Part shown: positions 1 to 64,000 of the stretch, piece by piece
Layout: each line of letters starts with the position of its first letter
Position numbering within the stretch: position 1 is the stretch's first letter
NCBI RefSeq assembly: GCF_016405985.1
Contig: NZ_JAEFCF010000005.1
Location: 62,001-126,000 of the forward strand
Direction: 5' to 3'
DNA from: Paracoccus sp. IB05
GTDB lineage: Bacteria; Pseudomonadota; Alphaproteobacteria; Rhodobacterales; Rhodobacteraceae
Length of the DNA stretch: 64,000 bases
Made by a program: the position numbers and the translations under genes
Notes under the pieces: generated by a model
Seen by the model: only the letters and a program-made list of their open reading frames with translations
Database searches by the model: none
What the model was told of the DNA's origin: nothing

Positions 1-1
1 C

Positions 2-64
2 CGGAGCGGGATGGAAATCCGCACCGCTGACCAGCGTCGCAGTGCCGGAGGCGGCCATGTCTGA
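2..64 (+). CDS. 3' end of a probable (2Fe-2S) ferredoxin-like small subunit (partial)
   Basis: An open frame enters from the left edge and stops at 62-64, overlapping the next ATG (57) by eight bases. The visible tail reads R-S-G-M-E-I-R-T-A and then a polar end. This resembles the last strand of HcnA / opine-oxidase small (2Fe-2S) subunits, which usually precede an HcnB-type FAD subunit such as the next gene. No cysteine ligands lie inside the window, so the assignment rests on this short tail, the translational overlap and the neighbour. Confidence 0.4.
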   Translation, partial: RSGMEIRTADQRRSAGGGHV

Positions 65-1514
65 GCCTCAAACCCATTTCCGCACGGACGAGGGCGCTGT
101 GGCGCAGATCCTGGATTGCGACATTGCCATCGTGGGCGCCGGACCGGCCGGGCTTGCCGCCGGAGAGGCTGCTGCCGGAACCGGCGCGCGGGTGATCTTG
201 CTTGACACATTCGCCGCACCCGGCGGGCAATATTCCATGCAGCCCACCCAGGGCGACAGCCCCTTCACCGATACTCCCGCTGTGCGGCTGGCGCGTGAAG
301 CCACCGCCCGGCTGGCGGCCAGGGGCGTGCAGATCCTGACCCGGGCCGAGGTGTTCCATGCCGCGAAACGCCAGGATGGCAGCTTCCGGCTGGCGGTCTC
401 GCAGCAAGGTGCGGCGCGGGTGATCCGGGCCGGCGCGGTGATTGCCGCCACTGGCGCGATGGAGCGGCCCTTGCCCTTCCCGGGCTGGACGCTGCCCGGT
501 GTGATCGGAGCCGGTGCGGCGCAGCGGCTTTTGAAAACCGGCACCGGGAGCCTCGGGCCGCAGGGAAAGACGGTTCTCGCCGGATCGGGTCCGTTTCTCT
601 TTGCCGTGGCACAGACATTCGCCAAAGCCGGCGCGCCGCTTGATCATCTGGTCGAGATGCGGCGCCCTGGTGTCCGTGAGGCACTCGGGCTGTTTCTGGC
701 GCATCCCTCGCGCCTCCCCGAGGCGCTGCGGCTGATGGCGGATCTCAAAGCCAGCCGCGCCCGCCGCCATTCTGGCCATATGGTGACACGCGCGCTTGGA
801 ACGACCTGCCTCGAGGCGGTCGAGATCGCGCCCCTTGGGCCGGACGGCCAGCCCGGTATGGCGGCGGCCCGGGTGCTGGATGGTGTGGGGACGCTGGCCA
901 TTGGCTATGGCTTTCAGCCGGTGGTGGATCTGACGACGCAGCTTGGCGCGGATCACGGTCATGACCCGGCGCTTGGGGGGTTCTATTGCCAGACCGGCGC
1001 CGATGGCGGCACCAGTCTGGCGGGGCTTTATGCCGCTGGCGAGACCTGCGGCCTCGGGGGGGCCAATCCGGCGCGGCTTTCGGGGCGGATTGCCGGGCTT
1101 TCGGCGGCGCGGGGGCTTGGTTTTGCGGCTGCGCCGGATGAGACCGCGATAAAGGCACTGCGCCGGGCGCGGGATTTTGCGGCGCGGCTGGCGGCGCTCT
1201 GGCCCGCGCCGCAGCGCCTGCCGCTGAGCCTGCCCCCTGATGAGCTGATCTGCCGCTGCGAAGATGTACGGGTCACCGATATCCGGGCCGCGATCCAGGA
1301 TGGCGCCCGCGAAGCGATGGCCGTCAAGCTCTGGACCAGGGCAGGCATGGGCCCCTGTCAGGGCCGCATCTGCGGCGCAGGGTTGTCTGCGGTGCTGGAA
1401 GAGGCCGGCGTAACGGCCATAGCGGCAGGCTATAACCGCGCCCATCTGCCATTGCGCCCGACCCCCATCGGCATCGTCCGCGCGGCGATGGCAAGCGGAG
1501 AATGGGATATATGA
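57..1514 (+). CDS. HcnB/opine-oxidase-like FAD oxidoreductase with C-terminal BFD-type [2Fe-2S] domain
   Basis: A 485-residue cytoplasmic flavoprotein. A Rossmann FAD motif GAGPAG lies at residues 27-32, and the middle is a pyridine-nucleotide-disulfide-oxidoreductase-type fold. The C-terminal BFD-like cluster domain has cysteines at 399, 401, 434 and 439 (CRC and CQGRIC). This is the layout of the B subunit of hydrogen cyanide synthase, opine oxidase and related amine or imino-acid dehydrogenases, which oxidise a C-N bond and pass electrons through a small 2Fe-2S partner. ATG at 57 has GGAGG six bases upstream; an in-frame GTG at 42 lacks this. It starts a long run of overlapping genes that includes an importer and a nucleoside hydrolase, so an amine-bearing side chain is a plausible substrate. 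The substrate itself is not readable from sequence. Confidence 0.85.
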   Translation: MSEPQTHFRTDEGAVAQILDCDIAIVGAGPAGLAAGEAAAGTGARVILLDTFAAPGGQYSMQPTQGDSPFTDTPAVRLAREATARLAARGVQILTRAEVFHAAKRQDGSFRLAVSQQGAARVIRAGAVIAATGAMERPLPFPGWTLPGVIGAGAAQRLLKTGTGSLGPQGKTVLAGSGPFLFAVAQTFAKAGAPLDHLVEMRRPGVREALGLFLAHPSRLPEALRLMADLKASRARRHSGHMVTRALGTTCLEAVEIAPLGPDGQPGMAAARVLDGVGTLAIGYGFQPVVDLTTQLGADHGHDPALGGFYCQTGADGGTSLAGLYAAGETCGLGGANPARLSGRIAGLSAARGLGFAAAPDETAIKALRRARDFAARLAALWPAPQRLPLSLPPDELICRCEDVRVTDIRAAIQDGAREAMAVKLWTRAGMGPCQGRICGAGLSAVLEEAGVTAIAAGYNRAHLPLRPTPIGIVRAAMASGEWDI

Positions 1515-2023
1515 ACACGCATTCGCAAAATGAAACCTTGCGCGCCCCGGTCACAAGCCGGGGGCGCTTCATCACGCTTCGCCTGCGCCCGGGTGAGGAA
1601 GTTCTGGGCCAGCTGGTCGATTTCGTTGTGGCACAGAACATCCGGGCCGCGGCGCTTGTCTCGGCGGTGGGCTCGCTGACGCGGGCGGCGATCCGCTTTG
1701 CCAATCAGCCGGATGCGACGATCCTGGCTGGTCATTTCGAAGTCTGCACGATGTCGGGCACAGTGGAATGCGCGGCCCCGGGTATTGCGCTGAACGGGCT
1801 TGAGGCGCCGGGCCAGGGCGCCGCCCATGTCCATCTCGCGATCTCGGATGGTGAGGGCCGGATGACCGGCGGCCATATGATGATCGGCTGCGAGGTCTAT
1901 ACGACCTTAGAGATCGTGCTTCTCGTGCTGGACGATCAGGTCTTCACACGCGAACACTGTGACATGTCGGGCTATCCGGAGCTCGTCATCCGGGCCGCAG
2001 AAAGCGGTCCGGCAAATCAATGA
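1511..2023 (+). CDS. PPC/DUF296 domain protein
   Basis: A 170-residue protein made almost entirely of a PPC (plants and prokaryotes conserved, DUF296) domain. The core has the pattern of a strand after F-I-T-L-R-L, a G-S-L stretch, and a central G-A-A-H-V-H-L-A with a later G-G-H-M segment whose histidines resemble the metal or trimer site of this family. The ATG overlaps the previous stop as ATGA; the in-frame ATG at 1502 has no room for a ribosome site. Bacterial PPC proteins are often called DNA-binding, but evidence for that comes mainly from plants. Here it sits inside an enzyme and transporter operon, so an accessory or enzymatic role is as likely as regulation. Confidence 0.75.
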   Translation: MNTHSQNETLRAPVTSRGRFITLRLRPGEEVLGQLVDFVVAQNIRAAALVSAVGSLTRAAIRFANQPDATILAGHFEVCTMSGTVECAAPGIALNGLEAPGQGAAHVHLAISDGEGRMTGGHMMIGCEVYTTLEIVLLVLDDQVFTREHCDMSGYPELVIRAAESGPANQ

Positions 2024-2046
2024 AAATATGCGAATGGGGATGACAG

Positions 2047-2619
2047 ATGAAACTTGATACAAGAACGCTGGTCCTGATGGCGGTGGCCATCGTGATCAAT
2101 ATTGTGGTGGGGCAGATTGCCGTCTGGCTGAAGCTGCCGATCTATATCGACGCGATCGGCACGGTGCTGGTCGCGGTGCTGGCGGGGCCTTTTGCGGGAG
2201 CGCTGACCGGGCTTCTGACCAATGTCATCTGGGGTCTGATCCTTGATCCGGGCGCGCTTTGGTTCTTCCCGGTTTCGGTCGTCATCGGTCTGGTCGCCGG
2301 CGGGCTGGCCCGCGCCGGCTGGTTCAGGGCGATCCCGCTGACCGTGCTGGCCGGTGTGGTCATCGCGGTTCTCTCGACCATCGTGGCGATCCCGATCATC
2401 GTTTATGTCTATGGTGGCGTGACCGGCGCGGGCACCGATTTCCTGACCGCCTATATGGTCGGCATCGGCAATAAGCTGATTGAATCGGTCGGCATCGCAA
2501 ACCTGTTGCAAAATCTTGGCGACAAGGTGCTGACGGTGCTGGTGGCCTGGGCGATCATCAAACGCCTGCCGTCGCGCTTTACCTCGGGCTTCCCCTTCTT
2601 CCGCTACAGCCAGGGCTGA
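2047..2619 (+). CDS. ECF transporter substrate-binding S component
   Basis: A 190-residue integral membrane protein with about six hydrophobic segments. It has the small-residue-rich AxxxA-like first helix (L-M-A-V-A-I-V-I-N) expected for contact with EcfT. It is followed four bases later by EcfT and then by two ATPases, so it is the dedicated binding subunit of a group I energy-coupling-factor importer. The sequence does not match the S-component signatures I know for riboflavin, thiamine, biotin, cobalamin or folate. The next gene after the transporter is a nucleoside hydrolase, which points to a nucleoside or related base as ligand. The start ATG lies 23 bases after the previous stop, with a weak GGGGATGACAG ribosome site. 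Confidence 0.85.
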   Translation: MKLDTRTLVLMAVAIVINIVVGQIAVWLKLPIYIDAIGTVLVAVLAGPFAGALTGLLTNVIWGLILDPGALWFFPVSVVIGLVAGGLARAGWFRAIPLTVLAGVVIAVLSTIVAIPIIVYVYGGVTGAGTDFLTAYMVGIGNKLIESVGIANLLQNLGDKVLTVLVAWAIIKRLPSRFTSGFPFFRYSQG

Positions 2620-2622
2620 TCC

Positions 2623-3411
2623 ATGGCCGCCGCGAAAGACAAAGACCGCGAAAAAACCCTGCTCTATGTGCCGGGGGAGGGCTGGCTGCACCGGCTCAAC
2701 CCGCTGACACGGCTCACCGGGCTGGGGCTGGTGGCGGTGGCGGCCTTTGCGCTGCCACCGGCGGCGACCATCGTGATCGCGCTGGTCGCGACCCTGATGG
2801 GCACCGTCGCCGGCGCCGGTGCGGTCTTTTTGCGGCGGCTGACCCTCACGCTGGGGCCGCTGGCCCTGGCGCTTTTCGTGGTCCATGGCATGCTCATGGA
2901 CCACCCCAACCGCTTTGGTTTTCTCGGGCTGGATCTCAGCCATGACGGGCTGATGTATATGGTCAAGATCCTTGGCCGGATCGCGGCGCTTTTGTCGGGA
3001 TCTTTGGTTTTCGTCACCACGACCCACCCGTCTGCCCTCCTCAAGGCGCTGGATTCGCATGGCTTTCCACCAGGCGTCTCGTATCTGATCGCCAGCCCGC
3101 TTTTGCTGCTGGAGCCTTTCACCCAACGTGCCCGCGCCATCCGCGAGGCGCAGATGGCGCGCGGTCTGGATCTTGAGGGCAGTTTTTTCGCCCGGATCCG
3201 CGCCTTTCCGGCGCTTCTTCTGCCGCTGGTCACCCTGGCGCTTGCGGATATCGACCACCGCGCTCAGGTGCTGGATGGACGGGGCTTTCGCGCGCGCCCG
3301 CGCCGCACGGTGCTGGACGCGCCCAAAGACAGCCCCCGCCAGCGCCTCGCGCGCCGCGTGATGCTGGGCCTCGCCCCCCTTCTGATTGTCGGAGCATTCT
3401 TTTGGCACTGA
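2623..3411 (+). CDS. ECF transporter transmembrane component EcfT
   Basis: A 262-residue CbiQ/EcfT-family membrane protein. It has an N-terminal hydrophobic block, the typical D-G-L middle, and a C-terminal cytoplasmic coupling region. There the two short A-R-x motifs that touch the ATPases appear as R-A-R-A-I-R-E-A-Q-M-A-R-G and I-D-H-R-A-Q-V-L-D-G-R-G-F-R-A. It begins four bases after the S component, and its end overlaps the first ATPase by ten bases, so the subunits are translationally coupled. In this family EcfT carries the force from ATP hydrolysis to the S protein. Confidence 0.88.
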   Translation: MAAAKDKDREKTLLYVPGEGWLHRLNPLTRLTGLGLVAVAAFALPPAATIVIALVATLMGTVAGAGAVFLRRLTLTLGPLALALFVVHGMLMDHPNRFGFLGLDLSHDGLMYMVKILGRIAALLSGSLVFVTTTHPSALLKALDSHGFPPGVSYLIASPLLLLEPFTQRARAIREAQMARGLDLEGSFFARIRAFPALLLPLVTLALADIDHRAQVLDGRGFRARPRRTVLDAPKDSPRQRLARRVMLGLAPLLIVGAFFWH

Positions 3412-4265
3412 TCGAAATCGACAATCTGCATTTCTCCTGGACGCCGGGCGGGCCCGGGGTTCTGGCGGGCATCAGCCTGCAGATCGCGGCGGGGGAGCGT
3501 ATTGCCATTCTCGGCGCCAATGCCTCGGGGAAATCGACGCTGGCGCAATGGATTGCGGGCTGGCTGCCGACCGCTGCCGCGACCGCTGAAACCGGTGGGC
3601 TGACGGTGCAGGGCAAGGCTTACGGCGACCATGACGCGGCCAGCCGCCCTGGCCTTGCGCAATTCACCGGCCAGGTGCCGATGCAGCAGCTTTCGGGTTT
3701 TGCCTTTACCGTGTTTGATGAAATCGCCTTCGGTCCTGGCAATCTGGGCCTGCCGGAAGCCGAGATCCGCGCCCGCATCTCAGATGCGATCCGCATCTGC
3801 AATCTTGAGGCGCTGAAAGACCGGGACCCGTTTTCGCTGTCAGGGGGCGAGCAACAGCGGCTTTCCATTGCGGCGGCCCTGGCGATGCAGCCTGAGATCC
3901 TGGTGCTGGATGAGCCGACCAGCAATTTCGACCCGGAATCGCGCGATGCGCTGCTGGATCAGATCGAACGCCTGCCTGCGGGCCTGACCATCGTGCTGGC
4001 CGATGCCAGCCTGACCACAGCGCTGCGGCTGGCCGCGCGGTTCGTCTTGCTGGACGCGGGCCGCATCATCTTTGACGGCGCTGCCGCGGCGCTGCTGGCC
4101 CATCCGAGGACCGCAGAGATCTTCGGTCTGCCCGAGATCCGTCTGGCGGCCGAATATCTGCAAAGCGCAGGTCTCTGGCCGGCCGGGGTGCCGATGCCGC
4201 AAAGCACCGGGGCGGCCATCTCAGTGCTCCGTCCCTTGCTGGCGGCAAGCGGGGTTTCACAATGA
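3402..4265 (+). CDS. ECF transporter ATPase EcfA (first)
   Basis: A 287-residue ABC ATPase of the ECF/cobalt class. Walker A is GANASGKST (38-46). The signature is the canonical LSGGEQQR near residue 145, followed by Walker B L-V-L-D-E-P. The start is a TTG at 3402 with GGAG seven bases upstream, overlapping the end of EcfT by ten bases. No ATG gives a complete N terminus. With the next gene it forms the EcfA/EcfA' heterodimer. This copy keeps every nucleotide-binding motif intact, in contrast to its partner. Confidence 0.88.
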   Translation: MALIEIDNLHFSWTPGGPGVLAGISLQIAAGERIAILGANASGKSTLAQWIAGWLPTAAATAETGGLTVQGKAYGDHDAASRPGLAQFTGQVPMQQLSGFAFTVFDEIAFGPGNLGLPEAEIRARISDAIRICNLEALKDRDPFSLSGGEQQRLSIAAALAMQPEILVLDEPTSNFDPESRDALLDQIERLPAGLTIVLADASLTTALRLAARFVLLDAGRIIFDGAAAALLAHPRTAEIFGLPEIRLAAEYLQSAGLWPAGVPMPQSTGAAISVLRPLLAASGVSQ

Positions 4266-5086
4266 GCGCGCCGATCCTTGATCTCAGGGGGGCGGGCTTT
4301 GGCTATGTTTCCAATGCCCGCGTGCTCTCGAATATCAGTTTTGCCATCCACCCCGGCGAGGTGGTGGCGCTGGTGGGCCGCAATGGCGCCGGAAAATCCA
4401 CCATGCTGCGGCTTTTGAATGGCTTGCTGCGCCCGCAGGAAGGCCAGGTTCTGGTGCAGGGCGCCGACAGTGCCGGGATGAAAGTCGCCGAAATCTCGCG
4501 CCATATCGGCACGGTGTTTCAGGCGCCGGAACAGCAGATCTTCAATGCCAGCGTTGAAAGCGAGATCGCTTTCGGCCCCGCGCGGATGGGTCTGACCCCG
4601 GAAGAGGAACGCGCCCGCATCAGCGACGCTGCCGACCGCTGCGGGCTGACGGAGGTGATGGCGACCCATCCGCTTGATCTGGATGCGGCACGGCGGCGGT
4701 TCGTGGCGCTGGCTTCGGTCCTGGCCTGCACCCCCGCGCTGATCCTGCTGGATGAGGCGCAGCGCGGGCTTGACCGCGAGAACCGTGACCGGCTGGGCCG
4801 GATCATCCGGGACGAATCCGCGCAGGGGCGCGCGGTGCTGCTGGTCTGTCACGATATGGATTTCGTCGCGGCCCATGCCGCGCGCGTGCTCGCACTGGCC
4901 GAGGGACATCTGATTGCCGATCTGCCGGTGGCTGATTTCTTTGCCGATGCCGCCGCAACGCGGCGTGCCTCGGTGGAACAGCCCGGCATTGTTGAACTGT
5001 CGCTGGCCAGTTTGGGCGAGGTGGCGCTGAACGCGCGCGCCTATGCCGACAGGGCGGCGGAACGTCTGAGGAAAGGAAAGCCATGA
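4262..5086 (+). CDS. ECF transporter ATPase EcfA' (second) with degenerate signature motif
   Basis: A 274-residue ABC ATPase, start coupled to the previous stop by ATGA. Walker A is GRNGAGKST (39-47), the Q-loop region reads V-F-Q-A-P-E-Q-Q, and Walker B is L-I-L-L-D-E-A. Where LSGGQ should stand (about 138-146) the protein reads L-D-A-A-R-R-R-F. The composite site made with the first ATPase's Walker A would therefore be non-canonical. Asymmetric ABC ATPase pairs exist in many transporters, but ECF pairs usually keep both signatures. The heterodimer would power the ECF importer at the inner membrane. Confidence 0.87.
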   Translation: MSAPILDLRGAGFGYVSNARVLSNISFAIHPGEVVALVGRNGAGKSTMLRLLNGLLRPQEGQVLVQGADSAGMKVAEISRHIGTVFQAPEQQIFNASVESEIAFGPARMGLTPEEERARISDAADRCGLTEVMATHPLDLDAARRRFVALASVLACTPALILLDEAQRGLDRENRDRLGRIIRDESAQGRAVLLVCHDMDFVAAHAARVLALAEGHLIADLPVADFFADAAATRRASVEQPGIVELSLASLGEVALNARAYADRAAERLRKGKP

Positions 5087-6060
5087 CAGAGCTGTCAGCG
5101 ACACGGCTGATCATCGACACCGATACCGCAGGGGATGACGCCTTCTCGATCCTGCTCGCGCTGAAAGCGCCGCATGTGCGGCTGGAGGCGATCACCATCT
5201 GCAACGGCAATGTGCCCTTTGAACAGCAGATCGAGAACGCGCTTTACACGCTGGAGGTCGCAGGCGCATCGGGGCAGGTGCCGGTCTGGCCCGGCTGCCC
5301 GCTGCCGATGCTGCGAAAGCCAGTGGACGCGACCGAGTTTTTCGGCGCCGATGGCATGTCCGACGCGAATTTCCCCAAGGCGCGGCAGCGCCCCGAGGCC
5401 GGCCATGCCGTCGATTTCCTGATCGACACCATCATGTCGAACCCGGGCGAGATCGAGATCCTCGCCCAGGCGCCGCTCACGAATATCGCGACCGCTTATG
5501 TCAAAGAGCCGCGCATCGCGAAAAACCTGAAACATCTCTGGGTGATGGGCGGTCTTGATAACAGTCTCGGCAACACCACCCCGGCGTCGGAGTTCAATTT
5601 CTACGTCGATCCCGAGGCCGCGAAGATCGTGGTCAATGCAGGTTTCAGGCTGACGCTTTCGACCTGGACGCTGACGATGAAATCGGGGCTGCTCCCTGAT
5701 GCGGCGCTGGCCCGGATCGAGGCGATGGACACGCCTTTGTCCAGGTTCTTCATGACCATCAGCCAGGCGCCGTTCAAACGCACCGCGCAGCGCTATGGTC
5801 GCCCGCTTTCGACCCATCCTGACAGCCTGACCTGCGCCTGTCTGATCGACCCTGCGGTCATGCTGGAAACGGCTGATTGCCTCGTCGATGTCGAAACCCA
5901 GGGCGAGCTCACCCGAGCCTATAGCTCGATCTGCACGCCCCTGACCCCGGAAGAGGCGCTGATCGACAAGCTCTGGTATGCCGACCCGCCCAATGCCCGC
6001 GTGATCCGACGCGCCGATACCGACCGCTTTGCCGCGATGCTGATTGCAGCGCTGGCCTGA
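5083..6060 (+). CDS. Inosine-uridine-preferring nucleoside hydrolase family protein
   Basis: A 325-residue IU-nucleoside hydrolase, coupled to the ATPase by ATGA. The calcium- and ribose-binding signature appears as D-T-D-T-A-G-D-D at 12-19. The mid-protein M-G-G motif follows H-L-W-V, and the C-terminal ligand region appears as H-P-D-S-L-T in place of the more usual H-D-P. Enzymes of this family hydrolyse the N-glycosidic bond, releasing ribose and a base. Its position directly behind a complete importer implies that the imported molecule is a nucleoside. Clostridial queuosine salvage pairs an ECF importer with such a hydrolase, but the genes that follow here do not fit queuine. Confidence 0.85.
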   Translation: MTELSATRLIIDTDTAGDDAFSILLALKAPHVRLEAITICNGNVPFEQQIENALYTLEVAGASGQVPVWPGCPLPMLRKPVDATEFFGADGMSDANFPKARQRPEAGHAVDFLIDTIMSNPGEIEILAQAPLTNIATAYVKEPRIAKNLKHLWVMGGLDNSLGNTTPASEFNFYVDPEAAKIVVNAGFRLTLSTWTLTMKSGLLPDAALARIEAMDTPLSRFFMTISQAPFKRTAQRYGRPLSTHPDSLTCACLIDPAVMLETADCLVDVETQGELTRAYSSICTPLTPEEALIDKLWYADPPNARVIRRADTDRFAAMLIAALA

Positions 6061-6081
6061 CCCTTTCCAGGATTTAAGACA

Positions 6082-7224
6082 ATGACACAGACACTTAGCG
6101 GACCTGAGCTGCGCAACCAGTATTTTGACCAGCTGAGCCGGGATGATCAGCTGATCTGGATGGGGCAGAACACCAACCACATCCCGGCCCATCCCGCCGT
6201 GACGGCAGCGATGAAGGCCTCGATCGACAGGGGCGAATATAATGCCTATGCGCCGCCTTTGGGTTTCGAGAGCCTGCGCGCCGCCATCGTGAAAGATCTG
6301 GGCGTTGAGGGAAGCGCTCTGGTGACCGAGGGCGGCGTCAATGCGCTTGGCACGCTTGTGCGGGCAAAGATGCGTCCCGGCCAGACCTTTGTGACCACCG
6401 ATCCGACCTGGAAATGGCCGGGGATGTTCGCGACCCAGATGGGCGCCGAAGTGGTGGAACTGCCGATTTTCGGCCCGGCGACGCAGTATAAGCTGACCGC
6501 AGATGCGCTCCGCGCCAGCGTCGATGACCGCACGCAGCTGATCTATCTGGTCGATCCGAACAACCCGCTGGGCACCACCTATTCCGAGACCGAGATCGGT
6601 GATTTCATCGGGATTGCGAAATCGGTCGGCGCGCTGCTGGTGCATGACTGCACCTATCGCGATTTCGCGGAAAACCATGTGCCGGCGATGCGGCTTGACC
6701 CGGTCAATGCGGTCTGTTCGACCAGCTTCTCGAAATGGCTGGGGCTTGCGGGTATGCGGATCGGCGCGCTGGTCGGTGCGCCGGATCTGATCGCGGAATG
6801 CGCCGGGTTTTCCAGCTCGATCCTTGGCGCAGGCGTGGTGGCGCAGCGCGGCGCCGAGGCCGGGCTTTCGGTCAAGGCGGAATGGATGCAGACCGTCCTC
6901 AGCGTGAACCGCAGGAACCAGGAGATGATCCGCGACACCGTCGCCGGGATCCCGGGCCTTGAGATCCTCGTCTGGCCGTCCCAGGCGAATTTCCTCTGCA
7001 TCGGCACCGAAGCGACCGGCATCACCCCCGAAGCCATTGTCGAGGCCTTCCGCCTTGAAGGCGTGATGATCCGCCAGGGCAAATACCACACCGCCCGCTT
7101 TGGCGACAGTTTCATCAAGGTCTCGACCACGGTGCCCGAGGCCTGGTCGCGGCGCTTCTGCGACCTGCTTCCGGATATGCTGGTGCGGGCCCGCAGCCTG
7201 ACCGATGTGCCCGCATTGTTCTGA
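6082..7224 (+). CDS. Class I/II PLP-dependent aminotransferase
   Basis: A 380-residue fold-type I aminotransferase, close in layout to HisC and aspartate-type enzymes. It shows N-A-Y-A-P-P-L-G-F near 53, the V-D-P-N-N-P-L-G cofactor segment in the middle, and S-F-S-K-W with the PLP lysine at residue 218. G-M-R-I-G follows the lysine. It lies 21 bases after the nucleoside hydrolase in the same operon. It could transaminate an amino product of base or side-chain breakdown, such as a beta-amino acid, but the amino donor and acceptor cannot be read. Confidence 0.85.
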   Translation: MTQTLSGPELRNQYFDQLSRDDQLIWMGQNTNHIPAHPAVTAAMKASIDRGEYNAYAPPLGFESLRAAIVKDLGVEGSALVTEGGVNALGTLVRAKMRPGQTFVTTDPTWKWPGMFATQMGAEVVELPIFGPATQYKLTADALRASVDDRTQLIYLVDPNNPLGTTYSETEIGDFIGIAKSVGALLVHDCTYRDFAENHVPAMRLDPVNAVCSTSFSKWLGLAGMRIGALVGAPDLIAECAGFSSSILGAGVVAQRGAEAGLSVKAEWMQTVLSVNRRNQEMIRDTVAGIPGLEILVWPSQANFLCIGTEATGITPEAIVEAFRLEGVMIRQGKYHTARFGDSFIKVSTTVPEAWSRRFCDLLPDMLVRARSLTDVPALF

Positions 7225-7234
7225 GGAGGGTCCG

Positions 7235-8113
7235 ATGTTTGTCACCGCAAAAGATGGCGTGAACCTATATGCCGAAGAGGCGGGCGTGGGGTTGCCGATC
7301 CTCTTCATCCATGAATTCGGCGGCAATTTCGACGCCTGGGAGCCGCAGATGCGCCGCTTCTCGCGCCGGTATCGCTGCATCACCTATGCGGCGCGGGGCT
7401 ATCATCCGTCAGATATTCCCGATGGTATCGACAGCTATTCACAGCGGATCGCGGCCGAAGATGCGGTGGCGGTGCTGGACGGTCTGGGGATCGAAAAGGC
7501 CCATATCGTCGGGCTGTCGATGGGCGGTTTCGCCGCCGCACATTTCGGCCTGATCGCGCCGGAGCGGGCCTTGTCGCTGGTCATTGCCGGCACCGGCTAT
7601 GGCGCGGAAAAGGCGTTTGAGGACTATTTCCGCGGTGTCTCGCTGTCTGTCGCCGAGAATTTCGAAACGAAGGGCGCGAAGGAGTTCTCGAAAATCTACG
7701 CGCTTGGCGCCAGCCGGGTGCAGTTTCAGAACAAGGATCCGCGGGGCTGGGCGGAGTTTGCAGAACGCCTTGCGCGCCATGACGACAAAGGCGCCGGGCT
7801 GACGATGCGCGGTGTTCAGGCGCGGCGCCCCTCGCTCTATGATCTCGAGGCGGAATTCGCGCAGCTGCAGGTGCCTGCGCTGGTGATGACCGGTGACGAG
7901 GATGATCACTGCCTGCAGACCGGGATTTTCCTGAAGAAAACCATTCCCGCCTGCGGTCTTGCGGTGCTGCCGAAGACCGGCCACACGCTGAACCTGGAAG
8001 AGCCGGAGCTGTTCAACCAGCTCCTGGCCGAGTTCTTCGCCCAGGTTGAGGCCGGGGCCTGGAAACCGCGCGACCCGCGCGCCGATCCGGGCCAGGTGAT
8101 GCGCACAACATGA
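7235..8113 (+). CDS. Alpha/beta-fold hydrolase
   Basis: A 292-residue alpha/beta hydrolase with a probable triad of Ser95 in the nucleophile elbow GLSMGG, Asp221 in M-T-G-D-E-D and His250 in K-T-G-H-T. The oxyanion region reads I-H-E-F-G-G-N. The ATG at 7235 has GAGGAGGG just upstream and lies ten bases after the aminotransferase stop. An earlier in-frame ATG at 7205 has no ribosome site. Overall form recalls RutD and other small carbamate, ester or C-C hydrolases in pyrimidine and aromatic breakdown. In this operon it may open or trim the base released by the nucleoside hydrolase. Confidence 0.85.
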   Translation: MFVTAKDGVNLYAEEAGVGLPILFIHEFGGNFDAWEPQMRRFSRRYRCITYAARGYHPSDIPDGIDSYSQRIAAEDAVAVLDGLGIEKAHIVGLSMGGFAAAHFGLIAPERALSLVIAGTGYGAEKAFEDYFRGVSLSVAENFETKGAKEFSKIYALGASRVQFQNKDPRGWAEFAERLARHDDKGAGLTMRGVQARRPSLYDLEAEFAQLQVPALVMTGDEDDHCLQTGIFLKKTIPACGLAVLPKTGHTLNLEEPELFNQLLAEFFAQVEAGAWKPRDPRADPGQVMRTT

Positions 8114-9342
8114 CAACCACCCTCGCGATTAACGGCGAAAGGCTCTGGCAGGGGCTGATGGCGCTGGCGGAGATTGGCGGCTTTGGCGAGGGCGGCGTCA
8201 ACCGTCAGGCCCTGACAGACCAGGAGCACGAGGCCTGGGCCTGGTTTCTGGCTGAGGCGCGGGCGCTCGGGCTGGAACCTGCGACAGATGCAGCGGCGAA
8301 CCTGTTCCTGACCTTGCCGGGGCGCGACCGCAGCCTCGCCCCGGTGCTGATCGGGTCGCATATGGACAGCCAGCCAACCGGCGGGCGGTTCGACGGGATT
8401 TACGGTGTTCTCGCCGGATTTGAGGTGATCCATTCGCTGGTGGATGCCGGGCACCGGCCTTTGCGCGATGTGACCCTGGTGGCCTGGATGAATGAAGAGG
8501 GTGGCCGGTTCGCCCCCGGCATGATGGGGTCAGAGTTTTTCACCGGGATGCGCGACATCGGCGCGATCCGGACAGCGCAGGACAGCGACGCCGTGACCTG
8601 CGGGGCCGAGATCGACCGGCTCCACCGGGCATTCCCCGATCTGCCGCTGCGCGCGCCCTTCACCCCGCATTGCTATATCGAGCCGCATATCGAACAGGGG
8701 CCCGAGCTGGAACGCGGCCGGCAGGTGATCGGCGCGGTCGCCGGCATCCAGGGCAAGGTGACGATGGAGGTCTGCCTCACCGGCGCGCGCGGCCATGCCG
8801 GGACCGAGCCGATGGCGGGGCGCCGCGATGCAGTCATGGCCTTCGCCCGCGCCGCACTCGCGCAGCAGGCGATCGCGCGGGGCGCCGGGCCGGAAATCCG
8901 CTTTACCATAGGCCGGGTCGAGGTCAGCCCCAATGCCCCCTCGGTCATCGCGGGTGAGTTGCGGTACCGCATCGATTTGCGCCACCCCTCCAATGACACC
9001 CTCGACCGGGTCGCAGCGCAGATGCGTGCGGCGGTGGTGAGCGAGGCCGCGCCCTGTATCGCTTCGGTCGAAGTGCTGGTCCATGCGCCCTCGAACCTCT
9101 TTGATCCCGGGCTGCGCGGGGCAATCCGGGCCTCGGCTGCCCGCCACGGTTACGCCTCACGCGACATTGCCTCGGCGGCGGGGCATGATGCCAGGCATCT
9201 GGCTGGCCTGTGCCCCTCGGCGATGATTTTCATTCCCTGCCATGGCGGGATCAGTCACGATCCGGCGGAAAGCATCGAACCTGCTCATGCCAGCGCCGGG
9301 GCGCAGGTTCTGGCGGATCTCGTGATCGCTGAGGCAGGCTGA
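8110..9342 (+). CDS. M20-family Zn-dependent amidohydrolase (N-carbamoyl-amino acid hydrolase / allantoate amidohydrolase type)
   Basis: A 410-residue dinuclear-zinc hydrolase, coupled to the previous gene by ATGA. Metal-binding motifs appear in order: G-S-H-M-D-S-Q, F-D-G-I-Y-G-V, N-E-E-G-G-R-F, later P-H-I-E-Q-G-P, and the C-terminal S-A-A-G-H-D-A. The bacterial exopeptidase dimerisation domain lies between. This subgroup includes beta-ureidopropionase, L-carbamoylase and allantoate amidohydrolase, which remove a carbamoyl or ureido group. That is the expected last ring-derived step when a pyrimidine or hydantoin ring has been opened. Exact substrate unknown. Confidence 0.87.
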   Translation: MTTTLAINGERLWQGLMALAEIGGFGEGGVNRQALTDQEHEAWAWFLAEARALGLEPATDAAANLFLTLPGRDRSLAPVLIGSHMDSQPTGGRFDGIYGVLAGFEVIHSLVDAGHRPLRDVTLVAWMNEEGGRFAPGMMGSEFFTGMRDIGAIRTAQDSDAVTCGAEIDRLHRAFPDLPLRAPFTPHCYIEPHIEQGPELERGRQVIGAVAGIQGKVTMEVCLTGARGHAGTEPMAGRRDAVMAFARAALAQQAIARGAGPEIRFTIGRVEVSPNAPSVIAGELRYRIDLRHPSNDTLDRVAAQMRAAVVSEAAPCIASVEVLVHAPSNLFDPGLRGAIRASAARHGYASRDIASAAGHDARHLAGLCPSAMIFIPCHGGISHDPAESIEPAHASAGAQVLADLVIAEAG

Positions 9343-9351
9343 GGGGGCGGC

Positions 9352-10251
9352 ATGGCAAAACGCATCGCCCTTTTGTCGAATTGCCTCGCGAACCAGAATG
9401 CCAAGGTTGCGGAATATGAGGTGGTTCCGGGTGCGCTGACGCCGGTTCTGGCGCTTCTGCGCGATGCAGGCTTCACCATCCGGCAGATGCCCTGTCCCGA
9501 GATGACCTATATGGGCTGTGGCCGCTGGTGGCAGGTCAGGGCGCAATATGACACGCCCGGCTATCGCAATCACTGCACCGCGCTCGCGACCGGCATTGCC
9601 GATCTGCTGGCGGGTGAGGGGGCCATTTCGGATCTCGTGTTTCTCGGCGTGGATGGCTCGCCTTCCAGCGGAGTCTCGGTCACCGACAGCGGCAGCGATT
9701 GGGGCGGTCGCCCCGGCCCGCGCCCGGTGGAGCTTGCACGCGGCCCGGGGGTCTGGAGCGAGATCCTCGCGCAATGTCTGGCCGAACGGGGCTTTGCTGG
9801 CCTCAGGATGATCGGGATCGGCACGGAACTGCCCGGATATGACCCGCAGACGGAGCTTGGGCGGCTTGCGACTTTTCTGGCCTCGGGCCAGTCGCTGGCA
9901 GAGGTGCCGCTGCCCGCAGGTGACAATGTGCTGCCGGAGGCCGGGGGAGAGGCCGCGCAAGCGGTGCAGCGCAGCCGTCGCCTGCTGGTGGTCGGTGACA
10001 GGGCGATGAACGCGCCCGATGCGGCGCTGCTGGCGTTTGAGGCCGGGGGATGGGGCGAATTGCAATTGCCGGCGGCCGATCTGCCTGGCGCGGCCCGGAT
10101 CCTGTCCTGGATCGCGGATGAGATCGAGGATTATCTGCGCAACGCCCATCAGGTCGCCGCCCACAGCGCCCTTATCGGAGACCCTGCGCTGGCCATGCTG
10201 AACCGAGAACTGGTTTCACGCGGTCTGCAGCCGCTTACTCCGATGGCCTGA
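9352..10251 (+). CDS. DUF523/TudS-related putative desulfidase
   Basis: A 299-residue protein whose N-terminal half matches the DUF523/TudS fold. It shows S-N-C-L-A-N (Cys11), M-P-C-P-E (Cys48) and G-V-D-G-S-P-S-S-G (101-107). Thiouracil desulfidase TudS uses a [4Fe-4S] cluster held by three cysteines at these places to take sulfur from thiouracil bases. Here the third is Ser106 rather than Cys; Cys56 or Cys75 could compensate, or chemistry differs. It begins ten bases after the amidohydrolase with GAGGGGG upstream and closes the operon. It overlaps the converging Hint gene by 17 bases. It suggests the imported nucleoside is thiolated, but the Ser substitution keeps that open. Confidence 0.7.
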   Translation: MAKRIALLSNCLANQNAKVAEYEVVPGALTPVLALLRDAGFTIRQMPCPEMTYMGCGRWWQVRAQYDTPGYRNHCTALATGIADLLAGEGAISDLVFLGVDGSPSSGVSVTDSGSDWGGRPGPRPVELARGPGVWSEILAQCLAERGFAGLRMIGIGTELPGYDPQTELGRLATFLASGQSLAEVPLPAGDNVLPEAGGEAAQAVQRSRRLLVVGDRAMNAPDAALLAFEAGGWGELQLPAADLPGAARILSWIADEIEDYLRNAHQVAAHSALIGDPALAMLNRELVSRGLQPLTPMA

Positions 10252-11545
10252 GCGGTGACTGTTCACGCAACTTCGCTGCGATGGGAAAGATGTTGTGCGA
10301 CCTGGTCGCGCCGGGACCCGGCGCAATCAGACCTGCCTCATATCGCGTCAGCGAGAGCCTGGCTGGCTGGAGCCCCGGGTCGGGTGCGCCCTGTGCAAGC
10401 TCGGGGAACAGCGAGACGATCTCATCGCGCTGTGCTTTGCCGATATGCGCCAGAATATAAGCGCCGGGACAGAAGCTTTCGGACCAGGAGCCATTTGCCA
10501 GAACCAGCTCATGCTGACCGAACAGGATGTGAACATAGGTCACATCACTTTGCGGGGTCGCAAGAATGGTTTCGCCATTGACCAGGAATTTTGCCGCAAC
10601 AAGGACTTCGGTCTGGCTGAAATGCAACTGGTTCCGCGGTTGATAGATCAGCATCTGGTGATTGGGGCTGACCAGAAGATCCCTGTCCGGCAGACCGTGT
10701 CCCAGAGCACCATTCCTGATCATAACCGGCTGTAAAGACGGATTGGCCGACAAGTCGATTGCATCGAGATGCCGATGCCCGACCCAAATCAATGATTGCA
10801 CGCCATGGTCACGGGTTATAATCCGGTCGCCTGCTTTCAGAAGCTCGACGGGAATCCGGCCATTCGGGGTTGAAATAAGCGTTCCAGCCGTAAAACATGG
10901 AACAACGGGGCAATTGTCCACCGTATCTGAGACCTGAACATAGCTGAATGTGCCATGAAAATACTGGTCAATGTTCTGCAGCCCACCCGGCGACACATGT
11001 TGTTGCCCGGCGCCAAAGAACCATTGCTGGTTGACGGATCCCATATCCAACCCTAAACCTCCGGGAACCGGCGCTGAAAATGTAGCGCCGGTGGTCAGAT
11101 TGACGAAGTTCGCCTGCCCGCCGGCACCGCCCTGATCCCAGGAATAGGTGACACGGATCTCATCGCCCACCCCGACAAAACCGGCCGGGCTTTCCAGAAC
11201 GAAAGTGTCGGTTTCATTTCTGTGCGTGGTGCGGATCGTCCCATCCGGCATGAGCTCTGTCCGGAAAGATCCCGCCGTATTATCAATGCTGTCTCGCGAG
11301 ACAAGGGTCTGAATTCCGTTCTGCGAAGCAGAAGAGAACTGAAACTCGAGCGTCCCGCGTCCCAGCTGAAAGCTTTCATCCGTATAAATTTTGCCAAACC
11401 CCGATTTGCCATCGAGGATCAGACGTCCGTTTTCTGAATAGGATGATCCCATAAACCATCCAAGCTGATTGCCATTATCAGGCGCGCTGTCCTGAATGTA
11501 AGGGCCGCCCGTTTCGTTAAAGTCATATCGTGCAATGATTGTCAT
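10235..11545 (-). CDS. LamG-like plus Hint_2 (hedgehog/intein) domain protein
   Basis: A 436-residue protein. Residues 1-205 look like a concanavalin/LamG-type beta sandwich. From Cys217 a Hint_2 domain follows: C-F-T-A-G-T-L-I, then V-E-L-L-K-A-G-D, D-H-G-V-Q-S-L-I-W, and V-S-P-N-H-Q-M-L. Hint_2 proteins are common in Rhodobacterales and are thought to self-process at the first cysteine, often as secreted proteins. No N-terminal signal peptide is visible, so export, if any, would need a type I-like or other route. It converges on the operon at its left with a 17-base overlap. Confidence 0.75.
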   Translation of the reverse strand: MTIIARYDFNETGGPYIQDSAPDNGNQLGWFMGSSYSENGRLILDGKSGFGKIYTDESFQLGRGTLEFQFSSASQNGIQTLVSRDSIDNTAGSFRTELMPDGTIRTTHRNETDTFVLESPAGFVGVGDEIRVTYSWDQGGAGGQANFVNLTTGATFSAPVPGGLGLDMGSVNQQWFFGAGQQHVSPGGLQNIDQYFHGTFSYVQVSDTVDNCPVVPCFTAGTLISTPNGRIPVELLKAGDRIITRDHGVQSLIWVGHRHLDAIDLSANPSLQPVMIRNGALGHGLPDRDLLVSPNHQMLIYQPRNQLHFSQTEVLVAAKFLVNGETILATPQSDVTYVHILFGQHELVLANGSWSESFCPGAYILAHIGKAQRDEIVSLFPELAQGAPDPGLQPARLSLTRYEAGLIAPGPGATRSHNIFPIAAKLREQSPLRPSE

Positions 11546-11687
11546 GGATCTCTCTGCCCGTTGTAGGGTGATCTGTCGAAAAAATACATCACGGTGCTGA
11601 AATTGAGAAAAATCCGGGTGTCGCTCTGATCAGTCTGCCCGGGCCACATCATATTTTACACGTGAAGAGAAAGTTCCGGCGGGGGTG

Positions 11688-11981
11688 TCAATATCCGTGT
11701 TTTTTAAAAAGAATATTCAGACGGCCCGTCAGGCCCTCTGTATCCCCGACCAGGCTTACATCATCACATAATTCATAGGCGATATGGGTGGCCACATCCC
11801 GGGGCATATTCGGTTTCACCCGCTGTAGAAAACTGACAAATTCTTCGTTTGCATTGTTGATCAGCTTCCAGTGTGCGACAGGACCGCGTTCGCAGGGATT
11901 GTTGAAGATATGCGCGTTTTGAGAAAATGCGGGCGCGGCTGCGATTGCTGCGGCGATGGCATATGGGATGATCCTGGGCAA
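11688..11981 (-). CDS. Small secreted protein of unknown function
   Basis: A 97-residue protein with a clear signal peptide (alanine-rich hydrophobic core over residues 5-18, likely cleavage after A-F-S). The mature part has about 77 residues with two cysteines (30 and 72 of the precursor), enough for one disulfide in the periplasm or outside. The only usable start is a TTG at 11981 with a GGAA seven bases upstream. I do not recognise the family. It lies upstream of, and in the same direction as, the Hint protein, 142 bases away. Confidence 0.6.
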   Translation of the reverse strand: MPRIIPYAIAAAIAAAPAFSQNAHIFNNPCERGPVAHWKLINNANEEFVSFLQRVKPNMPRDVATHIAYELCDDVSLVGDTEGLTGRLNILFKKHGY

Positions 11982-12284
11982 TTATATTTCCACTTCTGCA
12001 GATTGAACTCACGGTAGCTTGCGGGGTCATGGCCGATGCCGCAGATCACGAAGCAAGGGACGTCGCGCGCTGGCGCAGGTTTCAAAACTCATCCGCGTCT
12101 CCTGCCTTCACTCGCAACCGCACCCGAGTCGGGGTAGACTAGCTGAAGAGGCTGACATGAACCTGATCGCGGGGTTTTCTCACCGACGCAGGGGCCTGGT
12201 CAGGCTCTGATCAGCAAGGAGGGGTAGTTAAGGCCGCAGGTCGCAGCCTGCCGGAGGCGTCATCGGGAGCAGGAAGGATGAGCA
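11982..12284. other. Intergenic region upstream of the two-component system
   Basis: No convincing gene. It must hold the divergent promoters of the small secreted protein (left) and the response regulator (right). A purine-rich AGGAAGG at 12271-12277 serves the regulator's GTG start. An ATG at 12278 opens only an eight-codon frame that overlaps the regulator start. I see no clear operator palindrome. Confidence 0.5.
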
Positions 12285-12983
12285 GTGCGGATTTTGCTTG
12301 TTGAGGACCATGAGGACCTCGCGCTGATCATCGGGGATCATCTCTTGCGGGCGGGATTTGTCCTGGACCATGCGGGATCGGCCGCCGCCGCCGCCGCGTG
12401 CCTTGATGTGGTTGACTACGGGGGTGTCGTGCTTGATCTCGGGCTGCCCGACCTTGATGGGCTGTCGGTCCTCGCGCGGTTGCGCCGGGAGGAGCGCGGC
12501 CGCCAGGTGCCGGTGATCCTCCTGACCGCGCGCGGCGGGCTGGAGGACCGGGTGAAGGGGCTGAACGCCGGCGCCGATGACTATCTGGTGAAGCCCTTTG
12601 ATCTGTCAGAGCTGGAGGCCCGGCTGCGCGCTGTCCTGCGCCGGCCGGGTTTGCGGGAAAGCCACGTCCTGCGTTTTGGCGATCTCACAATCGAGCCGGC
12701 CGCCCTCTCGGTGCGTGTGGCGGGCGCGGTTCTGGACCTGGCCCGGAAGGAATATGCCCTCATGGAGGAAATGCTCCGGGTGGCGCCGGCGATTGTCATT
12801 AAGGATAATATCGAGGACCGGCTTTATTCCTTTGAAGAGCCGGTAACGCCCAATGCGATCGAAGCCATCGTGTCGCGCCTGCGCCGCAAGCTGGCCGCCG
12901 CCGGGGCGCGGGTGCGGATCGACACGCTGCGGGGTCTTGGCTACCGCCTGTCGGACAGGGGCACGGATGCGCTGGATAAATAG
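12285..12983 (+). CDS. OmpR/PhoB-family response regulator
   Basis: A 232-residue two-domain regulator. The receiver has the acidic pocket E-D-H-E-D near residue 7, the phospho-acceptor Asp in V-V-L-D-L-G-L near 51 and the switch lysine in Y-L-V-K-P-F near 102. A winged-helix DNA-binding domain occupies about 130-225, ending R-G-L-G-Y-R-L. The start is GTG at 12285, seven bases after AGGAAGG. The sensor gene overlaps its last 17 bases, so the two are one operon and presumably a cognate pair. No target operon is obvious in the window. Confidence 0.9.
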   Translation: MRILLVEDHEDLALIIGDHLLRAGFVLDHAGSAAAAAACLDVVDYGGVVLDLGLPDLDGLSVLARLRREERGRQVPVILLTARGGLEDRVKGLNAGADDYLVKPFDLSELEARLRAVLRRPGLRESHVLRFGDLTIEPAALSVRVAGAVLDLARKEYALMEEMLRVAPAIVIKDNIEDRLYSFEEPVTPNAIEAIVSRLRRKLAAAGARVRIDTLRGLGYRLSDRGTDALDK

Positions 12984-14292
12984 CCTGCGGGGGCGCCTTG
13001 TCCTGGTCATGGCGGTGGTCTTCTCGCTGGGTGCCGTGAATGTCGGGATCTATCTGTTCGATCTTGATCATGATGTTCGTGATCATGTGTTTAAGGAACA
13101 GATCGACATTCTGGTGGCGGGGCTGCCCCACAGCCCGGGCGCGGAGGATATTGACCGGCTGCCGCTGAAATTCTCGGAATCCTACTGGCGGTATTCGCTT
13201 TACGCGAAGGATGGGACGCTGTTGGCCAGCAGGCCGCCAGAGGCGGAAGCGCTGGCGTTTCTGACGCCCGAGGATCTGCCGGCGGATCTGCCTTCGACGA
13301 TGGCGGCGCGCCGGGTCGGAGAGGGCAGGGTGCTGGTGTTTGGTCGCAATGACTGGGACGAATGTGAAGAACTGTGCCAGATTTTCCGGGAGCGAATGAC
13401 AGGATCTGTCACGGTCATCTGCATTCTGGCCTGCGTCTCGCTGCTGTCGATCTATCTGCTTTTAAGCTGGGCGCTGGCCTCGGTCCGCCGGGCGGCGGTG
13501 CTTGCCGGAACCATCGGCAAGGATACGCCCGGGCGTCGCATCCCGCTTGATGCCCTGCCCGAAGAGATCCTGCCGCTGGTGGTTTCGGCGAATACCGCGC
13601 TTGACCGGCTGGCCGAAGCCTATGCGCTGGAAAGGCGCTTCACCGCAGATGCCGCGCATGAATTGCGCACGCCGCTGACGGTGCTTGACCTCAGGCTCCA
13701 GAAGGCGGCGACGGGAACTATGCCGGACTGGCCGGCCATACGTCGCGACATGGATCAGATGCGCTATCTGCTGGATCAGCTGCTTGAGCTGGCGCAACTG
13801 GATCATGGCGCGGCGCCTCAGGCGGATCCTGTCCCTTTGGCCCTCGCCCGCGTCATACGCCAGGCTGTGGCCGATGTCCTCCCCGCCTATGAAGAGGCCG
13901 GGCGTCCCCTTGAGATCGAGGTGGGTGAGGGTATCTTCCTGGAACACGGAGCCGGGCAATTGCGCCAGGCGATCAGAAGCCTGCTGGTCAATGCCCTGAA
14001 ACACGGGCAGGGCCGGGTGCTTGTCACACTGACCACACCGCAAAAACATCTCGCCGAGATCCGGGTCGCCGATGAAGGGGCCGCCGCCTCGCCGCGCGAC
14101 GCGGAACTGATGTTCGAGCGCTTCCGCAAAGGCCGGCAAAACCAGAGCGGCGTGGGGCTGGGCCTCTCAATCGTCAGGCAGGTCATGGCCAATCTGGGTG
14201 GTACGGCGCGGATCGCCACCGGTGGCTGCTTTTGCGTGATACTGACCGTGCCGCTGACCCAGGGCCGCGATCCCGTCAGTCTGGTTTCGTAA
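12967..14292 (+). CDS. Sensor histidine kinase with periplasmic Cys-x3-Cys
   Basis: A 441-residue membrane kinase. Transmembrane helices fall near 8-30 and 146-170, enclosing a periplasmic sensor of about 115 residues. A HAMP-like linker follows, then HisKA with His231 in A-H-E-L-R-T-P, an N box at Asn342 (V-N-A-L-K-H), a G1-like A-D-E-G (368-371) and G2 G-V-G-L-G-L-S. Just before the second helix the sensor has Cys133 and Cys137 in D-E-C-E-E-L-C, which could form a redox- or metal-sensitive pair. The start ATG lies inside the end of the regulator gene. Signal unknown. Confidence 0.9.
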   Translation: MRWINSLRGRLVLVMAVVFSLGAVNVGIYLFDLDHDVRDHVFKEQIDILVAGLPHSPGAEDIDRLPLKFSESYWRYSLYAKDGTLLASRPPEAEALAFLTPEDLPADLPSTMAARRVGEGRVLVFGRNDWDECEELCQIFRERMTGSVTVICILACVSLLSIYLLLSWALASVRRAAVLAGTIGKDTPGRRIPLDALPEEILPLVVSANTALDRLAEAYALERRFTADAAHELRTPLTVLDLRLQKAATGTMPDWPAIRRDMDQMRYLLDQLLELAQLDHGAAPQADPVPLALARVIRQAVADVLPAYEEAGRPLEIEVGEGIFLEHGAGQLRQAIRSLLVNALKHGQGRVLVTLTTPQKHLAEIRVADEGAAASPRDAELMFERFRKGRQNQSGVGLGLSIVRQVMANLGGTARIATGGCFCVILTVPLTQGRDPVSLVS

Positions 14293-14760
14293 CAGGTGCC
14301 GCCGCTGCGACCTGGACTCACCACCTCGGGATCGCGCCTGAACCTACCGGCGGCACCGCGGGGCGCCGGATCGGTACGGACCGGCGGAGTGACCTGCGGC
14401 CCTCGCCAGCCGCGCGGCAATTCGGCCCTGAGCGGTCGATCTCCCAGGCTGTTGCGTTCCGGGCAGAACTGAGCCGATCAGACACATACCTTCCTCAGAC
14501 ACATGATTTCCATTGAGAACTGAGCCATGTGAACTTTCCTCCAACGCGGTGAACGGTGGAGGCAGCGGGGTGATCCGCATGGGATCATCAGTCATCACCG
14601 GTGGGATAGCATTGCGCGGGAAGCAGCCGTTCCAGGAGTTCAGCCGCCGCGGGCTGTGGTACAAGAGGATCGCGAAGTATCTGAGCGCCGGGACGATCGT
14701 GCCGACGTTCACGATACCAGGGGTGCGAAACAGCTTGCCTCGTTGCGGAAGGCCGGCCCC
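14293..14760. other. Gene-poor stretch between histidine kinase and Lrp regulator
   Basis: About 470 bases with only short frames lacking ribosome sites or recognisable domains. The composition (for example the segment around 14470-14530) and interrupted frames look like a decayed or remnant element rather than a functional gene. I find no terminal inverted repeats or transposase motif that would allow naming it. Confidence 0.35.
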
Positions 14761-15249
14761 TCAGGAGGCGCCCGGTGTCTGACCGAGTGGCAGGGCCTGG
14801 GCCTGTTTCACCTGACCAAGTGCGAAGCTCGATTCGATCGAGGCCACCCCTGTCAGCTTTGTCAGCCGGGTCATCAGGAAGCGCTCGTAATCCGCCAGAT
14901 CGCGGACCACGATGCGCAGAAGGTAGTCACGCTGCCCGGTCATCAGATAGCATTCGACGATCTCGGGCCAGCGGTTCACGGCCTCTGAAAACCGCTCCAG
15001 ATCCTCCTCTCGCTGGCGCTCCAGCTTGACGCTGGCGAAGACGCTGATCGGCAGTCCCGCCTTCACCTGATCGACAATGGCGACATAGGCCCGGATCACC
15101 CCGGCCGCCTCCAGATTGCGGACCCGCCTTGCACAGGGCGAGGGCGACAGCCCGACCGCCTGGCTCAGTTTTTCGACCGTGATATGGGCGTCCTGCTGCA
15201 AGAGCGCCAGGATCTTTCGATCAATTACATCCATTTTAAATTCTGGCAC
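14761..15249 (-). CDS. Lrp/AsnC-family transcriptional regulator (MdeR-like by position)
   Basis: A 162-residue regulator with an N-terminal helix-turn-helix (I-D-R-K-I-L-A-L-L through S-P-C-A-R-R-V) and a C-terminal RAM/ACT-like effector domain. The best start is GTG at 15249 with AGGTGA upstream; a Met five codons later is possible. It is divergent from the E1-like gene at 15376. In Pseudomonas putida an Lrp-type mdeR sits beside mdeA and mdeB, so this is probably the local activator or repressor of the mdeB homologue, sensing an amino acid. Confidence 0.85.
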   Translation of the reverse strand: MPEFKMDVIDRKILALLQQDAHITVEKLSQAVGLSPSPCARRVRNLEAAGVIRAYVAIVDQVKAGLPISVFASVKLERQREEDLERFSEAVNRWPEIVECYLMTGQRDYLLRIVVRDLADYERFLMTRLTKLTGVASIESSFALGQVKQAQALPLGQTPGAS

Positions 15250-15375
15250 ATATCACCTGTAGCCTGCGCTGATTTCGTCAATATCAGCCAAATCAGGGGC
15301 CAAAAATCAACGACTTTAACTGCTTTCACCAGAAGGAAGCCGCTAAGCTGAAAAAAACAGACAGGGAGAATAAGA

Positions 15376-17775
15376 ATGCCGGCCCATCACCGGGAAACCC
15401 TCGCGCAACTCGAGCGCAAAGTGCTGTGGCTTGCCACCTGGATGATACATAATGCCAATCATATCAGGCCCAATCCGGACGGGCTGAAGATCGGCGGGCA
15501 CCAGGCCTCCTCGGCCTCGCTTGCGACGGTGATGACCGCGCTTTACCTTGACGTGCTGCGCCCCGAGGACCGGGTGGCGGTGAAGCCCCATGCCAGCCCC
15601 GTCTTCCACGCGATCCAGTATCTTCTGGGCAATCAGAGTCTGGAAAAAATCAGAGATTTCCGCGCCTATAAGGGAGCGCAGAGCTATCCCTCGCGCACCA
15701 AGGACACCGATGACGTGGATTTCTCGACAGGCTCGGTCGGGCTCGGCGTCGCGCAGACGCTGTTCGCCTCGCTGGTGCAGGATTACCTGAAGGCCAGGGA
15801 CATGGCGAAGACCCTGCCCGAGGGCAGGATGGTCGCCCTGATCGGCGATGCCGAGATGGATGAGGGCAATATTTTTGAGGCGCTGCTGGAGGGCTGGAAG
15901 CACGGTCTCAGGAATTGCTGGTGGGTGGTCGATTACAACCGTCAGAGCCTTGACGCGGTGGTGCGTGAAGGTCTCTGGGAGCGGTTTGAAAGCATGTTCC
16001 GCAATTTCGGCTGGGATGTGGTCGTGCTGCGCCATGGCCGGTTGCAGGAGGCGGCTTTTGCGGAACCCGGCGGCAGGGCCTTGCGCGACTGGATCACCGC
16101 CTGCCCGAACCAGCTGTATTCAGCGCTGACCTTTCAGGGCGGCGCGGCCTGGCGCAAAAAGCTTCTCGACGATATCGGCGATCAGGGTGAGGTGACGGCG
16201 CTGATCGAGCGCCGCAGCGACGAGGATCTGGCCCGGCTGATGACCAATCTCGGCGGCCATGACATGGATCTGCTGCTTGAGGCTTTTGCGGATGCAAGAC
16301 GCCATGACCGGCCGGTCTGTTTCATCGCCTATACGATCAAGGGTTTTGGCCTGCCGCTGGCCGGGCATAAGGACAATCATGCCGGGCTGATGACGCCCGG
16401 ACAGGTTGAAAAGCTGCGCGAGGCGCATCAGGTCAGGGCGGGGCATGAATGGGACCCTTTCGAGGGGCTGTCCCTGCCCGAGGCCGCTTTGCGCGACTTT
16501 CTCGCCCAAGTTCCCTTCAATGCGAAAGGGCGGCGGCGCTATTCCTCGCCTGCGGTGCCGGTGCCTGCGGGCCTCGCGCTGGCCTGGCAGGAAGCCCAGT
16601 CGACCCAGGCCGGCTTTGGTCTTCTGATGCATGAGATCGCCAAAGGCGACAGCGATTTTGCCAGCCGCGTGGTGACGACCTCTCCGGATGTGACGGTCTC
16701 GACCAATCTCGGGGCATGGGTCAACCGGCGCAAGCTGTTTTCCCGCGCGGAAATGGTTGATCTTTTTCGCAAGGAGCGGATTCCGTCGACCTTCACCTGG
16801 GATTTCGCGCCTTCCGGTCAGCATATGGAACTGGGCATCGCCGAGATGAACCTTTTTATCATGCTTTCGGCGCTTGGCCTGTCGCATTCGGTCTTTGGCG
16901 AGCGGCTTTTGCCGGTCGGCACGCTTTATGATCCTTTCATCCAGCGCGGTCTCGATGCGCTGAACTATGCCTGCTACCAGGATGCGCGCTTTATGCTGGC
17001 GGCAACCCCTTCCGGGGTGACACTGGCGCCGGAGGGGGGCGCGCATCAGTCCATCGCCACGCCGCTGATTGGCATTGCCCAGGACGGGCTGGCGAGTTTC
17101 GAGCCAGCCTGGACCGATGAGCTGGCCGCGATCATGCGCTTTGGCTTTGAATATATGCAGCGCGATGGCGAGGCCGATCCCGATCCGGCGACCTGGCTGC
17201 GCGATGCCTCGGGAGGGTCGGTCTATATGCGGCTTTCCACCCGGGTGATCGAACAGCCGAAGCGCGAAATGACCCCGGAGCTGGAGGCCGGCATCGTCAA
17301 TGGCGGCTACTGGCTGCGCGAGCCGGGTCCGAATGCCGATCTGGTGATCGCCTTTACCGGCGCGCTTGCCCCTGAGGCGCTGGAGGCCGTCGCGCTCCTG
17401 TCCGAGGATCGTCGCGATATCGGCCTGCTGGCGGTGACTTCGGCGGATCGTCTGAACGCAGGCTGGACGGCGGCGCAGCGGGCGCGCGAACAGGGCAGGC
17501 GCGATGCGCGCGCCCATGTCGAGCGGCTCTTTGCCTCTGTCCCGCGTGAGGCCGCGCTGGTCACGCTGGTTGACGGGCATCCGTCAACGCTCGCCTGGCT
17601 TGGGGCGATTGCCGGGCACCGGACCCGCTCGCTCGGGGTCGAGCATTTCGGCCAGTCCGGCACGCTGACTGAAATCTACCGGCATTACGGGCTGGATGGC
17701 CAAAGCATCGCCCGCACAGCGGCAGCTTTCGTCCCGGGCAGGCCGGTCCGGCATCTGCGCGCGATCAGCAGCTGA
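15376..17775 (+). CDS. Homodimeric 2-oxoacid dehydrogenase E1-like protein (MdeB/AceE type)
   Basis: A 799-residue thiamine-diphosphate enzyme of the transketolase / AceE superfamily. The ThDP motif runs G-D-A-E-M-D-E-G-N to D-Y-N-R-Q-S near 157-193. Pyrimidine-binding and C-terminal transketolase domains follow. It is shorter than AceE of enterobacteria (about 887) and lacks adjacent E2/E3 genes. MdeB of P. putida, a partner of methionine gamma-lyase, is this type and is thought to decarboxylate 2-oxobutyrate. Here the Lrp gene is present but no lyase adjoins; a lyase-like gene lies at 50669. Ribosome site GGGAG seven bases upstream of ATG. Confidence 0.8.
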   Translation: MPAHHRETLAQLERKVLWLATWMIHNANHIRPNPDGLKIGGHQASSASLATVMTALYLDVLRPEDRVAVKPHASPVFHAIQYLLGNQSLEKIRDFRAYKGAQSYPSRTKDTDDVDFSTGSVGLGVAQTLFASLVQDYLKARDMAKTLPEGRMVALIGDAEMDEGNIFEALLEGWKHGLRNCWWVVDYNRQSLDAVVREGLWERFESMFRNFGWDVVVLRHGRLQEAAFAEPGGRALRDWITACPNQLYSALTFQGGAAWRKKLLDDIGDQGEVTALIERRSDEDLARLMTNLGGHDMDLLLEAFADARRHDRPVCFIAYTIKGFGLPLAGHKDNHAGLMTPGQVEKLREAHQVRAGHEWDPFEGLSLPEAALRDFLAQVPFNAKGRRRYSSPAVPVPAGLALAWQEAQSTQAGFGLLMHEIAKGDSDFASRVVTTSPDVTVSTNLGAWVNRRKLFSRAEMVDLFRKERIPSTFTWDFAPSGQHMELGIAEMNLFIMLSALGLSHSVFGERLLPVGTLYDPFIQRGLDALNYACYQDARFMLAATPSGVTLAPEGGAHQSIATPLIGIAQDGLASFEPAWTDELAAIMRFGFEYMQRDGEADPDPATWLRDASGGSVYMRLSTRVIEQPKREMTPELEAGIVNGGYWLREPGPNADLVIAFTGALAPEALEAVALLSEDRRDIGLLAVTSADRLNAGWTAAQRAREQGRRDARAHVERLFASVPREAALVTLVDGHPSTLAWLGAIAGHRTRSLGVEHFGQSGTLTEIYRHYGLDGQSIARTAAAFVPGRPVRHLRAISS

Positions 17776-17792
17776 TCAGGCAGGCACAGGAG

Positions 17793-17825
17793 GGGCCGGT
17801 CGGGGCACAGTCACCGCTCCGGCCC
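17793..17825. terminator. Possible hairpin terminator between converging genes
   Basis: GGGCCGG (17793-17799) pairs with CCGGCCC (17819-17825) around a 19-base loop, between the converging E1-like gene and the metallo-hydrolase. No clear T-tract follows, so this is a weak call. Confidence 0.3.
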
Positions 17826-17886
17826 TGGGCCCGCCCGCTCCCAATTCCTCACTGGCCTGCCTGGACGGGGGCCGGGCCAGCATAGT

Positions 17887-18759
17887 TCACCACGGCGCTT
17901 TCAGCAGGTCGAGCGGGATCTTCAGATAGCGTCTGCCATCCGATTCCGGTGCGGGCAGGCGCCCGGCATTGATATTCACCTGCAGCGCATGCAGGATCAG
18001 CTTCGGCATCGGCAATGTCGCATCGCGGGCCTCGCGGGCTGCGACATAGGCGGCTTCTGTCAGGTATTTCGACATATGGCTGTTGGTGCCGCGTTGCGCG
18101 GCCACGGTTGATTCCCAGGCAGCCGCCCGTCCGCCCTGACAATAGTCATGACCGGTAAAGACCCGTGTCGCATCGGGCAGCGCGAGGATCGCCTGGATCG
18201 ACGCCCAGAGCGAAGGGGCCGAGCCGCCGGGGAAATCTGCCCGCGCCGTGCCGCTGTCGGGCATGAACAGCGTATCATGCACAAAAGCCGCATCGCCGAT
18301 CACATAAGTGATCGAGGCCAGGGTATGGCCGGGCGAAAACATCACCCGGGCCGCAATCTCTCCGACAAAGAACGTATCGCCATCTTCGTAAAGCCGGTCC
18401 CATTGCGACCCGTCCGCCGGAAAGTCTGCAAGGTTGTAAAAGCCCTTCCACAGCTTTTGTACCTCGATCACTTTCGCCCCGATTGCTGTCGGCGCACCGG
18501 TTTTGCGCTTCAGGTAATCGGCGGCCGAGAAATGGTCTGCATGGGGGTGGGTGTCGAGGATCTGCGTCAGCCGGTAGCCCTCGGTGGCGATGAAGGCGAG
18601 AATGCGGTCCGCCTCAATCGTCGCGGTGGCGCCGGATTTCTCGTCATAATCCAGCACCGGGTCGATGATGACGCAATCCTTCGTCACCGGATCGGCGACC
18701 ACATATTGGACAGATCCGGTGCGGCTTTCGTAGAAAGCGGTAACGGTCGGGAGGCTCAT
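17887..18759 (-). CDS. MBL-fold metallo-hydrolase, persulfide-dioxygenase/Blh-like
   Basis: A 290-residue metallo-beta-lactamase-fold protein with T-H-P-H-A-D-H-F-S-A-A-D-Y-L, S-P-G-H-T-L, D-T-L-F-M-P-D-S-G-T-A-R and T-G-H-D-Y. This pattern is typical of the ETHE1/Blh branch, whose known members are iron persulfide dioxygenases or act in sulfide detoxification with rhodaneses. The ATG at 18759 matches the family N terminus; an upstream in-frame ATG at 18813 adds 18 unlike residues. It is the last gene of the long leftward operon that also contains a rhodanese-type sulfurtransferase, which supports a sulfur role. Confidence 0.8.
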   Translation of the reverse strand: MSLPTVTAFYESRTGSVQYVVADPVTKDCVIIDPVLDYDEKSGATATIEADRILAFIATEGYRLTQILDTHPHADHFSAADYLKRKTGAPTAIGAKVIEVQKLWKGFYNLADFPADGSQWDRLYEDGDTFFVGEIAARVMFSPGHTLASITYVIGDAAFVHDTLFMPDSGTARADFPGGSAPSLWASIQAILALPDATRVFTGHDYCQGGRAAAWESTVAAQRGTNSHMSKYLTEAAYVAAREARDATLPMPKLILHALQVNINAGRLPAPESDGRRYLKIPLDLLKAPW

Positions 18760-18877
18760 CGGGCAGACTTTCGCAGGATCACATGCCGGGGTTCGGCAGC
18801 TGTCGTCAAACAAGAGAAGTCACGGATGTCATGCCCCGGATGCAGATTGCTCAGCGCATCCGGGGCTGAGGCCGCGC

Positions 18878-19327
18878 TCAGGCGAGGTGCTTTTTCTCGA
18901 TCAGCTCGATGATCAGCCCCTCTTCCGGGGTCCGGAAATAGACGATGCGCGAGCCGGTATTCGGGCCCTGGTCGATGACGATGATCTCGCCGACCTGATC
19001 CATCGGCCAGGCGCGAACCTTTGCCAGCATCTCATCCATATCGCTGACATTCATCGCCATATGCAAAGAGCCGAGATCGACCGGACGCATCCGGTAATCC
19101 TTCCGGTCATCAGGTTTGGAATAGCACAGCAATTCGATATTGGTTGCCCCGTTCCTCATATAGACGATCTCGACCTCGGTACCCGGCACGCCGAGCACGG
19201 CCGAGATGACCGCCGGATCGCGCGGCGCGCGTGAAAAGGTCTCGAAGCCGAACAGATCGCGGAACATCGCCTCGGCGCGGTCCAGGTCCTTAACGGTGAT
19301 GCCGGTATGGTTGACGGTGATGGGCAT
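18878..19327 (-). CDS. VOC/glyoxalase-family protein
   Basis: A 149-residue single-module vicinal-oxygen-chelate protein. Metal-ligand positions look intact: His7 in N-H-T-G-I, Glu near 65 in T-N-I-E-L-L, His near 89 in S-L-H-M-A-M and Glu near 142 in L-I-I-E-L-I. Two such modules would form an active dimer. Family members are epimerases, isomerases, lyases and dioxygenases, so the reaction is open; epimerising or isomerising a sugar-acid intermediate would fit the operon. GAGGAGG precedes the ATG by six bases, and the gene follows the SDR by 18 bases. Confidence 0.8.
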   Translation of the reverse strand: MPITVNHTGITVKDLDRAEAMFRDLFGFETFSRAPRDPAVISAVLGVPGTEVEIVYMRNGATNIELLCYSKPDDRKDYRMRPVDLGSLHMAMNVSDMDEMLAKVRAWPMDQVGEIIVIDQGPNTGSRIVYFRTPEEGLIIELIEKKHLA

Positions 19328-19345
19328 GGTATCCTCCTCGGGAAT

Positions 19346-20092
19346 TCAGCGACCGCCGCTGACGGCGACGGATGTTCCTGTGACATAGCTTGCGGCATCC
19401 GACAGCAGCCAGGCGATGACCGAGGCGGTCTCTTCGGCCGATCCGACCCGGCCAAGGGGCACATTGGATTTGAGCCGCTCGGCCCGGCTGGCATCGCCGC
19501 AGCTTTCGTGGATGTCGGTGGCAATCAATCCGGGGCGCACCGCATTGACGCGGATCTGATCGGGCCCAAGCTCTTTCGACAGGCCGATGGTCAGCGTCTC
19601 GACCGCGCCTTTCGAGGCGCCATAGTCCAGAAACTCGCCCGCGCCGCCCAAAGTCGCCGCCATTGACGAGACATTGACGATCGAGCCCCCGGCCCCGCCA
19701 TGGCGGGGGGCCATCAGCCGCACCGCTTCACGGCAGCACAGGAAGGCACCGGTCGTATTGATGGCCAAAGTCTCCTGCCAGCGGGCAAGCGAGATCTCTT
19801 CGAACCGGCCGATCCGGGGCAGGATGCCCGCATTATTCACCAGCCCTTCAAGGCTGCCGTGACGGTCCCGGATGCCGGCAAAGATCGCCAGCACATCCTC
19901 TTCGCGGGAGATGTCACCGGCGATGGCCCAGGCCTCACCGCCCGCTTCGCGGATGGCGCTGACAACGGCGTCAGCGCCGGCTTTGGCCGAGCGGTAATTC
20001 ACCACCACCTGCCAGCCATCGCGGGCGGCGGCGAGGGCGGTGGCGGCACCGATGCCGCGCGAGCCGCCGGTGATCAGAACGGTTTTCACCAT
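19346..20092 (-). CDS. SDR-family NAD(P)-dependent oxidoreductase
   Basis: A 248-residue classical short-chain dehydrogenase. Cofactor motif G-G-S-R-G-I-G at the N terminus, N-N-A-G in the middle, active-site S-S-M and Y-G-A-S-K, and C-terminal S-G-G-R. GAGGAG precedes the ATG. It directly follows the IlvD-type dehydratase and shares the leftward operon with a 4-hydroxy-2-oxoacid aldolase. Likely roles are oxidation of the sugar to its lactone or of a hydroxy-intermediate; sequence alone does not decide. Confidence 0.85.
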   Translation of the reverse strand: MVKTVLITGGSRGIGAATALAAARDGWQVVVNYRSAKAGADAVVSAIREAGGEAWAIAGDISREEDVLAIFAGIRDRHGSLEGLVNNAGILPRIGRFEEISLARWQETLAINTTGAFLCCREAVRLMAPRHGGAGGSIVNVSSMAATLGGAGEFLDYGASKGAVETLTIGLSKELGPDQIRVNAVRPGLIATDIHESCGDASRAERLKSNVPLGRVGSAEETASVIAWLLSDAASYVTGTSVAVSGGR

Positions 20093-20102
20093 GGCGGTCT
20101 CC

Positions 20103-21830
20103 TCAATGGCTTATGCGTTGCACGCTCAGCTCGCGCGACTCGCTGGCGAAATCGAAATCACAGCCCAGATCAGCCTGTTCGACATGATCCCGGTACAGCC
20201 GCTGATAGCCGCTGTTCACCGGCGGCAACACCGGGGTGAAACCCTCGGCGCGGCGCGCAAGTTCTTCGTCCGACACGTCAAGATGCAGGCGGCGGGCCTC
20301 GATATCGACCTCGATCCAGTCTCCGTCCCGCACAAAGGCCAGGGGGCCGCCATCAGCCGCCTCGGGGGCGACATGGAGGATGACAGTGCCATAGGCGGTG
20401 CCGGACATGCGCGCATCCGAGATGCGGATCATGTCGCGTATCCCTTTGTCGAGCACCTTCTTCGGCAGGCCCATATTGCCGACCTCGGCCATGCCCGGAT
20501 AGCCCTTGGGGCCGCAGTTCTGCAGCACCAGAATCGAGTTTTCATCGACCTCAAGATCCGGATCATTGATGCGCTTGTAGTAGTTCTCGATTGACGAGAA
20601 GACCACGGCGCGGCCCCGGTGACGGAACAGTTCCGGCGAAGCTGCCGAGGGTTTCAGCACCGCGCCACGCGGCGCCAGATTGCCACGCAGAACGGCGATG
20701 CCGCCCTCGTCGCGCAGCGGTTTGTCCCAGTCCCGGATGACTTCCGCATCATAGACCTCGGCCTCGCGCACCTGTTCCCAGACCGGGATACCGGCGACGG
20801 TCAGCGCCTCCTTATGCAGGAGCTCATGCTCGCCAAGCGCGCGCATCACCGCAGGAAGCCCGCCCGCGTAATAGAAATCCTCCATCAGGAAGCGCCCCGA
20901 CGGCATCAGATCGACAATGGTCGGCACGCCGCGCCCCAGCCGGTCCCAGTCATCAAGGCCCAGATCGACCCCGACACGCCGCGCAATCGCGATGAGGTGA
21001 AGGACCGCATTGGTCGATCCGCCAATCGCCGCATTGACGCGGATCGCGTTTTCAAACGCCTCGCGGGTCAGGATCTTCGAGATCGTGATATCCTGTTTGA
21101 CAAGATTAACGATCTGCCGCCCTGCCAGTTGCGACAGCACCCGACGCCTGGAATCCACCGCCGGAATGGCGGCGTTCTGGAACAGGCCGAGACCAAGCGC
21201 CTCGACCATCGACGCCATGGTCGAGGCCGTGCCCATCGTCATGCAAGACCCCGCCGAGCGCGAATGCCCGGCCTCGGCGGCAAGGAAATCTGCCTCGGTC
21301 ATCTTGCCGGCCTTGAGCTCTTCGACCCAGCGGAAGACGGCCGTGCCGGACCCGACCCGTTCGCCCTTGACGACGCCGTTCAGCATCGGCCCGCCCGAGA
21401 CCACGACGGCCGGAATATCGCAGCTCGCAGCCCCCATCACGAGAGAAGGGGTGGTTTTGTCGCAGCCCGCCATCAGGACGACACCATCGACCGGATAGGC
21501 GCGGATACATTCCTCGACATCCATCGCCGCAAGGTTGCGATGCAGCATCGCGGTCGGGCGGGTCTGGCTTTCCGAGGCGGAAAGCACCGGGAATTCCACC
21601 GGGAAGCCGCCTGCCTCATAGACGCCGAACTTCACCTTTTCGGCAAGGTCGCGCAGATGGGCATTGCAGGGCGTCATCTCGGACCAGGTGTTGCAGATGC
21701 CGATCACCGGGCGGCCGTCGAATTCATCCTCGGGCATGCCCTGGTTCTTCATCCAGGACCGGTGCATGAAGGCGCTTTTGGAGTTGCCGCCATACCATTG
21801 CCGGGACCGGAGCTCTTTTTTGTCGCTCAT
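20103..21830 (-). CDS. IlvD/EDD-family sugar-acid dehydratase (L-arabinonate dehydratase type)
   Basis: A 575-residue dehydratase that would remove water across C2-C3 of an aldonic acid, giving a 2-keto-3-deoxy acid. Probable [2Fe-2S] ligands are Cys55, Cys123 and Cys196, with Lys125 in the G-C-D-K-T-T-P motif. These have the same spacing as C59/C127/C200 of the characterised Rhizobium L-arabinonate dehydratase. The start overlaps the aldolase stop by four bases, so dehydratase and aldolase are translationally coupled. The coupling argues that the dehydration product is the aldolase substrate. Confidence 0.88.
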
Positions 21831-22837
21831 TTTTCGCCCCCCGCCATATCCAGCGCCACATCGACGATCATATCTTCCTGACCACCAACCATCTCGCGCC
21901 GGCCAAGCTCGACCAGCAGCGCCCTTGTATCGACGCCATATTGCGCCGCGGCGCGTTCGGCATGCCGCAGGAAGCTGGAATAGACCCCGGAATAGCCGAT
22001 CGAGAGCGTCTCGCGGTCGACCTGGACGGGGCGGTCCATCAGCGGGCGCACCAGATCATCGGCGGCGTCCTGGATGCGGAACAGATCAGCCCCATGGCTG
22101 AAGCCCTCACGTTTCAGGACCGCGACCAGCGGCTCCAGCGGCGTATTCCCCGCACCTGCCCCCATACCGGCCAGCGAGGCGTCAACGCGGGTGGCACCTT
22201 CATGCAGGGCGACGATGCTGTTGGCGACCGCCACCGACAGGTTCTGATGCGCATGAATGCCGATCTCGGTTTCCGGGCGCAGCGCATCGCGGTAAGCGCG
22301 GATGCGTTCGCTCACCCCCGCCATGGTCAGCGCACCGGCGGAATCGGTGACATAGACGCAATGGGCGCCATAGCTTTCCATCAGCTTCGCCTGTTCCGCC
22401 AGCAGCGCGGCCGGCGCGCGATGCGCCATCATCAGAAAGCCCGAGACATCCATGCCAAGCCCGCGCGCCGCCTCGATATGCTGGCGCGAGACATCGGCTT
22501 CGGTGCAATGGGTGGCGACGCGAACCGAGCGCACGCCAAGCGCATAGGCCTCGCGCAGATGTTCGATCGTGCCGATGCCCGGAAGCAGCAAAGTGGTCAG
22601 CCGCGCCGATTTGCAGGCCTCCGCTGCCGCGGCGATCCAGTCATGATCCTTATGCGAGCCGAAACCGTAATTCAGCGAAGATCCGGCCAGCCCATCGCCA
22701 TGCGCGACCTCGATGGCGTCAATCCCGGCCGCATCCAGCGCTGCCACAATCGCTGCGACCCGGTCAGGCGTCAGCTGATGGCGGACCGCATGCATCCCGT
22801 CACGCAGGGTGACGTCCTGGAGGTAAACTTTCTTCAT
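21827..22837 (-). CDS. mhpE: 4-hydroxy-2-oxovalerate aldolase
   Basis: A 336-residue aldolase of the MhpE/BphI/DmpG family, which splits 4-hydroxy-2-oxopentanoate into pyruvate and acetaldehyde. Catalytic and metal residues are visible: [11 protein letters not shown] at 12-22 and the metal-binding I-H-A-H-Q-N near 200. The C-terminal DmpG communication domain that docks the dehydrogenase is present. Both gene ends overlap their neighbours by four bases: the acylating dehydrogenase before it and the dehydratase after it. In aromatic meta-cleavage operons a hydratase supplies this substrate; here no such gene exists and a sugar-acid dehydratase takes its place. Confidence 0.92.
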
Positions 22838-23769
22838 GCCTTTTTCTCCGCAGCCAGAACCAGGCGTTCGGCGGTGCGCAGCGCTGCCGAAGTCATGATG
22901 TCGAGATTGCCCGCGTAAGACGGAAGGTAATGCGCGGCGCCCTCGACTTCGAGGAAGACGGTGACCTTCATCCCCGTGAAACGGATATCGTGATCTGCGA
23001 GGATAAGCGGCGCATTGGCCGGGATCTTCTCGACCTGGACCTCATGCTTGAGCCGGTAGCCCGGGACATAGCGGCGCACCTCTTCGACCATTTCGCGCAC
23101 CGAAGCGCGGATCGCCTCCGGATCGGCCTCGTCACACAGGCACAGAACCGTATCGCGCATCGTCAGCGGCGGCTCTGCCGGGTTCAGAATGATGATCGCC
23201 TTGCCGTGTTTCGCGCCGCCGATCTTCTCAATCGCGCGCGAGGTGGTCTCGGTGAATTCGTCGATATTGGCCCGGGTGCCGGGGCCTGCGGATTTCGAAG
23301 CGATGGCGGCAACAATCTCGGCATAGGCCACGGGCGCGATGCGGGAAATTGCGGCCACAACCGGAATCGTCGCCTGGCCGCCGCAGGTGACCATATTCAC
23401 ATTCGGCGCGTCCAGATTGGCCTCGAGATTGACCACAGGGACCACGAAGGGGCCGATGGCCGCAGGGGTCAGATCGACCATGCGGATGCCGCGTGCGGCC
23501 AGCATTTCGGAATGTTTCGCATGGGCACCGGCACTGGTCGCATCAAAGGCGATGACGACCTCATCCGCCTCGGGCATCGCAAGGAAGCCTTCGACGCCTG
23601 TGGCACTGACCGGCACGCCAAGGCGCTTTGCCCGCGCGAGCCCATCGGAGTCAGGATCAATGCCGATCATTGCGCCCATTTCCAGTACTTTGGAAAGGCG
23701 CATTACCTTGATCATCAGATCGGTGCCGATATTGCCGGAGCCGATGATCGCAACCTTGCGGCGGGTCAT
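22834..23769 (-). CDS. mhpF: Acetaldehyde dehydrogenase (acylating)
   Basis: A 311-residue NAD- and CoA-dependent dehydrogenase of the MhpF/BphJ/DmpF family. Residues 6-14 (A-I-I-G-S-G-N-I-G) bind NAD, and the nucleophile is the Cys in N-M-V-T-C-G-G-Q-A. It accepts acetaldehyde channelled from the aldolase and yields acetyl-CoA. AAGGA lies seven bases before the ATG, and the stop overlaps the aldolase start as ATGA, as in known channelling pairs. Its presence is strong evidence that the aldolase releases acetaldehyde or a close homologue rather than glycolaldehyde or lactaldehyde. Confidence 0.92.
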
Positions 23770-23821
23770 TCTTCAGTCCTTCGGAAGAGGCGCCCTGCCG
23801 CATCGCGGAGGGCGGAGATAA

Positions 23822-24625
23822 TCACAGGGGAAGGGATTTGCCGGCCAGACGGCGCTCGGAGGCCAGCTTGCGCTCCTGGCCGTCGCGACCCTGGCGGGCA
23901 ACCCGCACTGCCGAACGCAGCTGGCGCGGCTCGAATGCGGGATCGATCTGGGCGATGATGGTCAGTGCGATGCGGGCATAATGCTCGGCCAGCAGGGTGG
24001 CGACCTCTTCGCCGTCGCGCGCGGCGCAGGCATCCATGATCGCACGGTGTTCGTCACGCGACTGTTGATACGAGCTGGGCTGCGTCATGTAGATGCGGCG
24101 GTAACGCTCGGCATGTTCGTTCAGCTGGGTCGAATAATCGGCATGGCGCGACCCCGCCAGACGGATCGGAATCATATGGAATTCGCGGTGCGCGGCGTCG
24201 AATTCGGCGAAAAGCCCGGGGGCGCTGTTCTTATCCATGGCGGCAAGACAATCCGACATCGCGGCAATGTCGGGATCGGTCAGTTCCGGCACGGTGGCGC
24301 GCACCGTGGTGGTGTCGAGCTTGATCCTGAGCGCGTAAAGCTCGTCAAGATCCGCCATCGAGGTCTGCGAGATCACCACCTGGCGACCGCGTTCCGAGGT
24401 GATAAGCCCTTCTTTCTCGATCAGCCGCAGCGCCTCGCGCACCGGGGTGCGGCTCAGGCCCAGCTGGTCGGCGATCCTGACCTGCGACAGCCGCCCGCCC
24501 GGCGGCAGCACGCCGTCAAGAATGGCCGAGCGAATGCGTTCATAGGCATCGGCCATGCGGATGCCCGGCGCGGATTCCGGCTGACCCGGGGTCGGGTCGC
24601 TGGCGGGAGAGAGCAGGTCCGGCAT
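23822..24625 (-). CDS. GntR-family (FCD) transcriptional regulator
   Basis: A 267-residue regulator. The winged helix (about 25-90) has the typical recognition stretch G-L-S-R-T-P-V-R-E-A-L-R. The C-terminal FCD effector domain has histidines placed for metal and ligand binding (A-A-H-R-E-F-H and later D-E-H-R). The ATG at 24625 has GGAAGG seven bases upstream. An operator-like palindrome lies 62 bases upstream of this start and recurs before the sugar importer at 26892, so it likely represses itself and the divergon. A paralogue with the same layout lies at 34612-35382. Confidence 0.9.
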   Translation of the reverse strand: MPDLLSPASDPTPGQPESAPGIRMADAYERIRSAILDGVLPPGGRLSQVRIADQLGLSRTPVREALRLIEKEGLITSERGRQVVISQTSMADLDELYALRIKLDTTTVRATVPELTDPDIAAMSDCLAAMDKNSAPGLFAEFDAAHREFHMIPIRLAGSRHADYSTQLNEHAERYRRIYMTQPSSYQQSRDEHRAIMDACAARDGEEVATLLAEHYARIALTIIAQIDPAFEPRQLRSAVRVARQGRDGQERKLASERRLAGKSLPL

Positions 24626-24687
24626 CGCATGGCCTTCCGTCGGTAAGCGTGTAGGGAGTTTATCGGCCCTGGTCTGGCCCGTCAATA

Positions 24688-24703
24688 AAACTGTATGCAG
24701 ATT
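24688..24703. promoter_or_regulatory. Putative GntR operator (upstream of gntR gene)
   Basis: AAACTGTATGCAGATT. Its reverse complement, AATCTGCATACAGTTT, matches the site at 26892-26907 in 15 of 16 positions. The shape is an inverted repeat AAnCTG-N4-CAGttt, the size and symmetry expected for FCD-type GntR proteins. Confidence 0.65.
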
Positions 24704-24906
24704 TTTCGAATCTGAGCGGCGGAACCTTTCTGTGGCAGGATTGGGAGCTGCAGGTTTGCGTCGTATATCCTGATTAATATACTGATAATACTGTGTAAAT
24801 CATGATCATTAGGCCTGTAGGGCCATTTTCCGGCAGTAAGGATCTCTTTTTGCTGCCGAAAAACTGTATTACAAAAATGGTCACGTCCTCTTTGGGCGAC
24901 GCGCCC

Positions 24907-25761
24907 TTAAAGCGGTTTTATCCGCTTTGGTGTGTCGTCCTGCTGGCCCCATTCATGCCAGGAGCCATCATAGAGCCGCCATTGCGGATGGCCGATTGCC
25001 TCGAGCATGAAGCCGAGAATTGAGGCGGTGACGCCAGAGCCACAGGTGGTGATCACCTCGCCGGAAAGATCAACGCCCTTCCCGGCAAAGATCTCGGTGG
25101 CACGTTCGGCGCTGACAAAACGATATGAGGGGGCGGGTTCATAGAACAACGCCCAGGGCGTGTTGATCGCGCCCGGCATATAGCCGGAAGCGACACCCGG
25201 ATAGCCCGATCCCTCATGCCCGTCGAAACGCGCGGCGGTGCGGGCATCGATGATTGATGCCCCCTGGTCGACCAGATTGCGCATCTCGGCCAGGGCGACC
25301 ACGCGGCCCCCGGCCAGGCGGGCGGGGAAATCCCGCAAGGCCGGCGGCACAAAATCGCCGGTCGCGACGGGACGGCCCTCGGCCAGCCAGCGCCGCCAGC
25401 CGCCATTCAGGATTTTCACCCGGTCATGACCAAAGGTGCGGAGCATCCACCAGAGCCGCGCCGAGACATAGCCGGCATCATAGAGAATCACCTCGGTCTC
25501 GGCGCCGATGCCAAGGGCACCGATCTCGCGCGCGAAGACCGATGCTTCGGGCAGCATATTCACATAGGGCGAGTCCGGGTCGGAAATCGCGTTCAGATCC
25601 ACGAAGCGCGCGCCGGGGATATGACCCGCCCGGAAATCCTCATGCCCGTCACGACCGGCATCCGGCACATACCAGGAACAGTCCAGCACCACCCGGTCGG
25701 CACCCGGTTCGGCCGCCAGCAGCGCGGCGAGGTCATCGGTTTCGATCAGCCATTTGCTCAT
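24907..25761 (-). CDS. Tandem-rhodanese sulfurtransferase (SseA / 3-mercaptopyruvate or thiosulfate sulfurtransferase)
   Basis: A 284-residue two-domain rhodanese. The inactive N-terminal domain carries G-H-I-P-G-A and the C-terminal domain has the active loop T-C-G-S-G-V-T-A, the CG(S/T)GVT signature of 3-mercaptopyruvate sulfurtransferases. It moves a sulfane sulfur to a thiol or cyanide acceptor. AAGGA lies seven bases upstream of ATG, and it follows the SDR by 11 bases in the leftward sugar operon. With the persulfide-dioxygenase-like gene at the end of that operon, it suggests that sulfur is released from, or accompanies, the substrate. Confidence 0.88.
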   Translation of the reverse strand: MSKWLIETDDLAALLAAEPGADRVVLDCSWYVPDAGRDGHEDFRAGHIPGARFVDLNAISDPDSPYVNMLPEASVFAREIGALGIGAETEVILYDAGYVSARLWWMLRTFGHDRVKILNGGWRRWLAEGRPVATGDFVPPALRDFPARLAGGRVVALAEMRNLVDQGASIIDARTAARFDGHEGSGYPGVASGYMPGAINTPWALFYEPAPSYRFVSAERATEIFAGKGVDLSGEVITTCGSGVTASILGFMLEAIGHPQWRLYDGSWHEWGQQDDTPKRIKPL

Positions 25762-25772
25762 GGGATGTTCCT

Positions 25773-26588
25773 TCAGCGCGCGATGCCCGGGCGGCGCGGT
25801 GCCTCGACCCAGGAAGCGCCGGTCAGCACGCCGCCGTCAATCACCACATTCTGTCCGGTCACATAGCGGGTCGCCGGCGCAACAAGATAGAGCGTGGTTG
25901 TCACGAGGTCTTCAGGCACGGCCAGCCGCCCCTGCGGGATGAAATTCGCAAACCATTCGGCGCGGTAATTGTCATCCCAGAGCGGCTTTGTGAATTCGGT
26001 CTGCACAAAGCCCGGCTCGATCGCATTCACCTGGATATTGTCATCGGCCCATTCATGCGCCTGGGAGCGCGTCAGCGAGGTCACGGCCGCCTTGGTCGCC
26101 GCATAGACCGAGATCGTATCAAAGGAGATATTGGCGGAGAGCGAGCTGAAATGCAGGATCTTGCCGCCGCCCTGCGCCTTCATCACCGGATGCACGGCCT
26201 GAGACAGGAAATAGACCGAACGCAGATTGACCGAAGTGATCAGGTCGAAATCTTCGGGGGTCACTTCGGTGATCGGCTTGCGCCGGTTGGCGCCCTGCAG
26301 GTTGATCAGGATATCGATGCGACCGGTGAGTTCCTTGGCCCGCGCAACCAGATCCGCGGCAGCTTCTGCCGTGCTCAGATCCGCCTGGAGGCCGGCAAAT
26401 GTCAGGCCTTTCGCGGCAAAGTCCTGCGAGAGTTTGTCGAGCCTGTCCTGCGCGAGGTCATGCACGATCACGGTCGCGCCTGCGCGTGCCAGGCCCTCGG
26501 ATACAGCCGACCCGATGGCCCCGGCGCCACCGGCGACCAGGGCGGTCTTTCCGGAGAGCGAAAAGAGATCGGCAAGATAGCTGGACAT
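25773..26588 (-). CDS. SDR-family oxidoreductase (first gene of leftward operon)
   Basis: A 271-residue short-chain dehydrogenase with G-G-A-G-A-I-G for the cofactor, an N-L-Q-G variant of the usual N-N-A-G, and catalytic S-S-L plus Y-A-A-T-K. AAGGA sits eight bases before the ATG. It is the promoter-proximal gene of the leftward operon, diverging from the sugar importer. A sugar 1-dehydrogenase or hydroxy-acid dehydrogenase role fits, but the substrate pocket cannot be read. Confidence 0.87.
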   Translation of the reverse strand: MSSYLADLFSLSGKTALVAGGAGAIGSAVSEGLARAGATVIVHDLAQDRLDKLSQDFAAKGLTFAGLQADLSTAEAAADLVARAKELTGRIDILINLQGANRRKPITEVTPEDFDLITSVNLRSVYFLSQAVHPVMKAQGGGKILHFSSLSANISFDTISVYAATKAAVTSLTRSQAHEWADDNIQVNAIEPGFVQTEFTKPLWDDNYRAEWFANFIPQGRLAVPEDLVTTTLYLVAPATRYVTGQNVVIDGGVLTGASWVEAPRRPGIAR

Positions 26589-26927
26589 GTCACTTTTCCT
26601 TATGGTCTGCCGGGCTGCGGCTTTGCTGCCGGTCCGGGTGATCTTCGGTTACTTCTCAATTCCAGACTACAGTAAATGCAAATAGTTTTTCCGTGCTGCA
26701 TCGCGGAAACTGAGGTGATTTCTTGCTGCAAAGCAGCGTAATGCCGGAGTGTCTTCATAGAAGTATGACAGATCACACTGAAAATTAAGGGGAAAAAATA
26801 TACTCCGGGGTGGTGCAGGCGCAGCAACGATTTTCCTTTGCAAAGCGAAAAGAAACCATATTGTACGCTTTACTAAGGCGCCCGCAGAGGCAAACTGCAT
26901 ACAGTTTAATCAACAGGAATCACCATC
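26589..26927. promoter_or_regulatory. Divergent promoter region of the sugar divergon
   Basis: A 339-base, noticeably AT-rich gap between the leftward SDR operon and the rightward ABC operon. It must carry both promoters; the rightward one probably lies close to 26850-26900, overlapping the palindrome at 26892. No gene is supported inside it. Confidence 0.7.
26892..26907. promoter_or_regulatory. Putative GntR operator (upstream of sugar ABC operon)
   Basis: AAACTGCATACAGTTT, an inverted repeat with perfect 6-base arms AAACTG/CAGTTT around CATA, ending 20 bases before the ATG of the binding-protein gene. It matches the inverted site upstream of gntR in 15 of 16 bases. Its position close to the start codon fits repression. 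Confidence 0.7.
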
Positions 26928-27902
26928 ATGCTGAAACGCACGTTCCTTCTCGCGGCTTCCGGCCTGGCTCTGGCCGGTGCGCTCGGGCTGCCCGCAGCGG
27001 CTGAACCCAAGGGCAAGGATGCCGAAGTCACCATCCTCGTCTCGCCGCTGACCTTCGCCTTCCCGCATTTCGTATTCCTCACCGACGAGCTGAAAGATGA
27101 GGCGAATAAGCTGGGCGGCGTGACCATCGTGGTCGCGGATGGCCAGCTCTCTGCGCCCAAGCAGATCGCCGATATCGAGGCGGCCATTGTTCAGGGGGTC
27201 GATGGTATCATCCTCGCGCCGGTCGAGGCCGATGCGCTGGCGCCGGTGGTGCAGCAGGCGATTGACGCCGGCATCGCCGTCGTGACGGTCGACCGTCCGG
27301 TCAATGGCGTGCCCGATGTGCTTGCCAATGTCGCGGCGGACAATTTCAAGGGCGCAGAAGCCCAGGGCGAGGCGGTTGTCAAAGCCTTTCCCGATGGCGC
27401 GACCATCGTGAACCTGCAGGGCATCCCCGGCGACAAAACGGCCAATGACCGCAATGGCGGCGCGCATAAAGTGCTCGACGCGGCTGGTGAGAAATACGTT
27501 TTCGTCGCCGAGCAGGCGGGCAATTTCTCGCGCGATAAGGGCCTGGAGGTCACCGAGAACATCCTGACCGGCCTTGCAGAAGTTCCGCAGGTCATCATCG
27601 CGGCCAATGACGATATGGCACTGGGGGCCGCTCAGGCTGTCGATGCGCGCGGGCTTAAGGGCAAGGTCGCGATCTATGGCTATGACGGGTCGGAAGACGC
27701 GCTGAAGGCCGTGAAATCGGGTGATCTGGCGGCAACCGTCGATCAGTTCCCGGGGCTTCAGGGGCGCACTGCGGTCTCGACGCTTGTCGCGTTCATCCGT
27801 GAAGGCACCCGCCCCGAGAGCGCTGAGGTTCTGGTCGCGCCCGTCGCGATCACCGCAGACAATCTCGACCAGGCCGAGCGTGTCGGGCAGATCGGCGAAT
27901 GA
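26928..27902 (+). CDS. Sugar ABC transporter periplasmic binding protein (RbsB-like)
   Basis: A 324-residue exported protein with a signal peptide (K-R at 3-4, hydrophobic core 5-22, cleavage near A-A-A-E). The mature part is a Peripla_BP_4 pentose-type binding protein with I-E-A-A-I-V-Q-G-V-D-G-I in the first lobe, the V-D-R-P hinge-pocket segment and A-A-N-D-D-M-A-L-G. These residues in RbsB relatives contact ribose-like sugars, so a pentose or deoxypentose ligand is plausible. The gene heads the rightward operon and has AGGAA eight bases before the ATG. Confidence 0.9.
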   Translation: MLKRTFLLAASGLALAGALGLPAAAEPKGKDAEVTILVSPLTFAFPHFVFLTDELKDEANKLGGVTIVVADGQLSAPKQIADIEAAIVQGVDGIILAPVEADALAPVVQQAIDAGIAVVTVDRPVNGVPDVLANVAADNFKGAEAQGEAVVKAFPDGATIVNLQGIPGDKTANDRNGGAHKVLDAAGEKYVFVAEQAGNFSRDKGLEVTENILTGLAEVPQVIIAANDDMALGAAQAVDARGLKGKVAIYGYDGSEDALKAVKSGDLAATVDQFPGLQGRTAVSTLVAFIREGTRPESAEVLVAPVAITADNLDQAERVGQIGE

Positions 27903-29536
27903 GCCATCCGTCCTCCCCTCCCGGGAAGGATCAGCAAAAGCCGGGGCGCGCAAGCAGCCCCGGCGCATTGCCCTCTGCCCCCGGTTCTGATGCTGCGCCC
28001 GGATCTGCGCCCCGTTCTGCCCCCGGCGTGACAGCCCCGCTGCTTGAAGCCCGGGGCTTCGTGAAGCGATTCTTCGGTGTTACCGTTCTGGACGGCGTCT
28101 CGCTGAGCCTGGCGCCGGGAGAGGTGCGTGCGCTTCTGGGCGAGAACGGGGCGGGCAAATCCACGATCATCAACCTGCTGTCGGGCGTGCATCAGCCCGA
28201 TGGCGGTATGCTTTTGCTCGATGGCGCGCCGGTGCGCTTTACCCGCCCGCTGGAGGCAGATCATGCCGGGATCAGCGTGATCCGCCAGGAACTGTCGCTT
28301 TTCCCCGACCTTTCGGTGGCCGAGGCGATCTTTGCCGGCCATTTGCCGCTGAACCGGCTGGGCCTTGTTGACTGGAGGCAGATGCGCGAGGCGGCCCGAA
28401 AGGCGCTCGCCCGGCTCGGCCTCGAAATCGATGTGCGCGCCCCGGTGGCGAGCCTGTCCATCGCCCATCAGCAGATGGTCGAGATCGCGCGGGCGCTGAC
28501 CCGCAAATCGCGCGTGGTCATCATGGATGAACCCACCGCCTCGCTGTCCCCCAATGAGGTGGCGCATCTGGGCGAGATCATCGCGCAGCTCTCTGCCGGG
28601 GGGGTGGCGGTGCTTTATGTCAGTCACCGTCTCGACGAGATCCGCGCCTTCTGCCGCACCTATACCGTTCTGCGCGATGGCAAGGCGGTTTCTGCGGGGC
28701 TTGTCTCCGAGACGGATATCCCCTCGCTGATCCGCGACATGGCCGGACGCGAGGTCGAGATCGGCGCCGCCGGTGCCGCCCGTCAGCCCGGTGCACCGGT
28801 TCTCGAACTGCAACACCTCGCCTCGGTTCCCGGTGGCCGTGGCGGTCAGCGGGTCCGCGATGTCAGCCTTGTGGTCCGTGCCGGAGAGATCCTCGGCCTT
28901 GCAGGCATCGTCGGTGCCGGCCGGACCGAGACGGCGCGGATGATCTTTGGCCTTGATCCCGTCGGATCGGGAGAGATCCTGCTGAACGGCAGACCTTTCC
29001 GGGCCGGGTCTCCTGCGGCCGCGATGGCGGCGGGGATCGGCTATGTGCCCGAGGATCGCAAGGGGCTTTCGATCCTGCCCGACCGTTCGGTCGCCGAGAA
29101 TTTTGCGCTGACCGGCGCGGTGCCGGCGGGTCCGCTGGGCTGGAATGACAGGCCGGGTGAGGCAAAGGCGCTTGCCGGCTTCGTGCAGCGGCTCGGCATC
29201 CGTGCCGCCAGTCTGCGCGCCCCGATCACCACGCTTTCGGGCGGCAACCAGCAAAAGGTCATCCTTGCGCGCTGGATCGCGCTGAAGCCAAAGCTCCTGA
29301 TCATCGACGAGCCGACGCGTGGCATTGATGTCGGGGCCAAGGAAGATGTCCATTCGCTGATCCGCGAAATTGCGGCCGGGGGCGTGGCGGTCCTGCTGAT
29401 CTCTTCGGATCTGCCCGAGGTGCTGGCGCTGTCTGACCGGATCGTCACCCTGCGTGAGGGAGAGACCACTTCTGAACAACCCGCCGCCGATGCGACATCC
29501 GAGGGGCTTATGGCGCGGATGACCCGCCATGGCTGA
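27899..29536 (+). CDS. Sugar ABC transporter tandem ATP-binding protein (RbsA-like)
   Basis: A 545-residue double ATPase, start coupled by ATGA. The first ~40 residues are a proline/serine/glycine-rich extension not usual in RbsA. The N-terminal ATPase has G-E-N-G-A-G-K-S-T and L-S-I-A-H-Q-Q-M; the C-terminal half has a degenerate Walker A (G-I-V-G-A-G-R-T-E) and the signature T-L-S-G-G-N-Q-Q-K, as is normal for this family. It energises sugar uptake with the neighbouring binding protein and permease. Confidence 0.9.
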   Translation: MSHPSSPPGKDQQKPGRASSPGALPSAPGSDAAPGSAPRSAPGVTAPLLEARGFVKRFFGVTVLDGVSLSLAPGEVRALLGENGAGKSTIINLLSGVHQPDGGMLLLDGAPVRFTRPLEADHAGISVIRQELSLFPDLSVAEAIFAGHLPLNRLGLVDWRQMREAARKALARLGLEIDVRAPVASLSIAHQQMVEIARALTRKSRVVIMDEPTASLSPNEVAHLGEIIAQLSAGGVAVLYVSHRLDEIRAFCRTYTVLRDGKAVSAGLVSETDIPSLIRDMAGREVEIGAAGAARQPGAPVLELQHLASVPGGRGGQRVRDVSLVVRAGEILGLAGIVGAGRTETARMIFGLDPVGSGEILLNGRPFRAGSPAAAMAAGIGYVPEDRKGLSILPDRSVAENFALTGAVPAGPLGWNDRPGEAKALAGFVQRLGIRAASLRAPITTLSGGNQQKVILARWIALKPKLLIIDEPTRGIDVGAKEDVHSLIREIAAGGVAVLLISSDLPEVLALSDRIVTLREGETTSEQPAADATSEGLMARMTRHG

Positions 29537-29651
29537 CCTGTGGATTTTTCGCCGCTGCCCACCCGGCTTTCAACTGGGTGCGGCGCTGATGCGACGGCAG
29601 CCGAACCCGATACGCGACTGACTTCCGCGACTGACTTCAAGGAACCCGACC

Positions 29652-30659
29652 ATGACCAAAGCCCAGGCCGACGAGCTGTCCCGCGCCCGGATGTATGCCC
29701 TTCTGGGCAAGCTTGCACCGCTGATCTTCCTGCTGGCCCTCGTGATCATATTCGCGAGCCTGCAGCCCCGTTTCCTGCTGCCGCTGAACCTGTTCAACAT
29801 TCTGCGCCAGGTCTCGATTTACGGGATCATCGCAATCGGGATGACCTTCGTCATCCTGATCCGCGGCATTGACCTTTCCGTGGGGGCGCTGGTGGCGATG
29901 TCCGGTCTTTGCGCCGCGGTCGTGGCCAAGGGCGGGATCGAGGGGCGGTTCATGCTGTCCGCCGATGGCAGTGGCTATCACTGGGCTCTGGCGGCTTTGG
30001 CTGCAATTCTTGCCGGAACGGTCGCAGGGCTGTTGCAGGGGATGGCGGTGGCCTGGCTTTCGGTGCCGGCTTTCGTGGTGACGCTGGGCGGCATGACCGT
30101 CTTTCGCGGCATTGCGCTGACCATCGGCAATGGCGGGCCGATCTCGGGATTTGACGAGGCATTTGGCTGGTGGGGGCGGGGCATGATCGGCCCGGTTCCG
30201 GTGCCGGTGCTGATTTTTGCCGCTGTCGCGCTGATCGCCTGGGTGGTGCTGACCCAGACCCGCTTTGGCCGCGCGGTCTATGCGGTCGGATCAAACCCCG
30301 ATGCGGCGCGGCTTTCCGGGATCAATGTCAGCGGCGTCACGCTTTCGGTCTACGCCCTGATCGGCTTTTGCTCAGGGCTTGGCGGTTTCGTGCTGGCCTC
30401 GCGCCTCAACTCCGCCGAAGCTGTCGCCGGCACCGGCTATGAGCTGACCGCGATCGCGGCGGTGGTGATCGGCGGCACCAGCCTTTACGGTGGCACCGGC
30501 GGCGTGGCAGGCACGGTGATTGGCGCATTGCTGACCGGGGTGCTTCTGAACGGGCTCGTGATCCTGAATGTGTCGCCCTACACGCAGCAGATCCTGGTCG
30601 GGCTGATCATCGTCGCGGCCGTGGCCTTTGACCATTTCATCAAGAGGCAAAGCAGATGA
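29652..30659 (+). CDS. Sugar ABC transporter permease (RbsC-like)
   Basis: A 335-residue BPD_transp_2-family inner-membrane protein with eight to ten hydrophobic segments, the R-G-I-D-L-S-V-G-A motif near residue 72 and the Y-A-V-G-S-N-P-x-A-A-R-L-S-G-I loop that contacts the ATPase. It starts 115 bases after the ATPase gene, a small gap with no gene, and has AAGGA before the ATG. Its stop overlaps the lactonase-like gene as ATGA, tying that enzyme to transport. Confidence 0.92.
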   Translation: MTKAQADELSRARMYALLGKLAPLIFLLALVIIFASLQPRFLLPLNLFNILRQVSIYGIIAIGMTFVILIRGIDLSVGALVAMSGLCAAVVAKGGIEGRFMLSADGSGYHWALAALAAILAGTVAGLLQGMAVAWLSVPAFVVTLGGMTVFRGIALTIGNGGPISGFDEAFGWWGRGMIGPVPVPVLIFAAVALIAWVVLTQTRFGRAVYAVGSNPDAARLSGINVSGVTLSVYALIGFCSGLGGFVLASRLNSAEAVAGTGYELTAIAAVVIGGTSLYGGTGGVAGTVIGALLTGVLLNGLVILNVSPYTQQILVGLIIVAAVAFDHFIKRQSR

Positions 30660-32560
30660 GCCGCGCAATCACGCTGACCGGAACCGAAATCACCGAAGCC
30701 CCTGTGCGCCTGTTGCGCGCGGGCCCGCTGGAGGCCGCGTTCGATGCGGGCGCGCTGCGCTGGATCCGCTGGAACGGGGTCGAGGTATTGCGCGCGGTCA
30801 TGTTCCTGGTGCGCACACCGGGCTGGGGCACGCCCGCGCCGTTGATCACCGCGCTTGAGATCGGGGAAACGGCGGAACGGTTCACCATCAGCTATGACGC
30901 GCATTACGGCACCGCCGGCACCGGCGTTAAGGTCGGGGTCCGGCTGACCGGTGAGGCTTCGGGGCGGTTGCGCGCCGAGGCCCTGATCCGCGCCGAGGCG
31001 CCTTTTGAGACCAATCGTACCGGCTTTGTGATCCTGCATCCGCTCGACGGTTTTGCAGGCACCGAAGTGACGGTGGGGCACGCCTCGGCCCCTGGCCGGG
31101 ATCTGGTGATCCCGGCGCAGATCTCGCCCGGACAGCCGGTGATGGATATGCAGGTGATCACCCATCGCCCGGTGCCCGGCCTTGCGGTCGAGACCCGGTT
31201 CGAGGGGGATATTTTCGAGATGGAGGATCACCGGAACTGGTCAGATGCCTCTTTCAAGACCTATAGCCGCCCGATCGGCCTGCCCTATCCCTATCTGCTC
31301 GACCCTGCCGCGCCTGTTACCCAGGCGGTGACGGTCACCATGACCGATACGGGTGCGACGGCTGCGGCTGTATCCGCGGTCGCTGTGCCGGAGGCCGCGG
31401 GGCAGCGCCTGCCCGATTATGCGCTGCCGCTTGACCATCCGGACGATGCAGCGGCGGCGCTTGAGCATTCCGGGGCGCTGCGCGCCTTGGCGCCCGCCTG
31501 GCTTTTGCTGCGCCATGATACGACACGCGGCGCGGCGGCGGCGGATCTGGCGCCGCTTGCGGCCCTGCTGGATCTGACCGGCGCGCAGCTTGAGGTGCAG
31601 GCGATCCTTGCAAGCGCTGCGGCAGGTGAGGCCGATGCCGAGCTTGCCGCACTTGCCGCAAGGCTCAGTTCAGCGGGCATCACCCCCGCCCGGATCGGGG
31701 CTTTCGCAAGGATCGACGAGCAGAGCTTCCAGCCGGGCGAGGCGCGCCCGCCACATCCCGCCGAACCGGATATCGCGGCGGCGCTGGCGAAACACTTCCC
31801 GCAAAGCGAGAAGATCGGCGGCACGCCGGCCTTTTTCACCGAGTTCAACCGCAAACGTCCCCAACCGGCACTTTGGGCGGGTCTGAGCTTTGCCACGACA
31901 CCGGTGGTCCATGCCGCCGATGACGCTTCGGTGATGGAGACGCTGCAATCTTTGCCGCATATCCTCGCCTCGGCGCGGGCGCTTTCGGACGGGACGCCGC
32001 TTCTGATCGGGCCGACCGGCATCGGCGCGAGGATCAACCCTTACGGCCCCGGCCCGTCGGACAATGCCCCCGGCTCACGTGAGGGTATGGCCGCCCGCGA
32101 CCCGCGCCAGCGCGGGCTTTATGCGGCGGCCTGGACGGTGGGCTATCTGGCGCGGATCGCAGCTTTCGCGCCGGTGCGTTTTGCCTTTGGCGCTGCCACC
32201 GGGCCTTTCGGTCTGATCTCGACCCGCCAGGATTATGCGCGGCCCTACTGGGACGAGCAGCCGGACGGCGCGCTTTATCCGCTTTACCATGTCGCGAAAT
32301 GGCTCGCGGCGGCGGCAGGGGGCCGGCTTCTCTCGGCCACGACCGGGGGTGGTCTGGCCTCGGTGATCTGGGAGAAAGACGGTCGGCGCGAGGCGCTGAT
32401 CGCCAATCTGACACCCGCGCCGCTGGCGCTGCCAGACCCTGGGCTGCGCAAGCCGCACGCCGCGTTGCTGGACGCCGGTAATCCCGCAGACCCCGTTATC
32501 GTTCCGCTGCCCGCGCAGCTGGACGCCTATGCGGTGCTGCATTTGACGCAACAGGAATGA
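30656..32560 (+). CDS. D-apionate lactonase-like protein (ApnL family)
   Basis: A 634-residue cytoplasmic protein matching the ApnL family in my recall: an N-terminal beta-rich part with N-R-T-G-F-V-I-L-H-P, then I-S-P-G-Q-P and the distinctive F-E-M-E-D-H-R-N-W-S-D-A-S-F-K-T-Y near 183-199, a TIM-barrel-like middle, and a C-terminal beta domain. ApnL hydrolyses D-apionolactone after oxidation of the branched sugar D-apiose. Here it sits between sugar permease and a Gfo/Idh/MocA dehydrogenase with four-base overlaps on both sides, so opening a sugar lactone is the natural role. No known later step of apionate breakdown is near, so the true lactone may be another sugar's. Confidence 0.75.
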   Translation: MSRAITLTGTEITEAPVRLLRAGPLEAAFDAGALRWIRWNGVEVLRAVMFLVRTPGWGTPAPLITALEIGETAERFTISYDAHYGTAGTGVKVGVRLTGEASGRLRAEALIRAEAPFETNRTGFVILHPLDGFAGTEVTVGHASAPGRDLVIPAQISPGQPVMDMQVITHRPVPGLAVETRFEGDIFEMEDHRNWSDASFKTYSRPIGLPYPYLLDPAAPVTQAVTVTMTDTGATAAAVSAVAVPEAAGQRLPDYALPLDHPDDAAAALEHSGALRALAPAWLLLRHDTTRGAAAADLAPLAALLDLTGAQLEVQAILASAAAGEADAELAALAARLSSAGITPARIGAFARIDEQSFQPGEARPPHPAEPDIAAALAKHFPQSEKIGGTPAFFTEFNRKRPQPALWAGLSFATTPVVHAADDASVMETLQSLPHILASARALSDGTPLLIGPTGIGARINPYGPGPSDNAPGSREGMAARDPRQRGLYAAAWTVGYLARIAAFAPVRFAFGAATGPFGLISTRQDYARPYWDEQPDGALYPLYHVAKWLAAAAGGRLLSATTGGGLASVIWEKDGRREALIANLTPAPLALPDPGLRKPHAALLDAGNPADPVIVPLPAQLDAYAVLHLTQQE

Positions 32561-33606
32561 ATGCTGTGAGCCAGAATCTCAAAGGTCTTTTCATCGGCGC
32601 GGGCTTTTTCTCGCGCAACCATCTTAACGCCTGGGCCGAGGTCGAGGGCGCCGGGATCGCGGCGATCTGTGACCGCGATCCGGTACGGGCCGAGGCCGCG
32701 GCGAAAGAATTCGGTATTGCAGAATGGGTGACAGATGCCGCTGTCCTGCAATCGGGGCGCTTCGATTTCGTGGATATCTGCACCACGATGGAGACACATG
32801 AAGCCCTGGTTGGCCTCGCCGTCCAGGCGGGTGTGCCGGTCATCGTCCAAAAGCCTTTCGCCCCCGATATCGAGACCTGCCTGCGCATCGAGGCCAATGC
32901 CCGCAAAGCCGGTGTGCCGGTCATGCTGCATGAGAATTTCCGCTTTCAGAAGATCTTCCGCCGCTTGCGCGAGATCCTGTCCTCGGGAGAGATTGGCGAC
33001 ATCACCTTCGGCCGCCTCAACTGGCGCAATGATATCGACGTTTATACCAACCAGCCCTATCTGGTTGAGACCAGACGTTTCATGATCATGGATGTCGGTA
33101 TCCATATGCTTGATCTGGCGCGCTTTTTGCTTGGGGATGCCTCTGAGGTCAGCTGCTTCAACCAGTCGGTGAAAGAGGGGATCGCGGGCGAGGATGCTGC
33201 AACCATGCTGCTGCGCCATGACAATAAGGCGGTCTCGGTGGTCGATGTGAGCTATGCCAGCCATAAAAGCCCGAACCCGTTCCCGCAAACCCTGGGCGAG
33301 ATCGAGGGTCGTCTTGGCACGGTCGAGATCCTCGAAGGCCAGGTGCTGCGTGTCCATACCGCTGCCGGGCGGCGCGATGAGGTGATTGCAGAGGATGGCC
33401 GGGCCTGGACCGCGGCGCCCTGGACGCAGATCCAGGATTCGGTGCCCCGCACCCAGCAGCATTTCATTGACTGCCTGCGGGACGGGCGTGATTTCGAGAC
33501 CTCGGCGCAGGACAGTCTGAAGACCTATGCCCTTGCCGAAGCCGCCTATCGTTCTGCGGCCTCGGGCCGGACTGTCGGCATTGCCGAATTGCTGAAGGAA
33601 GCCTGA
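32557..33606 (+). CDS. Gfo/Idh/MocA-family sugar dehydrogenase (D-apiose dehydrogenase-like)
   Basis: A 349-residue oxidoreductase. The N-terminal Rossmann motif G-A-G-F-F-S-R-N-H, the lysine-containing Q-K-P (usually E-K-P), H-E-N-F-R-F and D-V-G-I-H-M-L-D-L place it in Gfo/Idh/MocA, and H-E-N-F-R-F also occurs in ApsD-type D-apiose dehydrogenases. It would oxidise C1 of a sugar to the lactone with NAD(P). The start overlaps the lactonase-like stop as ATGA, so dehydrogenase and lactonase are likely consecutive steps. The aldo-keto reductase follows immediately. Confidence 0.83.
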   Translation: MNAVSQNLKGLFIGAGFFSRNHLNAWAEVEGAGIAAICDRDPVRAEAAAKEFGIAEWVTDAAVLQSGRFDFVDICTTMETHEALVGLAVQAGVPVIVQKPFAPDIETCLRIEANARKAGVPVMLHENFRFQKIFRRLREILSSGEIGDITFGRLNWRNDIDVYTNQPYLVETRRFMIMDVGIHMLDLARFLLGDASEVSCFNQSVKEGIAGEDAATMLLRHDNKAVSVVDVSYASHKSPNPFPQTLGEIEGRLGTVEILEGQVLRVHTAAGRRDEVIAEDGRAWTAAPWTQIQDSVPRTQQHFIDCLRDGRDFETSAQDSLKTYALAEAAYRSAASGRTVGIAELLKEA

Positions 33607-33607
33607 A

Positions 33608-34633
33608 ATGACCCCTGAAATGCGTCGCGAAGTCGGGCGTACCAGTTTCGAAATCCCGGTTCTCGGCCTTGGCACCTGCCCGCTGGGCGGCGTCTATGCG
33701 GCCATCGGCGAGGCTGAGGCCCGCGCCACCTATGAGGCGGCCTGGAATGGCGGCATCCGGTTCTTCGATACCGCGCCCTGGTACGGGCTTGGCCAGGCCG
33801 AGCACCGCACCGGCCGTGCGCTTTATGACCGTCCGCGTGGCGATTATGTGCTGACGACCAAGGTCGGTCGCGTCTTGCGCGCGCCGCGCGACCGGACCGG
33901 ATTTGTGCCCCCGGCCTGGCAGGCGCCGCTGGCTTTTGAGCCGCATCATATCTTCACCTATGACGCGGTGATGCGTTCTTATGAAGACAGCCTGCAGCGC
34001 CTTGGCATCAACCAGGTCGATGCCGTCTATATCCACGACCTCGACAGCGGCTATTTCAAAACGCCCGAGGCGCTGGACGCCAAACTGCGCGAACTGGATC
34101 AGGGCGGCGGCTACCGCGCGCTGGACGAGCTGAAACGCGCGGGTGAGATCCGCGCTATCGGCGCCGGCATCAATGAGCGCGGCATGATCCGCCGTTTCCT
34201 TGCCGACACCGATCTGGACCTGTTTCTCGTCGCCTCGCGCTATACGCTGCTCGAACATGAGATCTATCGGGATGAGATCGTCGAGGCCGGCCGCCGCGGC
34301 GCCTCGGTGGTGGTGGGGGGGGCGTTCAGTTCCGGGATCCTGGCCACCGGCCTCGTCGAGGGGGCGAAATATGAATATGGCGCGGTGCCGCCGGCCATCG
34401 CCGGCAAGGTGCAACGGCTGAGCGCGATTGCCGCCGCACACGGGATCTCACTGGCGGCAGCGGCATTGCAGTTCCCGCTGGCGGCGCCCGAGGTCTGCTC
34501 GGTGGTCTTCGGGGCGGTGACCCCGGCCGAAGTGGCGCAGAATATTGCGCATTTCGGAACGGATATCCCGCAGGGCTTCTGGTCGGATCTGCGCGGCGAG
34601 GGGCTCGTCGCTCAGGATGTGCCGCTGCCCTGA
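33608..34633 (+). CDS. Aldo/keto reductase, D-threo-aldose (L-fucose) 1-dehydrogenase-like
   Basis: A 341-residue (beta/alpha)8 aldo-keto reductase with the tetrad visible: Asp and Tyr in F-D-T-A-P-W-Y-G, Lys in T-T-K-V-G and His in I-H-D-L. The R-T-G-R-A-L and V-G-R-V-L-R segments resemble bacterial D-threo-aldose / L-fucose dehydrogenases, which oxidise L-fucose, D-arabinose and L-xylose at C1. It starts one base after the previous stop with AAGGA upstream. Its 3' end overlaps the converging second GntR gene by 22 bases. It is a second candidate sugar 1-dehydrogenase in this operon. Confidence 0.83.
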   Translation: MTPEMRREVGRTSFEIPVLGLGTCPLGGVYAAIGEAEARATYEAAWNGGIRFFDTAPWYGLGQAEHRTGRALYDRPRGDYVLTTKVGRVLRAPRDRTGFVPPAWQAPLAFEPHHIFTYDAVMRSYEDSLQRLGINQVDAVYIHDLDSGYFKTPEALDAKLRELDQGGGYRALDELKRAGEIRAIGAGINERGMIRRFLADTDLDLFLVASRYTLLEHEIYRDEIVEAGRRGASVVVGGAFSSGILATGLVEGAKYEYGAVPPAIAGKVQRLSAIAAAHGISLAAAALQFPLAAPEVCSVVFGAVTPAEVAQNIAHFGTDIPQGFWSDLRGEGLVAQDVPLP

Positions 34634-35382
34634 CGGGCGGCGATCAGCGCGGCGCGCAGGCGGACCGGCTCGAAAGACGGGTCCATCCGCGCAATCAGCA
34701 TCAGCGCCGCGCGCGCATAATGCAGGGCAAGAAGCCGCGCCGCAGTCTCACCGTCGCGCGCTTCGCAGGCGGCGAGGTAACTGCGGTGGTCGGGCGCGGA
34801 TTGCGGCCCGCTGCCTGTGCGCCAGATCCGGCGATATCGCTCGACATGAAGCTGAAGCCGCGCCGAGAAATCGGCGTGGCGCCCCCCGGCGCGTCGGATC
34901 GGGGTCAGATGGAAAAGCCGGTGCGCTTTTTCATAAGCGGCGTCGGTTCCGCCCGGCCCGGCCGCCTCCATCCGGCCAAGCGCGGTCCGCATCATGGCCA
35001 GATCTTCGGGGCGCAGATCCCGGGCGCTGGCGCGCAGCGTCTGGCAGTCGAGCTTGATCCGCAACGCAGAAAGCTCATCCAGATCCGCCGCCGAGGCCGG
35101 GGCGATCATCACCTGGCGGCCCGGGGCAGAGCAGACGAGCCCCTCGCGCCCGATCAGGCGCAAGGCTTCGCGCACGGGGCTGCGGCTCAGGCCGAGTTCG
35201 GTGGCGATCCGGACCTGGGACAGCCGGGCGCCCGGTGCCAGGTCACCGTTAAGAATGGCGTCGCGTATCCGGTCGCAGGCGGTCGCCATTCGCGTGCCGG
35301 TCCCCGGAGCAGTCACCGGACGGGTCAGACCCTCTGCTTTATCTCCGGACTCGTCCCAAAGCAGCAGATCAGGACGCGGCAT
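34612..35382 (-). CDS. GntR-family (FCD) regulator, paralogue of the one at 23822
   Basis: A 256-residue regulator with the same architecture and many shared stretches as the first GntR, such as L-S-Q-V-R-I-A, G-L-S-R-x-P-V-R-E-A-L-R-L-I, A-D-L-D-E-L and P-S-F-E-P. It overlaps the end of the dipeptide-type ABC ATPase gene by 14 bases and is transcribed with that operon, so it probably controls it. It also converges on the aldo-keto reductase. The pair likely arose by duplication, with one copy per catabolic cassette. Confidence 0.88.
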   Translation of the reverse strand: MPRPDLLLWDESGDKAEGLTRPVTAPGTGTRMATACDRIRDAILNGDLAPGARLSQVRIATELGLSRSPVREALRLIGREGLVCSAPGRQVMIAPASAADLDELSALRIKLDCQTLRASARDLRPEDLAMMRTALGRMEAAGPGGTDAAYEKAHRLFHLTPIRRAGGRHADFSARLQLHVERYRRIWRTGSGPQSAPDHRSYLAACEARDGETAARLLALHYARAALMLIARMDPSFEPVRLRAALIAARQGSGTS

Positions 35383-37018
35383 CTGGCGTCGCGCGGCGGC
35401 TCTTCAGAACTCTGGTCAGCCAGTCAGGGTCCATTTCCGGGACCGAAGAGAGCAAAAGATCGGTATAGGGCTGATGCGGCGGCTCCAGCACAACGGATTT
35501 TGGCCCCTGTTCCACCACCTTGCCCTGGTTCATCACCACGACATGATCGGCGATGGCGCGCACGGTGGCGATGTCATGGGTGATGAACAGATAGCTGATG
35601 CCAAGCTCGGCCTGGAGCGATGACAGCAGTTTCAGGATCCCCGACTGCACCAGCTGGTCCAGCGCCGAAGTGACCTCGTCGCAGATCACCAGCTCGGGTT
35701 TCGCGGCCAGAGCGCGGGCAATGCAGATCCGCTGCTTCTGGCCCCCCGAAAGCTCTCCGGGCAGGCGGTCGAGATAGCCGCTGCCCATCTCGATCATGTC
35801 GAGCAGCTCCTTGATCCGGCGCTGCTTTGCAGCCCCCTTCAGGCCAAGATAGAATTCCAGCGGCCGGCCGATGGTCTCGGCCACGCTATGGCGCGGATTG
35901 AGGGCGGTATCGGGCGACTGGTAAATCATCTGTATGCGCCGCAGCAGATCGCGCGGGCGGGACCGGAAGCCTGAAGGCAGCGGCCGGCCCTCGAATGTCA
36001 TTTTTCCGGACCAGGCCGGCAGCATGCCTGAAATCACCTGGGCAAGCGTCGATTTTCCGGAACCGGATTCGCCGACAATTGCCAGGGTACGCCCGCGCTG
36101 CAATTCGATCGAGATATCGTCGATCACCTTCGCGCTTTTGCCATAGCCGGTCACCAGGTTGTCGATCTTCAGACAGATCTCGGTGTCGGATCGCTCGGGC
36201 TGTGCAAGTGCGCGCACCGACCAGAGCGAGCGGGTATAGTCCTCAGCCGGTTCGGCCAGCATCCTGCGGGCGGGGGCCTCTTCGACGGTTTTGCCATGGC
36301 GCAGGACCATGATCCGGTCCGCCATCTGCGCCACAACGGCCAGGTCATGCGAGATATAGATCGCCGCCGTGTTGAATTCGCGCACCACCTCGCGCATTGA
36401 GGCCAGAACCTCAACCTGGGTGGTGACATCAAGCGCGGTGGTAGGCTCGTCGAAGATGATCAGGTCGGGGCGGCATTCCATCGCCATTGCGGTCATCGCA
36501 CGCTGCAATTGCCCGCCCGACACCTGATGCGGAAACCGCAGGCCGATGGCGCCGGCACCCGGCAGACGCAGTTTCTCGAACATGCCGATGGCGCGCAGGC
36601 TGGCTTGTTTGCGGCCCAGAAGCCCGTGGGTCACGGCGGTTTCAATGGTCTGGTCCAGCAGCCGGTGCGCCGGGTTGAAGGAGGCGCTGGCGCTTTGCGC
36701 CACATAGGCGATGCGCGCGCCGCGCAGAAGACGGCGCTCGTCTTCCTTCATGGCCAGCAGGTCCTGGCCGTCAAAGGTGACAGAGCCGCCGGTGATGCGG
36801 CAACCGGGCTTGGCATAGCCCATTGCAACAAGACCCAGCGTCGATTTTCCCGCGCCCGATTCACCGATCAGGCCGAGAACCTCGCCACGGTGCAGTTCCA
36901 GATCGATGCCCCGCACAATCGGATGCCAGCGGTCATCCGAAAAGCCCTCGATCCTGAGATCGCGGATCTGCAGGAGCGGGGCGCCCCTGACGCGCAGGTC
37001 GGTGTTCTCAGCGTTCAT
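35369..37018 (-). CDS. Fused dipeptide/oligopeptide-type ABC transporter ATPase (DppD-DppF fusion)
   Basis: A 549-residue protein with two complete ABC ATPase domains: Walker A G-E-S-G-A-G-K-S-T and G-E-S-G-S-G-K-S-T, signatures V-S-G-G-Q-L-Q-R and L-S-G-G-Q-K-Q-R, and both Walker B motifs. It covers the roles of DppD and DppF in one chain. The ATG at 37018 overlaps the permease stop by 11 bases; nine earlier codons are possible. It powers the transporter encoded by the three upstream genes. Confidence 0.92.
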   Translation of the reverse strand: MNAENTDLRVRGAPLLQIRDLRIEGFSDDRWHPIVRGIDLELHRGEVLGLIGESGAGKSTLGLVAMGYAKPGCRITGGSVTFDGQDLLAMKEDERRLLRGARIAYVAQSASASFNPAHRLLDQTIETAVTHGLLGRKQASLRAIGMFEKLRLPGAGAIGLRFPHQVSGGQLQRAMTAMAMECRPDLIIFDEPTTALDVTTQVEVLASMREVVREFNTAAIYISHDLAVVAQMADRIMVLRHGKTVEEAPARRMLAEPAEDYTRSLWSVRALAQPERSDTEICLKIDNLVTGYGKSAKVIDDISIELQRGRTLAIVGESGSGKSTLAQVISGMLPAWSGKMTFEGRPLPSGFRSRPRDLLRRIQMIYQSPDTALNPRHSVAETIGRPLEFYLGLKGAAKQRRIKELLDMIEMGSGYLDRLPGELSGGQKQRICIARALAAKPELVICDEVTSALDQLVQSGILKLLSSLQAELGISYLFITHDIATVRAIADHVVVMNQGKVVEQGPKSVVLEPPHQPYTDLLLSSVPEMDPDWLTRVLKSRRATPDAAS

Positions 37019-37904
37019 CGCGCATTCCGCTTGTCCGATAGACATACCAGTCGATTACAAAATTGACCGCGACAGTCAGCAGCGCGATGGCGGCTGCGGG
37101 CAGAAGCGCGGTGATATTTCCGTAAGAGATCAGCGCTGCATTCTCGCGCACCATCGAGCCCCAGTCGGCGGTTGGCGGCTGGATGCCGACGCCAAGGAAA
37201 GACAGCGCTGCGATCGAGAGAAAGACAAAGCAAAAGCGCAGGCCGAATTCGACGATCATCGGCGACAGAATATTCGGCAGGATCTCGCGGCGGATCAGCC
37301 ACAGGAGGCTCTCGCCGCGCACCCTTGCGATCTGGATGTAATCCAGCACCACCACGGTTCCGGCGGCGGCCCGTGCCAGACGGAAGACGCGGGTCGCGTC
37401 AAGAGCGGCGAGGGTGATGATCAGGTTCGGGATCGAAGAGCCGAAGACCGACAGGAACAGCAAGGCAAAGATCAGGCTGGGGATCGACATGAAGACATCG
37501 ACGATGCGCGAGCAGATCTGATCGAACCAGCCGCCGTAAAGTGCCGCGAGGATGCCCAGCAGCCCGCCGGTCAGAAAGGCGAGGCAGGTGGTGAGCACCG
37601 CGATCCCAAGGGTGTTTCGCGCGCCATAGATCAGGCGCGACAGCACATCGCGGCCCAGCTGATCGGTTCCGAGCAGGAAGTCACCCCCCCAGGCCTGATG
37701 CGGCTGGCCGGCAACGGTGGCCTCGCCCCATGGCGCGATCAGAGGCGCAAAGACCGCCAGCACGACATAGGCAAGGATCACCAGCCCGCCGAACCAGGCG
37801 CTTAAGGGCGCGCGTTTCAGCTCGGCCCGGATGCGGGCCCTGCGCGAGCGGCGGGGCCCCGGGCCCGCAACGGGCGGCACGGAAAGGGGGTCGGGATCAC
37901 TCAT
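37008..37904 (-). CDS. Dipeptide-type ABC transporter permease (DppC-like)
   Basis: A 298-residue inner-membrane permease with an N-terminal OppC-N segment, about six membrane helices and the E-A-A-like loop A-x-G-E-S-L-L-W-L-I that contacts the ATPase. The typical L-G-T-D-Q-L-G-R-D-V-L-S-R motif lies near residue 77. It overlaps the DppB-like stop by four bases and the ATPase start by 11, so the transporter genes are coupled. Confidence 0.92.
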   Translation of the reverse strand: MSDPDPLSVPPVAGPGPRRSRRARIRAELKRAPLSAWFGGLVILAYVVLAVFAPLIAPWGEATVAGQPHQAWGGDFLLGTDQLGRDVLSRLIYGARNTLGIAVLTTCLAFLTGGLLGILAALYGGWFDQICSRIVDVFMSIPSLIFALLFLSVFGSSIPNLIITLAALDATRVFRLARAAAGTVVVLDYIQIARVRGESLLWLIRREILPNILSPMIVEFGLRFCFVFLSIAALSFLGVGIQPPTADWGSMVRENAALISYGNITALLPAAAIALLTVAVNFVIDWYVYRTSGMRDER

Positions 37905-39010
37905 CTGGGATAAAGCAGCCTGGGATTGGTGATGATCGCCACGCAGTCTGCGATCAGATTCAGGATGATATAGGTGGCGGCGAAGATCAGGGTGCAGGCC
38001 TGGACGACAGGAATGTCGCGAGTGCGCACCGCATCGACCATCAGCTGACCGATGCCGGGATAGACAAAGACCACCTCAACCACGACAACGCCGACAATCA
38101 GATAGGCCAGGTTGAACGCGATCACGGTGGCAATCGGGGCCCAGGCATTCGGCAATGCATGGCACAGAACCACCCTGGTCTTTGACAGGCCCTTAAGCCG
38201 TGCCATCTCGACATAGGAGCTGGCGAGCACATTGATCAGCACCGCCCGGGTCATCCGCATCATATGGGCGGTGATGACAAGGGTCAGCGTCAGCGCGGGC
38301 AGGATCAGTTTCCAGACCCGCTCGCCAAACGAGGTGCTCTCGTTGATCACGGCAAGTGTCGGCAGCTTCGGAACGAAAGACAAAAGCCAGATGATGCCGT
38401 CATTGGCCCATTGCGGCAGGATCTGCGCAAGCTGGCCGAAGGCGAACATGTCTTTCGAGATCACGATATAGCACAGGATATAGGCGATGAAGAATTCCGG
38501 CACCGAAATTGCCATCAGGGTCGAGCCGTTGATCAGCCGGTCGAACCACGACCCGCGATACAGCGCGGTCAGGATGCCGAGGAGGACCGCCAGCGGCACG
38601 GCAATCAGCGCCGTCATCGCCGCAAGGAAGAAGGTATTATAGAGCCTTGGGCCGATCATGTCGTTCACGGCGCGGATGGATCCGGGCCGGCTTGTCAGCG
38701 ACATGCCGAAATCACCCTGCACCGCGCCCGCCGCCCAGGAGAGGTAGCGCTCGAACACCGGCCGGTCGAGGCCGAGCATCAGCCTGTAGGCTTCGACAGT
38801 GTCGGCCGCGGCGGAGCGCCCCAGCATGGATTGGGCGAAATCGCCTGGCAGGGCCTCGATCGACAGGAAGATGATGATCGAGACGATGAACAGCGTCACG
38901 AAACCAAGGGCAAGCCGCTGCAGGCCGGTTCGCAACAGCGGTCGCAGATTGCGCGCTGAAGCCGGGGCCGCATTTGCGCCGGCTCCGGCTGGCGTGGTCG
39001 CGTCATTCAT
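37901..39010 (-). CDS. Dipeptide-type ABC transporter permease (DppB-like)
   Basis: A 369-residue permease with a first helix near 30-50, a large periplasmic loop, and five further helices. The DppB pattern L-G-L-D-R-P and the G-L-S-K-T-R-V cytoplasmic coupling loop are visible. A 25-residue alanine-rich N-terminal extension precedes the first helix. It starts 89 bases after the binding-protein gene and overlaps the next permease. Confidence 0.92.
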   Translation of the reverse strand: MNDATTPAGAGANAAPASARNLRPLLRTGLQRLALGFVTLFIVSIIIFLSIEALPGDFAQSMLGRSAAADTVEAYRLMLGLDRPVFERYLSWAAGAVQGDFGMSLTSRPGSIRAVNDMIGPRLYNTFFLAAMTALIAVPLAVLLGILTALYRGSWFDRLINGSTLMAISVPEFFIAYILCYIVISKDMFAFGQLAQILPQWANDGIIWLLSFVPKLPTLAVINESTSFGERVWKLILPALTLTLVITAHMMRMTRAVLINVLASSYVEMARLKGLSKTRVVLCHALPNAWAPIATVIAFNLAYLIVGVVVVEVVFVYPGIGQLMVDAVRTRDIPVVQACTLIFAATYIILNLIADCVAIITNPRLLYPR

Positions 39011-39099
39011 GGCAGGACCTGGTTACAGCTGCACGGAAAGACCGGGGCCGCGACCGGCAGCCCCGCATGAATTTCACTCTGCCCGAAGGGGCAGGCGGA

Positions 39100-40683
39100 T
39101 CACTCCTCGATCCACCAGCGCGAGATGAACTGCCAGCCATCAAGTTCCCAGGCCCGCGAGAGCTCCTCGCCCCGCCTGATCCGCGAGCGCACCGCCCAGA
39201 TATTATTGGGCAGCATAGGTGCAATCAGCCCGCCTTCCTCATTGAGGATGAGCTGCATCTCGCCATACATCTCGCGACGCTTCGTTTCGTCCAGTTCGGC
39301 GCGGGCCTCGATCAGCAGTTTCTCGAAACGCTCATTGTCGAACTGGGTGTCGTTCCAGGGGGCATCCGCCTTGAACGCAACCGAGAACATCAGATCCTCG
39401 GTCGGGCGGCCACCCCAGTCGATGGCGATGAAGGGCTTTTTCAGCCAGACATTCGACCAATAGCTGTCGGCGGGCTCATTCACCACATTCAGGTTGATGC
39501 CGATCGGAGCGAGGTTCGACTGATAGAGCAGCGAGCAATCCACCGCCGCGGCATAGGCCGCCGAAGAGGCGGAAAGCTCCAGATCCAGGCTGTCGAGACC
39601 GGCCTTGTTCAGGTGGAACTTTGCGCGGTCCGGGTCATAGCTGCGCTGCGGGATCTCGGCATTGTAATACCGGTAAGCCGGGGTGATCGGCGTGTCATTC
39701 CCGAGAATGCCATGGCCGCTAAGGGCGACATTGAGCATGGCCTCGCGGTCGATGCCGTATTTCAGCGCCAGCCGGAGATCGTTATTGTCGTAAGGCGCCG
39801 TCCGGGTGAAGACCGTAAAGCCGAAATAGCGGAAACCGGCATCTTCCTCGACCCTGATGCCAGGCGCATTGCTCAGCATGTCGAGGGTGCGGATCTCGGG
39901 CCGGTCGATCACATCGACCTCGCCGGTCAGCAGCGCATTTTGCCGCGCGGTCACATCGGTGATCACCAGAACCTCGGCCGAGGCGACATGGCCGACATCG
40001 GGGTTCCAGTAAGTGTCGGCCTTCTCAAACACCGCGCGGACGCCGGGCTCAAAGGAGGCCAGCTTATAGGGGCCGGCGCGACTGCCGTCATTTTGCCAGT
40101 CGATGGTTCCATCGGCATTGGCCTTGCAGATGGCCAGCTGGTAATCGGTCAGAATGAAGGGGAAGTCGGCATCGCCGCTGGTCAGGTCGAAGACCACGGT
40201 ATTGTCGCCGTCGGCGGTGATACTGGCGATATTCTCGACCACCGATTTCGCGTTCGAGGTGCTGTCTGCGCCGCGGTGGTGGTTGATCGAGGCGATCACA
40301 TCGGCTGCGGTGATTTTCGAACCGTCATGGAACTCGGCATCGCGCAGCCTGAACACCCATTTTTTAGCCGCATCGAGGCCATCCCAGCTTTCTGCCAGAT
40401 CGCCATGCAGCACGTTGTCGGTGCCGACGATCGTCAGTTTGGCATGGATCGTATAGGAGAGCAGGATCGCGAAACCATGCGAATAGGTGCCGGGCTCTGT
40501 CGAGTCGGTGGCCATCCCGTGCGAGCAGCCCATTTTCATATGGCCGCCTTTGGTCGCGGCTTTCGCGGGCGAGGAAAAACTGGCCGCCGCCATGGCGAGG
40601 CCAAGTGCGCCGCCGCCTTTGATCAGACCACGGCGGTTCACCCGTCCGGCCTGGCTGATTTTGTTGAATGCTGAAACAGTCAC
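39100..40683 (-). CDS. ABC transporter substrate-binding protein, family 5 (dipeptide/nickel type), Tat-exported
   Basis: A 527-residue SBP_bac_5 protein. The N terminus has a Tat-like signal N-R-R-G-L-I-K followed by a weakly hydrophobic glycine/alanine core and A-K-A cleavage near residue 41, so it is probably folded before export. The start is GTG at 40683 with AAGGAG eight bases upstream. Family members bind peptides, opines, nickel or other amines; the surrounding genes suggest a methylated amine or lactam. It is the first gene of the importer operon and has a palindrome-containing promoter. Confidence 0.9.
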   Translation of the reverse strand: MTVSAFNKISQAGRVNRRGLIKGGGALGLAMAAASFSSPAKAATKGGHMKMGCSHGMATDSTEPGTYSHGFAILLSYTIHAKLTIVGTDNVLHGDLAESWDGLDAAKKWVFRLRDAEFHDGSKITAADVIASINHHRGADSTSNAKSVVENIASITADGDNTVVFDLTSGDADFPFILTDYQLAICKANADGTIDWQNDGSRAGPYKLASFEPGVRAVFEKADTYWNPDVGHVASAEVLVITDVTARQNALLTGEVDVIDRPEIRTLDMLSNAPGIRVEEDAGFRYFGFTVFTRTAPYDNNDLRLALKYGIDREAMLNVALSGHGILGNDTPITPAYRYYNAEIPQRSYDPDRAKFHLNKAGLDSLDLELSASSAAYAAAVDCSLLYQSNLAPIGINLNVVNEPADSYWSNVWLKKPFIAIDWGGRPTEDLMFSVAFKADAPWNDTQFDNERFEKLLIEARAELDETKRREMYGEMQLILNEEGGLIAPMLPNNIWAVRSRIRRGEELSRAWELDGWQFISRWWIEE

Positions 40684-40763
40684 GGCAGTCGCTCCTTTTT
40701 CCCTGTTGTATCAGCGGAGTCCCGTTCGTTGAATTCTATAGGGGGGCTCGTTCTTGGAACTTT

Positions 40764-40779
40764 GTTCTATTTAGTGAAC
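40764..40779. promoter_or_regulatory. Putative IclR-type operator before the dipeptide-type importer
   Basis: GTTCTATTTAGTGAAC, an inverted repeat with GTTC/GAAC arms. It matches the reverse complement of 48137-48152 before the IclR gene in 12 of 16 positions. A second partial arm, GTTCTTGGAAC, sits just upstream (40750-40760). It lies in the 165-base promoter gap between the GMC gene and the binding-protein gene. Confidence 0.45.
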
Positions 40780-40848
40780 TACTATCCCTATATGTAATAC
40801 ACTAGGCAACTGTTTTCTCGCCTCCCGAAACCGGGCGGCAGGAAATCT

Positions 40849-42339
40849 TCAGGCTTGGCCGGCGATCATCTGGGCCGCTTTATGGCCAATCATCATGCAG
40901 GTGGCGGCGATGTTGATGCTGACCATGGTCGGCATCACGGATGCATCTGCGACGCGCAGCCCCCGTACACCGCAGACCCGCAAACTCGGGTCGGTGACGC
41001 TGCGCGTATCGCTGGCCGCGCCCATGCGACAGGTGCCGCCCGGATGATACCCGGTGGTCGCCGTTTCGCGGATATAGGCGACAAGGCTGGCCTCGTCCTG
41101 CGCCCCGATCCCGGGGGCAAGTTCGCGGCCGACAAGGTCTTTCATCGCGGGGCTGGCAAAAAGCCTGCGTGAGAGCCGGATACCTCCAAGCATGACCCGC
41201 ATATCATACCCGTCCGGATCGGTGAAATAGGCCGGGTCGATCCGCGCGGTTGCGAAAGGGTCGGCAGAGGCCAGCCGCACGCTGCCTTCGGACCGGGCGC
41301 GGTTCACGGTCATATATGAGGCAAAACCATGCGCGGCACCGGGATAGCCGGCAGGCGCGGTCTGCTGTTCGAAGGTCTCCGCGCCGATCTGGATCTCGAT
41401 ATCAGGCCAGGGCGGGGTGTCGTTTTCGACATTGGCGAAAAGCACGCCGGTATAGTTCCACATCGCGTCGCGGGTGATCGGCACCCGGGATGCGAAATTC
41501 AGCCCTGCCGCCGGATGGTCGAGCAGATGGGCGCCGACGCCGGGCAGATCAAGGCGGGGTGTGATGCCATGGTCGCGCAGATGTGCCGCTGGTCCGATGC
41601 CCGACAGCATCAGAAGGCGCGGTGTATCGAGGGCGCCGGCCGAGAGGATCACTTCACGCGTCGCGCGGAAGGGACCCCGGGGGGTCGAGACCCCTGTCAC
41701 CTGCATCCCTTCGCCGAAAAGGAGCCCGGTGACGGGCGTATCGGTAAAGACCGCAAGATTGGCGGGGCGGCTGCTTTCGGGCAGCAGGAAGACGCGCGCC
41801 GTCGATTCCCGCACCTCGCCGCGTTTGCTCATCCGGTAAGAGCCGAAGCCCGCCCCGAATGGCGTCGCGAAATCCACCCTGTCGAAACCGGTCTCGCGGC
41901 TGGCGCGGATCAGGGCGTCATGTGGCGGCCCTTCGGGCTGAACCGTTTCGATATGGATGCGCGATTCCAGCGCCGCATAATGGTCACGGACGGCGCCGGG
42001 TCCCCAGCCGGTGGCGCCCGCCTGTTCCCAGTCCTGGAAATCGCTGTCGGGGGCGCGAAACCAGATGCAGGTATTCTGCGAGGTCGAGCCGCCCAGCATC
42101 CGTGCCACCGGGTAGCGGAAACGGTCATTGCCAACGGGTGGCGGCTCGATCGGCAGATAGGGCGCAAGCGGGCTGTCGGTCAGCTCTTTGAAGCGGCGGA
42201 AGTCGCGCACCTGCGGCAGCGCGCTGGCATCGGGGCCGGTTTCAAGCAGGGCGACGCGACCGGTGGTCAGTTCGGCAAGACGGCGCGCGGCGACCGCGCC
42301 TGCGGCTCCGCCTCCGACGACGATATAGTCGAATTCCAT
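40849..42339 (-). CDS. GMC-family FAD oxidoreductase (choline/alcohol dehydrogenase type)
   Basis: A 496-residue glucose-methanol-choline flavoprotein. It has V-V-G-G-G-A-A-G at the N terminus, the GMC signature region R-M-L-G-G-S-T-S-Q-N, S-A-G-A-L-D-T-P and a C-terminal H-P-G-G-T-C-R-M-G with the catalytic histidine. It oxidises an alcohol to an aldehyde or further, passing electrons to quinone or oxygen. GGAG precedes the ATG, and the gene follows the SDR by 18 bases. It is shorter than choline dehydrogenase (about 550), so choline itself is not assured. Confidence 0.88.
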   Translation of the reverse strand: MEFDYIVVGGGAAGAVAARRLAELTTGRVALLETGPDASALPQVRDFRRFKELTDSPLAPYLPIEPPPVGNDRFRYPVARMLGGSTSQNTCIWFRAPDSDFQDWEQAGATGWGPGAVRDHYAALESRIHIETVQPEGPPHDALIRASRETGFDRVDFATPFGAGFGSYRMSKRGEVRESTARVFLLPESSRPANLAVFTDTPVTGLLFGEGMQVTGVSTPRGPFRATREVILSAGALDTPRLLMLSGIGPAAHLRDHGITPRLDLPGVGAHLLDHPAAGLNFASRVPITRDAMWNYTGVLFANVENDTPPWPDIEIQIGAETFEQQTAPAGYPGAAHGFASYMTVNRARSEGSVRLASADPFATARIDPAYFTDPDGYDMRVMLGGIRLSRRLFASPAMKDLVGRELAPGIGAQDEASLVAYIRETATTGYHPGGTCRMGAASDTRSVTDPSLRVCGVRGLRVADASVMPTMVSINIAATCMMIGHKAAQMIAGQA

Positions 42340-42357
42340 AATGGTCTCCGGATGGGA

Positions 42358-43179
42358 TCAGGCGGGGTTGCGGTGCTGACCTTGCCTGCGCTGATGGTAG
42401 AAGCGGGTCGGCTGGCTGGTGCGGGCGGTCAGGCCGCCATCTGCAACCAGCGAGGCACCGGTGATGAACGAGGCCTGATCCGAAGCGAGGAAAAGGATCG
42501 CCTCGGCAAGTTCCGGCGCGCGGCCGATCCGGCACAATGCGGTCGCATCGTTATAGTCCTCAAGCTCCGCTTCAGAGATGGTCGCAAGCATCCGCTCTGA
42601 TGCGATTGGCCCCGGGCAGATCGCGTTGACGCGGATGCCGTAACCACCTTCTTCCCAGGCGAGTGACTGGGTAAGCGAGAGAATTGCGGCCTTCGCAGCA
42701 TTATAGGGGGCCCATTCGGGATCTCCCCTGACGCCCGAGATCGAGGCCATGGTGACGATAGAGCCTTTGCCCTGGGCCCGCATGGCCGGGATCACGGCCT
42801 GGCAGGCCACAAGCGTGCTGCGAAGATTGAGCTTATAGAGCCGGTCCCAGATCGCGAGATCGATATCGGCAGTCAGACCCGAAGCGCTGCCGCCCGCGAC
42901 AATGATCAGGCTGTCGACGCGGCCGCCGGTCCGGTCGAGCACCGTCGCGATGGCGGCGCGGAGTTCCGCCTCATCCATCACATCGGCCTTCAGCGCCTCG
43001 ACGCGCGCGCCACCGGCATTCAGCTCTGCGGCCAGTGCCCCGGCAATATCGGGTTTCACATCCAGCGCGAAGACATGCGCCCCTTCGGCGGCGAGCTGGC
43101 GGACGCAGGCAGCGCCCATCCCGTCAGCGCCGCCCGAGACGATCACCACCTTATCTTTGAAACGTGCTGTTGCGGTCAT
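42358..43179 (-). CDS. SDR-family oxidoreductase
   Basis: A 273-residue short-chain dehydrogenase: S-G-G-A-D-G-M-G cofactor motif, I-V-A-G-G-S instead of N-N-A-G-x, catalytic A-S-I and Y-N-A-A-K. The ATG at 43179 has AAGGA seven bases upstream; an ATG seven codons earlier lacks one. It lies between the first T-protein gene and the GMC gene, so the three probably act on one substrate, oxidising an alcohol function. Confidence 0.87.
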   Translation of the reverse strand: MTATARFKDKVVIVSGGADGMGAACVRQLAAEGAHVFALDVKPDIAGALAAELNAGGARVEALKADVMDEAELRAAIATVLDRTGGRVDSLIIVAGGSASGLTADIDLAIWDRLYKLNLRSTLVACQAVIPAMRAQGKGSIVTMASISGVRGDPEWAPYNAAKAAILSLTQSLAWEEGGYGIRVNAICPGPIASERMLATISEAELEDYNDATALCRIGRAPELAEAILFLASDQASFITGASLVADGGLTARTSQPTRFYHQRRQGQHRNPA

Positions 43180-43251
43180 GGCCTTATCCTTTGCCGGCAA
43201 TCGGGGTTCTGTGCAGGTGGCCGGCGGGTGATATCCCGCGCCGCCGGTCGC

Positions 43252-44439
43252 TCAGGTTTTTGACAGTTTGCGCTCGGGGTCGAGGAAGGGCATTGCCACG
43301 ACCTCGGCCGGAACCGGCGCGCCTTGCGAGATGACCTCGACCTTCTGGCCGATGGTAGTGGCGGTGCTTTTGAGCATGGTGATGGCCAGCGGAACCTCCA
43401 GTGTCGGCGAGACAATGCCGCTGGTGACCTCTCCGACCCGGACCCCGTCGATCAGGATCACATCACCCTTATGGGGCGCCTCATTGCCGGAAAGCCGCAG
43501 CCCGGCGAGCTTTTCCGCCGGGTTGCGCGCCGCCGCCGCAGCAAGCGCCTCCCGCCCGTGAAAGTAGCCCTTATTCATATTGAGCATCCAGCCGAGGCCA
43601 ACCTGCCAGGGCGTGTGATGCCAGTCGAAATCAGTGCTGAAATCGATCAGCCCGGCCTCGACGCGCCGCAGATCAAGTGCACCACTGCCCGCGAGCGTGC
43701 CGCCCGCCCGGCTGTTCGCGTCATGCAGCCCGCCGCAGACCTCTTCGCCCTGTGCGACATCGACGATGACCTCGAAACCGAGCTCTGCCGTATATCCGGT
43801 GCGCGTCACGACACAGTCGACGCCGCAGACCTTTGTCCGGGTCATATGATAGAAGGGCAGGGACGTGATGTCGCCGTCGCAGACCGATTGCAGGATCTCA
43901 CGCGATTTTGGTCCCTGGAGGCTGGCCAGTGCCTTTTGATCAAGCAGGCTCCTGACGGTGACATCGCGCCCGATGGCATTGGACCAGATCCATTGCTCGG
44001 AAAAGCCGAGCCCGCCGATCCACCAGAATTTCTGCGCATCGAACCGCACGACAACCGCATCTTCGACAAGGCCGCCATAGTCATAGCACATGATGCCGTA
44101 GAGGCATTGCCCGTCGGCGATTTTGCGCAGATCGCGGGGCATCATCTCATTCATGAAATCAAGTGCACCCGGGCCGGTGACCTCGATGATTTCCTCGCCG
44201 GTTACGTCAAAGAGACCAGCGACCTGACGCATGACATGATATTCGCGGATCAGATCCTCAACATAGAACGGCTTGAGGAAGGTGTTATGCACCTTCAGGA
44301 CTGCGCCCTTCGCTCCGATGATATTGTGAAAGGCGGTCTGTTTGATTCCCTTGCGGAAGGTCTGTTCAGCCCGCGAGTAGGGCGGGACGCCGACGGTGGT
44401 CCTGAAAGAATATTCTTTGATGGCCTGGTTGCCGGGCAT
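43252..44439 (-). CDS. GcvT-like THF-dependent methyltransferase (first paralogue)
   Basis: A 395-residue aminomethyltransferase-family protein with GCV_T and GCV_T_C domains. The folate region reads Y-D-Y-G-G-L-V-E-D-A near 114-123, then L-Q-G-P-K-S-R-E-I-L, R-T-G-Y-T-A-E-L-G-F-E and R-R-V-E-A-G-L, ending P-F-L-D-P-E-R-K-L-S-K. Relatives move methyl or methylene groups from substrates such as dimethylglycine, DMSP or methoxyaromatics to tetrahydrofolate. It is not adjacent to glycine-cleavage genes. CGGAG lies seven bases before ATG. A shared 16-bp motif lies 45 bases upstream, and a paralogue starts divergently at 44645. Confidence 0.87.
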   Translation of the reverse strand: MPGNQAIKEYSFRTTVGVPPYSRAEQTFRKGIKQTAFHNIIGAKGAVLKVHNTFLKPFYVEDLIREYHVMRQVAGLFDVTGEEIIEVTGPGALDFMNEMMPRDLRKIADGQCLYGIMCYDYGGLVEDAVVVRFDAQKFWWIGGLGFSEQWIWSNAIGRDVTVRSLLDQKALASLQGPKSREILQSVCDGDITSLPFYHMTRTKVCGVDCVVTRTGYTAELGFEVIVDVAQGEEVCGGLHDANSRAGGTLAGSGALDLRRVEAGLIDFSTDFDWHHTPWQVGLGWMLNMNKGYFHGREALAAAAARNPAEKLAGLRLSGNEAPHKGDVILIDGVRVGEVTSGIVSPTLEVPLAITMLKSTATTIGQKVEVISQGAPVPAEVVAMPFLDPERKLSKT

Positions 44440-44483
44440 AAGCGTACTCCGCTGCGGATCTGAGAGGGTGGATCGTCAGTTAA

Positions 44484-44499
44484 TTCCACATAATGATAC
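44484..44499 (+). promoter_or_regulatory. Shared 16-bp promoter motif, copy 1 (between the two T-protein genes)
   Basis: TTCCACATAATGATAC, one of three copies of TTYCACATRATGNNAC. It lies in the 205-base gap between the divergent T-protein genes, 45 bases from the leftward start. Confidence 0.5.
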
Positions 44500-44644
44500 G
44501 GCATTGTAAATCTTGACACGGAATGCATCACGATGCAAGCCTGGTGCCAGGAAAGATGCGGGCCTGTCCGGCCCGTCCAGCCCCGCAACACTCGCCGCCG
44601 GCACATCGCAAAACGTGCCCGGAGCGCCAATAACGGAGATCAGA

Positions 44645-45847
44645 GTGCCACCGATGCAAAGCCGCAGGGATGCCCGTATCCAGCGTATCGAATTTGCCAG
44701 CTTCACCGGCGCGCCGCCCTATCTGGCGACGCCGATCCGTTCGCGCAGCGGGTTGAAGCGCACCGCCTTCTTTCCCACGATCGGCACCATCGCGACCGAT
44801 TACAAATTGCACAATACCTATCTGAAGCCGGATTTCTTTACCGATCCGGTCGAGGAATATGCCGCGATCCGGCAGACCGCCGGGCTGCTTGATGTCACCG
44901 GTGAGGAGATCCTAGAGATCAGGGGCCCGGATGCAGAGGCGCTGCTTGATGATCTGATGCCGCGTGACGTGCGCAAGATGAATGACGGGCACTGCTATTA
45001 TTCAGTGCTGCTCCATGATCATGGCGGCATCGTCGAGGATGGTATCCTTGTGCGCTTTGACAAGACCCATTTCTGGTGGATCGGCGGACCGGGCAATTCC
45101 GAGGAGCATCTCTATGCCCATGGTGTCAGCCGCGATGTGACGATTGAAAGCTTTAACGACCGCATCCATGTCGCGAGCCTGCAGGGGCCGAAATCGCGCG
45201 ACATCCTGCAATCGGTCTGCGATGCCGATCTGACGCCGGTGCCTTTCTATGGAATGATTCGCGCCAGGGTTTGCGGCGTGCCGGTGACGATCTCGCGCAC
45301 CGGTTATACGGCAGAACTGGGCTATGACATCTATGTGGATGTGACAGAGGGCGAGGCCTTTTTCGCCAATCTCTGGGCGGCGGTGAAGACGCAGGGCGGC
45401 GCGCTTTGCGGTTCGAAATCGCTGGGGATCCGCCGGCTCGAGGCCGCGATCCTGAATTTCGGTCAGGATTTCGACTGGCAGCACACGCCGTATGAAATCG
45501 GGCTGGGCTGGATGGTGTCGCAGACCAAGGCGCCGTTCCGGGCGCAAAAGGCTCTGGCCGTTGCCAGGGAAGCGACGCCGCCGCGCCGGATTGTCGGGTT
45601 GAAGATCTCGGGCACAGAAGTGCCGCTGCTGGGGGACAGCATCCTTTTCGAGGGGCTGCCGGTCGGGATCATCACATCGGCCACCGGCTCACCCGCGCTT
45701 GGCTGCCCCATTGCCCTTTGCTGGATCGATACGCCGCTCTCCGAGCCCGGAACCAGGGTCAGCATCGACCTTGACGGGCGCAGTGCGGACGCCGAAGTGG
45801 TGGCCATTCCCTTCCTTGATCCGGAACGCAAACTCTCCAAAGGCTGA
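44645..45847 (+). CDS. GcvT-like THF-dependent methyltransferase (second paralogue)
   Basis: A 400-residue protein clearly paralogous to the divergent neighbour: H-D-H-G-G-I-V-E-D-G, L-Q-G-P-K-S-R-D-I-L-Q-S-V, R-T-G-Y-T-A-E-L-G-Y-D, R-R-L-E-A-A-I and the same C terminus P-F-L-D-P-E-R-K-L-S-K. The best start is GTG at 44645, six bases after GGAG; ATG at 44654 is 15 bases from it. Two distinct folate-dependent methyl transferases suggest two successive demethylations, or two methylated positions, in one substrate. It converges with the sarcosine-oxidase-like gene across a strong hairpin. Confidence 0.87.
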   Translation: MPPMQSRRDARIQRIEFASFTGAPPYLATPIRSRSGLKRTAFFPTIGTIATDYKLHNTYLKPDFFTDPVEEYAAIRQTAGLLDVTGEEILEIRGPDAEALLDDLMPRDVRKMNDGHCYYSVLLHDHGGIVEDGILVRFDKTHFWWIGGPGNSEEHLYAHGVSRDVTIESFNDRIHVASLQGPKSRDILQSVCDADLTPVPFYGMIRARVCGVPVTISRTGYTAELGYDIYVDVTEGEAFFANLWAAVKTQGGALCGSKSLGIRRLEAAILNFGQDFDWQHTPYEIGLGWMVSQTKAPFRAQKALAVAREATPPRRIVGLKISGTEVPLLGDSILFEGLPVGIITSATGSPALGCPIALCWIDTPLSEPGTRVSIDLDGRSADAEVVAIPFLDPERKLSKG

Positions 45848-45854
45848 CCTAAAG

Positions 45855-45886
45855 GCGGGCCGCGGGATGATATCCTTGCGGCCCGC
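45855..45886. terminator. Bidirectional hairpin terminator
   Basis: GCGGGCCGC (45855-45863) pairs perfectly with GCGGCCCGC (45878-45886) around a 14-base loop, between converging genes. T-rich bases follow in the rightward direction (TTCAGTCTGT). Confidence 0.75.
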
Positions 45887-45903
45887 TTCAGTCTGTCCCG
45901 CCC

Positions 45904-47103
45904 TCAGGCTTTCTGAGAAAAATCACCGAAGCCGTCGATCTCGAAAGCCCTTTCCGCATCCGGCTGCAAGGCGCTGCGGTCAAAGCGGAAAAGCGAGATG
46001 TCATGCGCTGTTTCGCCCCTTTGCAAAAGGTCGGTGAGGGTACGCCCGATCACCGAGGCGAATTTGAACGCATGGGTCGCGCCCACGGTGCAGACCACAT
46101 CGGGATGGCCGGGCACCCGGTCCAGCACGAAATCGACATCCGGCGTATGGGTCAGCAGGCAGGTCCTGGTGTAAAGCACCGGGCCGTGGCCGCGCGGGAT
46201 ATGTCTGGCGACAAAATCGCTGACCTCTTTTTCATTTTTCGCATCAGGCTCGAAGCTGCGATTGTCGGGATCAACCGGCGCAAAGCGATCTTTGGCGACC
46301 TTGACCCCCTCGGCACCATAGACCGGGAAGCCATAAAAATTGTCGAGGATCATCCAGATCCAGACCGGGAAACGGTCAGGGCGAAACTCGTCGAGATGCG
46401 GGCTGTTGAAATAGGTCACCTGTTCATGGGTGACCCGGAGCGGCAGCCGGAACCCGAAATGTGCCAGCAGCGTATTGGTCCAGGGACCGGCGGCAATCAC
46501 CAGTTTCTGCGCCTCGAATTCCCGCCCGCCCGCAGTGACGCGGTATCCGCCATTGATCTGGCGGATCCCGCTGACCGGCATATTGTCGAGCAGCGTCGCC
46601 CCGTTCCGCCGCGCCATCCGGCGATGCGCCTCATTGGCCTTTATCGCGCCGACGAGACCGCCATCCGGCTGATAGATGCCATGGACCTCGTCGGGCAGGC
46701 GGAATTGCGGAAAGCGTCGGGCGAGTTCCACCGGATCAAGCCGCTCAAACCCGACGCCACAGGCCGCCATTGCGCGATTGTAATCCTCTTCGCGCAGCGT
46801 GGTGGAGTCCGGCCAGAAGTTCAGCTCACCGGTTTTGACCACGACCTGCTCGCCGGCATCCTCCTCCATTTCTGCCCAGGTTTTGTATGCGGCCTGGGCA
46901 AAGCGGACATATGGCTCATTGTGATAGGTCAGGCGGATGATGCGGGAATGGTCCTGGGATTCACCGCGCTCATGGCCGAGCGCGAATTGCTCGATCCCGA
47001 GAACCTCGCTGCCCTGTTCGCGCGAAAGCCAATAGGCCGCTGCGCTGCCAAGACCGCCGAGGCCGATGACAATGGTGGTGAAGCTGTTTTTGAACGATGT
47101 CAT
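45904..47103 (-). CDS. Monomeric sarcosine oxidase / N-methyl-amino acid oxidase-like flavoprotein
   Basis: A 399-residue DAO-family enzyme of the MSOX/SolA type. It has G-L-G-G-L-G-S-A near 14-21, and H-S-R-I-I-R near 52-57. The cysteine in T-R-T-C-L-L-T-H-T-P-D matches the one that covalently binds FAD in monomeric sarcosine oxidase, and H-A-F-K-F supplies the oxygen-activating lysine. Such enzymes oxidise N-methyl groups of sarcosine, N-methyltryptophan and similar amines to formaldehyde and H2O2. ATG at 47103 has GAGG six bases upstream. Its product formaldehyde or methylene could be taken up by the THF-dependent enzymes nearby. Confidence 0.88.
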   Translation of the reverse strand: MTSFKNSFTTIVIGLGGLGSAAAYWLSREQGSEVLGIEQFALGHERGESQDHSRIIRLTYHNEPYVRFAQAAYKTWAEMEEDAGEQVVVKTGELNFWPDSTTLREEDYNRAMAACGVGFERLDPVELARRFPQFRLPDEVHGIYQPDGGLVGAIKANEAHRRMARRNGATLLDNMPVSGIRQINGGYRVTAGGREFEAQKLVIAAGPWTNTLLAHFGFRLPLRVTHEQVTYFNSPHLDEFRPDRFPVWIWMILDNFYGFPVYGAEGVKVAKDRFAPVDPDNRSFEPDAKNEKEVSDFVARHIPRGHGPVLYTRTCLLTHTPDVDFVLDRVPGHPDVVCTVGATHAFKFASVIGRTLTDLLQRGETAHDISLFRFDRSALQPDAERAFEIDGFGDFSQKA

Positions 47104-47116
47104 GCAGCGCCTCATG

Positions 47117-47132
47117 TTTCACATGATGGCAC
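47117..47132 (+). promoter_or_regulatory. Shared 16-bp promoter motif, copy 2 (before the sarcosine-oxidase-like gene)
   Basis: TTTCACATGATGGCAC, matching TTYCACATRATGNNAC. It lies 14 bases before the chosen ATG, in the 216-base gap that separates this gene from the IclR gene. Confidence 0.5.
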
Positions 47133-47319
47133 ATTAATTCGGTATGCGGAAAATTCAATCAAAGGCTTGCCGGATCTGGAGATGAAAAGCCAGATAGCCC
47201 GTCGACCGCGCAGCATGAGGCGGCTGCCGCCGACAGGGCGGTCATGTGGTCATGTGGTCAGAGGGCGGGGGCACGGGCACGGGCGGGCAGGGCGCGGCCT
47301 GCGCCGCGCCGGACCACGC

Positions 47320-48117
47320 CTATTTCGCGGTGCTTTTGCGCGACGCTGCAATATCGGCTGAGACTGCGGTCTCACTGCCGAAACCCAGAGCCTCTTCGAT
47401 GTCATGCCCGGTGCGGATCACCGCGGCGATAAAGCGATCAACATTGTTCTGGCGCACGCGGTCTTCGGGCCCGGCCACACCGATCGCACCCAGCACGCGA
47501 CCCGAGGGGCTCTTGATCGCGGTCGCAAAGCCCAGGACCCCCTCGCGCCATTCACCGGAGGTCATCGAATAGCCCTTTTCGCGGATCTCGTGCAGCTGCG
47601 CCCGCAGGGCATCGGTGGTGGCCACGGTCTGTGGCGTGAAATGCTGGATGGTTTTGCCGACAGCCTGAACAACCTCATCGGGCATCCAGGCCAGCATCGC
47701 CTTGCCAGTGGCCGAGCAATAGGCGGGCGCGCGGTCCCCGATCGAGACATAGGTGCGCACCGCATGAACCCCGTCGACCTTGTCGATATAAAGCGCCTGG
47801 TTATTGTCGAAGATCGACAGATGCACCGTCTCTTCGGTCTCGGCGGCGAAGCTGCGCAGAAAGGGCACCGCGATGCCGCGAAGGTCGAGTTGCGAGAAAA
47901 CACGCTGCCCCAGCTCCCATAGCCGGAGCGTCAGTTCATAATTGCGCGAATCGTCGGGACGGCGCACGTAACCGCATGCCTCCAGCGTGCCGAGCAGGCG
48001 GTGGGCATTGCTTTTGCTGATGCCACACTGGCTGGCGATCTCGGTCAGCGAGCGCGATCCGTTGCCCGCAACCAGGTTCTCCAGCACCTTCAATCCTTTG
48101 ACGACCGTAGTCTCCAT
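47320..48117 (-). CDS. IclR-family transcriptional regulator
   Basis: A 265-residue regulator with an N-terminal winged helix (S-L-T-E-I-A through S-K-S-N-A-H-R-L-L) and an IclR effector domain containing the G-D-R-A-P-A-Y-C-S-A-T-G-K-A-M-L-A block and G-V-L-G-F-A-T-A-I. It lies amid the methyl-transfer and oxidase genes, and palindromes related to one another precede this gene and the dipeptide-type importer. It is the best candidate controller of this region. Confidence 0.9.
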   Translation of the reverse strand: METTVVKGLKVLENLVAGNGSRSLTEIASQCGISKSNAHRLLGTLEACGYVRRPDDSRNYELTLRLWELGQRVFSQLDLRGIAVPFLRSFAAETEETVHLSIFDNNQALYIDKVDGVHAVRTYVSIGDRAPAYCSATGKAMLAWMPDEVVQAVGKTIQHFTPQTVATTDALRAQLHEIREKGYSMTSGEWREGVLGFATAIKSPSGRVLGAIGVAGPEDRVRQNNVDRFIAAVIRTGHDIEEALGFGSETAVSADIAASRKSTAK

Positions 48118-48136
48118 CTGAGTCTCACATCAATCG

Positions 48137-48152
48137 ATTCACTATTTGGAAC
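48137..48152. promoter_or_regulatory. Putative IclR-type operator before the IclR gene
   Basis: ATTCACTATTTGGAAC, whose reverse complement GTTCCAAATAGTGAAT resembles GTTCTATTTAGTGAAC at 40764 (12 of 16). It lies 20 bases upstream of the IclR start, a natural site for autoregulation. Confidence 0.45.
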
Positions 48153-48228
48153 TATTCTCTATAAGGGAGAGAACGGCATTCCAACATATGAAATCAAGAG
48201 AGAATTATGATGCTGTCAGAGCGGCCTG

Positions 48229-49863
48229 TCACAGGAGGGTTCTTTTTCCGAGGCTTTTCAGCACCACACATGCGGCGTTGAAGCCCGGCACCCCCGTCAC
48301 CGCGCCGCCCGGATGGGCAGAGGCGCCACAAAGGAAAAGCCCCCGCACCGGCGACCGGTAATCCGCGAAATGGCGGGCAGGGCGGCGGAAGAAGATCTGC
48401 GAAAGGCTCAGATCCGAGTGATGCGGATTGCCGCCGGGCAGGCCGAAGATGCGCTCAAAATCCGCCGCAAGGGTCACCTCGCAATGTGCCGCCTCGCCGG
48501 TGAAGTCCGGCGCGAAATCTCGGATTGCCGCGATGGTGTTGCGCCGGACCAGTTCTTTGGTCTGCGCGTCATGCGGCATGACATCGGGGGCCGGAACATG
48601 GCCGCCATAGATCGACAGCAGATGCATCCCGGCAGGGGCAAGCGAGGGGTCCAGCAGCGTCGGTGTCTGTACCGTCAGGAAGGGGCGTTCCGCCACCCGG
48701 CCCGCGCGCATATCCGACCAGGCTTTGGCGAGATAGCCGAGGCTGGGCGCGATGGTGATCTGCAACGGGCTGTCGCTGTCGGCACCGGCCGCCTGCAGGC
48801 CCGGAAAGCGCGGCAGATCGTTCAGGGCCAGATGCACTTTGAACGAGGTGGATTGTGAGCGAAGCCCCCTGATATCGGCGAGGAATTCCGGCGGAAGATC
48901 CTGCGCGGGAACAAGGTCGAGGAAGGTGTGCTGCGCCGAGGCATTGGCGATCACCGTATCGGCCCGGATCTCGGTTCCGTCCGTCAGGACAACACCGCAG
49001 GCGCGCCCGCCGCGGGTCAGAACCCGGGCGACCCCGGCACCGGTCCTTGTTTCCAGCCCGTGGCGTGCGCCCGAGGCCGCAAGCGCGCGCGTCACCGCCC
49101 CCATGCCGCCCTTCACAAGCCCGGTGCCGCCCGCTGCGGTGCCATTGTCACGCAGCACCCCGCGCAACAGAAAATAAGCAGTGCCCGGGCTGTAGAGCTC
49201 GACGCTGAGCCCGGACCCTGCGGCAGGGTAATAGCCCAGCATTACCTTGACCGCGTCGGATTCGAACCAGCGGTCGAGGTAATCGCCCGCACTCATCGTC
49301 AGCAGATCCACCACTTCGTGGAACGGCCCGACCATGCCGCGATTGCGCCAGGCAAAGCCGGCGATATCCCGGAGGTTGCGCGGCTTCAGCGAAGAAGGGT
49401 CAAAAGGGATCTCCCAGAGCAATTGCCGGAAGACCGGCCCCAGCCGCGCCAGATGCGCGTTGAAACGGGGATAGGCCGCGGCATCTTTTGCCGAGAACCG
49501 CGCGATTTCAGCGCAGAGCTTTGCGGGGTCTTTCCACAAAACCACCGGATCTCCATCGCCAAAGATCTGCACGGTGGGCGGCGGCGTCAGCACCTCATAG
49601 CCGTATTTCTGCAATTCGAGATCAAGGATGATCTTCGGCTGCAGCAGGCCCAGCATATGGGCCGCCGTATTCACCCCGTAACCGGGCCAGAGTTCTTCGG
49701 TGACACAGGCGCCGCCGATGATATTCCGCCGCTCCAGCGCGCAGACTTTCAGCCCGGCCTTCGCAAGATAGGCCCCGCAGACGAGGCCGTTATGGCCGGC
49801 GCCGATGATCAGGGCGTCGTAATTACCGGCCATGTTCGTCGCATGGGGCTTGGCTGGGCACAT
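48229..49863 (-). CDS. PYROXD2/phytoene-desaturase-like NAD(P)/FAD oxidoreductase
   Basis: A protein of 544 residues (534 if the Met at 49833 is used) with the FAD motif G-A-G-H-N-G-L-V-C-G-A-Y-L-A, E-R-R-N-I-I-G-G-A-C-V-T-E, and C-terminal G-A-S-A-H-P-G-G-A-V-T-G-V-P-G. This is the layout of PYROXD2 and CrtI-like amino-oxidase-family flavoproteins of unknown substrate. The 49863 start has a GGAG about ten bases upstream; the later ATG matches the family N terminus but lacks one. No carotenoid genes are near, so pigment synthesis is unlikely. Confidence 0.85.
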   Translation of the reverse strand: MCPAKPHATNMAGNYDALIIGAGHNGLVCGAYLAKAGLKVCALERRNIIGGACVTEELWPGYGVNTAAHMLGLLQPKIILDLELQKYGYEVLTPPPTVQIFGDGDPVVLWKDPAKLCAEIARFSAKDAAAYPRFNAHLARLGPVFRQLLWEIPFDPSSLKPRNLRDIAGFAWRNRGMVGPFHEVVDLLTMSAGDYLDRWFESDAVKVMLGYYPAAGSGLSVELYSPGTAYFLLRGVLRDNGTAAGGTGLVKGGMGAVTRALAASGARHGLETRTGAGVARVLTRGGRACGVVLTDGTEIRADTVIANASAQHTFLDLVPAQDLPPEFLADIRGLRSQSTSFKVHLALNDLPRFPGLQAAGADSDSPLQITIAPSLGYLAKAWSDMRAGRVAERPFLTVQTPTLLDPSLAPAGMHLLSIYGGHVPAPDVMPHDAQTKELVRRNTIAAIRDFAPDFTGEAAHCEVTLAADFERIFGLPGGNPHHSDLSLSQIFFRRPARHFADYRSPVRGLFLCGASAHPGGAVTGVPGFNAACVVLKSLGKRTLL

Positions 49864-50668
49864 GTTCAGGGGCTCCGGGCTGAAACTTCATTTGGCACCG
49901 GCATTCAGCGCCTTTTCGACTATGGCCGGTGGCCATCCGCGCCTGGTCATCCGTGCCATGTCGGTCGAAGAAACGCGGGCTCGTGCCGTGAGGTCAGTGG
50001 CGCTGATCCGGCGATGGGCTGAGCCAGATTTCTGGCTGACCGGGATGATGCCCTGACCCTCTGCAGCTTCGCCGGTGCGGCGGATTGCGTGGGATACGCC
50101 AATGGTCGCGCCACCGCCGGGGGCGATGGTGGTCTCGGCTTTGAAACATGCCATCCCATGGCGCATGACAGGACCCTTTGGCTGCCGGAAAGGCCGCCTT
50201 GTGCTGCATCGGATCCGGGGCCGGACATGTCGATTTTCTCGGCAATGTTCCTAATACCGGAATTGCTGTTCGCATGTTGACACTGCGGAGTTCGAAATGC
50301 TAGAGCTATTTTGACCGGATCCTTCCGGGGTCTGTCTGAAAACCGGTCCGGCCAGGGCGGTCGCGGGCAGGTCAGAGCAACCTGGCGGATGGCAAGATGA
50401 CTTCAGACCCGCTGCTGCGCCCCCTTCAGCTGAAACCTCTGTTTCCCTGGGGCCGTTTTCCGATGACGGTCCTGCAGGGCGCTGTGCGATGATGATCCGG
50501 CGAATCCGCACGCCTGAGCGCCGCCGGCACACAGAAGACAAGCTGCCATGCCAAGGCGCCGCCACCTGTTATGCAGCAGCGATGCGGCCGTTTCATCAGG
50601 GCCTTCATTTCACCGAAAACGTCTGACAGCGGGCGCCCGCGCCCGGACACCGACCGAAAGGACAAGAC
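49864..50668. other. Gene-poor stretch between PYROXD2-like and methionine gamma-lyase-like genes
   Basis: About 800 bases with only short, unsupported frames. The left part must hold the promoter of the leftward FAD gene and the right part that of the lyase-like gene, whose AAGGAC ribosome site is at 50658-50663. A TTGACA at 50276-50281 could be a -35 element, but no good -10 follows. The rest may be decayed coding sequence; I cannot name it. Confidence 0.4.
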
Positions 50669-51871
50669 ATGAGCGACGCGACGCGCCGGAACCGGCCCCA
50701 GGGGTTCTCCACCCGCGCCATCCATCTGGGCTATGATCCGGCCTCGGCACATGGTGCGCTGACGCCGCCGATCTATATGACCTCGACCTTCGCGTTTGAA
50801 ACTGCCGAAGCCGGGTCAGAGATGTTCCGTGGCGAGCGGGCCGGCTATATCTATGGCCGCACCAAAAACCCCGGCCAGACCATCCTCGAAGAGCGCATGG
50901 CGAGCCTTGAGGGCGGTGAGGCAGGCATGACCACCGCTTCGGGCATGGCGGCGCTCTCGGCCACGATGATGACGCTGCTGAGCGCGGGCGATGAGGTGGC
51001 GATCGACCATACGATCTACGGCAACAGCTATGCCTATTTCACCCAGGCCCTGCCCCGCTTCGGCATCGGGGTGAAGGTGGTTGATTTCACCGATACCGGG
51101 GCACTGCGCGACGCCATTTCGGAACGCACCAGGGTGCTGTTTTTCGAGACCCCGGCCAATCCAAACCTGCGGGTTATAGATATCGCCGCAGTGGCGGCAG
51201 TTGGCCATGCGGTCGGCGCGCGCGTCGTCGTCGACAATACTTTCGCCACGCCGATCCTGCAGCGCCCGCTGAGCCTTGGCGCCGATATCGTGATGCATTC
51301 GGCGACGAAATATCTGGGCGGTCACGGCGATATGCTGGGCGGTGTGGTGATCGGTCCGGCCGATGTGATGGGCCAGATCCGCTCGACCGGTCTGCGCTGG
51401 ATCACCGGCGCAACGCTTTCGCCGTTCAACTGCTTCCTGATGATGCGGGGCCTCAAGACGCTGGAAATCCGGATGGAGCGGCATTGTTCTTCTGCATTTG
51501 CGGTGGCGCAGATGCTGCAGGGCCATAGCCGGATTTCCCGGGTATCCTATCCGGGCCTGCCGGATTTCCCGCAATATGATCTCGCAAAGCGGCAGATGGC
51601 GATGTCGGGCGGGCTGCTCTCGTTCGAGCTTGATGGCGGTATCGCGAATGGTATGGCTTTTATGAACAATCTGAAGCTGATCACCCGCGCGGTGAGCCTT
51701 GGGGATGCCGAGACGCTGGTGCAGCATCCGGCAAGCATGACCCATGCCATTGTCAGCCCGGAAGACAGGGCGAAGAACGGCATCACCGACGGGCTTTTGC
51801 GGCTTTCGGTCGGGCTGGAAAACCCCGATGACATTCTTGAAGATGTCGAACAGGCGCTGAACGCGCTCTGA
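50669..51871 (+). CDS. Methionine gamma-lyase-like Cys/Met-metabolism PLP enzyme
   Basis: A 400-residue fold-type I PLP enzyme. Lys214 in S-A-T-K-Y binds PLP, Tyr62/Arg64 in Y-I-Y-G-R contact the phosphate, and Tyr117 is the catalytic tyrosine. Overall it resembles P. putida MdeA, including the C-terminal S-L-G-D-A-E-T-L-V-Q-H-P-A-S-M-T-H. However, the methionine-specific Cys116 is Asn119 here, and MdeA Lys240-Asp241 become Arg243-Trp244. Substrate may therefore differ from methionine (another thioether, homocysteine or an O-acyl homoserine). It is alone on its strand and ends in a clear terminator. Confidence 0.83.
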   Translation: MSDATRRNRPQGFSTRAIHLGYDPASAHGALTPPIYMTSTFAFETAEAGSEMFRGERAGYIYGRTKNPGQTILEERMASLEGGEAGMTTASGMAALSATMMTLLSAGDEVAIDHTIYGNSYAYFTQALPRFGIGVKVVDFTDTGALRDAISERTRVLFFETPANPNLRVIDIAAVAAVGHAVGARVVVDNTFATPILQRPLSLGADIVMHSATKYLGGHGDMLGGVVIGPADVMGQIRSTGLRWITGATLSPFNCFLMMRGLKTLEIRMERHCSSAFAVAQMLQGHSRISRVSYPGLPDFPQYDLAKRQMAMSGGLLSFELDGGIANGMAFMNNLKLITRAVSLGDAETLVQHPASMTHAIVSPEDRAKNGITDGLLRLSVGLENPDDILEDVEQALNAL

Positions 51872-51880
51872 TACGAAAGG

Positions 51881-51905
51881 GCCGCCCGGTGGGGCGGCTC
51901 TTTTG
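51881..51905 (+). terminator. Rho-independent terminator after the lyase-like gene
   Basis: GCCGCCC (51881-51887) pairs with GGGCGGC (51892-51898) around GGTG, followed by TCTTTTGC. It lies ten bases after the lyase-like stop. Confidence 0.8.
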
Positions 51906-51932
51906 CTTTCGACCGCGACCGGAGGGGGCGGG

Positions 51933-52676
51933 TCAGCCGATGCGCAATCCGGTCAGCCCGGCCGCATCTGCCTCGGGAAAGGCGCCTTCTTTGCCACCCG
52001 GGCGCGAGAAGCTGACCGAACGCAGTGCCGGTGCATGGTCAGGTTCTCCGGGCATCAGCCGGATCCAGCCGCCGCGCAGGAGGGCATGCGTTTCGCCGTC
52101 GCGTCTTGCTCCGATCTTTTCCAGCGACCCGAGTGTCAGGACGGGGTCGCGGGCGACAAGGCTCACCCCGGGCATTCCCGTGACGCCATTGGCATGGCGC
52201 GTCGCCTGTTGCGGCACGCGGAACGCACGGCCTTCGGTATCTTCCAGAACGATGGGCATCGCGGGATCACCGGCACCGATCCCCGTCAGGATCAGCCGCA
52301 CGCCCCAGGGGCTGCCATCTTCCAGCCGGCGGGCATGGCTTACCGGGCCGCTGAAGGGCAGATCTGCGGCCTCAGCCGCCCGGATGACCCGGGTCAGACC
52401 GGTGGTGACAAGGGCATAATCAACCCAGCCTTCGCCCTGCGAAAGGAAGGGGGCAAAGCGGTGGTTCTGCCTTGTTCCGGCGGCGCGCAAGGTCAGGATC
52501 TCGATATAAGTGCCATCCTCGAAGCAGATCAGCTTTTGTGCGGTGGCGGCAGTGTCGCGCCCCTCATCGGGCCGGGTGGTGATGGTGAAACCGGCCTGTG
52601 TAAACCGGGCACAGGTTTCGTCGAGCCGCGAGGCGTCCGGCACCAGCCAGATCACATGATCATGGGCAAGGGTCAT
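51933..52676 (-). CDS. Glyoxalase-like (VOC) domain protein
   Basis: A 247-residue protein with a Glyoxalase_3-like N-terminal half beginning H-D-H-V-I-W-L-V, I-C-F-E-D-G-T-Y-I-E-I-L, and a second, diverged VOC half. The ATG at 52676 has AGGAG five bases upstream. It is the last gene of the hyuA-hyuB-DAO operon, 46 bases after the DAO gene. Proteins of this kind have no single function; here it may isomerise or hydrolyse a product of the preceding enzymes. Confidence 0.75.
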   Translation of the reverse strand: MTLAHDHVIWLVPDASRLDETCARFTQAGFTITTRPDEGRDTAATAQKLICFEDGTYIEILTLRAAGTRQNHRFAPFLSQGEGWVDYALVTTGLTRVIRAAEAADLPFSGPVSHARRLEDGSPWGVRLILTGIGAGDPAMPIVLEDTEGRAFRVPQQATRHANGVTGMPGVSLVARDPVLTLGSLEKIGARRDGETHALLRGGWIRLMPGEPDHAPALRSVSFSRPGGKEGAFPEADAAGLTGLRIG

Positions 52677-52722
52677 CTGATCTCCTGTAAGGAACGTTCG
52701 GGGATTTGGCTGTTTCGCGCCC

Positions 52723-54078
52723 TCAGGCAGAGGCGCGCGGGCGCGAGGCGGCAAAGCGGGCGAAACGGCCGGGGCTGAAGGCGGCAGGATCGACCACCGG
52801 CGCGGCGCCGGTCAGCAGATCGGCGGCAAGGCGGCCCGCACCGGGGCCAAGGCCGAACCCATGGCCGGACAGCCCGGTGGCGAGGAACAGGCCCGGAATT
52901 TGCGATGCGGCCCCGATCACCGGCATCGCATCAGGTGAGACATCGATATAGCCCCCCCAGGACCCGGCAGGCCGGGTGGCAGCAAAGACCGGCCAGGCCT
53001 GTGACAGGCACTGACGCGCCTCGCGCAGCACTTTCTCGTTTGGCGCCGGAGCCGCGATGCGGCATCGCTCGAAAGGCGTGATCTCATCGGCATTCCAGCG
53101 CCGGGGCAGGCGGGCTTCCTCGACAAAATGCCAGCCAAGCCGCAGGCGCAGTGTCTTCAGCCCGGTGGCAATCATCGGGCGGAAATCGCCGAGCAGACGG
53201 AAGCTGTCCGGCGTCAGATCGAAGATCGTCGCATCGGCCTGTGAGACGACATAGCCGCCATCGAGCCGCTTGCGCCAGCCAAAGCGGCGACCGGCGACCG
53301 AGACCTCGGGAGCGCCTGCAAGCGGTGTGGTAATCCCGACCGAGCCCATGACACTGAGCATCGGCAGATCGATGCCACAATTGCCGAGAAAGCGGCGCGA
53401 CCAGATGCCTCCGGCCAGCAACACGGCTGCGCAGGCAATGCGGCCTTTCTCGGTGATGACGGCGGAAACCGCGCCGGCACTGGTCTCGATGCTGCGCACC
53501 GCGCAATCGGTCATAATTCTGGCACCGAGTCCCTGTGCCGCCAGCGCAATGGCAGGGGCGGCGCGGCCTGGCTCGGCGCAGCCATCCGTTTCGGTCCAGA
53601 CGGCGCCCGAAGGGGGCACCGCGGCGCCGGGGATCTTCTGTGCGATTTCGCGCGCCGAGAGCATGCGGCTGCCGATCCCGAAGGCTTCGACCGATTTCAG
53701 CCAGGACTGATAAAGCGCCTCATCGCCGGGGTTTCGCCCGGTCAGATAGGCGATGCCGGTGGTGCGGAAACCGGTATCGAGGCTGCCAAACACCTCCGGG
53801 TCGCGCCAGTCCTGCATTGACTGGCGCATCAGCGGGATTTCGGCGGGGTGGCGCAGGGTGAACCGGCACCATCCCCAGTTGCGGCCCGATTGCTCGGCGC
53901 CGATCCGGCCCTTTTCGCAGATCACCACCGAAAATCCGCGCCGCGCCAGATGCCAGGCGGCACTGACCCCGGCGATGCCGCCGCCGATGATGACGACATC
54001 GGCGGCGGAAGGCAGGTCATGCCCGGACCTGACAGGTCGCAGCCCGAGCACCGGATCAGGGTCTGTCTCGTGTCGCAA
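52723..54078 (-). CDS. DAO-family FAD-dependent amine/amino acid oxidoreductase
   Basis: A 451-residue flavoprotein with I-I-G-G-G-I-A-G-V-S-A near 30-40, E-K-G-R-I-G at the second strand, and C-terminal G-L-S-G-H-G-F-G-L-G-P for FAD. It is of the PuuB/ordL-DadA kind, oxidising amines or N-substituted amino acids. No ATG fits; a TTG at 54078 has AGGAG six bases upstream and keeps the whole FAD domain. It follows hyuB by 23 bases, so it may oxidise the N-methyl- or amino-acid product released by the hydantoinase. Confidence 0.85.
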   Translation of the reverse strand: MRHETDPDPVLGLRPVRSGHDLPSAADVVIIGGGIAGVSAAWHLARRGFSVVICEKGRIGAEQSGRNWGWCRFTLRHPAEIPLMRQSMQDWRDPEVFGSLDTGFRTTGIAYLTGRNPGDEALYQSWLKSVEAFGIGSRMLSAREIAQKIPGAAVPPSGAVWTETDGCAEPGRAAPAIALAAQGLGARIMTDCAVRSIETSAGAVSAVITEKGRIACAAVLLAGGIWSRRFLGNCGIDLPMLSVMGSVGITTPLAGAPEVSVAGRRFGWRKRLDGGYVVSQADATIFDLTPDSFRLLGDFRPMIATGLKTLRLRLGWHFVEEARLPRRWNADEITPFERCRIAAPAPNEKVLREARQCLSQAWPVFAATRPAGSWGGYIDVSPDAMPVIGAASQIPGLFLATGLSGHGFGLGPGAGRLAADLLTGAAPVVDPAAFSPGRFARFAASRPRASA

Positions 54079-54101
54079 ACCGGGCTCCTTTGTCGCCGGT
54101 C

Positions 54102-56102
54102 TCAGCCCGCAGCGCGGCGCGGGGCCGAGCGCAACGCCGCAAGCAGCGCAGGCACATCTGCCGCGATGACGCTTTCGCCCGCGTCGATCATGCGGTCGAT
54201 CCGGTCATAAAGCGCGCGGTAATACATCTGTCGTTGCAGGCGCGGCAGGTCCTGGGTTGCTTCCGAAATGGCGTCATGCATCGCATCAGGCCAGCGGGCG
54301 TGATAAGCATCGCGCACCGGTCCGAAATCGAACTCTTTCAGCGGATCGCGGCTTGCGCGCTTCCCGGCGCGCAGCGCTTCGGTTGCGGCTGCATCAAGGC
54401 TGCCATCCGCCGCCGCGACCACGCCGTAAAGCGCTTCGGCCGTCCGGGGTGAGACATAGCCGTCCAGCACATCCTCGATCACCGCCTGGGCGGGACGCGA
54501 CAGCGGATCGCCGTAACCGCCGCCGCCCTGGGTTCCGATGCGCAGGATATCTCCGACATCCATTTCAAGGATATCGATCTTCCCGATATCCTTCTCGCCC
54601 TTGCTTCCCGGGTTGAGCAGCGTGTAGCCGGTGGTGCCGGGCGTGCCGCCCTGGCGCCCGGCGGGCGGGAAAATATAGCGCTCCATATTCCGTGAAGTGA
54701 TGGTCGTGTAAGGCGCAAAGGTCTGGAACTCGATGATCGAGCCGGTGCCGCCACGATAGCGACCGGCACCGCCGGAATCCTCGCGCAACCCGTAATGGCG
54801 GATCAGGATCTCGGGCATCTCGCGTTCCAGAAGCTCGGTCGGCACGTTTTTCAGGAAGTTCAGGATCACCATGGTCCCGTCCACCCCGTCATCGACCGGG
54901 CGCCCCCCCGACCCACCGACGATGGGCTGGATGACGCTGACCTTGGTGGCGCCGGTTTCCATATCGGGAAGCGCGACCAGCAGGATCGAGCCCTGACCGC
55001 TGTCGGTTGCGGGCAACTGGTCGGGCACCGCTTTTGCCAGCGCCCCGATGATCACATCACAGACCTTATGCGAGGTCGAATAGCGCGCACCATAGGCCGC
55101 GCCCGCCTCCGGGTTGATCAGGGTGCCTTTGGGGATATGCACCTTCATCGGCCGCACAAGGCCCGCATTATAGGCGATCGAGGGTTCGCGGGTGCAAAGC
55201 CAGTTCACCACCCCGGTGATCAGCATCCAGTGCCCGTCTTTCGAGAAGCTGGGCAGGTTCAGCGCCGCCCTGACCTGGGGCGCGGTGCCGCTGAAATCCA
55301 TGTGGAATTCGCCGCCCTTCACCGTCAGCGCCAGATTAACCCTGAGCATCCCCTGGCCGACCATATCGGCCTCGATGAAATCCGAGAAGCGATAGGTGCC
55401 TTCGGGCACTGTGGCGATCACGCGCCGGGCCTGGGTTTCGGCATAGTCGAGCACCTTGTCGATGCCGTTTGAAACGGTTTCGACCCCGAAGCGCCCGATC
55501 AGATCACCGACACGGCGTTCGGCGGTGCTGAGTGCTGCGATACAGGCTTTCATATCGCCCCAGTTCTGATCGCCGGTGCGGGTATTGACGAGGAAGGTTT
55601 TCAGGAACATCTCGTCCAGAACCCCCTCGCGGAAGAGCTTTTGCGGCGGGATGCGGATGCCTTCCTGCATCAGTTCGGTGCTCGACGGCGCGATGGACCC
55701 CGAGACACGGCCCCCCACATCCGACATATGGACGAAGGTCCAGGCGAAGCACAAAAGCCTGCCCTCATGGAAGATCGGCTTCCAGAGATAGACATCGTTC
55801 AGATGGGTGCACATGCCCCCGGTGGCCTCGGGGTCATTGGTCATGAAGATATCGCCTTCGCGGATATCTTCCCTCATGGCGCGGATCGCGTCATCCATCG
55901 GCATGCCGACCATCATCAGCACGCCATAGCGGCGCGAGGCGGCAAAGACCTCGCCTTTCGGGCTGACAAGAACCGCACCGTAATCCTGGGTCTCTTTGAT
56001 GAATACGGTATGCGCCGTGCGGAACAGCGCCTGGGCCATCTCATCCACGATGGCCTGAAAACGGTTGCCGAGAATTTCGAGACCGATCTTGTCGTCCATC
56101 AT
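54102..56102 (-). CDS. Hydantoinase B / oxoprolinase-type subunit (HyuB)
   Basis: A 666-residue hydantoinase B protein. Typical segments include R-T-A-H-T-V-F near 28-34, the T-N-D-P-E-A-T-G-G-M-C-T-H-L-N-D metal-binding stretch and the C-terminal G-G-G-G-Y-G-D-P-L. With HyuA it forms an ATP-dependent amidohydrolase opening N-methylhydantoin, 5-oxoproline or related lactams; sister enzymes carboxylate acetone or acetophenone. The ATG at 56102 overlaps the hyuA stop as ATGA. Two adjacent Mets leave the start uncertain by one codon. Confidence 0.9.
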   Translation of the reverse strand: MMDDKIGLEILGNRFQAIVDEMAQALFRTAHTVFIKETQDYGAVLVSPKGEVFAASRRYGVLMMVGMPMDDAIRAMREDIREGDIFMTNDPEATGGMCTHLNDVYLWKPIFHEGRLLCFAWTFVHMSDVGGRVSGSIAPSSTELMQEGIRIPPQKLFREGVLDEMFLKTFLVNTRTGDQNWGDMKACIAALSTAERRVGDLIGRFGVETVSNGIDKVLDYAETQARRVIATVPEGTYRFSDFIEADMVGQGMLRVNLALTVKGGEFHMDFSGTAPQVRAALNLPSFSKDGHWMLITGVVNWLCTREPSIAYNAGLVRPMKVHIPKGTLINPEAGAAYGARYSTSHKVCDVIIGALAKAVPDQLPATDSGQGSILLVALPDMETGATKVSVIQPIVGGSGGRPVDDGVDGTMVILNFLKNVPTELLEREMPEILIRHYGLREDSGGAGRYRGGTGSIIEFQTFAPYTTITSRNMERYIFPPAGRQGGTPGTTGYTLLNPGSKGEKDIGKIDILEMDVGDILRIGTQGGGGYGDPLSRPAQAVIEDVLDGYVSPRTAEALYGVVAAADGSLDAAATEALRAGKRASRDPLKEFDFGPVRDAYHARWPDAMHDAISEATQDLPRLQRQMYYRALYDRIDRMIDAGESVIAADVPALLAALRSAPRRAAG

Positions 56103-58147
56103 TTCAACAGCTCTCCGATCAGATTGTGCCATGCGTCCACGGTGACGCGGAAGCCTTCGGGGATATAGACGGTGGTGTCATATTGCTCGATCACGGCGGG
56201 GCCGAAGAACTCGGTGCCCGGCGTCAGAGTCGAGCGCTGACAGATCTTTGCGGTGACTTCTTTGCCATGTTCATAGACCCGCCGCTCGGAGACCGGCTTA
56301 TCGCTGATGGTGGCAAAGGGGCGGAAATTCGTGAAGTCGGGCTTGCCGGTGACGCCAACGATCTGCACCCGCGCCTCCAGAACGCGGATCGGATTGGCGC
56401 GGTCGGCGAAACCGTAAAGCTGCTCATAGCGGTCATGGAACCAGCGCTCGAGGCCCGCCACCGAGAGCGGCTCGTCCGGGAAGACGACATTCAGCTCAAA
56501 GGACTGGCCGTTATAGCAGATATCGGCCGACTGGATCAGATAGGTGCGGGTCACCTCGACCCCCTGGGCGCTGAGCCAGCCCTCGGCCTCACGGCGCAGC
56601 CCCTCATAGGTGCGCGTCAGCAGCTCATCGGTCAGCTCCGAGCTTTCCAGCCAGAGGCTGCGGACGAAATCGGCGCGCAGATCGGCCACAAGGCAGCCAA
56701 GCGCGCAAAGCGTGCCGGGTGTCGGCGGCACAATCGTGCGGCGCATGTTCAGCTCGCGGGCCAGCATGAAGACATGGGTCGGACCTGCGGCACCATAAGC
56801 GAGCAGCGAGAAATCAGCGGCGTCGATGCCGCGGCGCGCCAGCTGCGGCACCAGTTCGGCATAGATATTCGCGGTGGCAACCTGGAGGATCGCATCGGCG
56901 GTCTGTTCAGGTGTCAGCCCGAGCCGGTCACCAAGCGTCGCAAGCGCCGTGCGGGCCTTGTCGATATCAAGCTTCATCTCGCCGCCGAGAATGCCGTCCG
57001 GCGACATGATCCCAAGCGCGGCATAGGCATCTGTCACTGTGGGCTCTGTGCCGCCGCGACTGTAGCAGGCGGGCCCTGGCCGGGCGCCTGCGCTGCGCGG
57101 GCCAACCTTGAGCACCCCCTCGGCGTCAAGCCAGGCGACCGAGCCACCGCCCGCGCCGATGGCCGAAACGTCCACCGCCGGCAAAAGCACCGGGAAATCG
57201 CCGACGGTGTTTTCGTTGGAATAGGGCACTTCGCCGTCAATCACCGCCATATCGACACTGGTCCCGCCCATATCGAGCGTGATCAGCTTGTCGTCACCGA
57301 TCACCTGACCGATGAATCCTGCGCCGATAACGCCCGAGGCGGGGCCGGACAGCAGCGTCTCGACCGGGCGCTCACCGGCGGCTTCAAGCCCCATCACGCC
57401 GCCATTCGACTTGGTGGAGAAGACCCTTGTGGTCATGCCCGCCGCCGCCGCCTTGACCTGGAGCGTGTCGAAGTAGTTCCGCATCCGCTCGCCGATATAG
57501 CCGTTGATCACCGAGACGAGGCAGCGCTCATACTCGCGCTGTTGCGGCCAGAGCTCAGACGAGGTGATGACGTAGAGTTCAGGGAAGGCCTCGTGGATCC
57601 AGGCCTTCGCCTGAGCTTCATGTGCATCATGGCGGTAGGAATGCAGAAAACAGACGGCGATGCTTTTGACGCCCTCGTCCAGCAATTGCCGCGCCGCCGC
57701 GATCACCTCGTCGCGTTGCAGGGCGATCAGCACCTCGCCGTCATGGGCCAGGCGCTCTTCAACTTCGACCACGCGGCGGCGGGGCACCAGCGCACGGGGG
57801 CGGGGCACGAACAGGTCATTGGCCTTGCTCAGCCGCAAGCGGCGCATCTCGAGGATGTCGCGAAAGCCCCTGGTGGTGATGAGCCCGACATCGGCACCAT
57901 CCCGTTCCAGCAGCGTGTTCACGCCGAGCGTTGTGCCATGCGAGAAATAGACGATATCCTTTGCCCCGATGCCGAAACGTTCGGCAAGCTGGGACAGGCC
58001 AAGGATGATCGAATCCTCGGGGTTCTGGCGGTTGGATGGCACCTTGAGGGTGATCATCTGGCCGGATTCTTCATCCATCATCAGCATATCGGTGAAGGTG
58101 CCACCAATATCGACGCCCAGCCTGTAGCGGGAAGAAGCCTTGCTCAT
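56099..58147 (-). CDS. Hydantoinase A / oxoprolinase-type subunit (HyuA)
   Basis: A 682-residue actin-like ATPase subunit. N-terminal G-V-D-I-G-G-T-F-T-D is the phosphate-1 motif; S-H-G-T-T and the later L-D-M-G-G-T-S-V-D phosphate-2 motif are intact. It supplies the ATP-driven phosphorylation step for ring opening by the A-B complex in the cytoplasm. The ATG at 58147 is chosen because the family N terminus follows at once; its only purine-rich site (GGAGG) is 12 bases away, so initiation may be weak. A copy of the shared 16-bp motif lies 136 bases upstream. Confidence 0.9.
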   Translation of the reverse strand: MSKASSRYRLGVDIGGTFTDMLMMDEESGQMITLKVPSNRQNPEDSIILGLSQLAERFGIGAKDIVYFSHGTTLGVNTLLERDGADVGLITTRGFRDILEMRRLRLSKANDLFVPRPRALVPRRRVVEVEERLAHDGEVLIALQRDEVIAAARQLLDEGVKSIAVCFLHSYRHDAHEAQAKAWIHEAFPELYVITSSELWPQQREYERCLVSVINGYIGERMRNYFDTLQVKAAAAGMTTRVFSTKSNGGVMGLEAAGERPVETLLSGPASGVIGAGFIGQVIGDDKLITLDMGGTSVDMAVIDGEVPYSNENTVGDFPVLLPAVDVSAIGAGGGSVAWLDAEGVLKVGPRSAGARPGPACYSRGGTEPTVTDAYAALGIMSPDGILGGEMKLDIDKARTALATLGDRLGLTPEQTADAILQVATANIYAELVPQLARRGIDAADFSLLAYGAAGPTHVFMLARELNMRRTIVPPTPGTLCALGCLVADLRADFVRSLWLESSELTDELLTRTYEGLRREAEGWLSAQGVEVTRTYLIQSADICYNGQSFELNVVFPDEPLSVAGLERWFHDRYEQLYGFADRANPIRVLEARVQIVGVTGKPDFTNFRPFATISDKPVSERRVYEHGKEVTAKICQRSTLTPGTEFFGPAVIEQYDTTVYIPEGFRVTVDAWHNLIGELLK

Positions 58148-58943
58148 GGGGAGAATGCGCCTCCGTTGCGACGCCCGCCCAGGGGCGCAGAGTTCCGACA
58201 AAACCCGCCGATCCGGCCAGCAGCGCGGCGGGCGATTAAGGCCTGTGCAAAGCGGGCGATTCGCCGTCAATGCAGGTATTTGTTTCACATAATGCGACTT
58301 GTTTATATTATTTGTAATATATGCGGCGCGCAAGTCTGTTCTCGCCCGGGGCCGAAATAGGCCTGCACTCCGGGTGTGGTAATGTTTAAATTAATGTTTT
58401 TGTTTTCTTTCTTTTGCCAGAAACAGGATAATTTTCTGTCTCGGGAGCGGCTTTTACTCTACGCTCCGCGCATCGCCATTCCGGGTTGGACCGGTCATCG
58501 GCTCGCTGCGCGCAGATCCTGTCACGTCATGGGATCAGGACGACGGCTTTTCCGGACCGGCGCTCTGCTGACGGCGGCCACCATCGTCGGCGGTCATCCC
58601 GGCATGGTGTCAGGCAGGTCAGGCGCCGCCGACAGGACCTGACGCGCGACGAGACCTGCTGGTCTCCACCCGATCCGGAGCAGGTCATGCATCATCGGCC
58701 TTCGGGCCATGCGCGCATCGGACCGGACCGTGATCGCGAGACCATAAGTCATGCAGAGATCGGCCAGTATGCAGACATCGACTGCCGCATGATCACATGC
58801 GGCAAGATGCCCCCTGCATTTCTGGCCGCGAGGATGCTTTTTTCGGTTATCGTGACGACAAGACTGCAATCGGTGTTATCCTTTGGCGGCGGTTTCGCTG
58901 CCGCGACCACAGAACCAGCTGCTTCCCCGGGAGGGCATGCCAG
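58148..58943. other. Intergenic region between hyuA and the quinol-oxidase operon
   Basis: About 800 bases carrying divergent promoters. The left end (58283-58330) is AT-rich and holds the shared motif before hyuA. A markedly AT-rich pocket near 58375-58440 probably belongs to a promoter. The remaining part up to the GGGAGGG ribosome site of cydA has only frames without recognisable protein features. Confidence 0.45.
58283..58298 (+). promoter_or_regulatory. Shared 16-bp promoter motif, copy 3 (before hyuA)
   Basis: TTTCACATAATGCGAC, matching TTYCACATRATGNNAC, in an AT-rich segment upstream of the hyuA-hyuB-DAO-VOC operon. Confidence 0.5.
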
Positions 58944-60353
58944 ATGTTCGGACTGACCGCACTTGAACTGGCCCGTATCCAGTTCGGGTTCACCATTTCC
59001 TTCCATATCATCTTTCCGGCCATCACCATCGGCCTCGCCAGCTATCTGGCGGTGCTGGAAGGGTTGTGGCTGTGGAAGAAGACCGCCGTTTACCGCGATC
59101 TTTACCATTTCTGGTCAAAGATCTTCGCGGTGAACTTCGCCATGGGCGTCGTCTCGGGTCTGGTGATGGCCTATCAGTTCGGCACGAACTGGAGCTACTT
59201 TTCGTCTTTCGCCGGGTCAATCACCGGGCCTTTGCTGGCCTATGAGGTGCTGACCGCCTTCTTCCTTGAGGCGGGGTTTCTGGGGGTCATGCTGTTTGGC
59301 TGGCACCGGGTCGGGCCGGGGCTGCATTTCTTTGCCACCGTCATGGTGGCAATCGGCACGCTGATTTCGGCCACCTGGATTCTGGCGTCGAACAGCTGGA
59401 TGCAGACGCCGCAGGGATTCGAGATCGTGAATGGCGTGGTGGTGCCGGTCAACTGGTTCGAGGTGATCTTCAACCCCTCCTTCCCCTATCGGCTGGCTCA
59501 TATGGTGACGGCGGCTTTCCTTGCCACCGCGCTGTTTGTCGGCGCAAGCGGAGCCTGGCATCTGCTCAGGGGCAATGACAATCCGCGCGTGCGCAAGATG
59601 CTGTCGATGGCGATGTGGATGCTGCTGATCGTAGCCCCCCTGCAGGCGGTGATCGGCGACCAGCACGGGCTGAACACGCTGAAACACCAGCCTGCGAAAA
59701 TCGCCGCGATGGAGGGGCATTGGGAGAACGAACCTGGCAAAGGTGTGCCGCTGATCCTTTTCGCCTGGCCTGATCAGGCGGCCGAAAAGAACCATTTCGA
59801 GATCGCGATCCCCAATCTTTCCAGCCTGATCCTGACCCATAGCCTTGACGGACAATTCCCCGGGCTGAAGGAGTTCGCCCCCGAAGATCGCCCGCCGGTC
59901 GCCGTGGTGTTCTGGACCTTCCGCATCATGGTCGGCCTTGGGATGCTGATGATCACGCTTGGCCTCTGGGCTGCCTGGCGGCGCTGGCGTGGCACGCTTT
60001 ACGAGGGGCGCTGGTTCCAGCGTTTCGCGCTTTTGATGGGGCCGACCGGGCTGATCGCCATTCTGGCGGGCTGGTACACCACCGAAATCGGCCGCCAGCC
60101 CTGGGTGATCTATGGCGTGATGCGCACCAGTGACGCGGTCTCGGACCATTCGGCGCTGACGATGAGCGTGACGCTGGTGATCTTCATCGTGGCCTATTTC
60201 CTCGTCTTTGGCTTTGGCACCAGCTATATGCTGAAACTTGTCGGCAAAGGGCCGGAGGCGGGCGAAGACGACCCCGCAACCGACAATGACCATCCCGGCC
60301 AGAGCCCGGCGCGGCCGCTCTCTGCCGCCCCCGATCTCAGCAAGGAGCACTGA
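58944..60353 (+). CDS. cydA: Cytochrome bd-type / cyanide-insensitive quinol oxidase subunit I
   Basis: A 469-residue multi-helix membrane protein. It begins M-F-G-L-T-A-L-E-L-A-R-I-Q-F with the heme-ligand His21 (S-F-H-I-I-F-P) and later carries G-D-Q-H-G-L-N and the E-P-G-K-G-V-P-L quinol-loop region. The Q-loop is short, as in the CioA branch that often tolerates cyanide. It oxidises quinol and reduces oxygen to water at the inner membrane. ATG at 58944 has GGGAGGG upstream; an extended in-frame reading to 58797 adds unlike residues. cydB follows three bases later. Confidence 0.92.
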   Translation: MFGLTALELARIQFGFTISFHIIFPAITIGLASYLAVLEGLWLWKKTAVYRDLYHFWSKIFAVNFAMGVVSGLVMAYQFGTNWSYFSSFAGSITGPLLAYEVLTAFFLEAGFLGVMLFGWHRVGPGLHFFATVMVAIGTLISATWILASNSWMQTPQGFEIVNGVVVPVNWFEVIFNPSFPYRLAHMVTAAFLATALFVGASGAWHLLRGNDNPRVRKMLSMAMWMLLIVAPLQAVIGDQHGLNTLKHQPAKIAAMEGHWENEPGKGVPLILFAWPDQAAEKNHFEIAIPNLSSLILTHSLDGQFPGLKEFAPEDRPPVAVVFWTFRIMVGLGMLMITLGLWAAWRRWRGTLYEGRWFQRFALLMGPTGLIAILAGWYTTEIGRQPWVIYGVMRTSDAVSDHSALTMSVTLVIFIVAYFLVFGFGTSYMLKLVGKGPEAGEDDPATDNDHPGQSPARPLSAAPDLSKEH

Positions 60354-60356
60354 CCC

Positions 60357-61367
60357 ATGGGCATCGATCTTCCCATCGTCTGGGCCTGTATCATCGGTTT
60401 TGGTCTGATGATGTATGTCATCATGGACGGGTTCGATCTGGGCATCGGCATCCTGTTTCCGTTCATCAGGGGGCGCGATGACCGCGATGTCATGGTCAAT
60501 ACCGTCGCGCCCGTCTGGGATGGCAATGAGACCTGGCTGGTCCTTGGGGGCGCCGGGCTGATGGCGGCCTTCCCGCTGGCCTATGCGATCATTCTGACCG
60601 CGCTCTATATCCCGCTGGCGCTGATGCTTCTGGGGCTGATCTGGCGGGGCGTTGCGTTCGAATTCCGCTTCAAGGCGGACGAGCATCACAAGCCGTTCTG
60701 GGATAAGGCTTTCATGCTCGGCTCGGTCACGGCAACCTTTTTCCAGGGCGTGTCGCTGGGCGCTTTCCTGAACGGCTTTCAGATGGAGGGCACGCGCTAT
60801 ACCGGCAGCGCGATGGACTGGGTCTCGCCTTTTGCAATCTTCACCGGGCTTGGCCTGCTGGTCGCCTATGCGCTTTTGGGGGCGACCTGGCTGATCGTGA
60901 AAACCGAAGGGCCGCTGCATGACCGTCTGGTCCACCTCGCGCGGCCTTTGATGCTGGTGCTGCTGGCGGTCATCGTGGTCGTCAGCCTCTGGACACCGCT
61001 TGCGCATCAGGCGGTGGCAGAGCGCTGGTTCAGCCTGCCGAACCTCTTCTTCTTCGCGCCGGTGCCGCTGCTGGTGGCGCTGACCGCCTTCCTGCTCTTG
61101 CGCTCATTGCGGACAGGGGATCCGGGGCTATCGCCCTTCATCCTGACGCTGTTTCTTTTGTTCCTCGGCTATACCGGCCTTGGGATCAGCATGTTCCCCT
61201 ATGTCATCCCGCCCGCGATCACCCTGCGCGAGGCCGCCGCGCCGCCGGAAAGCATGGGATTCGCGCTGGTCGGCGCGCTGCTGATCATCCCGGTGATCCT
61301 CGCCTATACCGCCTGGGCCTATTACGTCTTTCGCGGCAAGGTGCGGGTGGGGGATGGGTATCACTGA
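60357..61367 (+). CDS. cydB: Cytochrome bd-type quinol oxidase subunit II
   Basis: A 336-residue membrane protein with eight or more helices. It has the N-terminal M-Y-V-I-M-D-G-F-D-L-G-I-G motif, W-D-G-N-E-T-W-L and R-G-V-A-F-E-F-R-F that are standard for CydB/CioB. It scaffolds subunit I. AAGGAG precedes its ATG, and its stop shares a base with the next small gene's start. No cydDC genes are in the window, which is usual for cyanide-insensitive types in proteobacteria. Confidence 0.92.
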   Translation: MGIDLPIVWACIIGFGLMMYVIMDGFDLGIGILFPFIRGRDDRDVMVNTVAPVWDGNETWLVLGGAGLMAAFPLAYAIILTALYIPLALMLLGLIWRGVAFEFRFKADEHHKPFWDKAFMLGSVTATFFQGVSLGAFLNGFQMEGTRYTGSAMDWVSPFAIFTGLGLLVAYALLGATWLIVKTEGPLHDRLVHLARPLMLVLLAVIVVVSLWTPLAHQAVAERWFSLPNLFFFAPVPLLVALTAFLLLRSLRTGDPGLSPFILTLFLLFLGYTGLGISMFPYVIPPAITLREAAAPPESMGFALVGALLIIPVILAYTAWAYYVFRGKVRVGDGYH

Positions 61368-61525
61368 TGAAACGCATGGTGATCGAGCGGCAGTCTGACG
61401 CGCCCGCATCTCTGGCCAGGCGGCTCGGCTGGCTGGTGGCGATCTGGCTCGCCAGCGTCCTGGCCCTTGGCCTTGTCGCTTACGGATTTCGTTTTGTGAT
61501 GAAGGCCGTGGGGCTGAGCCTCTGA
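61367..61525 (+). CDS. DUF2474-type small subunit of the quinol oxidase
   Basis: A 52-residue protein with one membrane helix (about 21-41, W-L-V-A-I-W-L-A-S-V-L-A-L-G) preceded by a basic stretch R-R-L-G. DUF2474 proteins of this size typically follow cioAB/cydAB and are analogous to the CydX-type small subunits that stabilise the complex. The start overlaps the cydB stop (TGATG), so translation is coupled. Confidence 0.8.
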   Translation: MKRMVIERQSDAPASLARRLGWLVAIWLASVLALGLVAYGFRFVMKAVGLSL

Positions 61526-61538
61526 GGGTGGCAAACAC

Positions 61539-61564
61539 AAAGGCCCCGGAGTGCCGGGGCCTTT
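61539..61564. terminator. Bidirectional hairpin terminator
   Basis: AAAGGCCCCGG (61539-61549) pairs perfectly with CCGGGGCCTTT (61554-61564) around AGTG, between the converging quinol-oxidase operon and malate synthase G. The A/T ends of the stem give a short T-run on either strand. Confidence 0.85.
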
Positions 61565-61572
61565 GAGCGAGG

Positions 61573-63729
61573 TCATGAGGTCAGGCTGGCTTTCACCCGC
61601 CGACGCGCGGCGTGGAGCAGGGGTTCAGTATAGCCTGACGGCTGCGACCTCCCCTCCAGGATCAGGGCCCGGGCGGTAAGGAAAGCGGTGCCGTCATAAC
61701 CCGGGGCCATCGGGCGGTAGGCCGGATCATCCGCGTTCTGGCGGTCAACGCGCAGCGCCATACGCTGCAGGCTTTCGTCGATCGCCGCCCCGGAAACCAG
61801 ACCATGCAGCATCCAGTTCGCCAGAAACTGCGCTGAGATCCGCAAAGTGGCGCGGTCTTCCATCAGCCCGACATCGTCGATATCGGGCACTTTGGAACAG
61901 CCGATCCCCTGATCGACCCAGCGAACCACATAGCCAAGGATCGACTGGCAATTCAGATCGACCTCGCGCGCGATCTCTGCCGGCGTAAGAGGGCAGTCTG
62001 CCATCAGCGGCGGGGTCATCAGCGCCTCAAGGCTGGCGCGGGGGCGCGCGGCCAGCTCTGCCTGGCGCGCGGCCACATCGACCCGGTGGTAATGCGTCGC
62101 ATGCAGCACCGCCGCAACCGGCGAAGGCACCCAGGCCGTGCTGGCCCCGGCCTGCGGATGGCCGATCTTGGCGGCAAGCATCTCTGCCATGTCATCGGGC
62201 TTCGCCCACATGCCTTTGCCGATCTGGCCACGCCCGTCGAGCCCGGTCGCAAGCCCCGCATCGACATTGCCGTCCTCATAGGCCGAAAGCCAGGCGGCGT
62301 CGCGGATCTGCGCCTTGGGCAGCACCGGCCCGGCCTGCATCAGCGTGTGGATCTCGTCACCCGTGCGGTCAAGGAAGCCGGTATTGATGAAGACCAGCCG
62401 GTCTTTCAGCGCCCGCATCGCCTCGCGCAGATTGGCCGAAGTGCGGCGCTCTTCATCCATCAGGCCCAGCTTCACGGTGCCGGGCGCAAGGCCGAGGATC
62501 TCTTCCACCCGCCCGTAGCAACGATTGGCGAAAGCGGCCTCTTCAGCGCCATGCATCTTGGGTTTGACCACATAGACCGAACCGCTGCGTGAATTGCGCA
62601 GCCCGCCGGTCTTTTGCAGATCATGCAGCGCGGCGGTCACGGTCACCATCGCATCCATCAGCCCTTCGGGCGTCTCTTCGCCATCCAGCAAGACCGCATC
62701 CGTGGTCATCAGATGGCCGACATTGCGGCAAAGCAGCAGCGCGCGCCCCGGCAGGGTAAAGGCCTTCCCATCAGGCCCGGTGAAGGCGCGGTCTGCCGCC
62801 AGATGCCGGGTAACGTCGCGCCCCGCTTTCGTGAATGTCTCCTGAAGATCGCCCTTCATCAGCCCGAGCCAATTGGCATAGGCCGCGACCTTGTCATCTG
62901 CGTCGACGCAGGCGACGGAATCTTCGCAATCCTGGATCGCGGTCAGCGCCGCCTCCAGCACCACATCGCGCAAGCCCGAGGGGCTGGCCGCGCCGACCGG
63001 GTGGGTCCGGTCGAACACCAGCTCGATATGCAACCCGTTATGGCGGAAGAGCAGCGAGTCGCCTGCCGCGCCCTTTCCGGCCCAGGCGGCGGGATCGGCG
63101 AGTGGCGTTTCGCCGGTTTCCAGCGCGGCCAGCACCCTGCCATCTGCGACCCGCCAGCCTTTGACATCGGCATGGCGGCCCTGTGCCAGCGGCAGCGCCT
63201 GATCAAGGAAATCCGCCGCCCAGGCCACTGCCTGCGCCCCCCGCGCGCTGTCAAAGCCCGTGCCGGTGGCGGCACCCGGCAGCGCATCCGTGCCATAAAG
63301 CGCGTCGTAAAGGCTGCCCCAACGCGCATTGGCCGCGTTCAGGGCAAAGCGGGCATTCATCACCGGAACCACCAGCTGCGGCGCGGCGATCTCGCTGATC
63401 TCGGGGTCGCAGGGCGCGGTTTCGATGGTGAAAGCATCGCCTTCCGGCAGGAGATAGCCGATCTCGCGCAGGAACCCCATCCAGGCGGATTGATCCCAGG
63501 CCTGTCCGGCCGCGCGCCGGGCCTGAAGCCAGGCGTCGATCTGCCGCTGAAGTTCCTCGCGCCTTGCCAGAAGCCTGCGGTTTTCGGGCATGAAATCGCG
63601 CAAAAGCCCGGCATAGCCCTGCCAGAAGGCTTCGGCCGCCAGCGGCAGGCCGGGCAAAAGGCGGGTCTCGACAAAATCGACCAGGGGCGTTGCGATCTGA
63701 AGCCCGGCGCGGGTGAAGGGAGCGGTCAT
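61573..63729 (-). CDS. glcB: Malate synthase G
   Basis: A 718-residue enzyme condensing glyoxylate and acetyl-CoA to malate. It has the long multi-domain G isoform length, with a conserved N-S-R-S-G-S-V-Y-V-V-K-P-K-M-H-G active-site block near the middle, N-T-G-F-L-D-R-T-G-D and the C-terminal L-N-C-Q-S-I-L-G-Y-V-V-R-W. ATG at 63729 has GGAGA upstream; 13 earlier codons are unlikely. It completes use of two-carbon units such as those from acetyl-CoA and glyoxylate produced by the catabolic operons in this window. Confidence 0.93.
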   Translation of the reverse strand: MTAPFTRAGLQIATPLVDFVETRLLPGLPLAAEAFWQGYAGLLRDFMPENRRLLARREELQRQIDAWLQARRAAGQAWDQSAWMGFLREIGYLLPEGDAFTIETAPCDPEISEIAAPQLVVPVMNARFALNAANARWGSLYDALYGTDALPGAATGTGFDSARGAQAVAWAADFLDQALPLAQGRHADVKGWRVADGRVLAALETGETPLADPAAWAGKGAAGDSLLFRHNGLHIELVFDRTHPVGAASPSGLRDVVLEAALTAIQDCEDSVACVDADDKVAAYANWLGLMKGDLQETFTKAGRDVTRHLAADRAFTGPDGKAFTLPGRALLLCRNVGHLMTTDAVLLDGEETPEGLMDAMVTVTAALHDLQKTGGLRNSRSGSVYVVKPKMHGAEEAAFANRCYGRVEEILGLAPGTVKLGLMDEERRTSANLREAMRALKDRLVFINTGFLDRTGDEIHTLMQAGPVLPKAQIRDAAWLSAYEDGNVDAGLATGLDGRGQIGKGMWAKPDDMAEMLAAKIGHPQAGASTAWVPSPVAAVLHATHYHRVDVAARQAELAARPRASLEALMTPPLMADCPLTPAEIAREVDLNCQSILGYVVRWVDQGIGCSKVPDIDDVGLMEDRATLRISAQFLANWMLHGLVSGAAIDESLQRMALRVDRQNADDPAYRPMAPGYDGTAFLTARALILEGRSQPSGYTEPLLHAARRRVKASLTS

Positions 63730-63806
63730 CTCGATGTCTCCGGTACAAGAGAAGGTTGCGATCACCATGCCGCCAGGGGGGTATGCCCGCCATCTTTGGC
63801 TTGAAG

Positions 63807-63825
63807 TTTTCCACGATGTGGAAAA
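63807..63825. promoter_or_regulatory. Perfect palindrome between malate synthase G and the IclR gene
   Basis: TTTTCCAC-GAT-GTGGAAAA, 8-base arms around three bases. It stands in the 124-base gap between divergent starts, the place expected for an operator of the IclR-type product. Half-sites resemble the TGGAAA/TTTCCA halves of the E. coli IclR site, in the opposite arrangement. Confidence 0.6.
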
Positions 63826-63853
63826 TGATGCATGAAAATGGAAAGGATCGGGG

Positions 63854-64000
63854 ATGGTTCAGGCAGTTGACCGCGCGCTTTTCCTGCTGGAACTTTTGTC
63901 AAAAGCATCCGGCGGGCTGCGCCTTTCCGATCTCGCGCGCGAGGCAGGACTGGCCGCGTCAACCACGCACCGCCTGCTGACCACACTGGAAGAGCGCGAC
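63854..64000 (+). CDS. IclR-family regulator, 5' part (runs off the window)
   Basis: Forty-nine residues are visible: a start at ATG 63854 with AAGGA six bases upstream, then D-R-A-L-F-L-L-E-L-L and the winged-helix core R-L-S-D-L-A-R-E-A-G through S-T-T-H-R-L-L-T-T-L-E. This is the standard IclR N terminus. It is divergent from malate synthase G, which is a known target type of IclR/GlxR-like proteins. Confidence 0.85.
   Translation, partial: MVQAVDRALFLLELLSKASGGLRLSDLAREAGLAASTTHRLLTTLEERD

Follow-up and report, generated by a model that had tools for sequence, protein, structure and literature searches.

The minus strand of the window, a stretch of 64,000 nucleotides from Paracoccus sp. 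IB05, carries an operon in which an IlvD/EDD sugar-acid dehydratase is joined to an aldolase and an acylating dehydrogenase of aromatic-pathway type. This cluster probably represents a variant of non-phosphorylative sugar catabolism not previously known, and may encode the last steps of a kinase-free deoxysugar-acid route, with 5-deoxy-L-arabinonate as the best-fitting acid (probability about 0.45, judged from sequence). If so, the acetaldehyde-channelling end of aromatic degradation would have been re-used to complete sugar catabolism, leading straight to pyruvate and acetyl-CoA without any kinase step.

Operon layout and enzyme families

The trio (20103-23769, minus strand) runs in the order MhpF-MhpE-IlvD and, by ORF coordinates, has a four-base overlap at both junctions, in agreement with the initial annotation. 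MhpF (22834-23769; P0005, 311 aa), an MhpF/DmpF-type acylating acetaldehyde dehydrogenase, passes the TIGR03215 cut-off of 282.25 with 466.6 bits and contains dimerisation domain PF09290 (209.4 bits). The MhpE/DmpG-type 4-hydroxy-2-oxovalerate aldolase MhpE (21827-22837; P0004, 336 aa) passes TIGR03217 (554.8 bits, cut-off 286), includes the communication domain DmpG_comm and matches the solved structure 1nvm at 476.5 bits. IlvD (20103-21830; P0003, 575 aa) scores 922 bits against its subfamily NF004784 (cut-off 539) and narrowly misses the L-arabinonate dehydratase equivalog NF009559 (863.9 bits, cut-off 882). The regulator gene GntR1 (P0006; 23822-24685, minus) precedes the trio. SDR1 (19346-20092, minus), whose nearest NCBIfam SDR models, PRK06123 and PRK06947, score under their cut-offs, starts 10 bp downstream of IlvD; 18 bp further lies an ORF for a 149-aa protein (18878-19327, minus), VOC-like by eye and with no NCBIfam match at 1e-10.

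The best solved relatives of IlvD are 5j83 and 5j84, L-arabinonate dehydratase; against RlArDHT (5J84) it scores 861 bits. Alignment to 5J84 places C55, C123 (within CDK, 123-125), C196, E87, S476 and H575, that is, the Fe-S cysteines, CDK motif, Glu, catalytic Ser and C-terminal His of the IlvD/EDD family, the cysteines, motif, Ser and His being common to both proteins. Passages of PMC5770437, PMC11316719 and PMC9795676 assign these residues their roles in sugar-acid IlvDs; by our reading of the literature numbering, E87 would be the Mg ligand. The same passages describe sugar-acid IlvDs as strict on C2/C3 configuration and RlArDHT as preferring an L-arabinonate-type C4 while accepting the deoxy acid D-fuconate. 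The window IlvD differs from RlArDHT in recognition-helix residues and in the loop after the putative Mg-ligand Glu.

MhpE retains the residues equated with Leu87, Leu89 and Tyr290 of BphI, the numbering being our transfer from BphI; in the sections of PMC3962088 that treat them, these residues bear on the C4-methyl group, aldehyde length and 4S specificity. The predicted acceptor pocket is that of the 4S-hydroxy-2-oxopentanoate aldolases.

Recurrence and genomic context

In the meta-cleavage lower pathway (DmpEFG, MhpDFE or BphHJI), MhpE and MhpF show the same order and overlap as in the window, whereas here a sugar-acid dehydratase occupies the position expected for a FAH-family hydratase; relatives are up to 73% identical. 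The claim that the meta-cleavage hydratase is absent was borne out: none was found among the local ORFs near the trio, a genome search returned no 2-oxopent-4-enoate hydratase over cut-off, and the genome's sole DmpE-family match (213.4 bits, cut-off 408.8) is on contig C68, within what by eye is a homoprotocatechuate-type cluster. No ring-cleavage genes were noticed by eye among the window ORFs, and a single MhpE in the genome exceeds its cut-off.

By itself, this absence is not special, because 11 of 38 other class-level MhpE loci likewise show no FAH-family protein in the stretch covered and 27 do (the stretch being +/-1.5 kb for 20 of the 38); on the same stretches none of the 38 has an IlvD match. 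Within the same family, 12 of 295 genomes, the window's included, carry MhpE, and a FAH-family protein adjoins MhpF-MhpE in nine of the other 11. The exceptions are G075 (a 41% homologue, +/-1.5 kb only) and G093 (no such protein over the 20 kb surrounding MhpE).

A scan of 84,980 species confirmed at least 597 relatives, and among the best 80, which were examined, MhpE and MhpF (at more than 60% of the query) flank one, the flanks being shorter than 10 kb for some. The alphaproteobacterial metagenome-assembled genome L026 has the order Gfo-MhpF-MhpE-IlvD, its trio being 71%, 72% and 77% identical to ours, preceded by two SDRs and an SMP-30-like gene whose sole matches, ScyD/ScyE, are under cut-off; at the contig start lies the end of a regulator resembling GntR1 (a 35-residue piece, 69% identical). 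L026 has a contiguous candidate set for a Route I pathway. In G093, MhpE-MhpF stand without an adjacent hydratase, in an operon with an L-fucose-type front end (GntR-AKR-FucU-like-fuconolactonase-like-MhpF-MhpE-SDR1) in which an SDR1 homologue (55%) lies beside MhpE; IlvD is about 8 kb from MhpF-MhpE, beside another transporter, and a diketo-hydrolase-type FAH lies about 10 kb from MhpE, just beyond the 20-kb stretch.

In the IlvD tree, the window, L026 and G093 form a clade of three among 138 rows, apart from 135 others (SH-aLRT 96), and the G093 protein is the nearest to the window's own among 248 family genomes (71%; next 68%). The window and L026 enzymes have in common residues rare elsewhere, including the loop after the putative Mg-ligand Glu and a Phe where 105 of 108 others carry Trp (the remaining three also share the change), which may point to a substrate other than the usual. 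The common loop changes, which G093 lacks, are mostly to polar residues, with no obvious methyl pocket. Neither MhpE nor MhpF of the three genomes forms a clade in free trees; when one is forced, MhpE loses 1.55 log units (p-AU 0.449) and MhpF gains 4.76 (p-AU 0.618), and such clades are thus neither shown nor rejected. Overall, genome comparison supports the IlvD-MhpE-MhpF coupling, and the idea that the IlvD product feeds MhpE/MhpF is probably right, given the recurrence in three genomes, the IlvD clade, the 4S pocket and the lack of a full-score hydratase.

Proposed route and the divergent importer block

In the proposed route, an upstream sugar 1-dehydrogenase and lactonase would turn the free sugar into its acid, IlvD would remove water across C2-C3 of a 5-deoxypentonate, and cleavage of the product by MhpE would release pyruvate together with acetaldehyde, which the partner enzyme MhpF would convert to acetyl-CoA. 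If the IlvD product feeds MhpE/MhpF, it should be 4-hydroxy-2-oxopentanoate, and the acid therefore a 5-deoxypentonate; the 4S aldolase pocket and published dehydratase stereochemistry would in turn call for an L-arabino-configured acid. The configuration fitting both enzyme families would be that of 5-deoxy-L-arabinonate (2R,3S, L at C4), giving (4S)-4-hydroxy-2-oxopentanoate. A 5-deoxypentose, as first suggested, would be the source of the simplest acid that closes the chemistry, a picture complicated by the L-fucose-type operon of G093; among the possible forms, stereochemistry favours L-arabino. Against this choice, no common natural 5-deoxy-L-arabinose is known to us. Route I (Dahms-type) pentose and deoxyhexose pathways, as outlined in parts of PMC6336799, follow the same logic of 1-dehydrogenase, lactonase, dehydratase and pyruvate-releasing aldolase; the window differs in its MhpE/DmpG-type aldolase and acylating MhpF, by which the C2 product would become acetyl-CoA.

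For L026, the candidates for making the acid are the Gfo enzyme next to the trio and the SMP-30-like protein; for the window they are possibly the divergent Gfo/AKR and an ApnL-like protein. A gap of 221 bp separates GntR1 from a 3-mercaptopyruvate sulfurtransferase-like gene (24907-25761, minus; NF008557, 195.8 bits, under the cut-off of 250; 64-65% in loci L178 and L179), which adjoins SDR2 (25773-26588, minus; 75-76% in these loci), whose nearest models, glucose 1-dehydrogenase, KduD and gluconate 5-dehydrogenase, are all under cut-off. The minimal route needs neither of these two, nor SDR1 or the 149-aa protein. On the plus strand follow a ribose-type sugar-binding protein (26928-27902; Peripla_BP_4; 79-80% in L178 and L179), the sugar ABC transporter ATPase (27899-29536; ABC_tran, two stretches) and permease (29652-30659; BPD_transp_2), the ApnL-like lactonase candidate, a D-apionate lactonase paralogue (30656-32560; 62-63% in L178 and L179), the Gfo/Idh/MocA oxidoreductase, a sugar 1-dehydrogenase candidate (32557-33606), and an L-galactose/L-fucose dehydrogenase-like aldo/keto reductase, AKR (33608-34633; solved L-galactose dehydrogenases at no more than 84.3 bits); GntR2 lies beyond (34612-35382, minus). 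Divergon is an imprecise term for this layout, with a divergent start at 26589-26927, between SDR2 and the binding protein, and a GntR gene of its own ahead of the trio. Route I candidates for every step are present in the window, those for 1-dehydrogenase and lactonase in this separable block.

The window may instead hold two unrelated units side by side, the forward block oxidising one sugar and the trio handling a different acid, either taken up by the cell or produced by SDR1; this is a serious possibility, if short of even odds, and is compatible with the best explanation of the trio. The block, and with it the sulfurtransferase, is conserved in other records: R. daejeonense and Shinella keep it, 62-83% identical, on 33-kb stretches without the trio, and MhpE was not found in these records (256 kb and 4.6 Mb, single replicons, searched with no positive control). 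Against separation, GntR1 and GntR2 are paralogues (56% identical), one at each end of the region, and in L026, too, a Gfo accompanies the trio, though its identity to the window enzyme is just 39%. Finding the block apart from the trio, in Rhizobium and Shinella records, weakens both the tie between the two and the claim that importer, ApnL-like lactonase and sugar dehydrogenases serve the same route.

Alternative substrates

Cleavage of L-arabinose would be an unlikely variant of Route I, in which IlvD would give 2-keto-3-deoxy-L-arabinonate, MhpE pyruvate and glycolaldehyde, and MhpF glycolyl-CoA. It draws on the near-threshold equivalog score of IlvD, on a C4 arrangement that by stereochemical reasoning is identical, and on the L-arabinose-like set of Gfo, SMP-30-like protein and IlvD in L026. 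Against it, MhpE has a hydrophobic pocket at the position that the C5 group would take, and to our knowledge glycolyl-CoA has no catabolic use. Pyruvate and glycolaldehyde are Route I products in the portion of PMC6336799 concerned. The genome already holds a separate galactose/arabinose-type cluster, by eye with its own IlvD, Gfo, SMP-30-like, aldose-epimerase-like and sugar-acid-kinase-like genes; its Gfo, SMP-30-like and kinase-like proteins have no NCBIfam match at 1e-15.

Slightly less likely again is that the sugar is a 6-deoxyhexose, either D-fucose or, for G093, L-fucose, whose cleavage would yield pyruvate plus lactaldehyde, the latter taken by MhpF or SDR1. D-fuconate is the best RlArDHT substrate in the sections of PMC11316719 and PMC9795676 that report it, the MhpF-MhpE-SDR1 of G093 lie downstream of AKR, FucU-like and fuconolactonase-like genes, and the window AKR has a 48% homologue in the L-fucose-type cluster L182. 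By stereochemical reasoning, however, C4 of L-2-keto-3-deoxyfuconate is wrong for a 4S aldolase, lactoyl-CoA would be an odd product, and the altronate/galactarate-dehydratase-like protein, SDR and diketo-acid-hydrolase-like FAH of G093 could already finish L-fucose.

A dedicated kinase-free route for a natural 5-deoxy-L-pentose, possibly C3-branched, seems decidedly improbable. Aceric acid of rhamnogalacturonan II and streptose are C3-branched 5-deoxy sugars; the acid would come from ApsD/ApnL-like enzymes adapted to furanoses branched at C3, and a 3-C-carboxy-5-deoxypentonate would be dehydrated to a beta-keto acid and lose CO2, giving 4-hydroxy-2-oxopentanoate for MhpE/MhpF. Aceric acid is disfavoured because its L-xylo C2 mismatches the usual IlvD stereochemistry.

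D-apiose catabolism, with Gfo and the ApnL-like protein making apionate for IlvD, is highly improbable: these two proteins (47% and 37%) are related to a Salipiger pair adjoining a ribose-type importer and OiaX, but acetaldehyde is not obtainable from dehydrated apionate, a closer pair (78% and 63% to that of Salipiger) is on contig C31, with importer and OiaX absent in the surrounding 20 kb, and contig C20 carries an OiaX (67%) whose neighbours look, by eye, like a kinase and an oxidoisomerase. The window pair is a diverged second one. The best solved relative of its Gfo is 5uhw (324.3 bits), which we take to be the D-apiose dehydrogenase ApsD. The ApnL-like protein has no Pfam match and scores 486.7 bits against NF049900; the cut-off of 750 is strict, being missed also by the Salipiger (632.8), C31 (614.4) and R. 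daejeonense (501.8) proteins, and the window's is the lowest of the four.

The 5-deoxypentonate route, if true, would offer a compact design for pathway engineering and a candidate fate for 5-deoxypentoses beyond 5-deoxyribose, and the substrate of the gene set could be found from a short list of aldonates. The DHAP shunt likewise removes 5-deoxypentoses, according to excerpts of PMC12632272, but starts with MtnK-type kinases. As an MtnK over cut-off is encoded on contig C53, the route in the window would be distinct from the shunt and free of kinases. Genes of apiose, galactose/arabinose and methylthioribose type are present elsewhere in the genome.

Gene layout and recurrence of the IlvD-MhpE-MhpF set

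The acylating acetaldehyde dehydrogenase MhpF (22834-23769), the 4-hydroxy-2-oxovalerate aldolase MhpE (21827-22837) and the sugar-acid dehydratase IlvD (20103-21830) are encoded on the minus strand, and the fusion by four-base overlaps proposed in the initial annotation is borne out at each junction, MhpF/MhpE and MhpE/IlvD, by the ORF list and translations. MhpF and MhpE exceed the curated cut-offs of their family models, while IlvD scores above the dihydroxy-acid/sugar-acid subfamily cut-off and just under that for L-arabinonate dehydratase. On the same strand, IlvD is followed by SDR1 (19346-20092) and a 149-aa protein (18878-19327), and upstream of MhpF lie a first GntR gene (23822-24685), a mercaptopyruvate sulfurtransferase-like gene (24907-25761) and SDR2 (25773-26588). 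Divergent genes (26928-34633) encode a ribose-type binding protein, ATPase and permease, an ApnL-like protein, a Gfo/Idh/MocA oxidoreductase (Gfo) and an aldo/keto reductase (AKR), beyond which a second GntR gene is again on the minus strand (34612-35382). Promoter scanning returned 2 hits against 3.1 expected, and terminator scanning 15 against 11.2 (sd 3.5).

The trio is flanked by the sulfurtransferase-like protein and by a sulfur-dioxygenase-like protein (17887-18813, minus strand; Blh model, 533.9 bits, cut-off 625); a sulfur-sugar reading of this pair was rejected, as nothing but the gene names stands behind it. Just beyond the region, a large plus-strand ORF of 799 aa (15376-17775) reads by eye as a phosphoketolase.

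Among the 80 best IlvD relatives taken from a scan of 84,980 species, MhpE and MhpF were found in the examined flanks of one, an alphaproteobacterial MAG contig (L026), in the order GntR tail, sugar isomerase-like, SDR, SMP-30-like, SDR, Gfo, MhpF, MhpE, IlvD; the SMP-30-like label was assigned by eye, the sole NCBIfam match being ScyD/ScyE, below cut-off. Within the window's family, counting the window's own genome each time, MhpE is present in 12 of 295 genomes and IlvD in 91 of 248. A protein of the FAH family, to which the meta-cleavage hydratase belongs, adjoins MhpF-MhpE in 9 of the 11 other genomes with MhpE. In G075 the MhpE is 41% identical and its surroundings were viewed to +/-1.5 kb only; G093 has no FAH-family protein in the 20-kb stretch around MhpE, a diketo-hydrolase-type member lying just outside it, about 10 kb from MhpE.

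The IlvD of G093 is the nearest to the window's in the 248 family genomes searched (71%, versus at most 68% for the others). In a 138-row IlvD tree, whose family part consists of the 30 best family loci rather than copies from all 91 genomes, the window and L026 proteins pair (SH-aLRT 100) and that of G093 joins them (SH-aLRT 96). Since G093 had been singled out by MhpE alone, this placement points independently to coupling. Trees built from MhpE and from MhpF leave the same grouping neither shown nor rejected, and give no proof of a single inherited module. Close aldolases matched 218 plasmid records, of which four were viewed, all aromatic clusters by reading. Co-occurrence of the three genes is supported by the contiguous L026 set and the G093 clade member. 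Overall, a functional coupling of IlvD to MhpE/MhpF is probable, at roughly three chances in four. The set is probably a new variation on known non-phosphorylative oxidative sugar pathways; no paper describing such a route was recognised in the open-licence literature, judged mostly from listings.

The absence of the usual meta-cleavage hydratase, also proposed initially, holds genome-wide at the model cut-off. No 2-oxopent-4-enoate hydratase scores above cut-off in the genome, which has one MhpE copy above cut-off; a single weaker hydratase match, on contig C68, adjoins an HpaI-type aldolase by reading. At class level, 39 further MhpE matches were obtained and 38 examined (G668 was left out): an FAH-family protein was seen at 27 and none at 11 in the stretch examined, which was wider for ten of these and +/-1.5 kb for L168, four (L183-L186) being read by eye. 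A missing hydratase alone is therefore not unusual. No IlvD match was found at any of the 38 loci, 20 of them viewed only to +/-1.5 kb. At L183, L184 and L186, MhpF-MhpE pairs have no FAH-family protein in their vicinity, and no IlvD match either.

Candidate acid substrate

Dehydration of a 5-deoxypentonate at C2-C3 would yield 4-hydroxy-2-oxopentanoate. Sugar-acid IlvD dehydratases are described as strict for C2/C3 configuration, and the L-arabinonate dehydratase RlArDHT as preferring an L-arabinonate-type C4, with D-fuconate as best substrate (passages of PMC5770437, PMC11316719 and PMC9795676). MhpE retains the Leu/Leu/Tyr set of BphI, with numbering transferred from BphI by inference; in BphI these residues lie near the C4 methyl, limit aldehyde length and enforce 4S (part of PMC3962088). 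A 4S product calls for L at C4, while 2R,3S follows from the IlvD rule; together, these published specificities point to 5-deoxy-L-arabinonate as the candidate acid. That the trio handles a 5-deoxypentonate at all is given slightly less than an even chance.

The cysteines, CDK motif, Glu, Ser and C-terminal His of the window's IlvD align with RlArDHT (5J84). In a comparison of 110 sequences, the window's among them, all with no less than 60% identity and 90% length, 40 positions are common to the window and L026 proteins yet rare (<15%) in the 108 others, including the loop right behind the Glu taken as Mg ligand. Both proteins have Phe166, where 105 of the 108 have Trp; the position is taken as that of CcXyDHT Trp171, which bonds to a threonine of the substrate site (part of PMC5770437). 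The new loop residues, lacking in G093, are polar and therefore suggest a changed substrate rather than a methyl group specifically.

The main ordinary rival is L-arabinonate, which has the same spatial arrangement as 5-deoxy-L-arabinonate and would have glycolaldehyde replace acetaldehyde; ordinary galactose/arabinose use is made less likely by a separate cluster on contig C20, where a second IlvD locus includes genes that read by eye as Gfo, SMP-30-like, epimerase-like and sugar-acid-kinase-like; at 1e-15, NCBIfam gave no match for the kinase-like, Gfo or SMP-30-like product.

A 6-deoxyhexose may also be the substrate, as G093 places MhpF-MhpE-SDR1 inside what looks like an L-fucose locus to which they were added. 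Its minus strand (loci L133/L147/L148) encodes GntR, AKR (48%), a FucU-like protein (by eye), a fuconolactonase-like protein (202.9 bits, cut-off 400), MhpF, MhpE and SDR1 (55%); on the opposite strand, an altronate/galactarate-dehydratase-like protein (405.9 bits against a cut-off of 730.85) is encoded together with an SDR, an ABC importer and a member of the FAH family similar to 2,4-didehydro-3-deoxy-L-rhamnonate hydrolase (404.8 bits, cut-off 500). This context supports a sugar role for MhpE/MhpF. A GH4 alpha-galactosidase-like gene (295.6 bits, cut-off 486) lies near the cluster.

Other obvious sugars seem to have their own loci outside the window. D-apiose is disfavoured by a Gfo/ApnL pair on contig C31, closer to that of the Salipiger OiaX locus (78% and 63%) than the window pair, and by OiaX on C20, beside genes that look kinase-like and oxidoisomerase-like by eye; the C31 stretch examined holds neither importer nor OiaX near the pair. 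5-deoxy-D-ribose/methylthioribose was rejected because MtnK is on contig C53, with MtnA-like and RuBisCO-like genes nearby by eye, and the D-ribo configuration clashes with the IlvD C2/C3 rule.

The divergent transport and dehydrogenase genes

With identities of 62-83%, the divergent block keeps the order sulfurtransferase, SDR2, binding protein, ATPase, permease, ApnL-like, Gfo, AKR in both R. daejeonense and Shinella sp. PSBB067. The trio was not found in the 33-kb stretch of either, nor MhpE in their records at E 1e-30 (single replicons, searched without a positive control). Kept without the trio in two Rhizobiaceae, the block is a unit of its own, with which the sulfurtransferase travels. 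The initial assignment of importer, ApnL-like lactonase and sugar dehydrogenases to the trio's route is weakened accordingly, but some links persist: the GntR proteins share 56% identity with each other, and in L026 a Gfo enzyme (39% identity to the window's) directly precedes MhpF. That the divergent block feeds the trio is given somewhat less than even odds.

The region has four dehydrogenases, where one would suffice for the proposed route; SDR1 is kept beside MhpE in G093, and the minimal route does not call for the 149-aa protein or the sulfurtransferase. For the PDB codes of the Gfo relative, no relevant paper was recognised in the open-licence literature. The ApnL-like protein falls far below the ApnL model cut-off; the terms "apionate" and "apionolactonase" occur in PMC11747546. 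In L241 (genome G330), a 42% ApnL-like protein stands beside a ribose-type importer, with by-eye neighbours resembling a four-carbon acid kinase, a class II aldolase, an isomerase and a nucleotide-sugar epimerase, a context which suggests that ApnL-like proteins serve several acid-sugar pathways.
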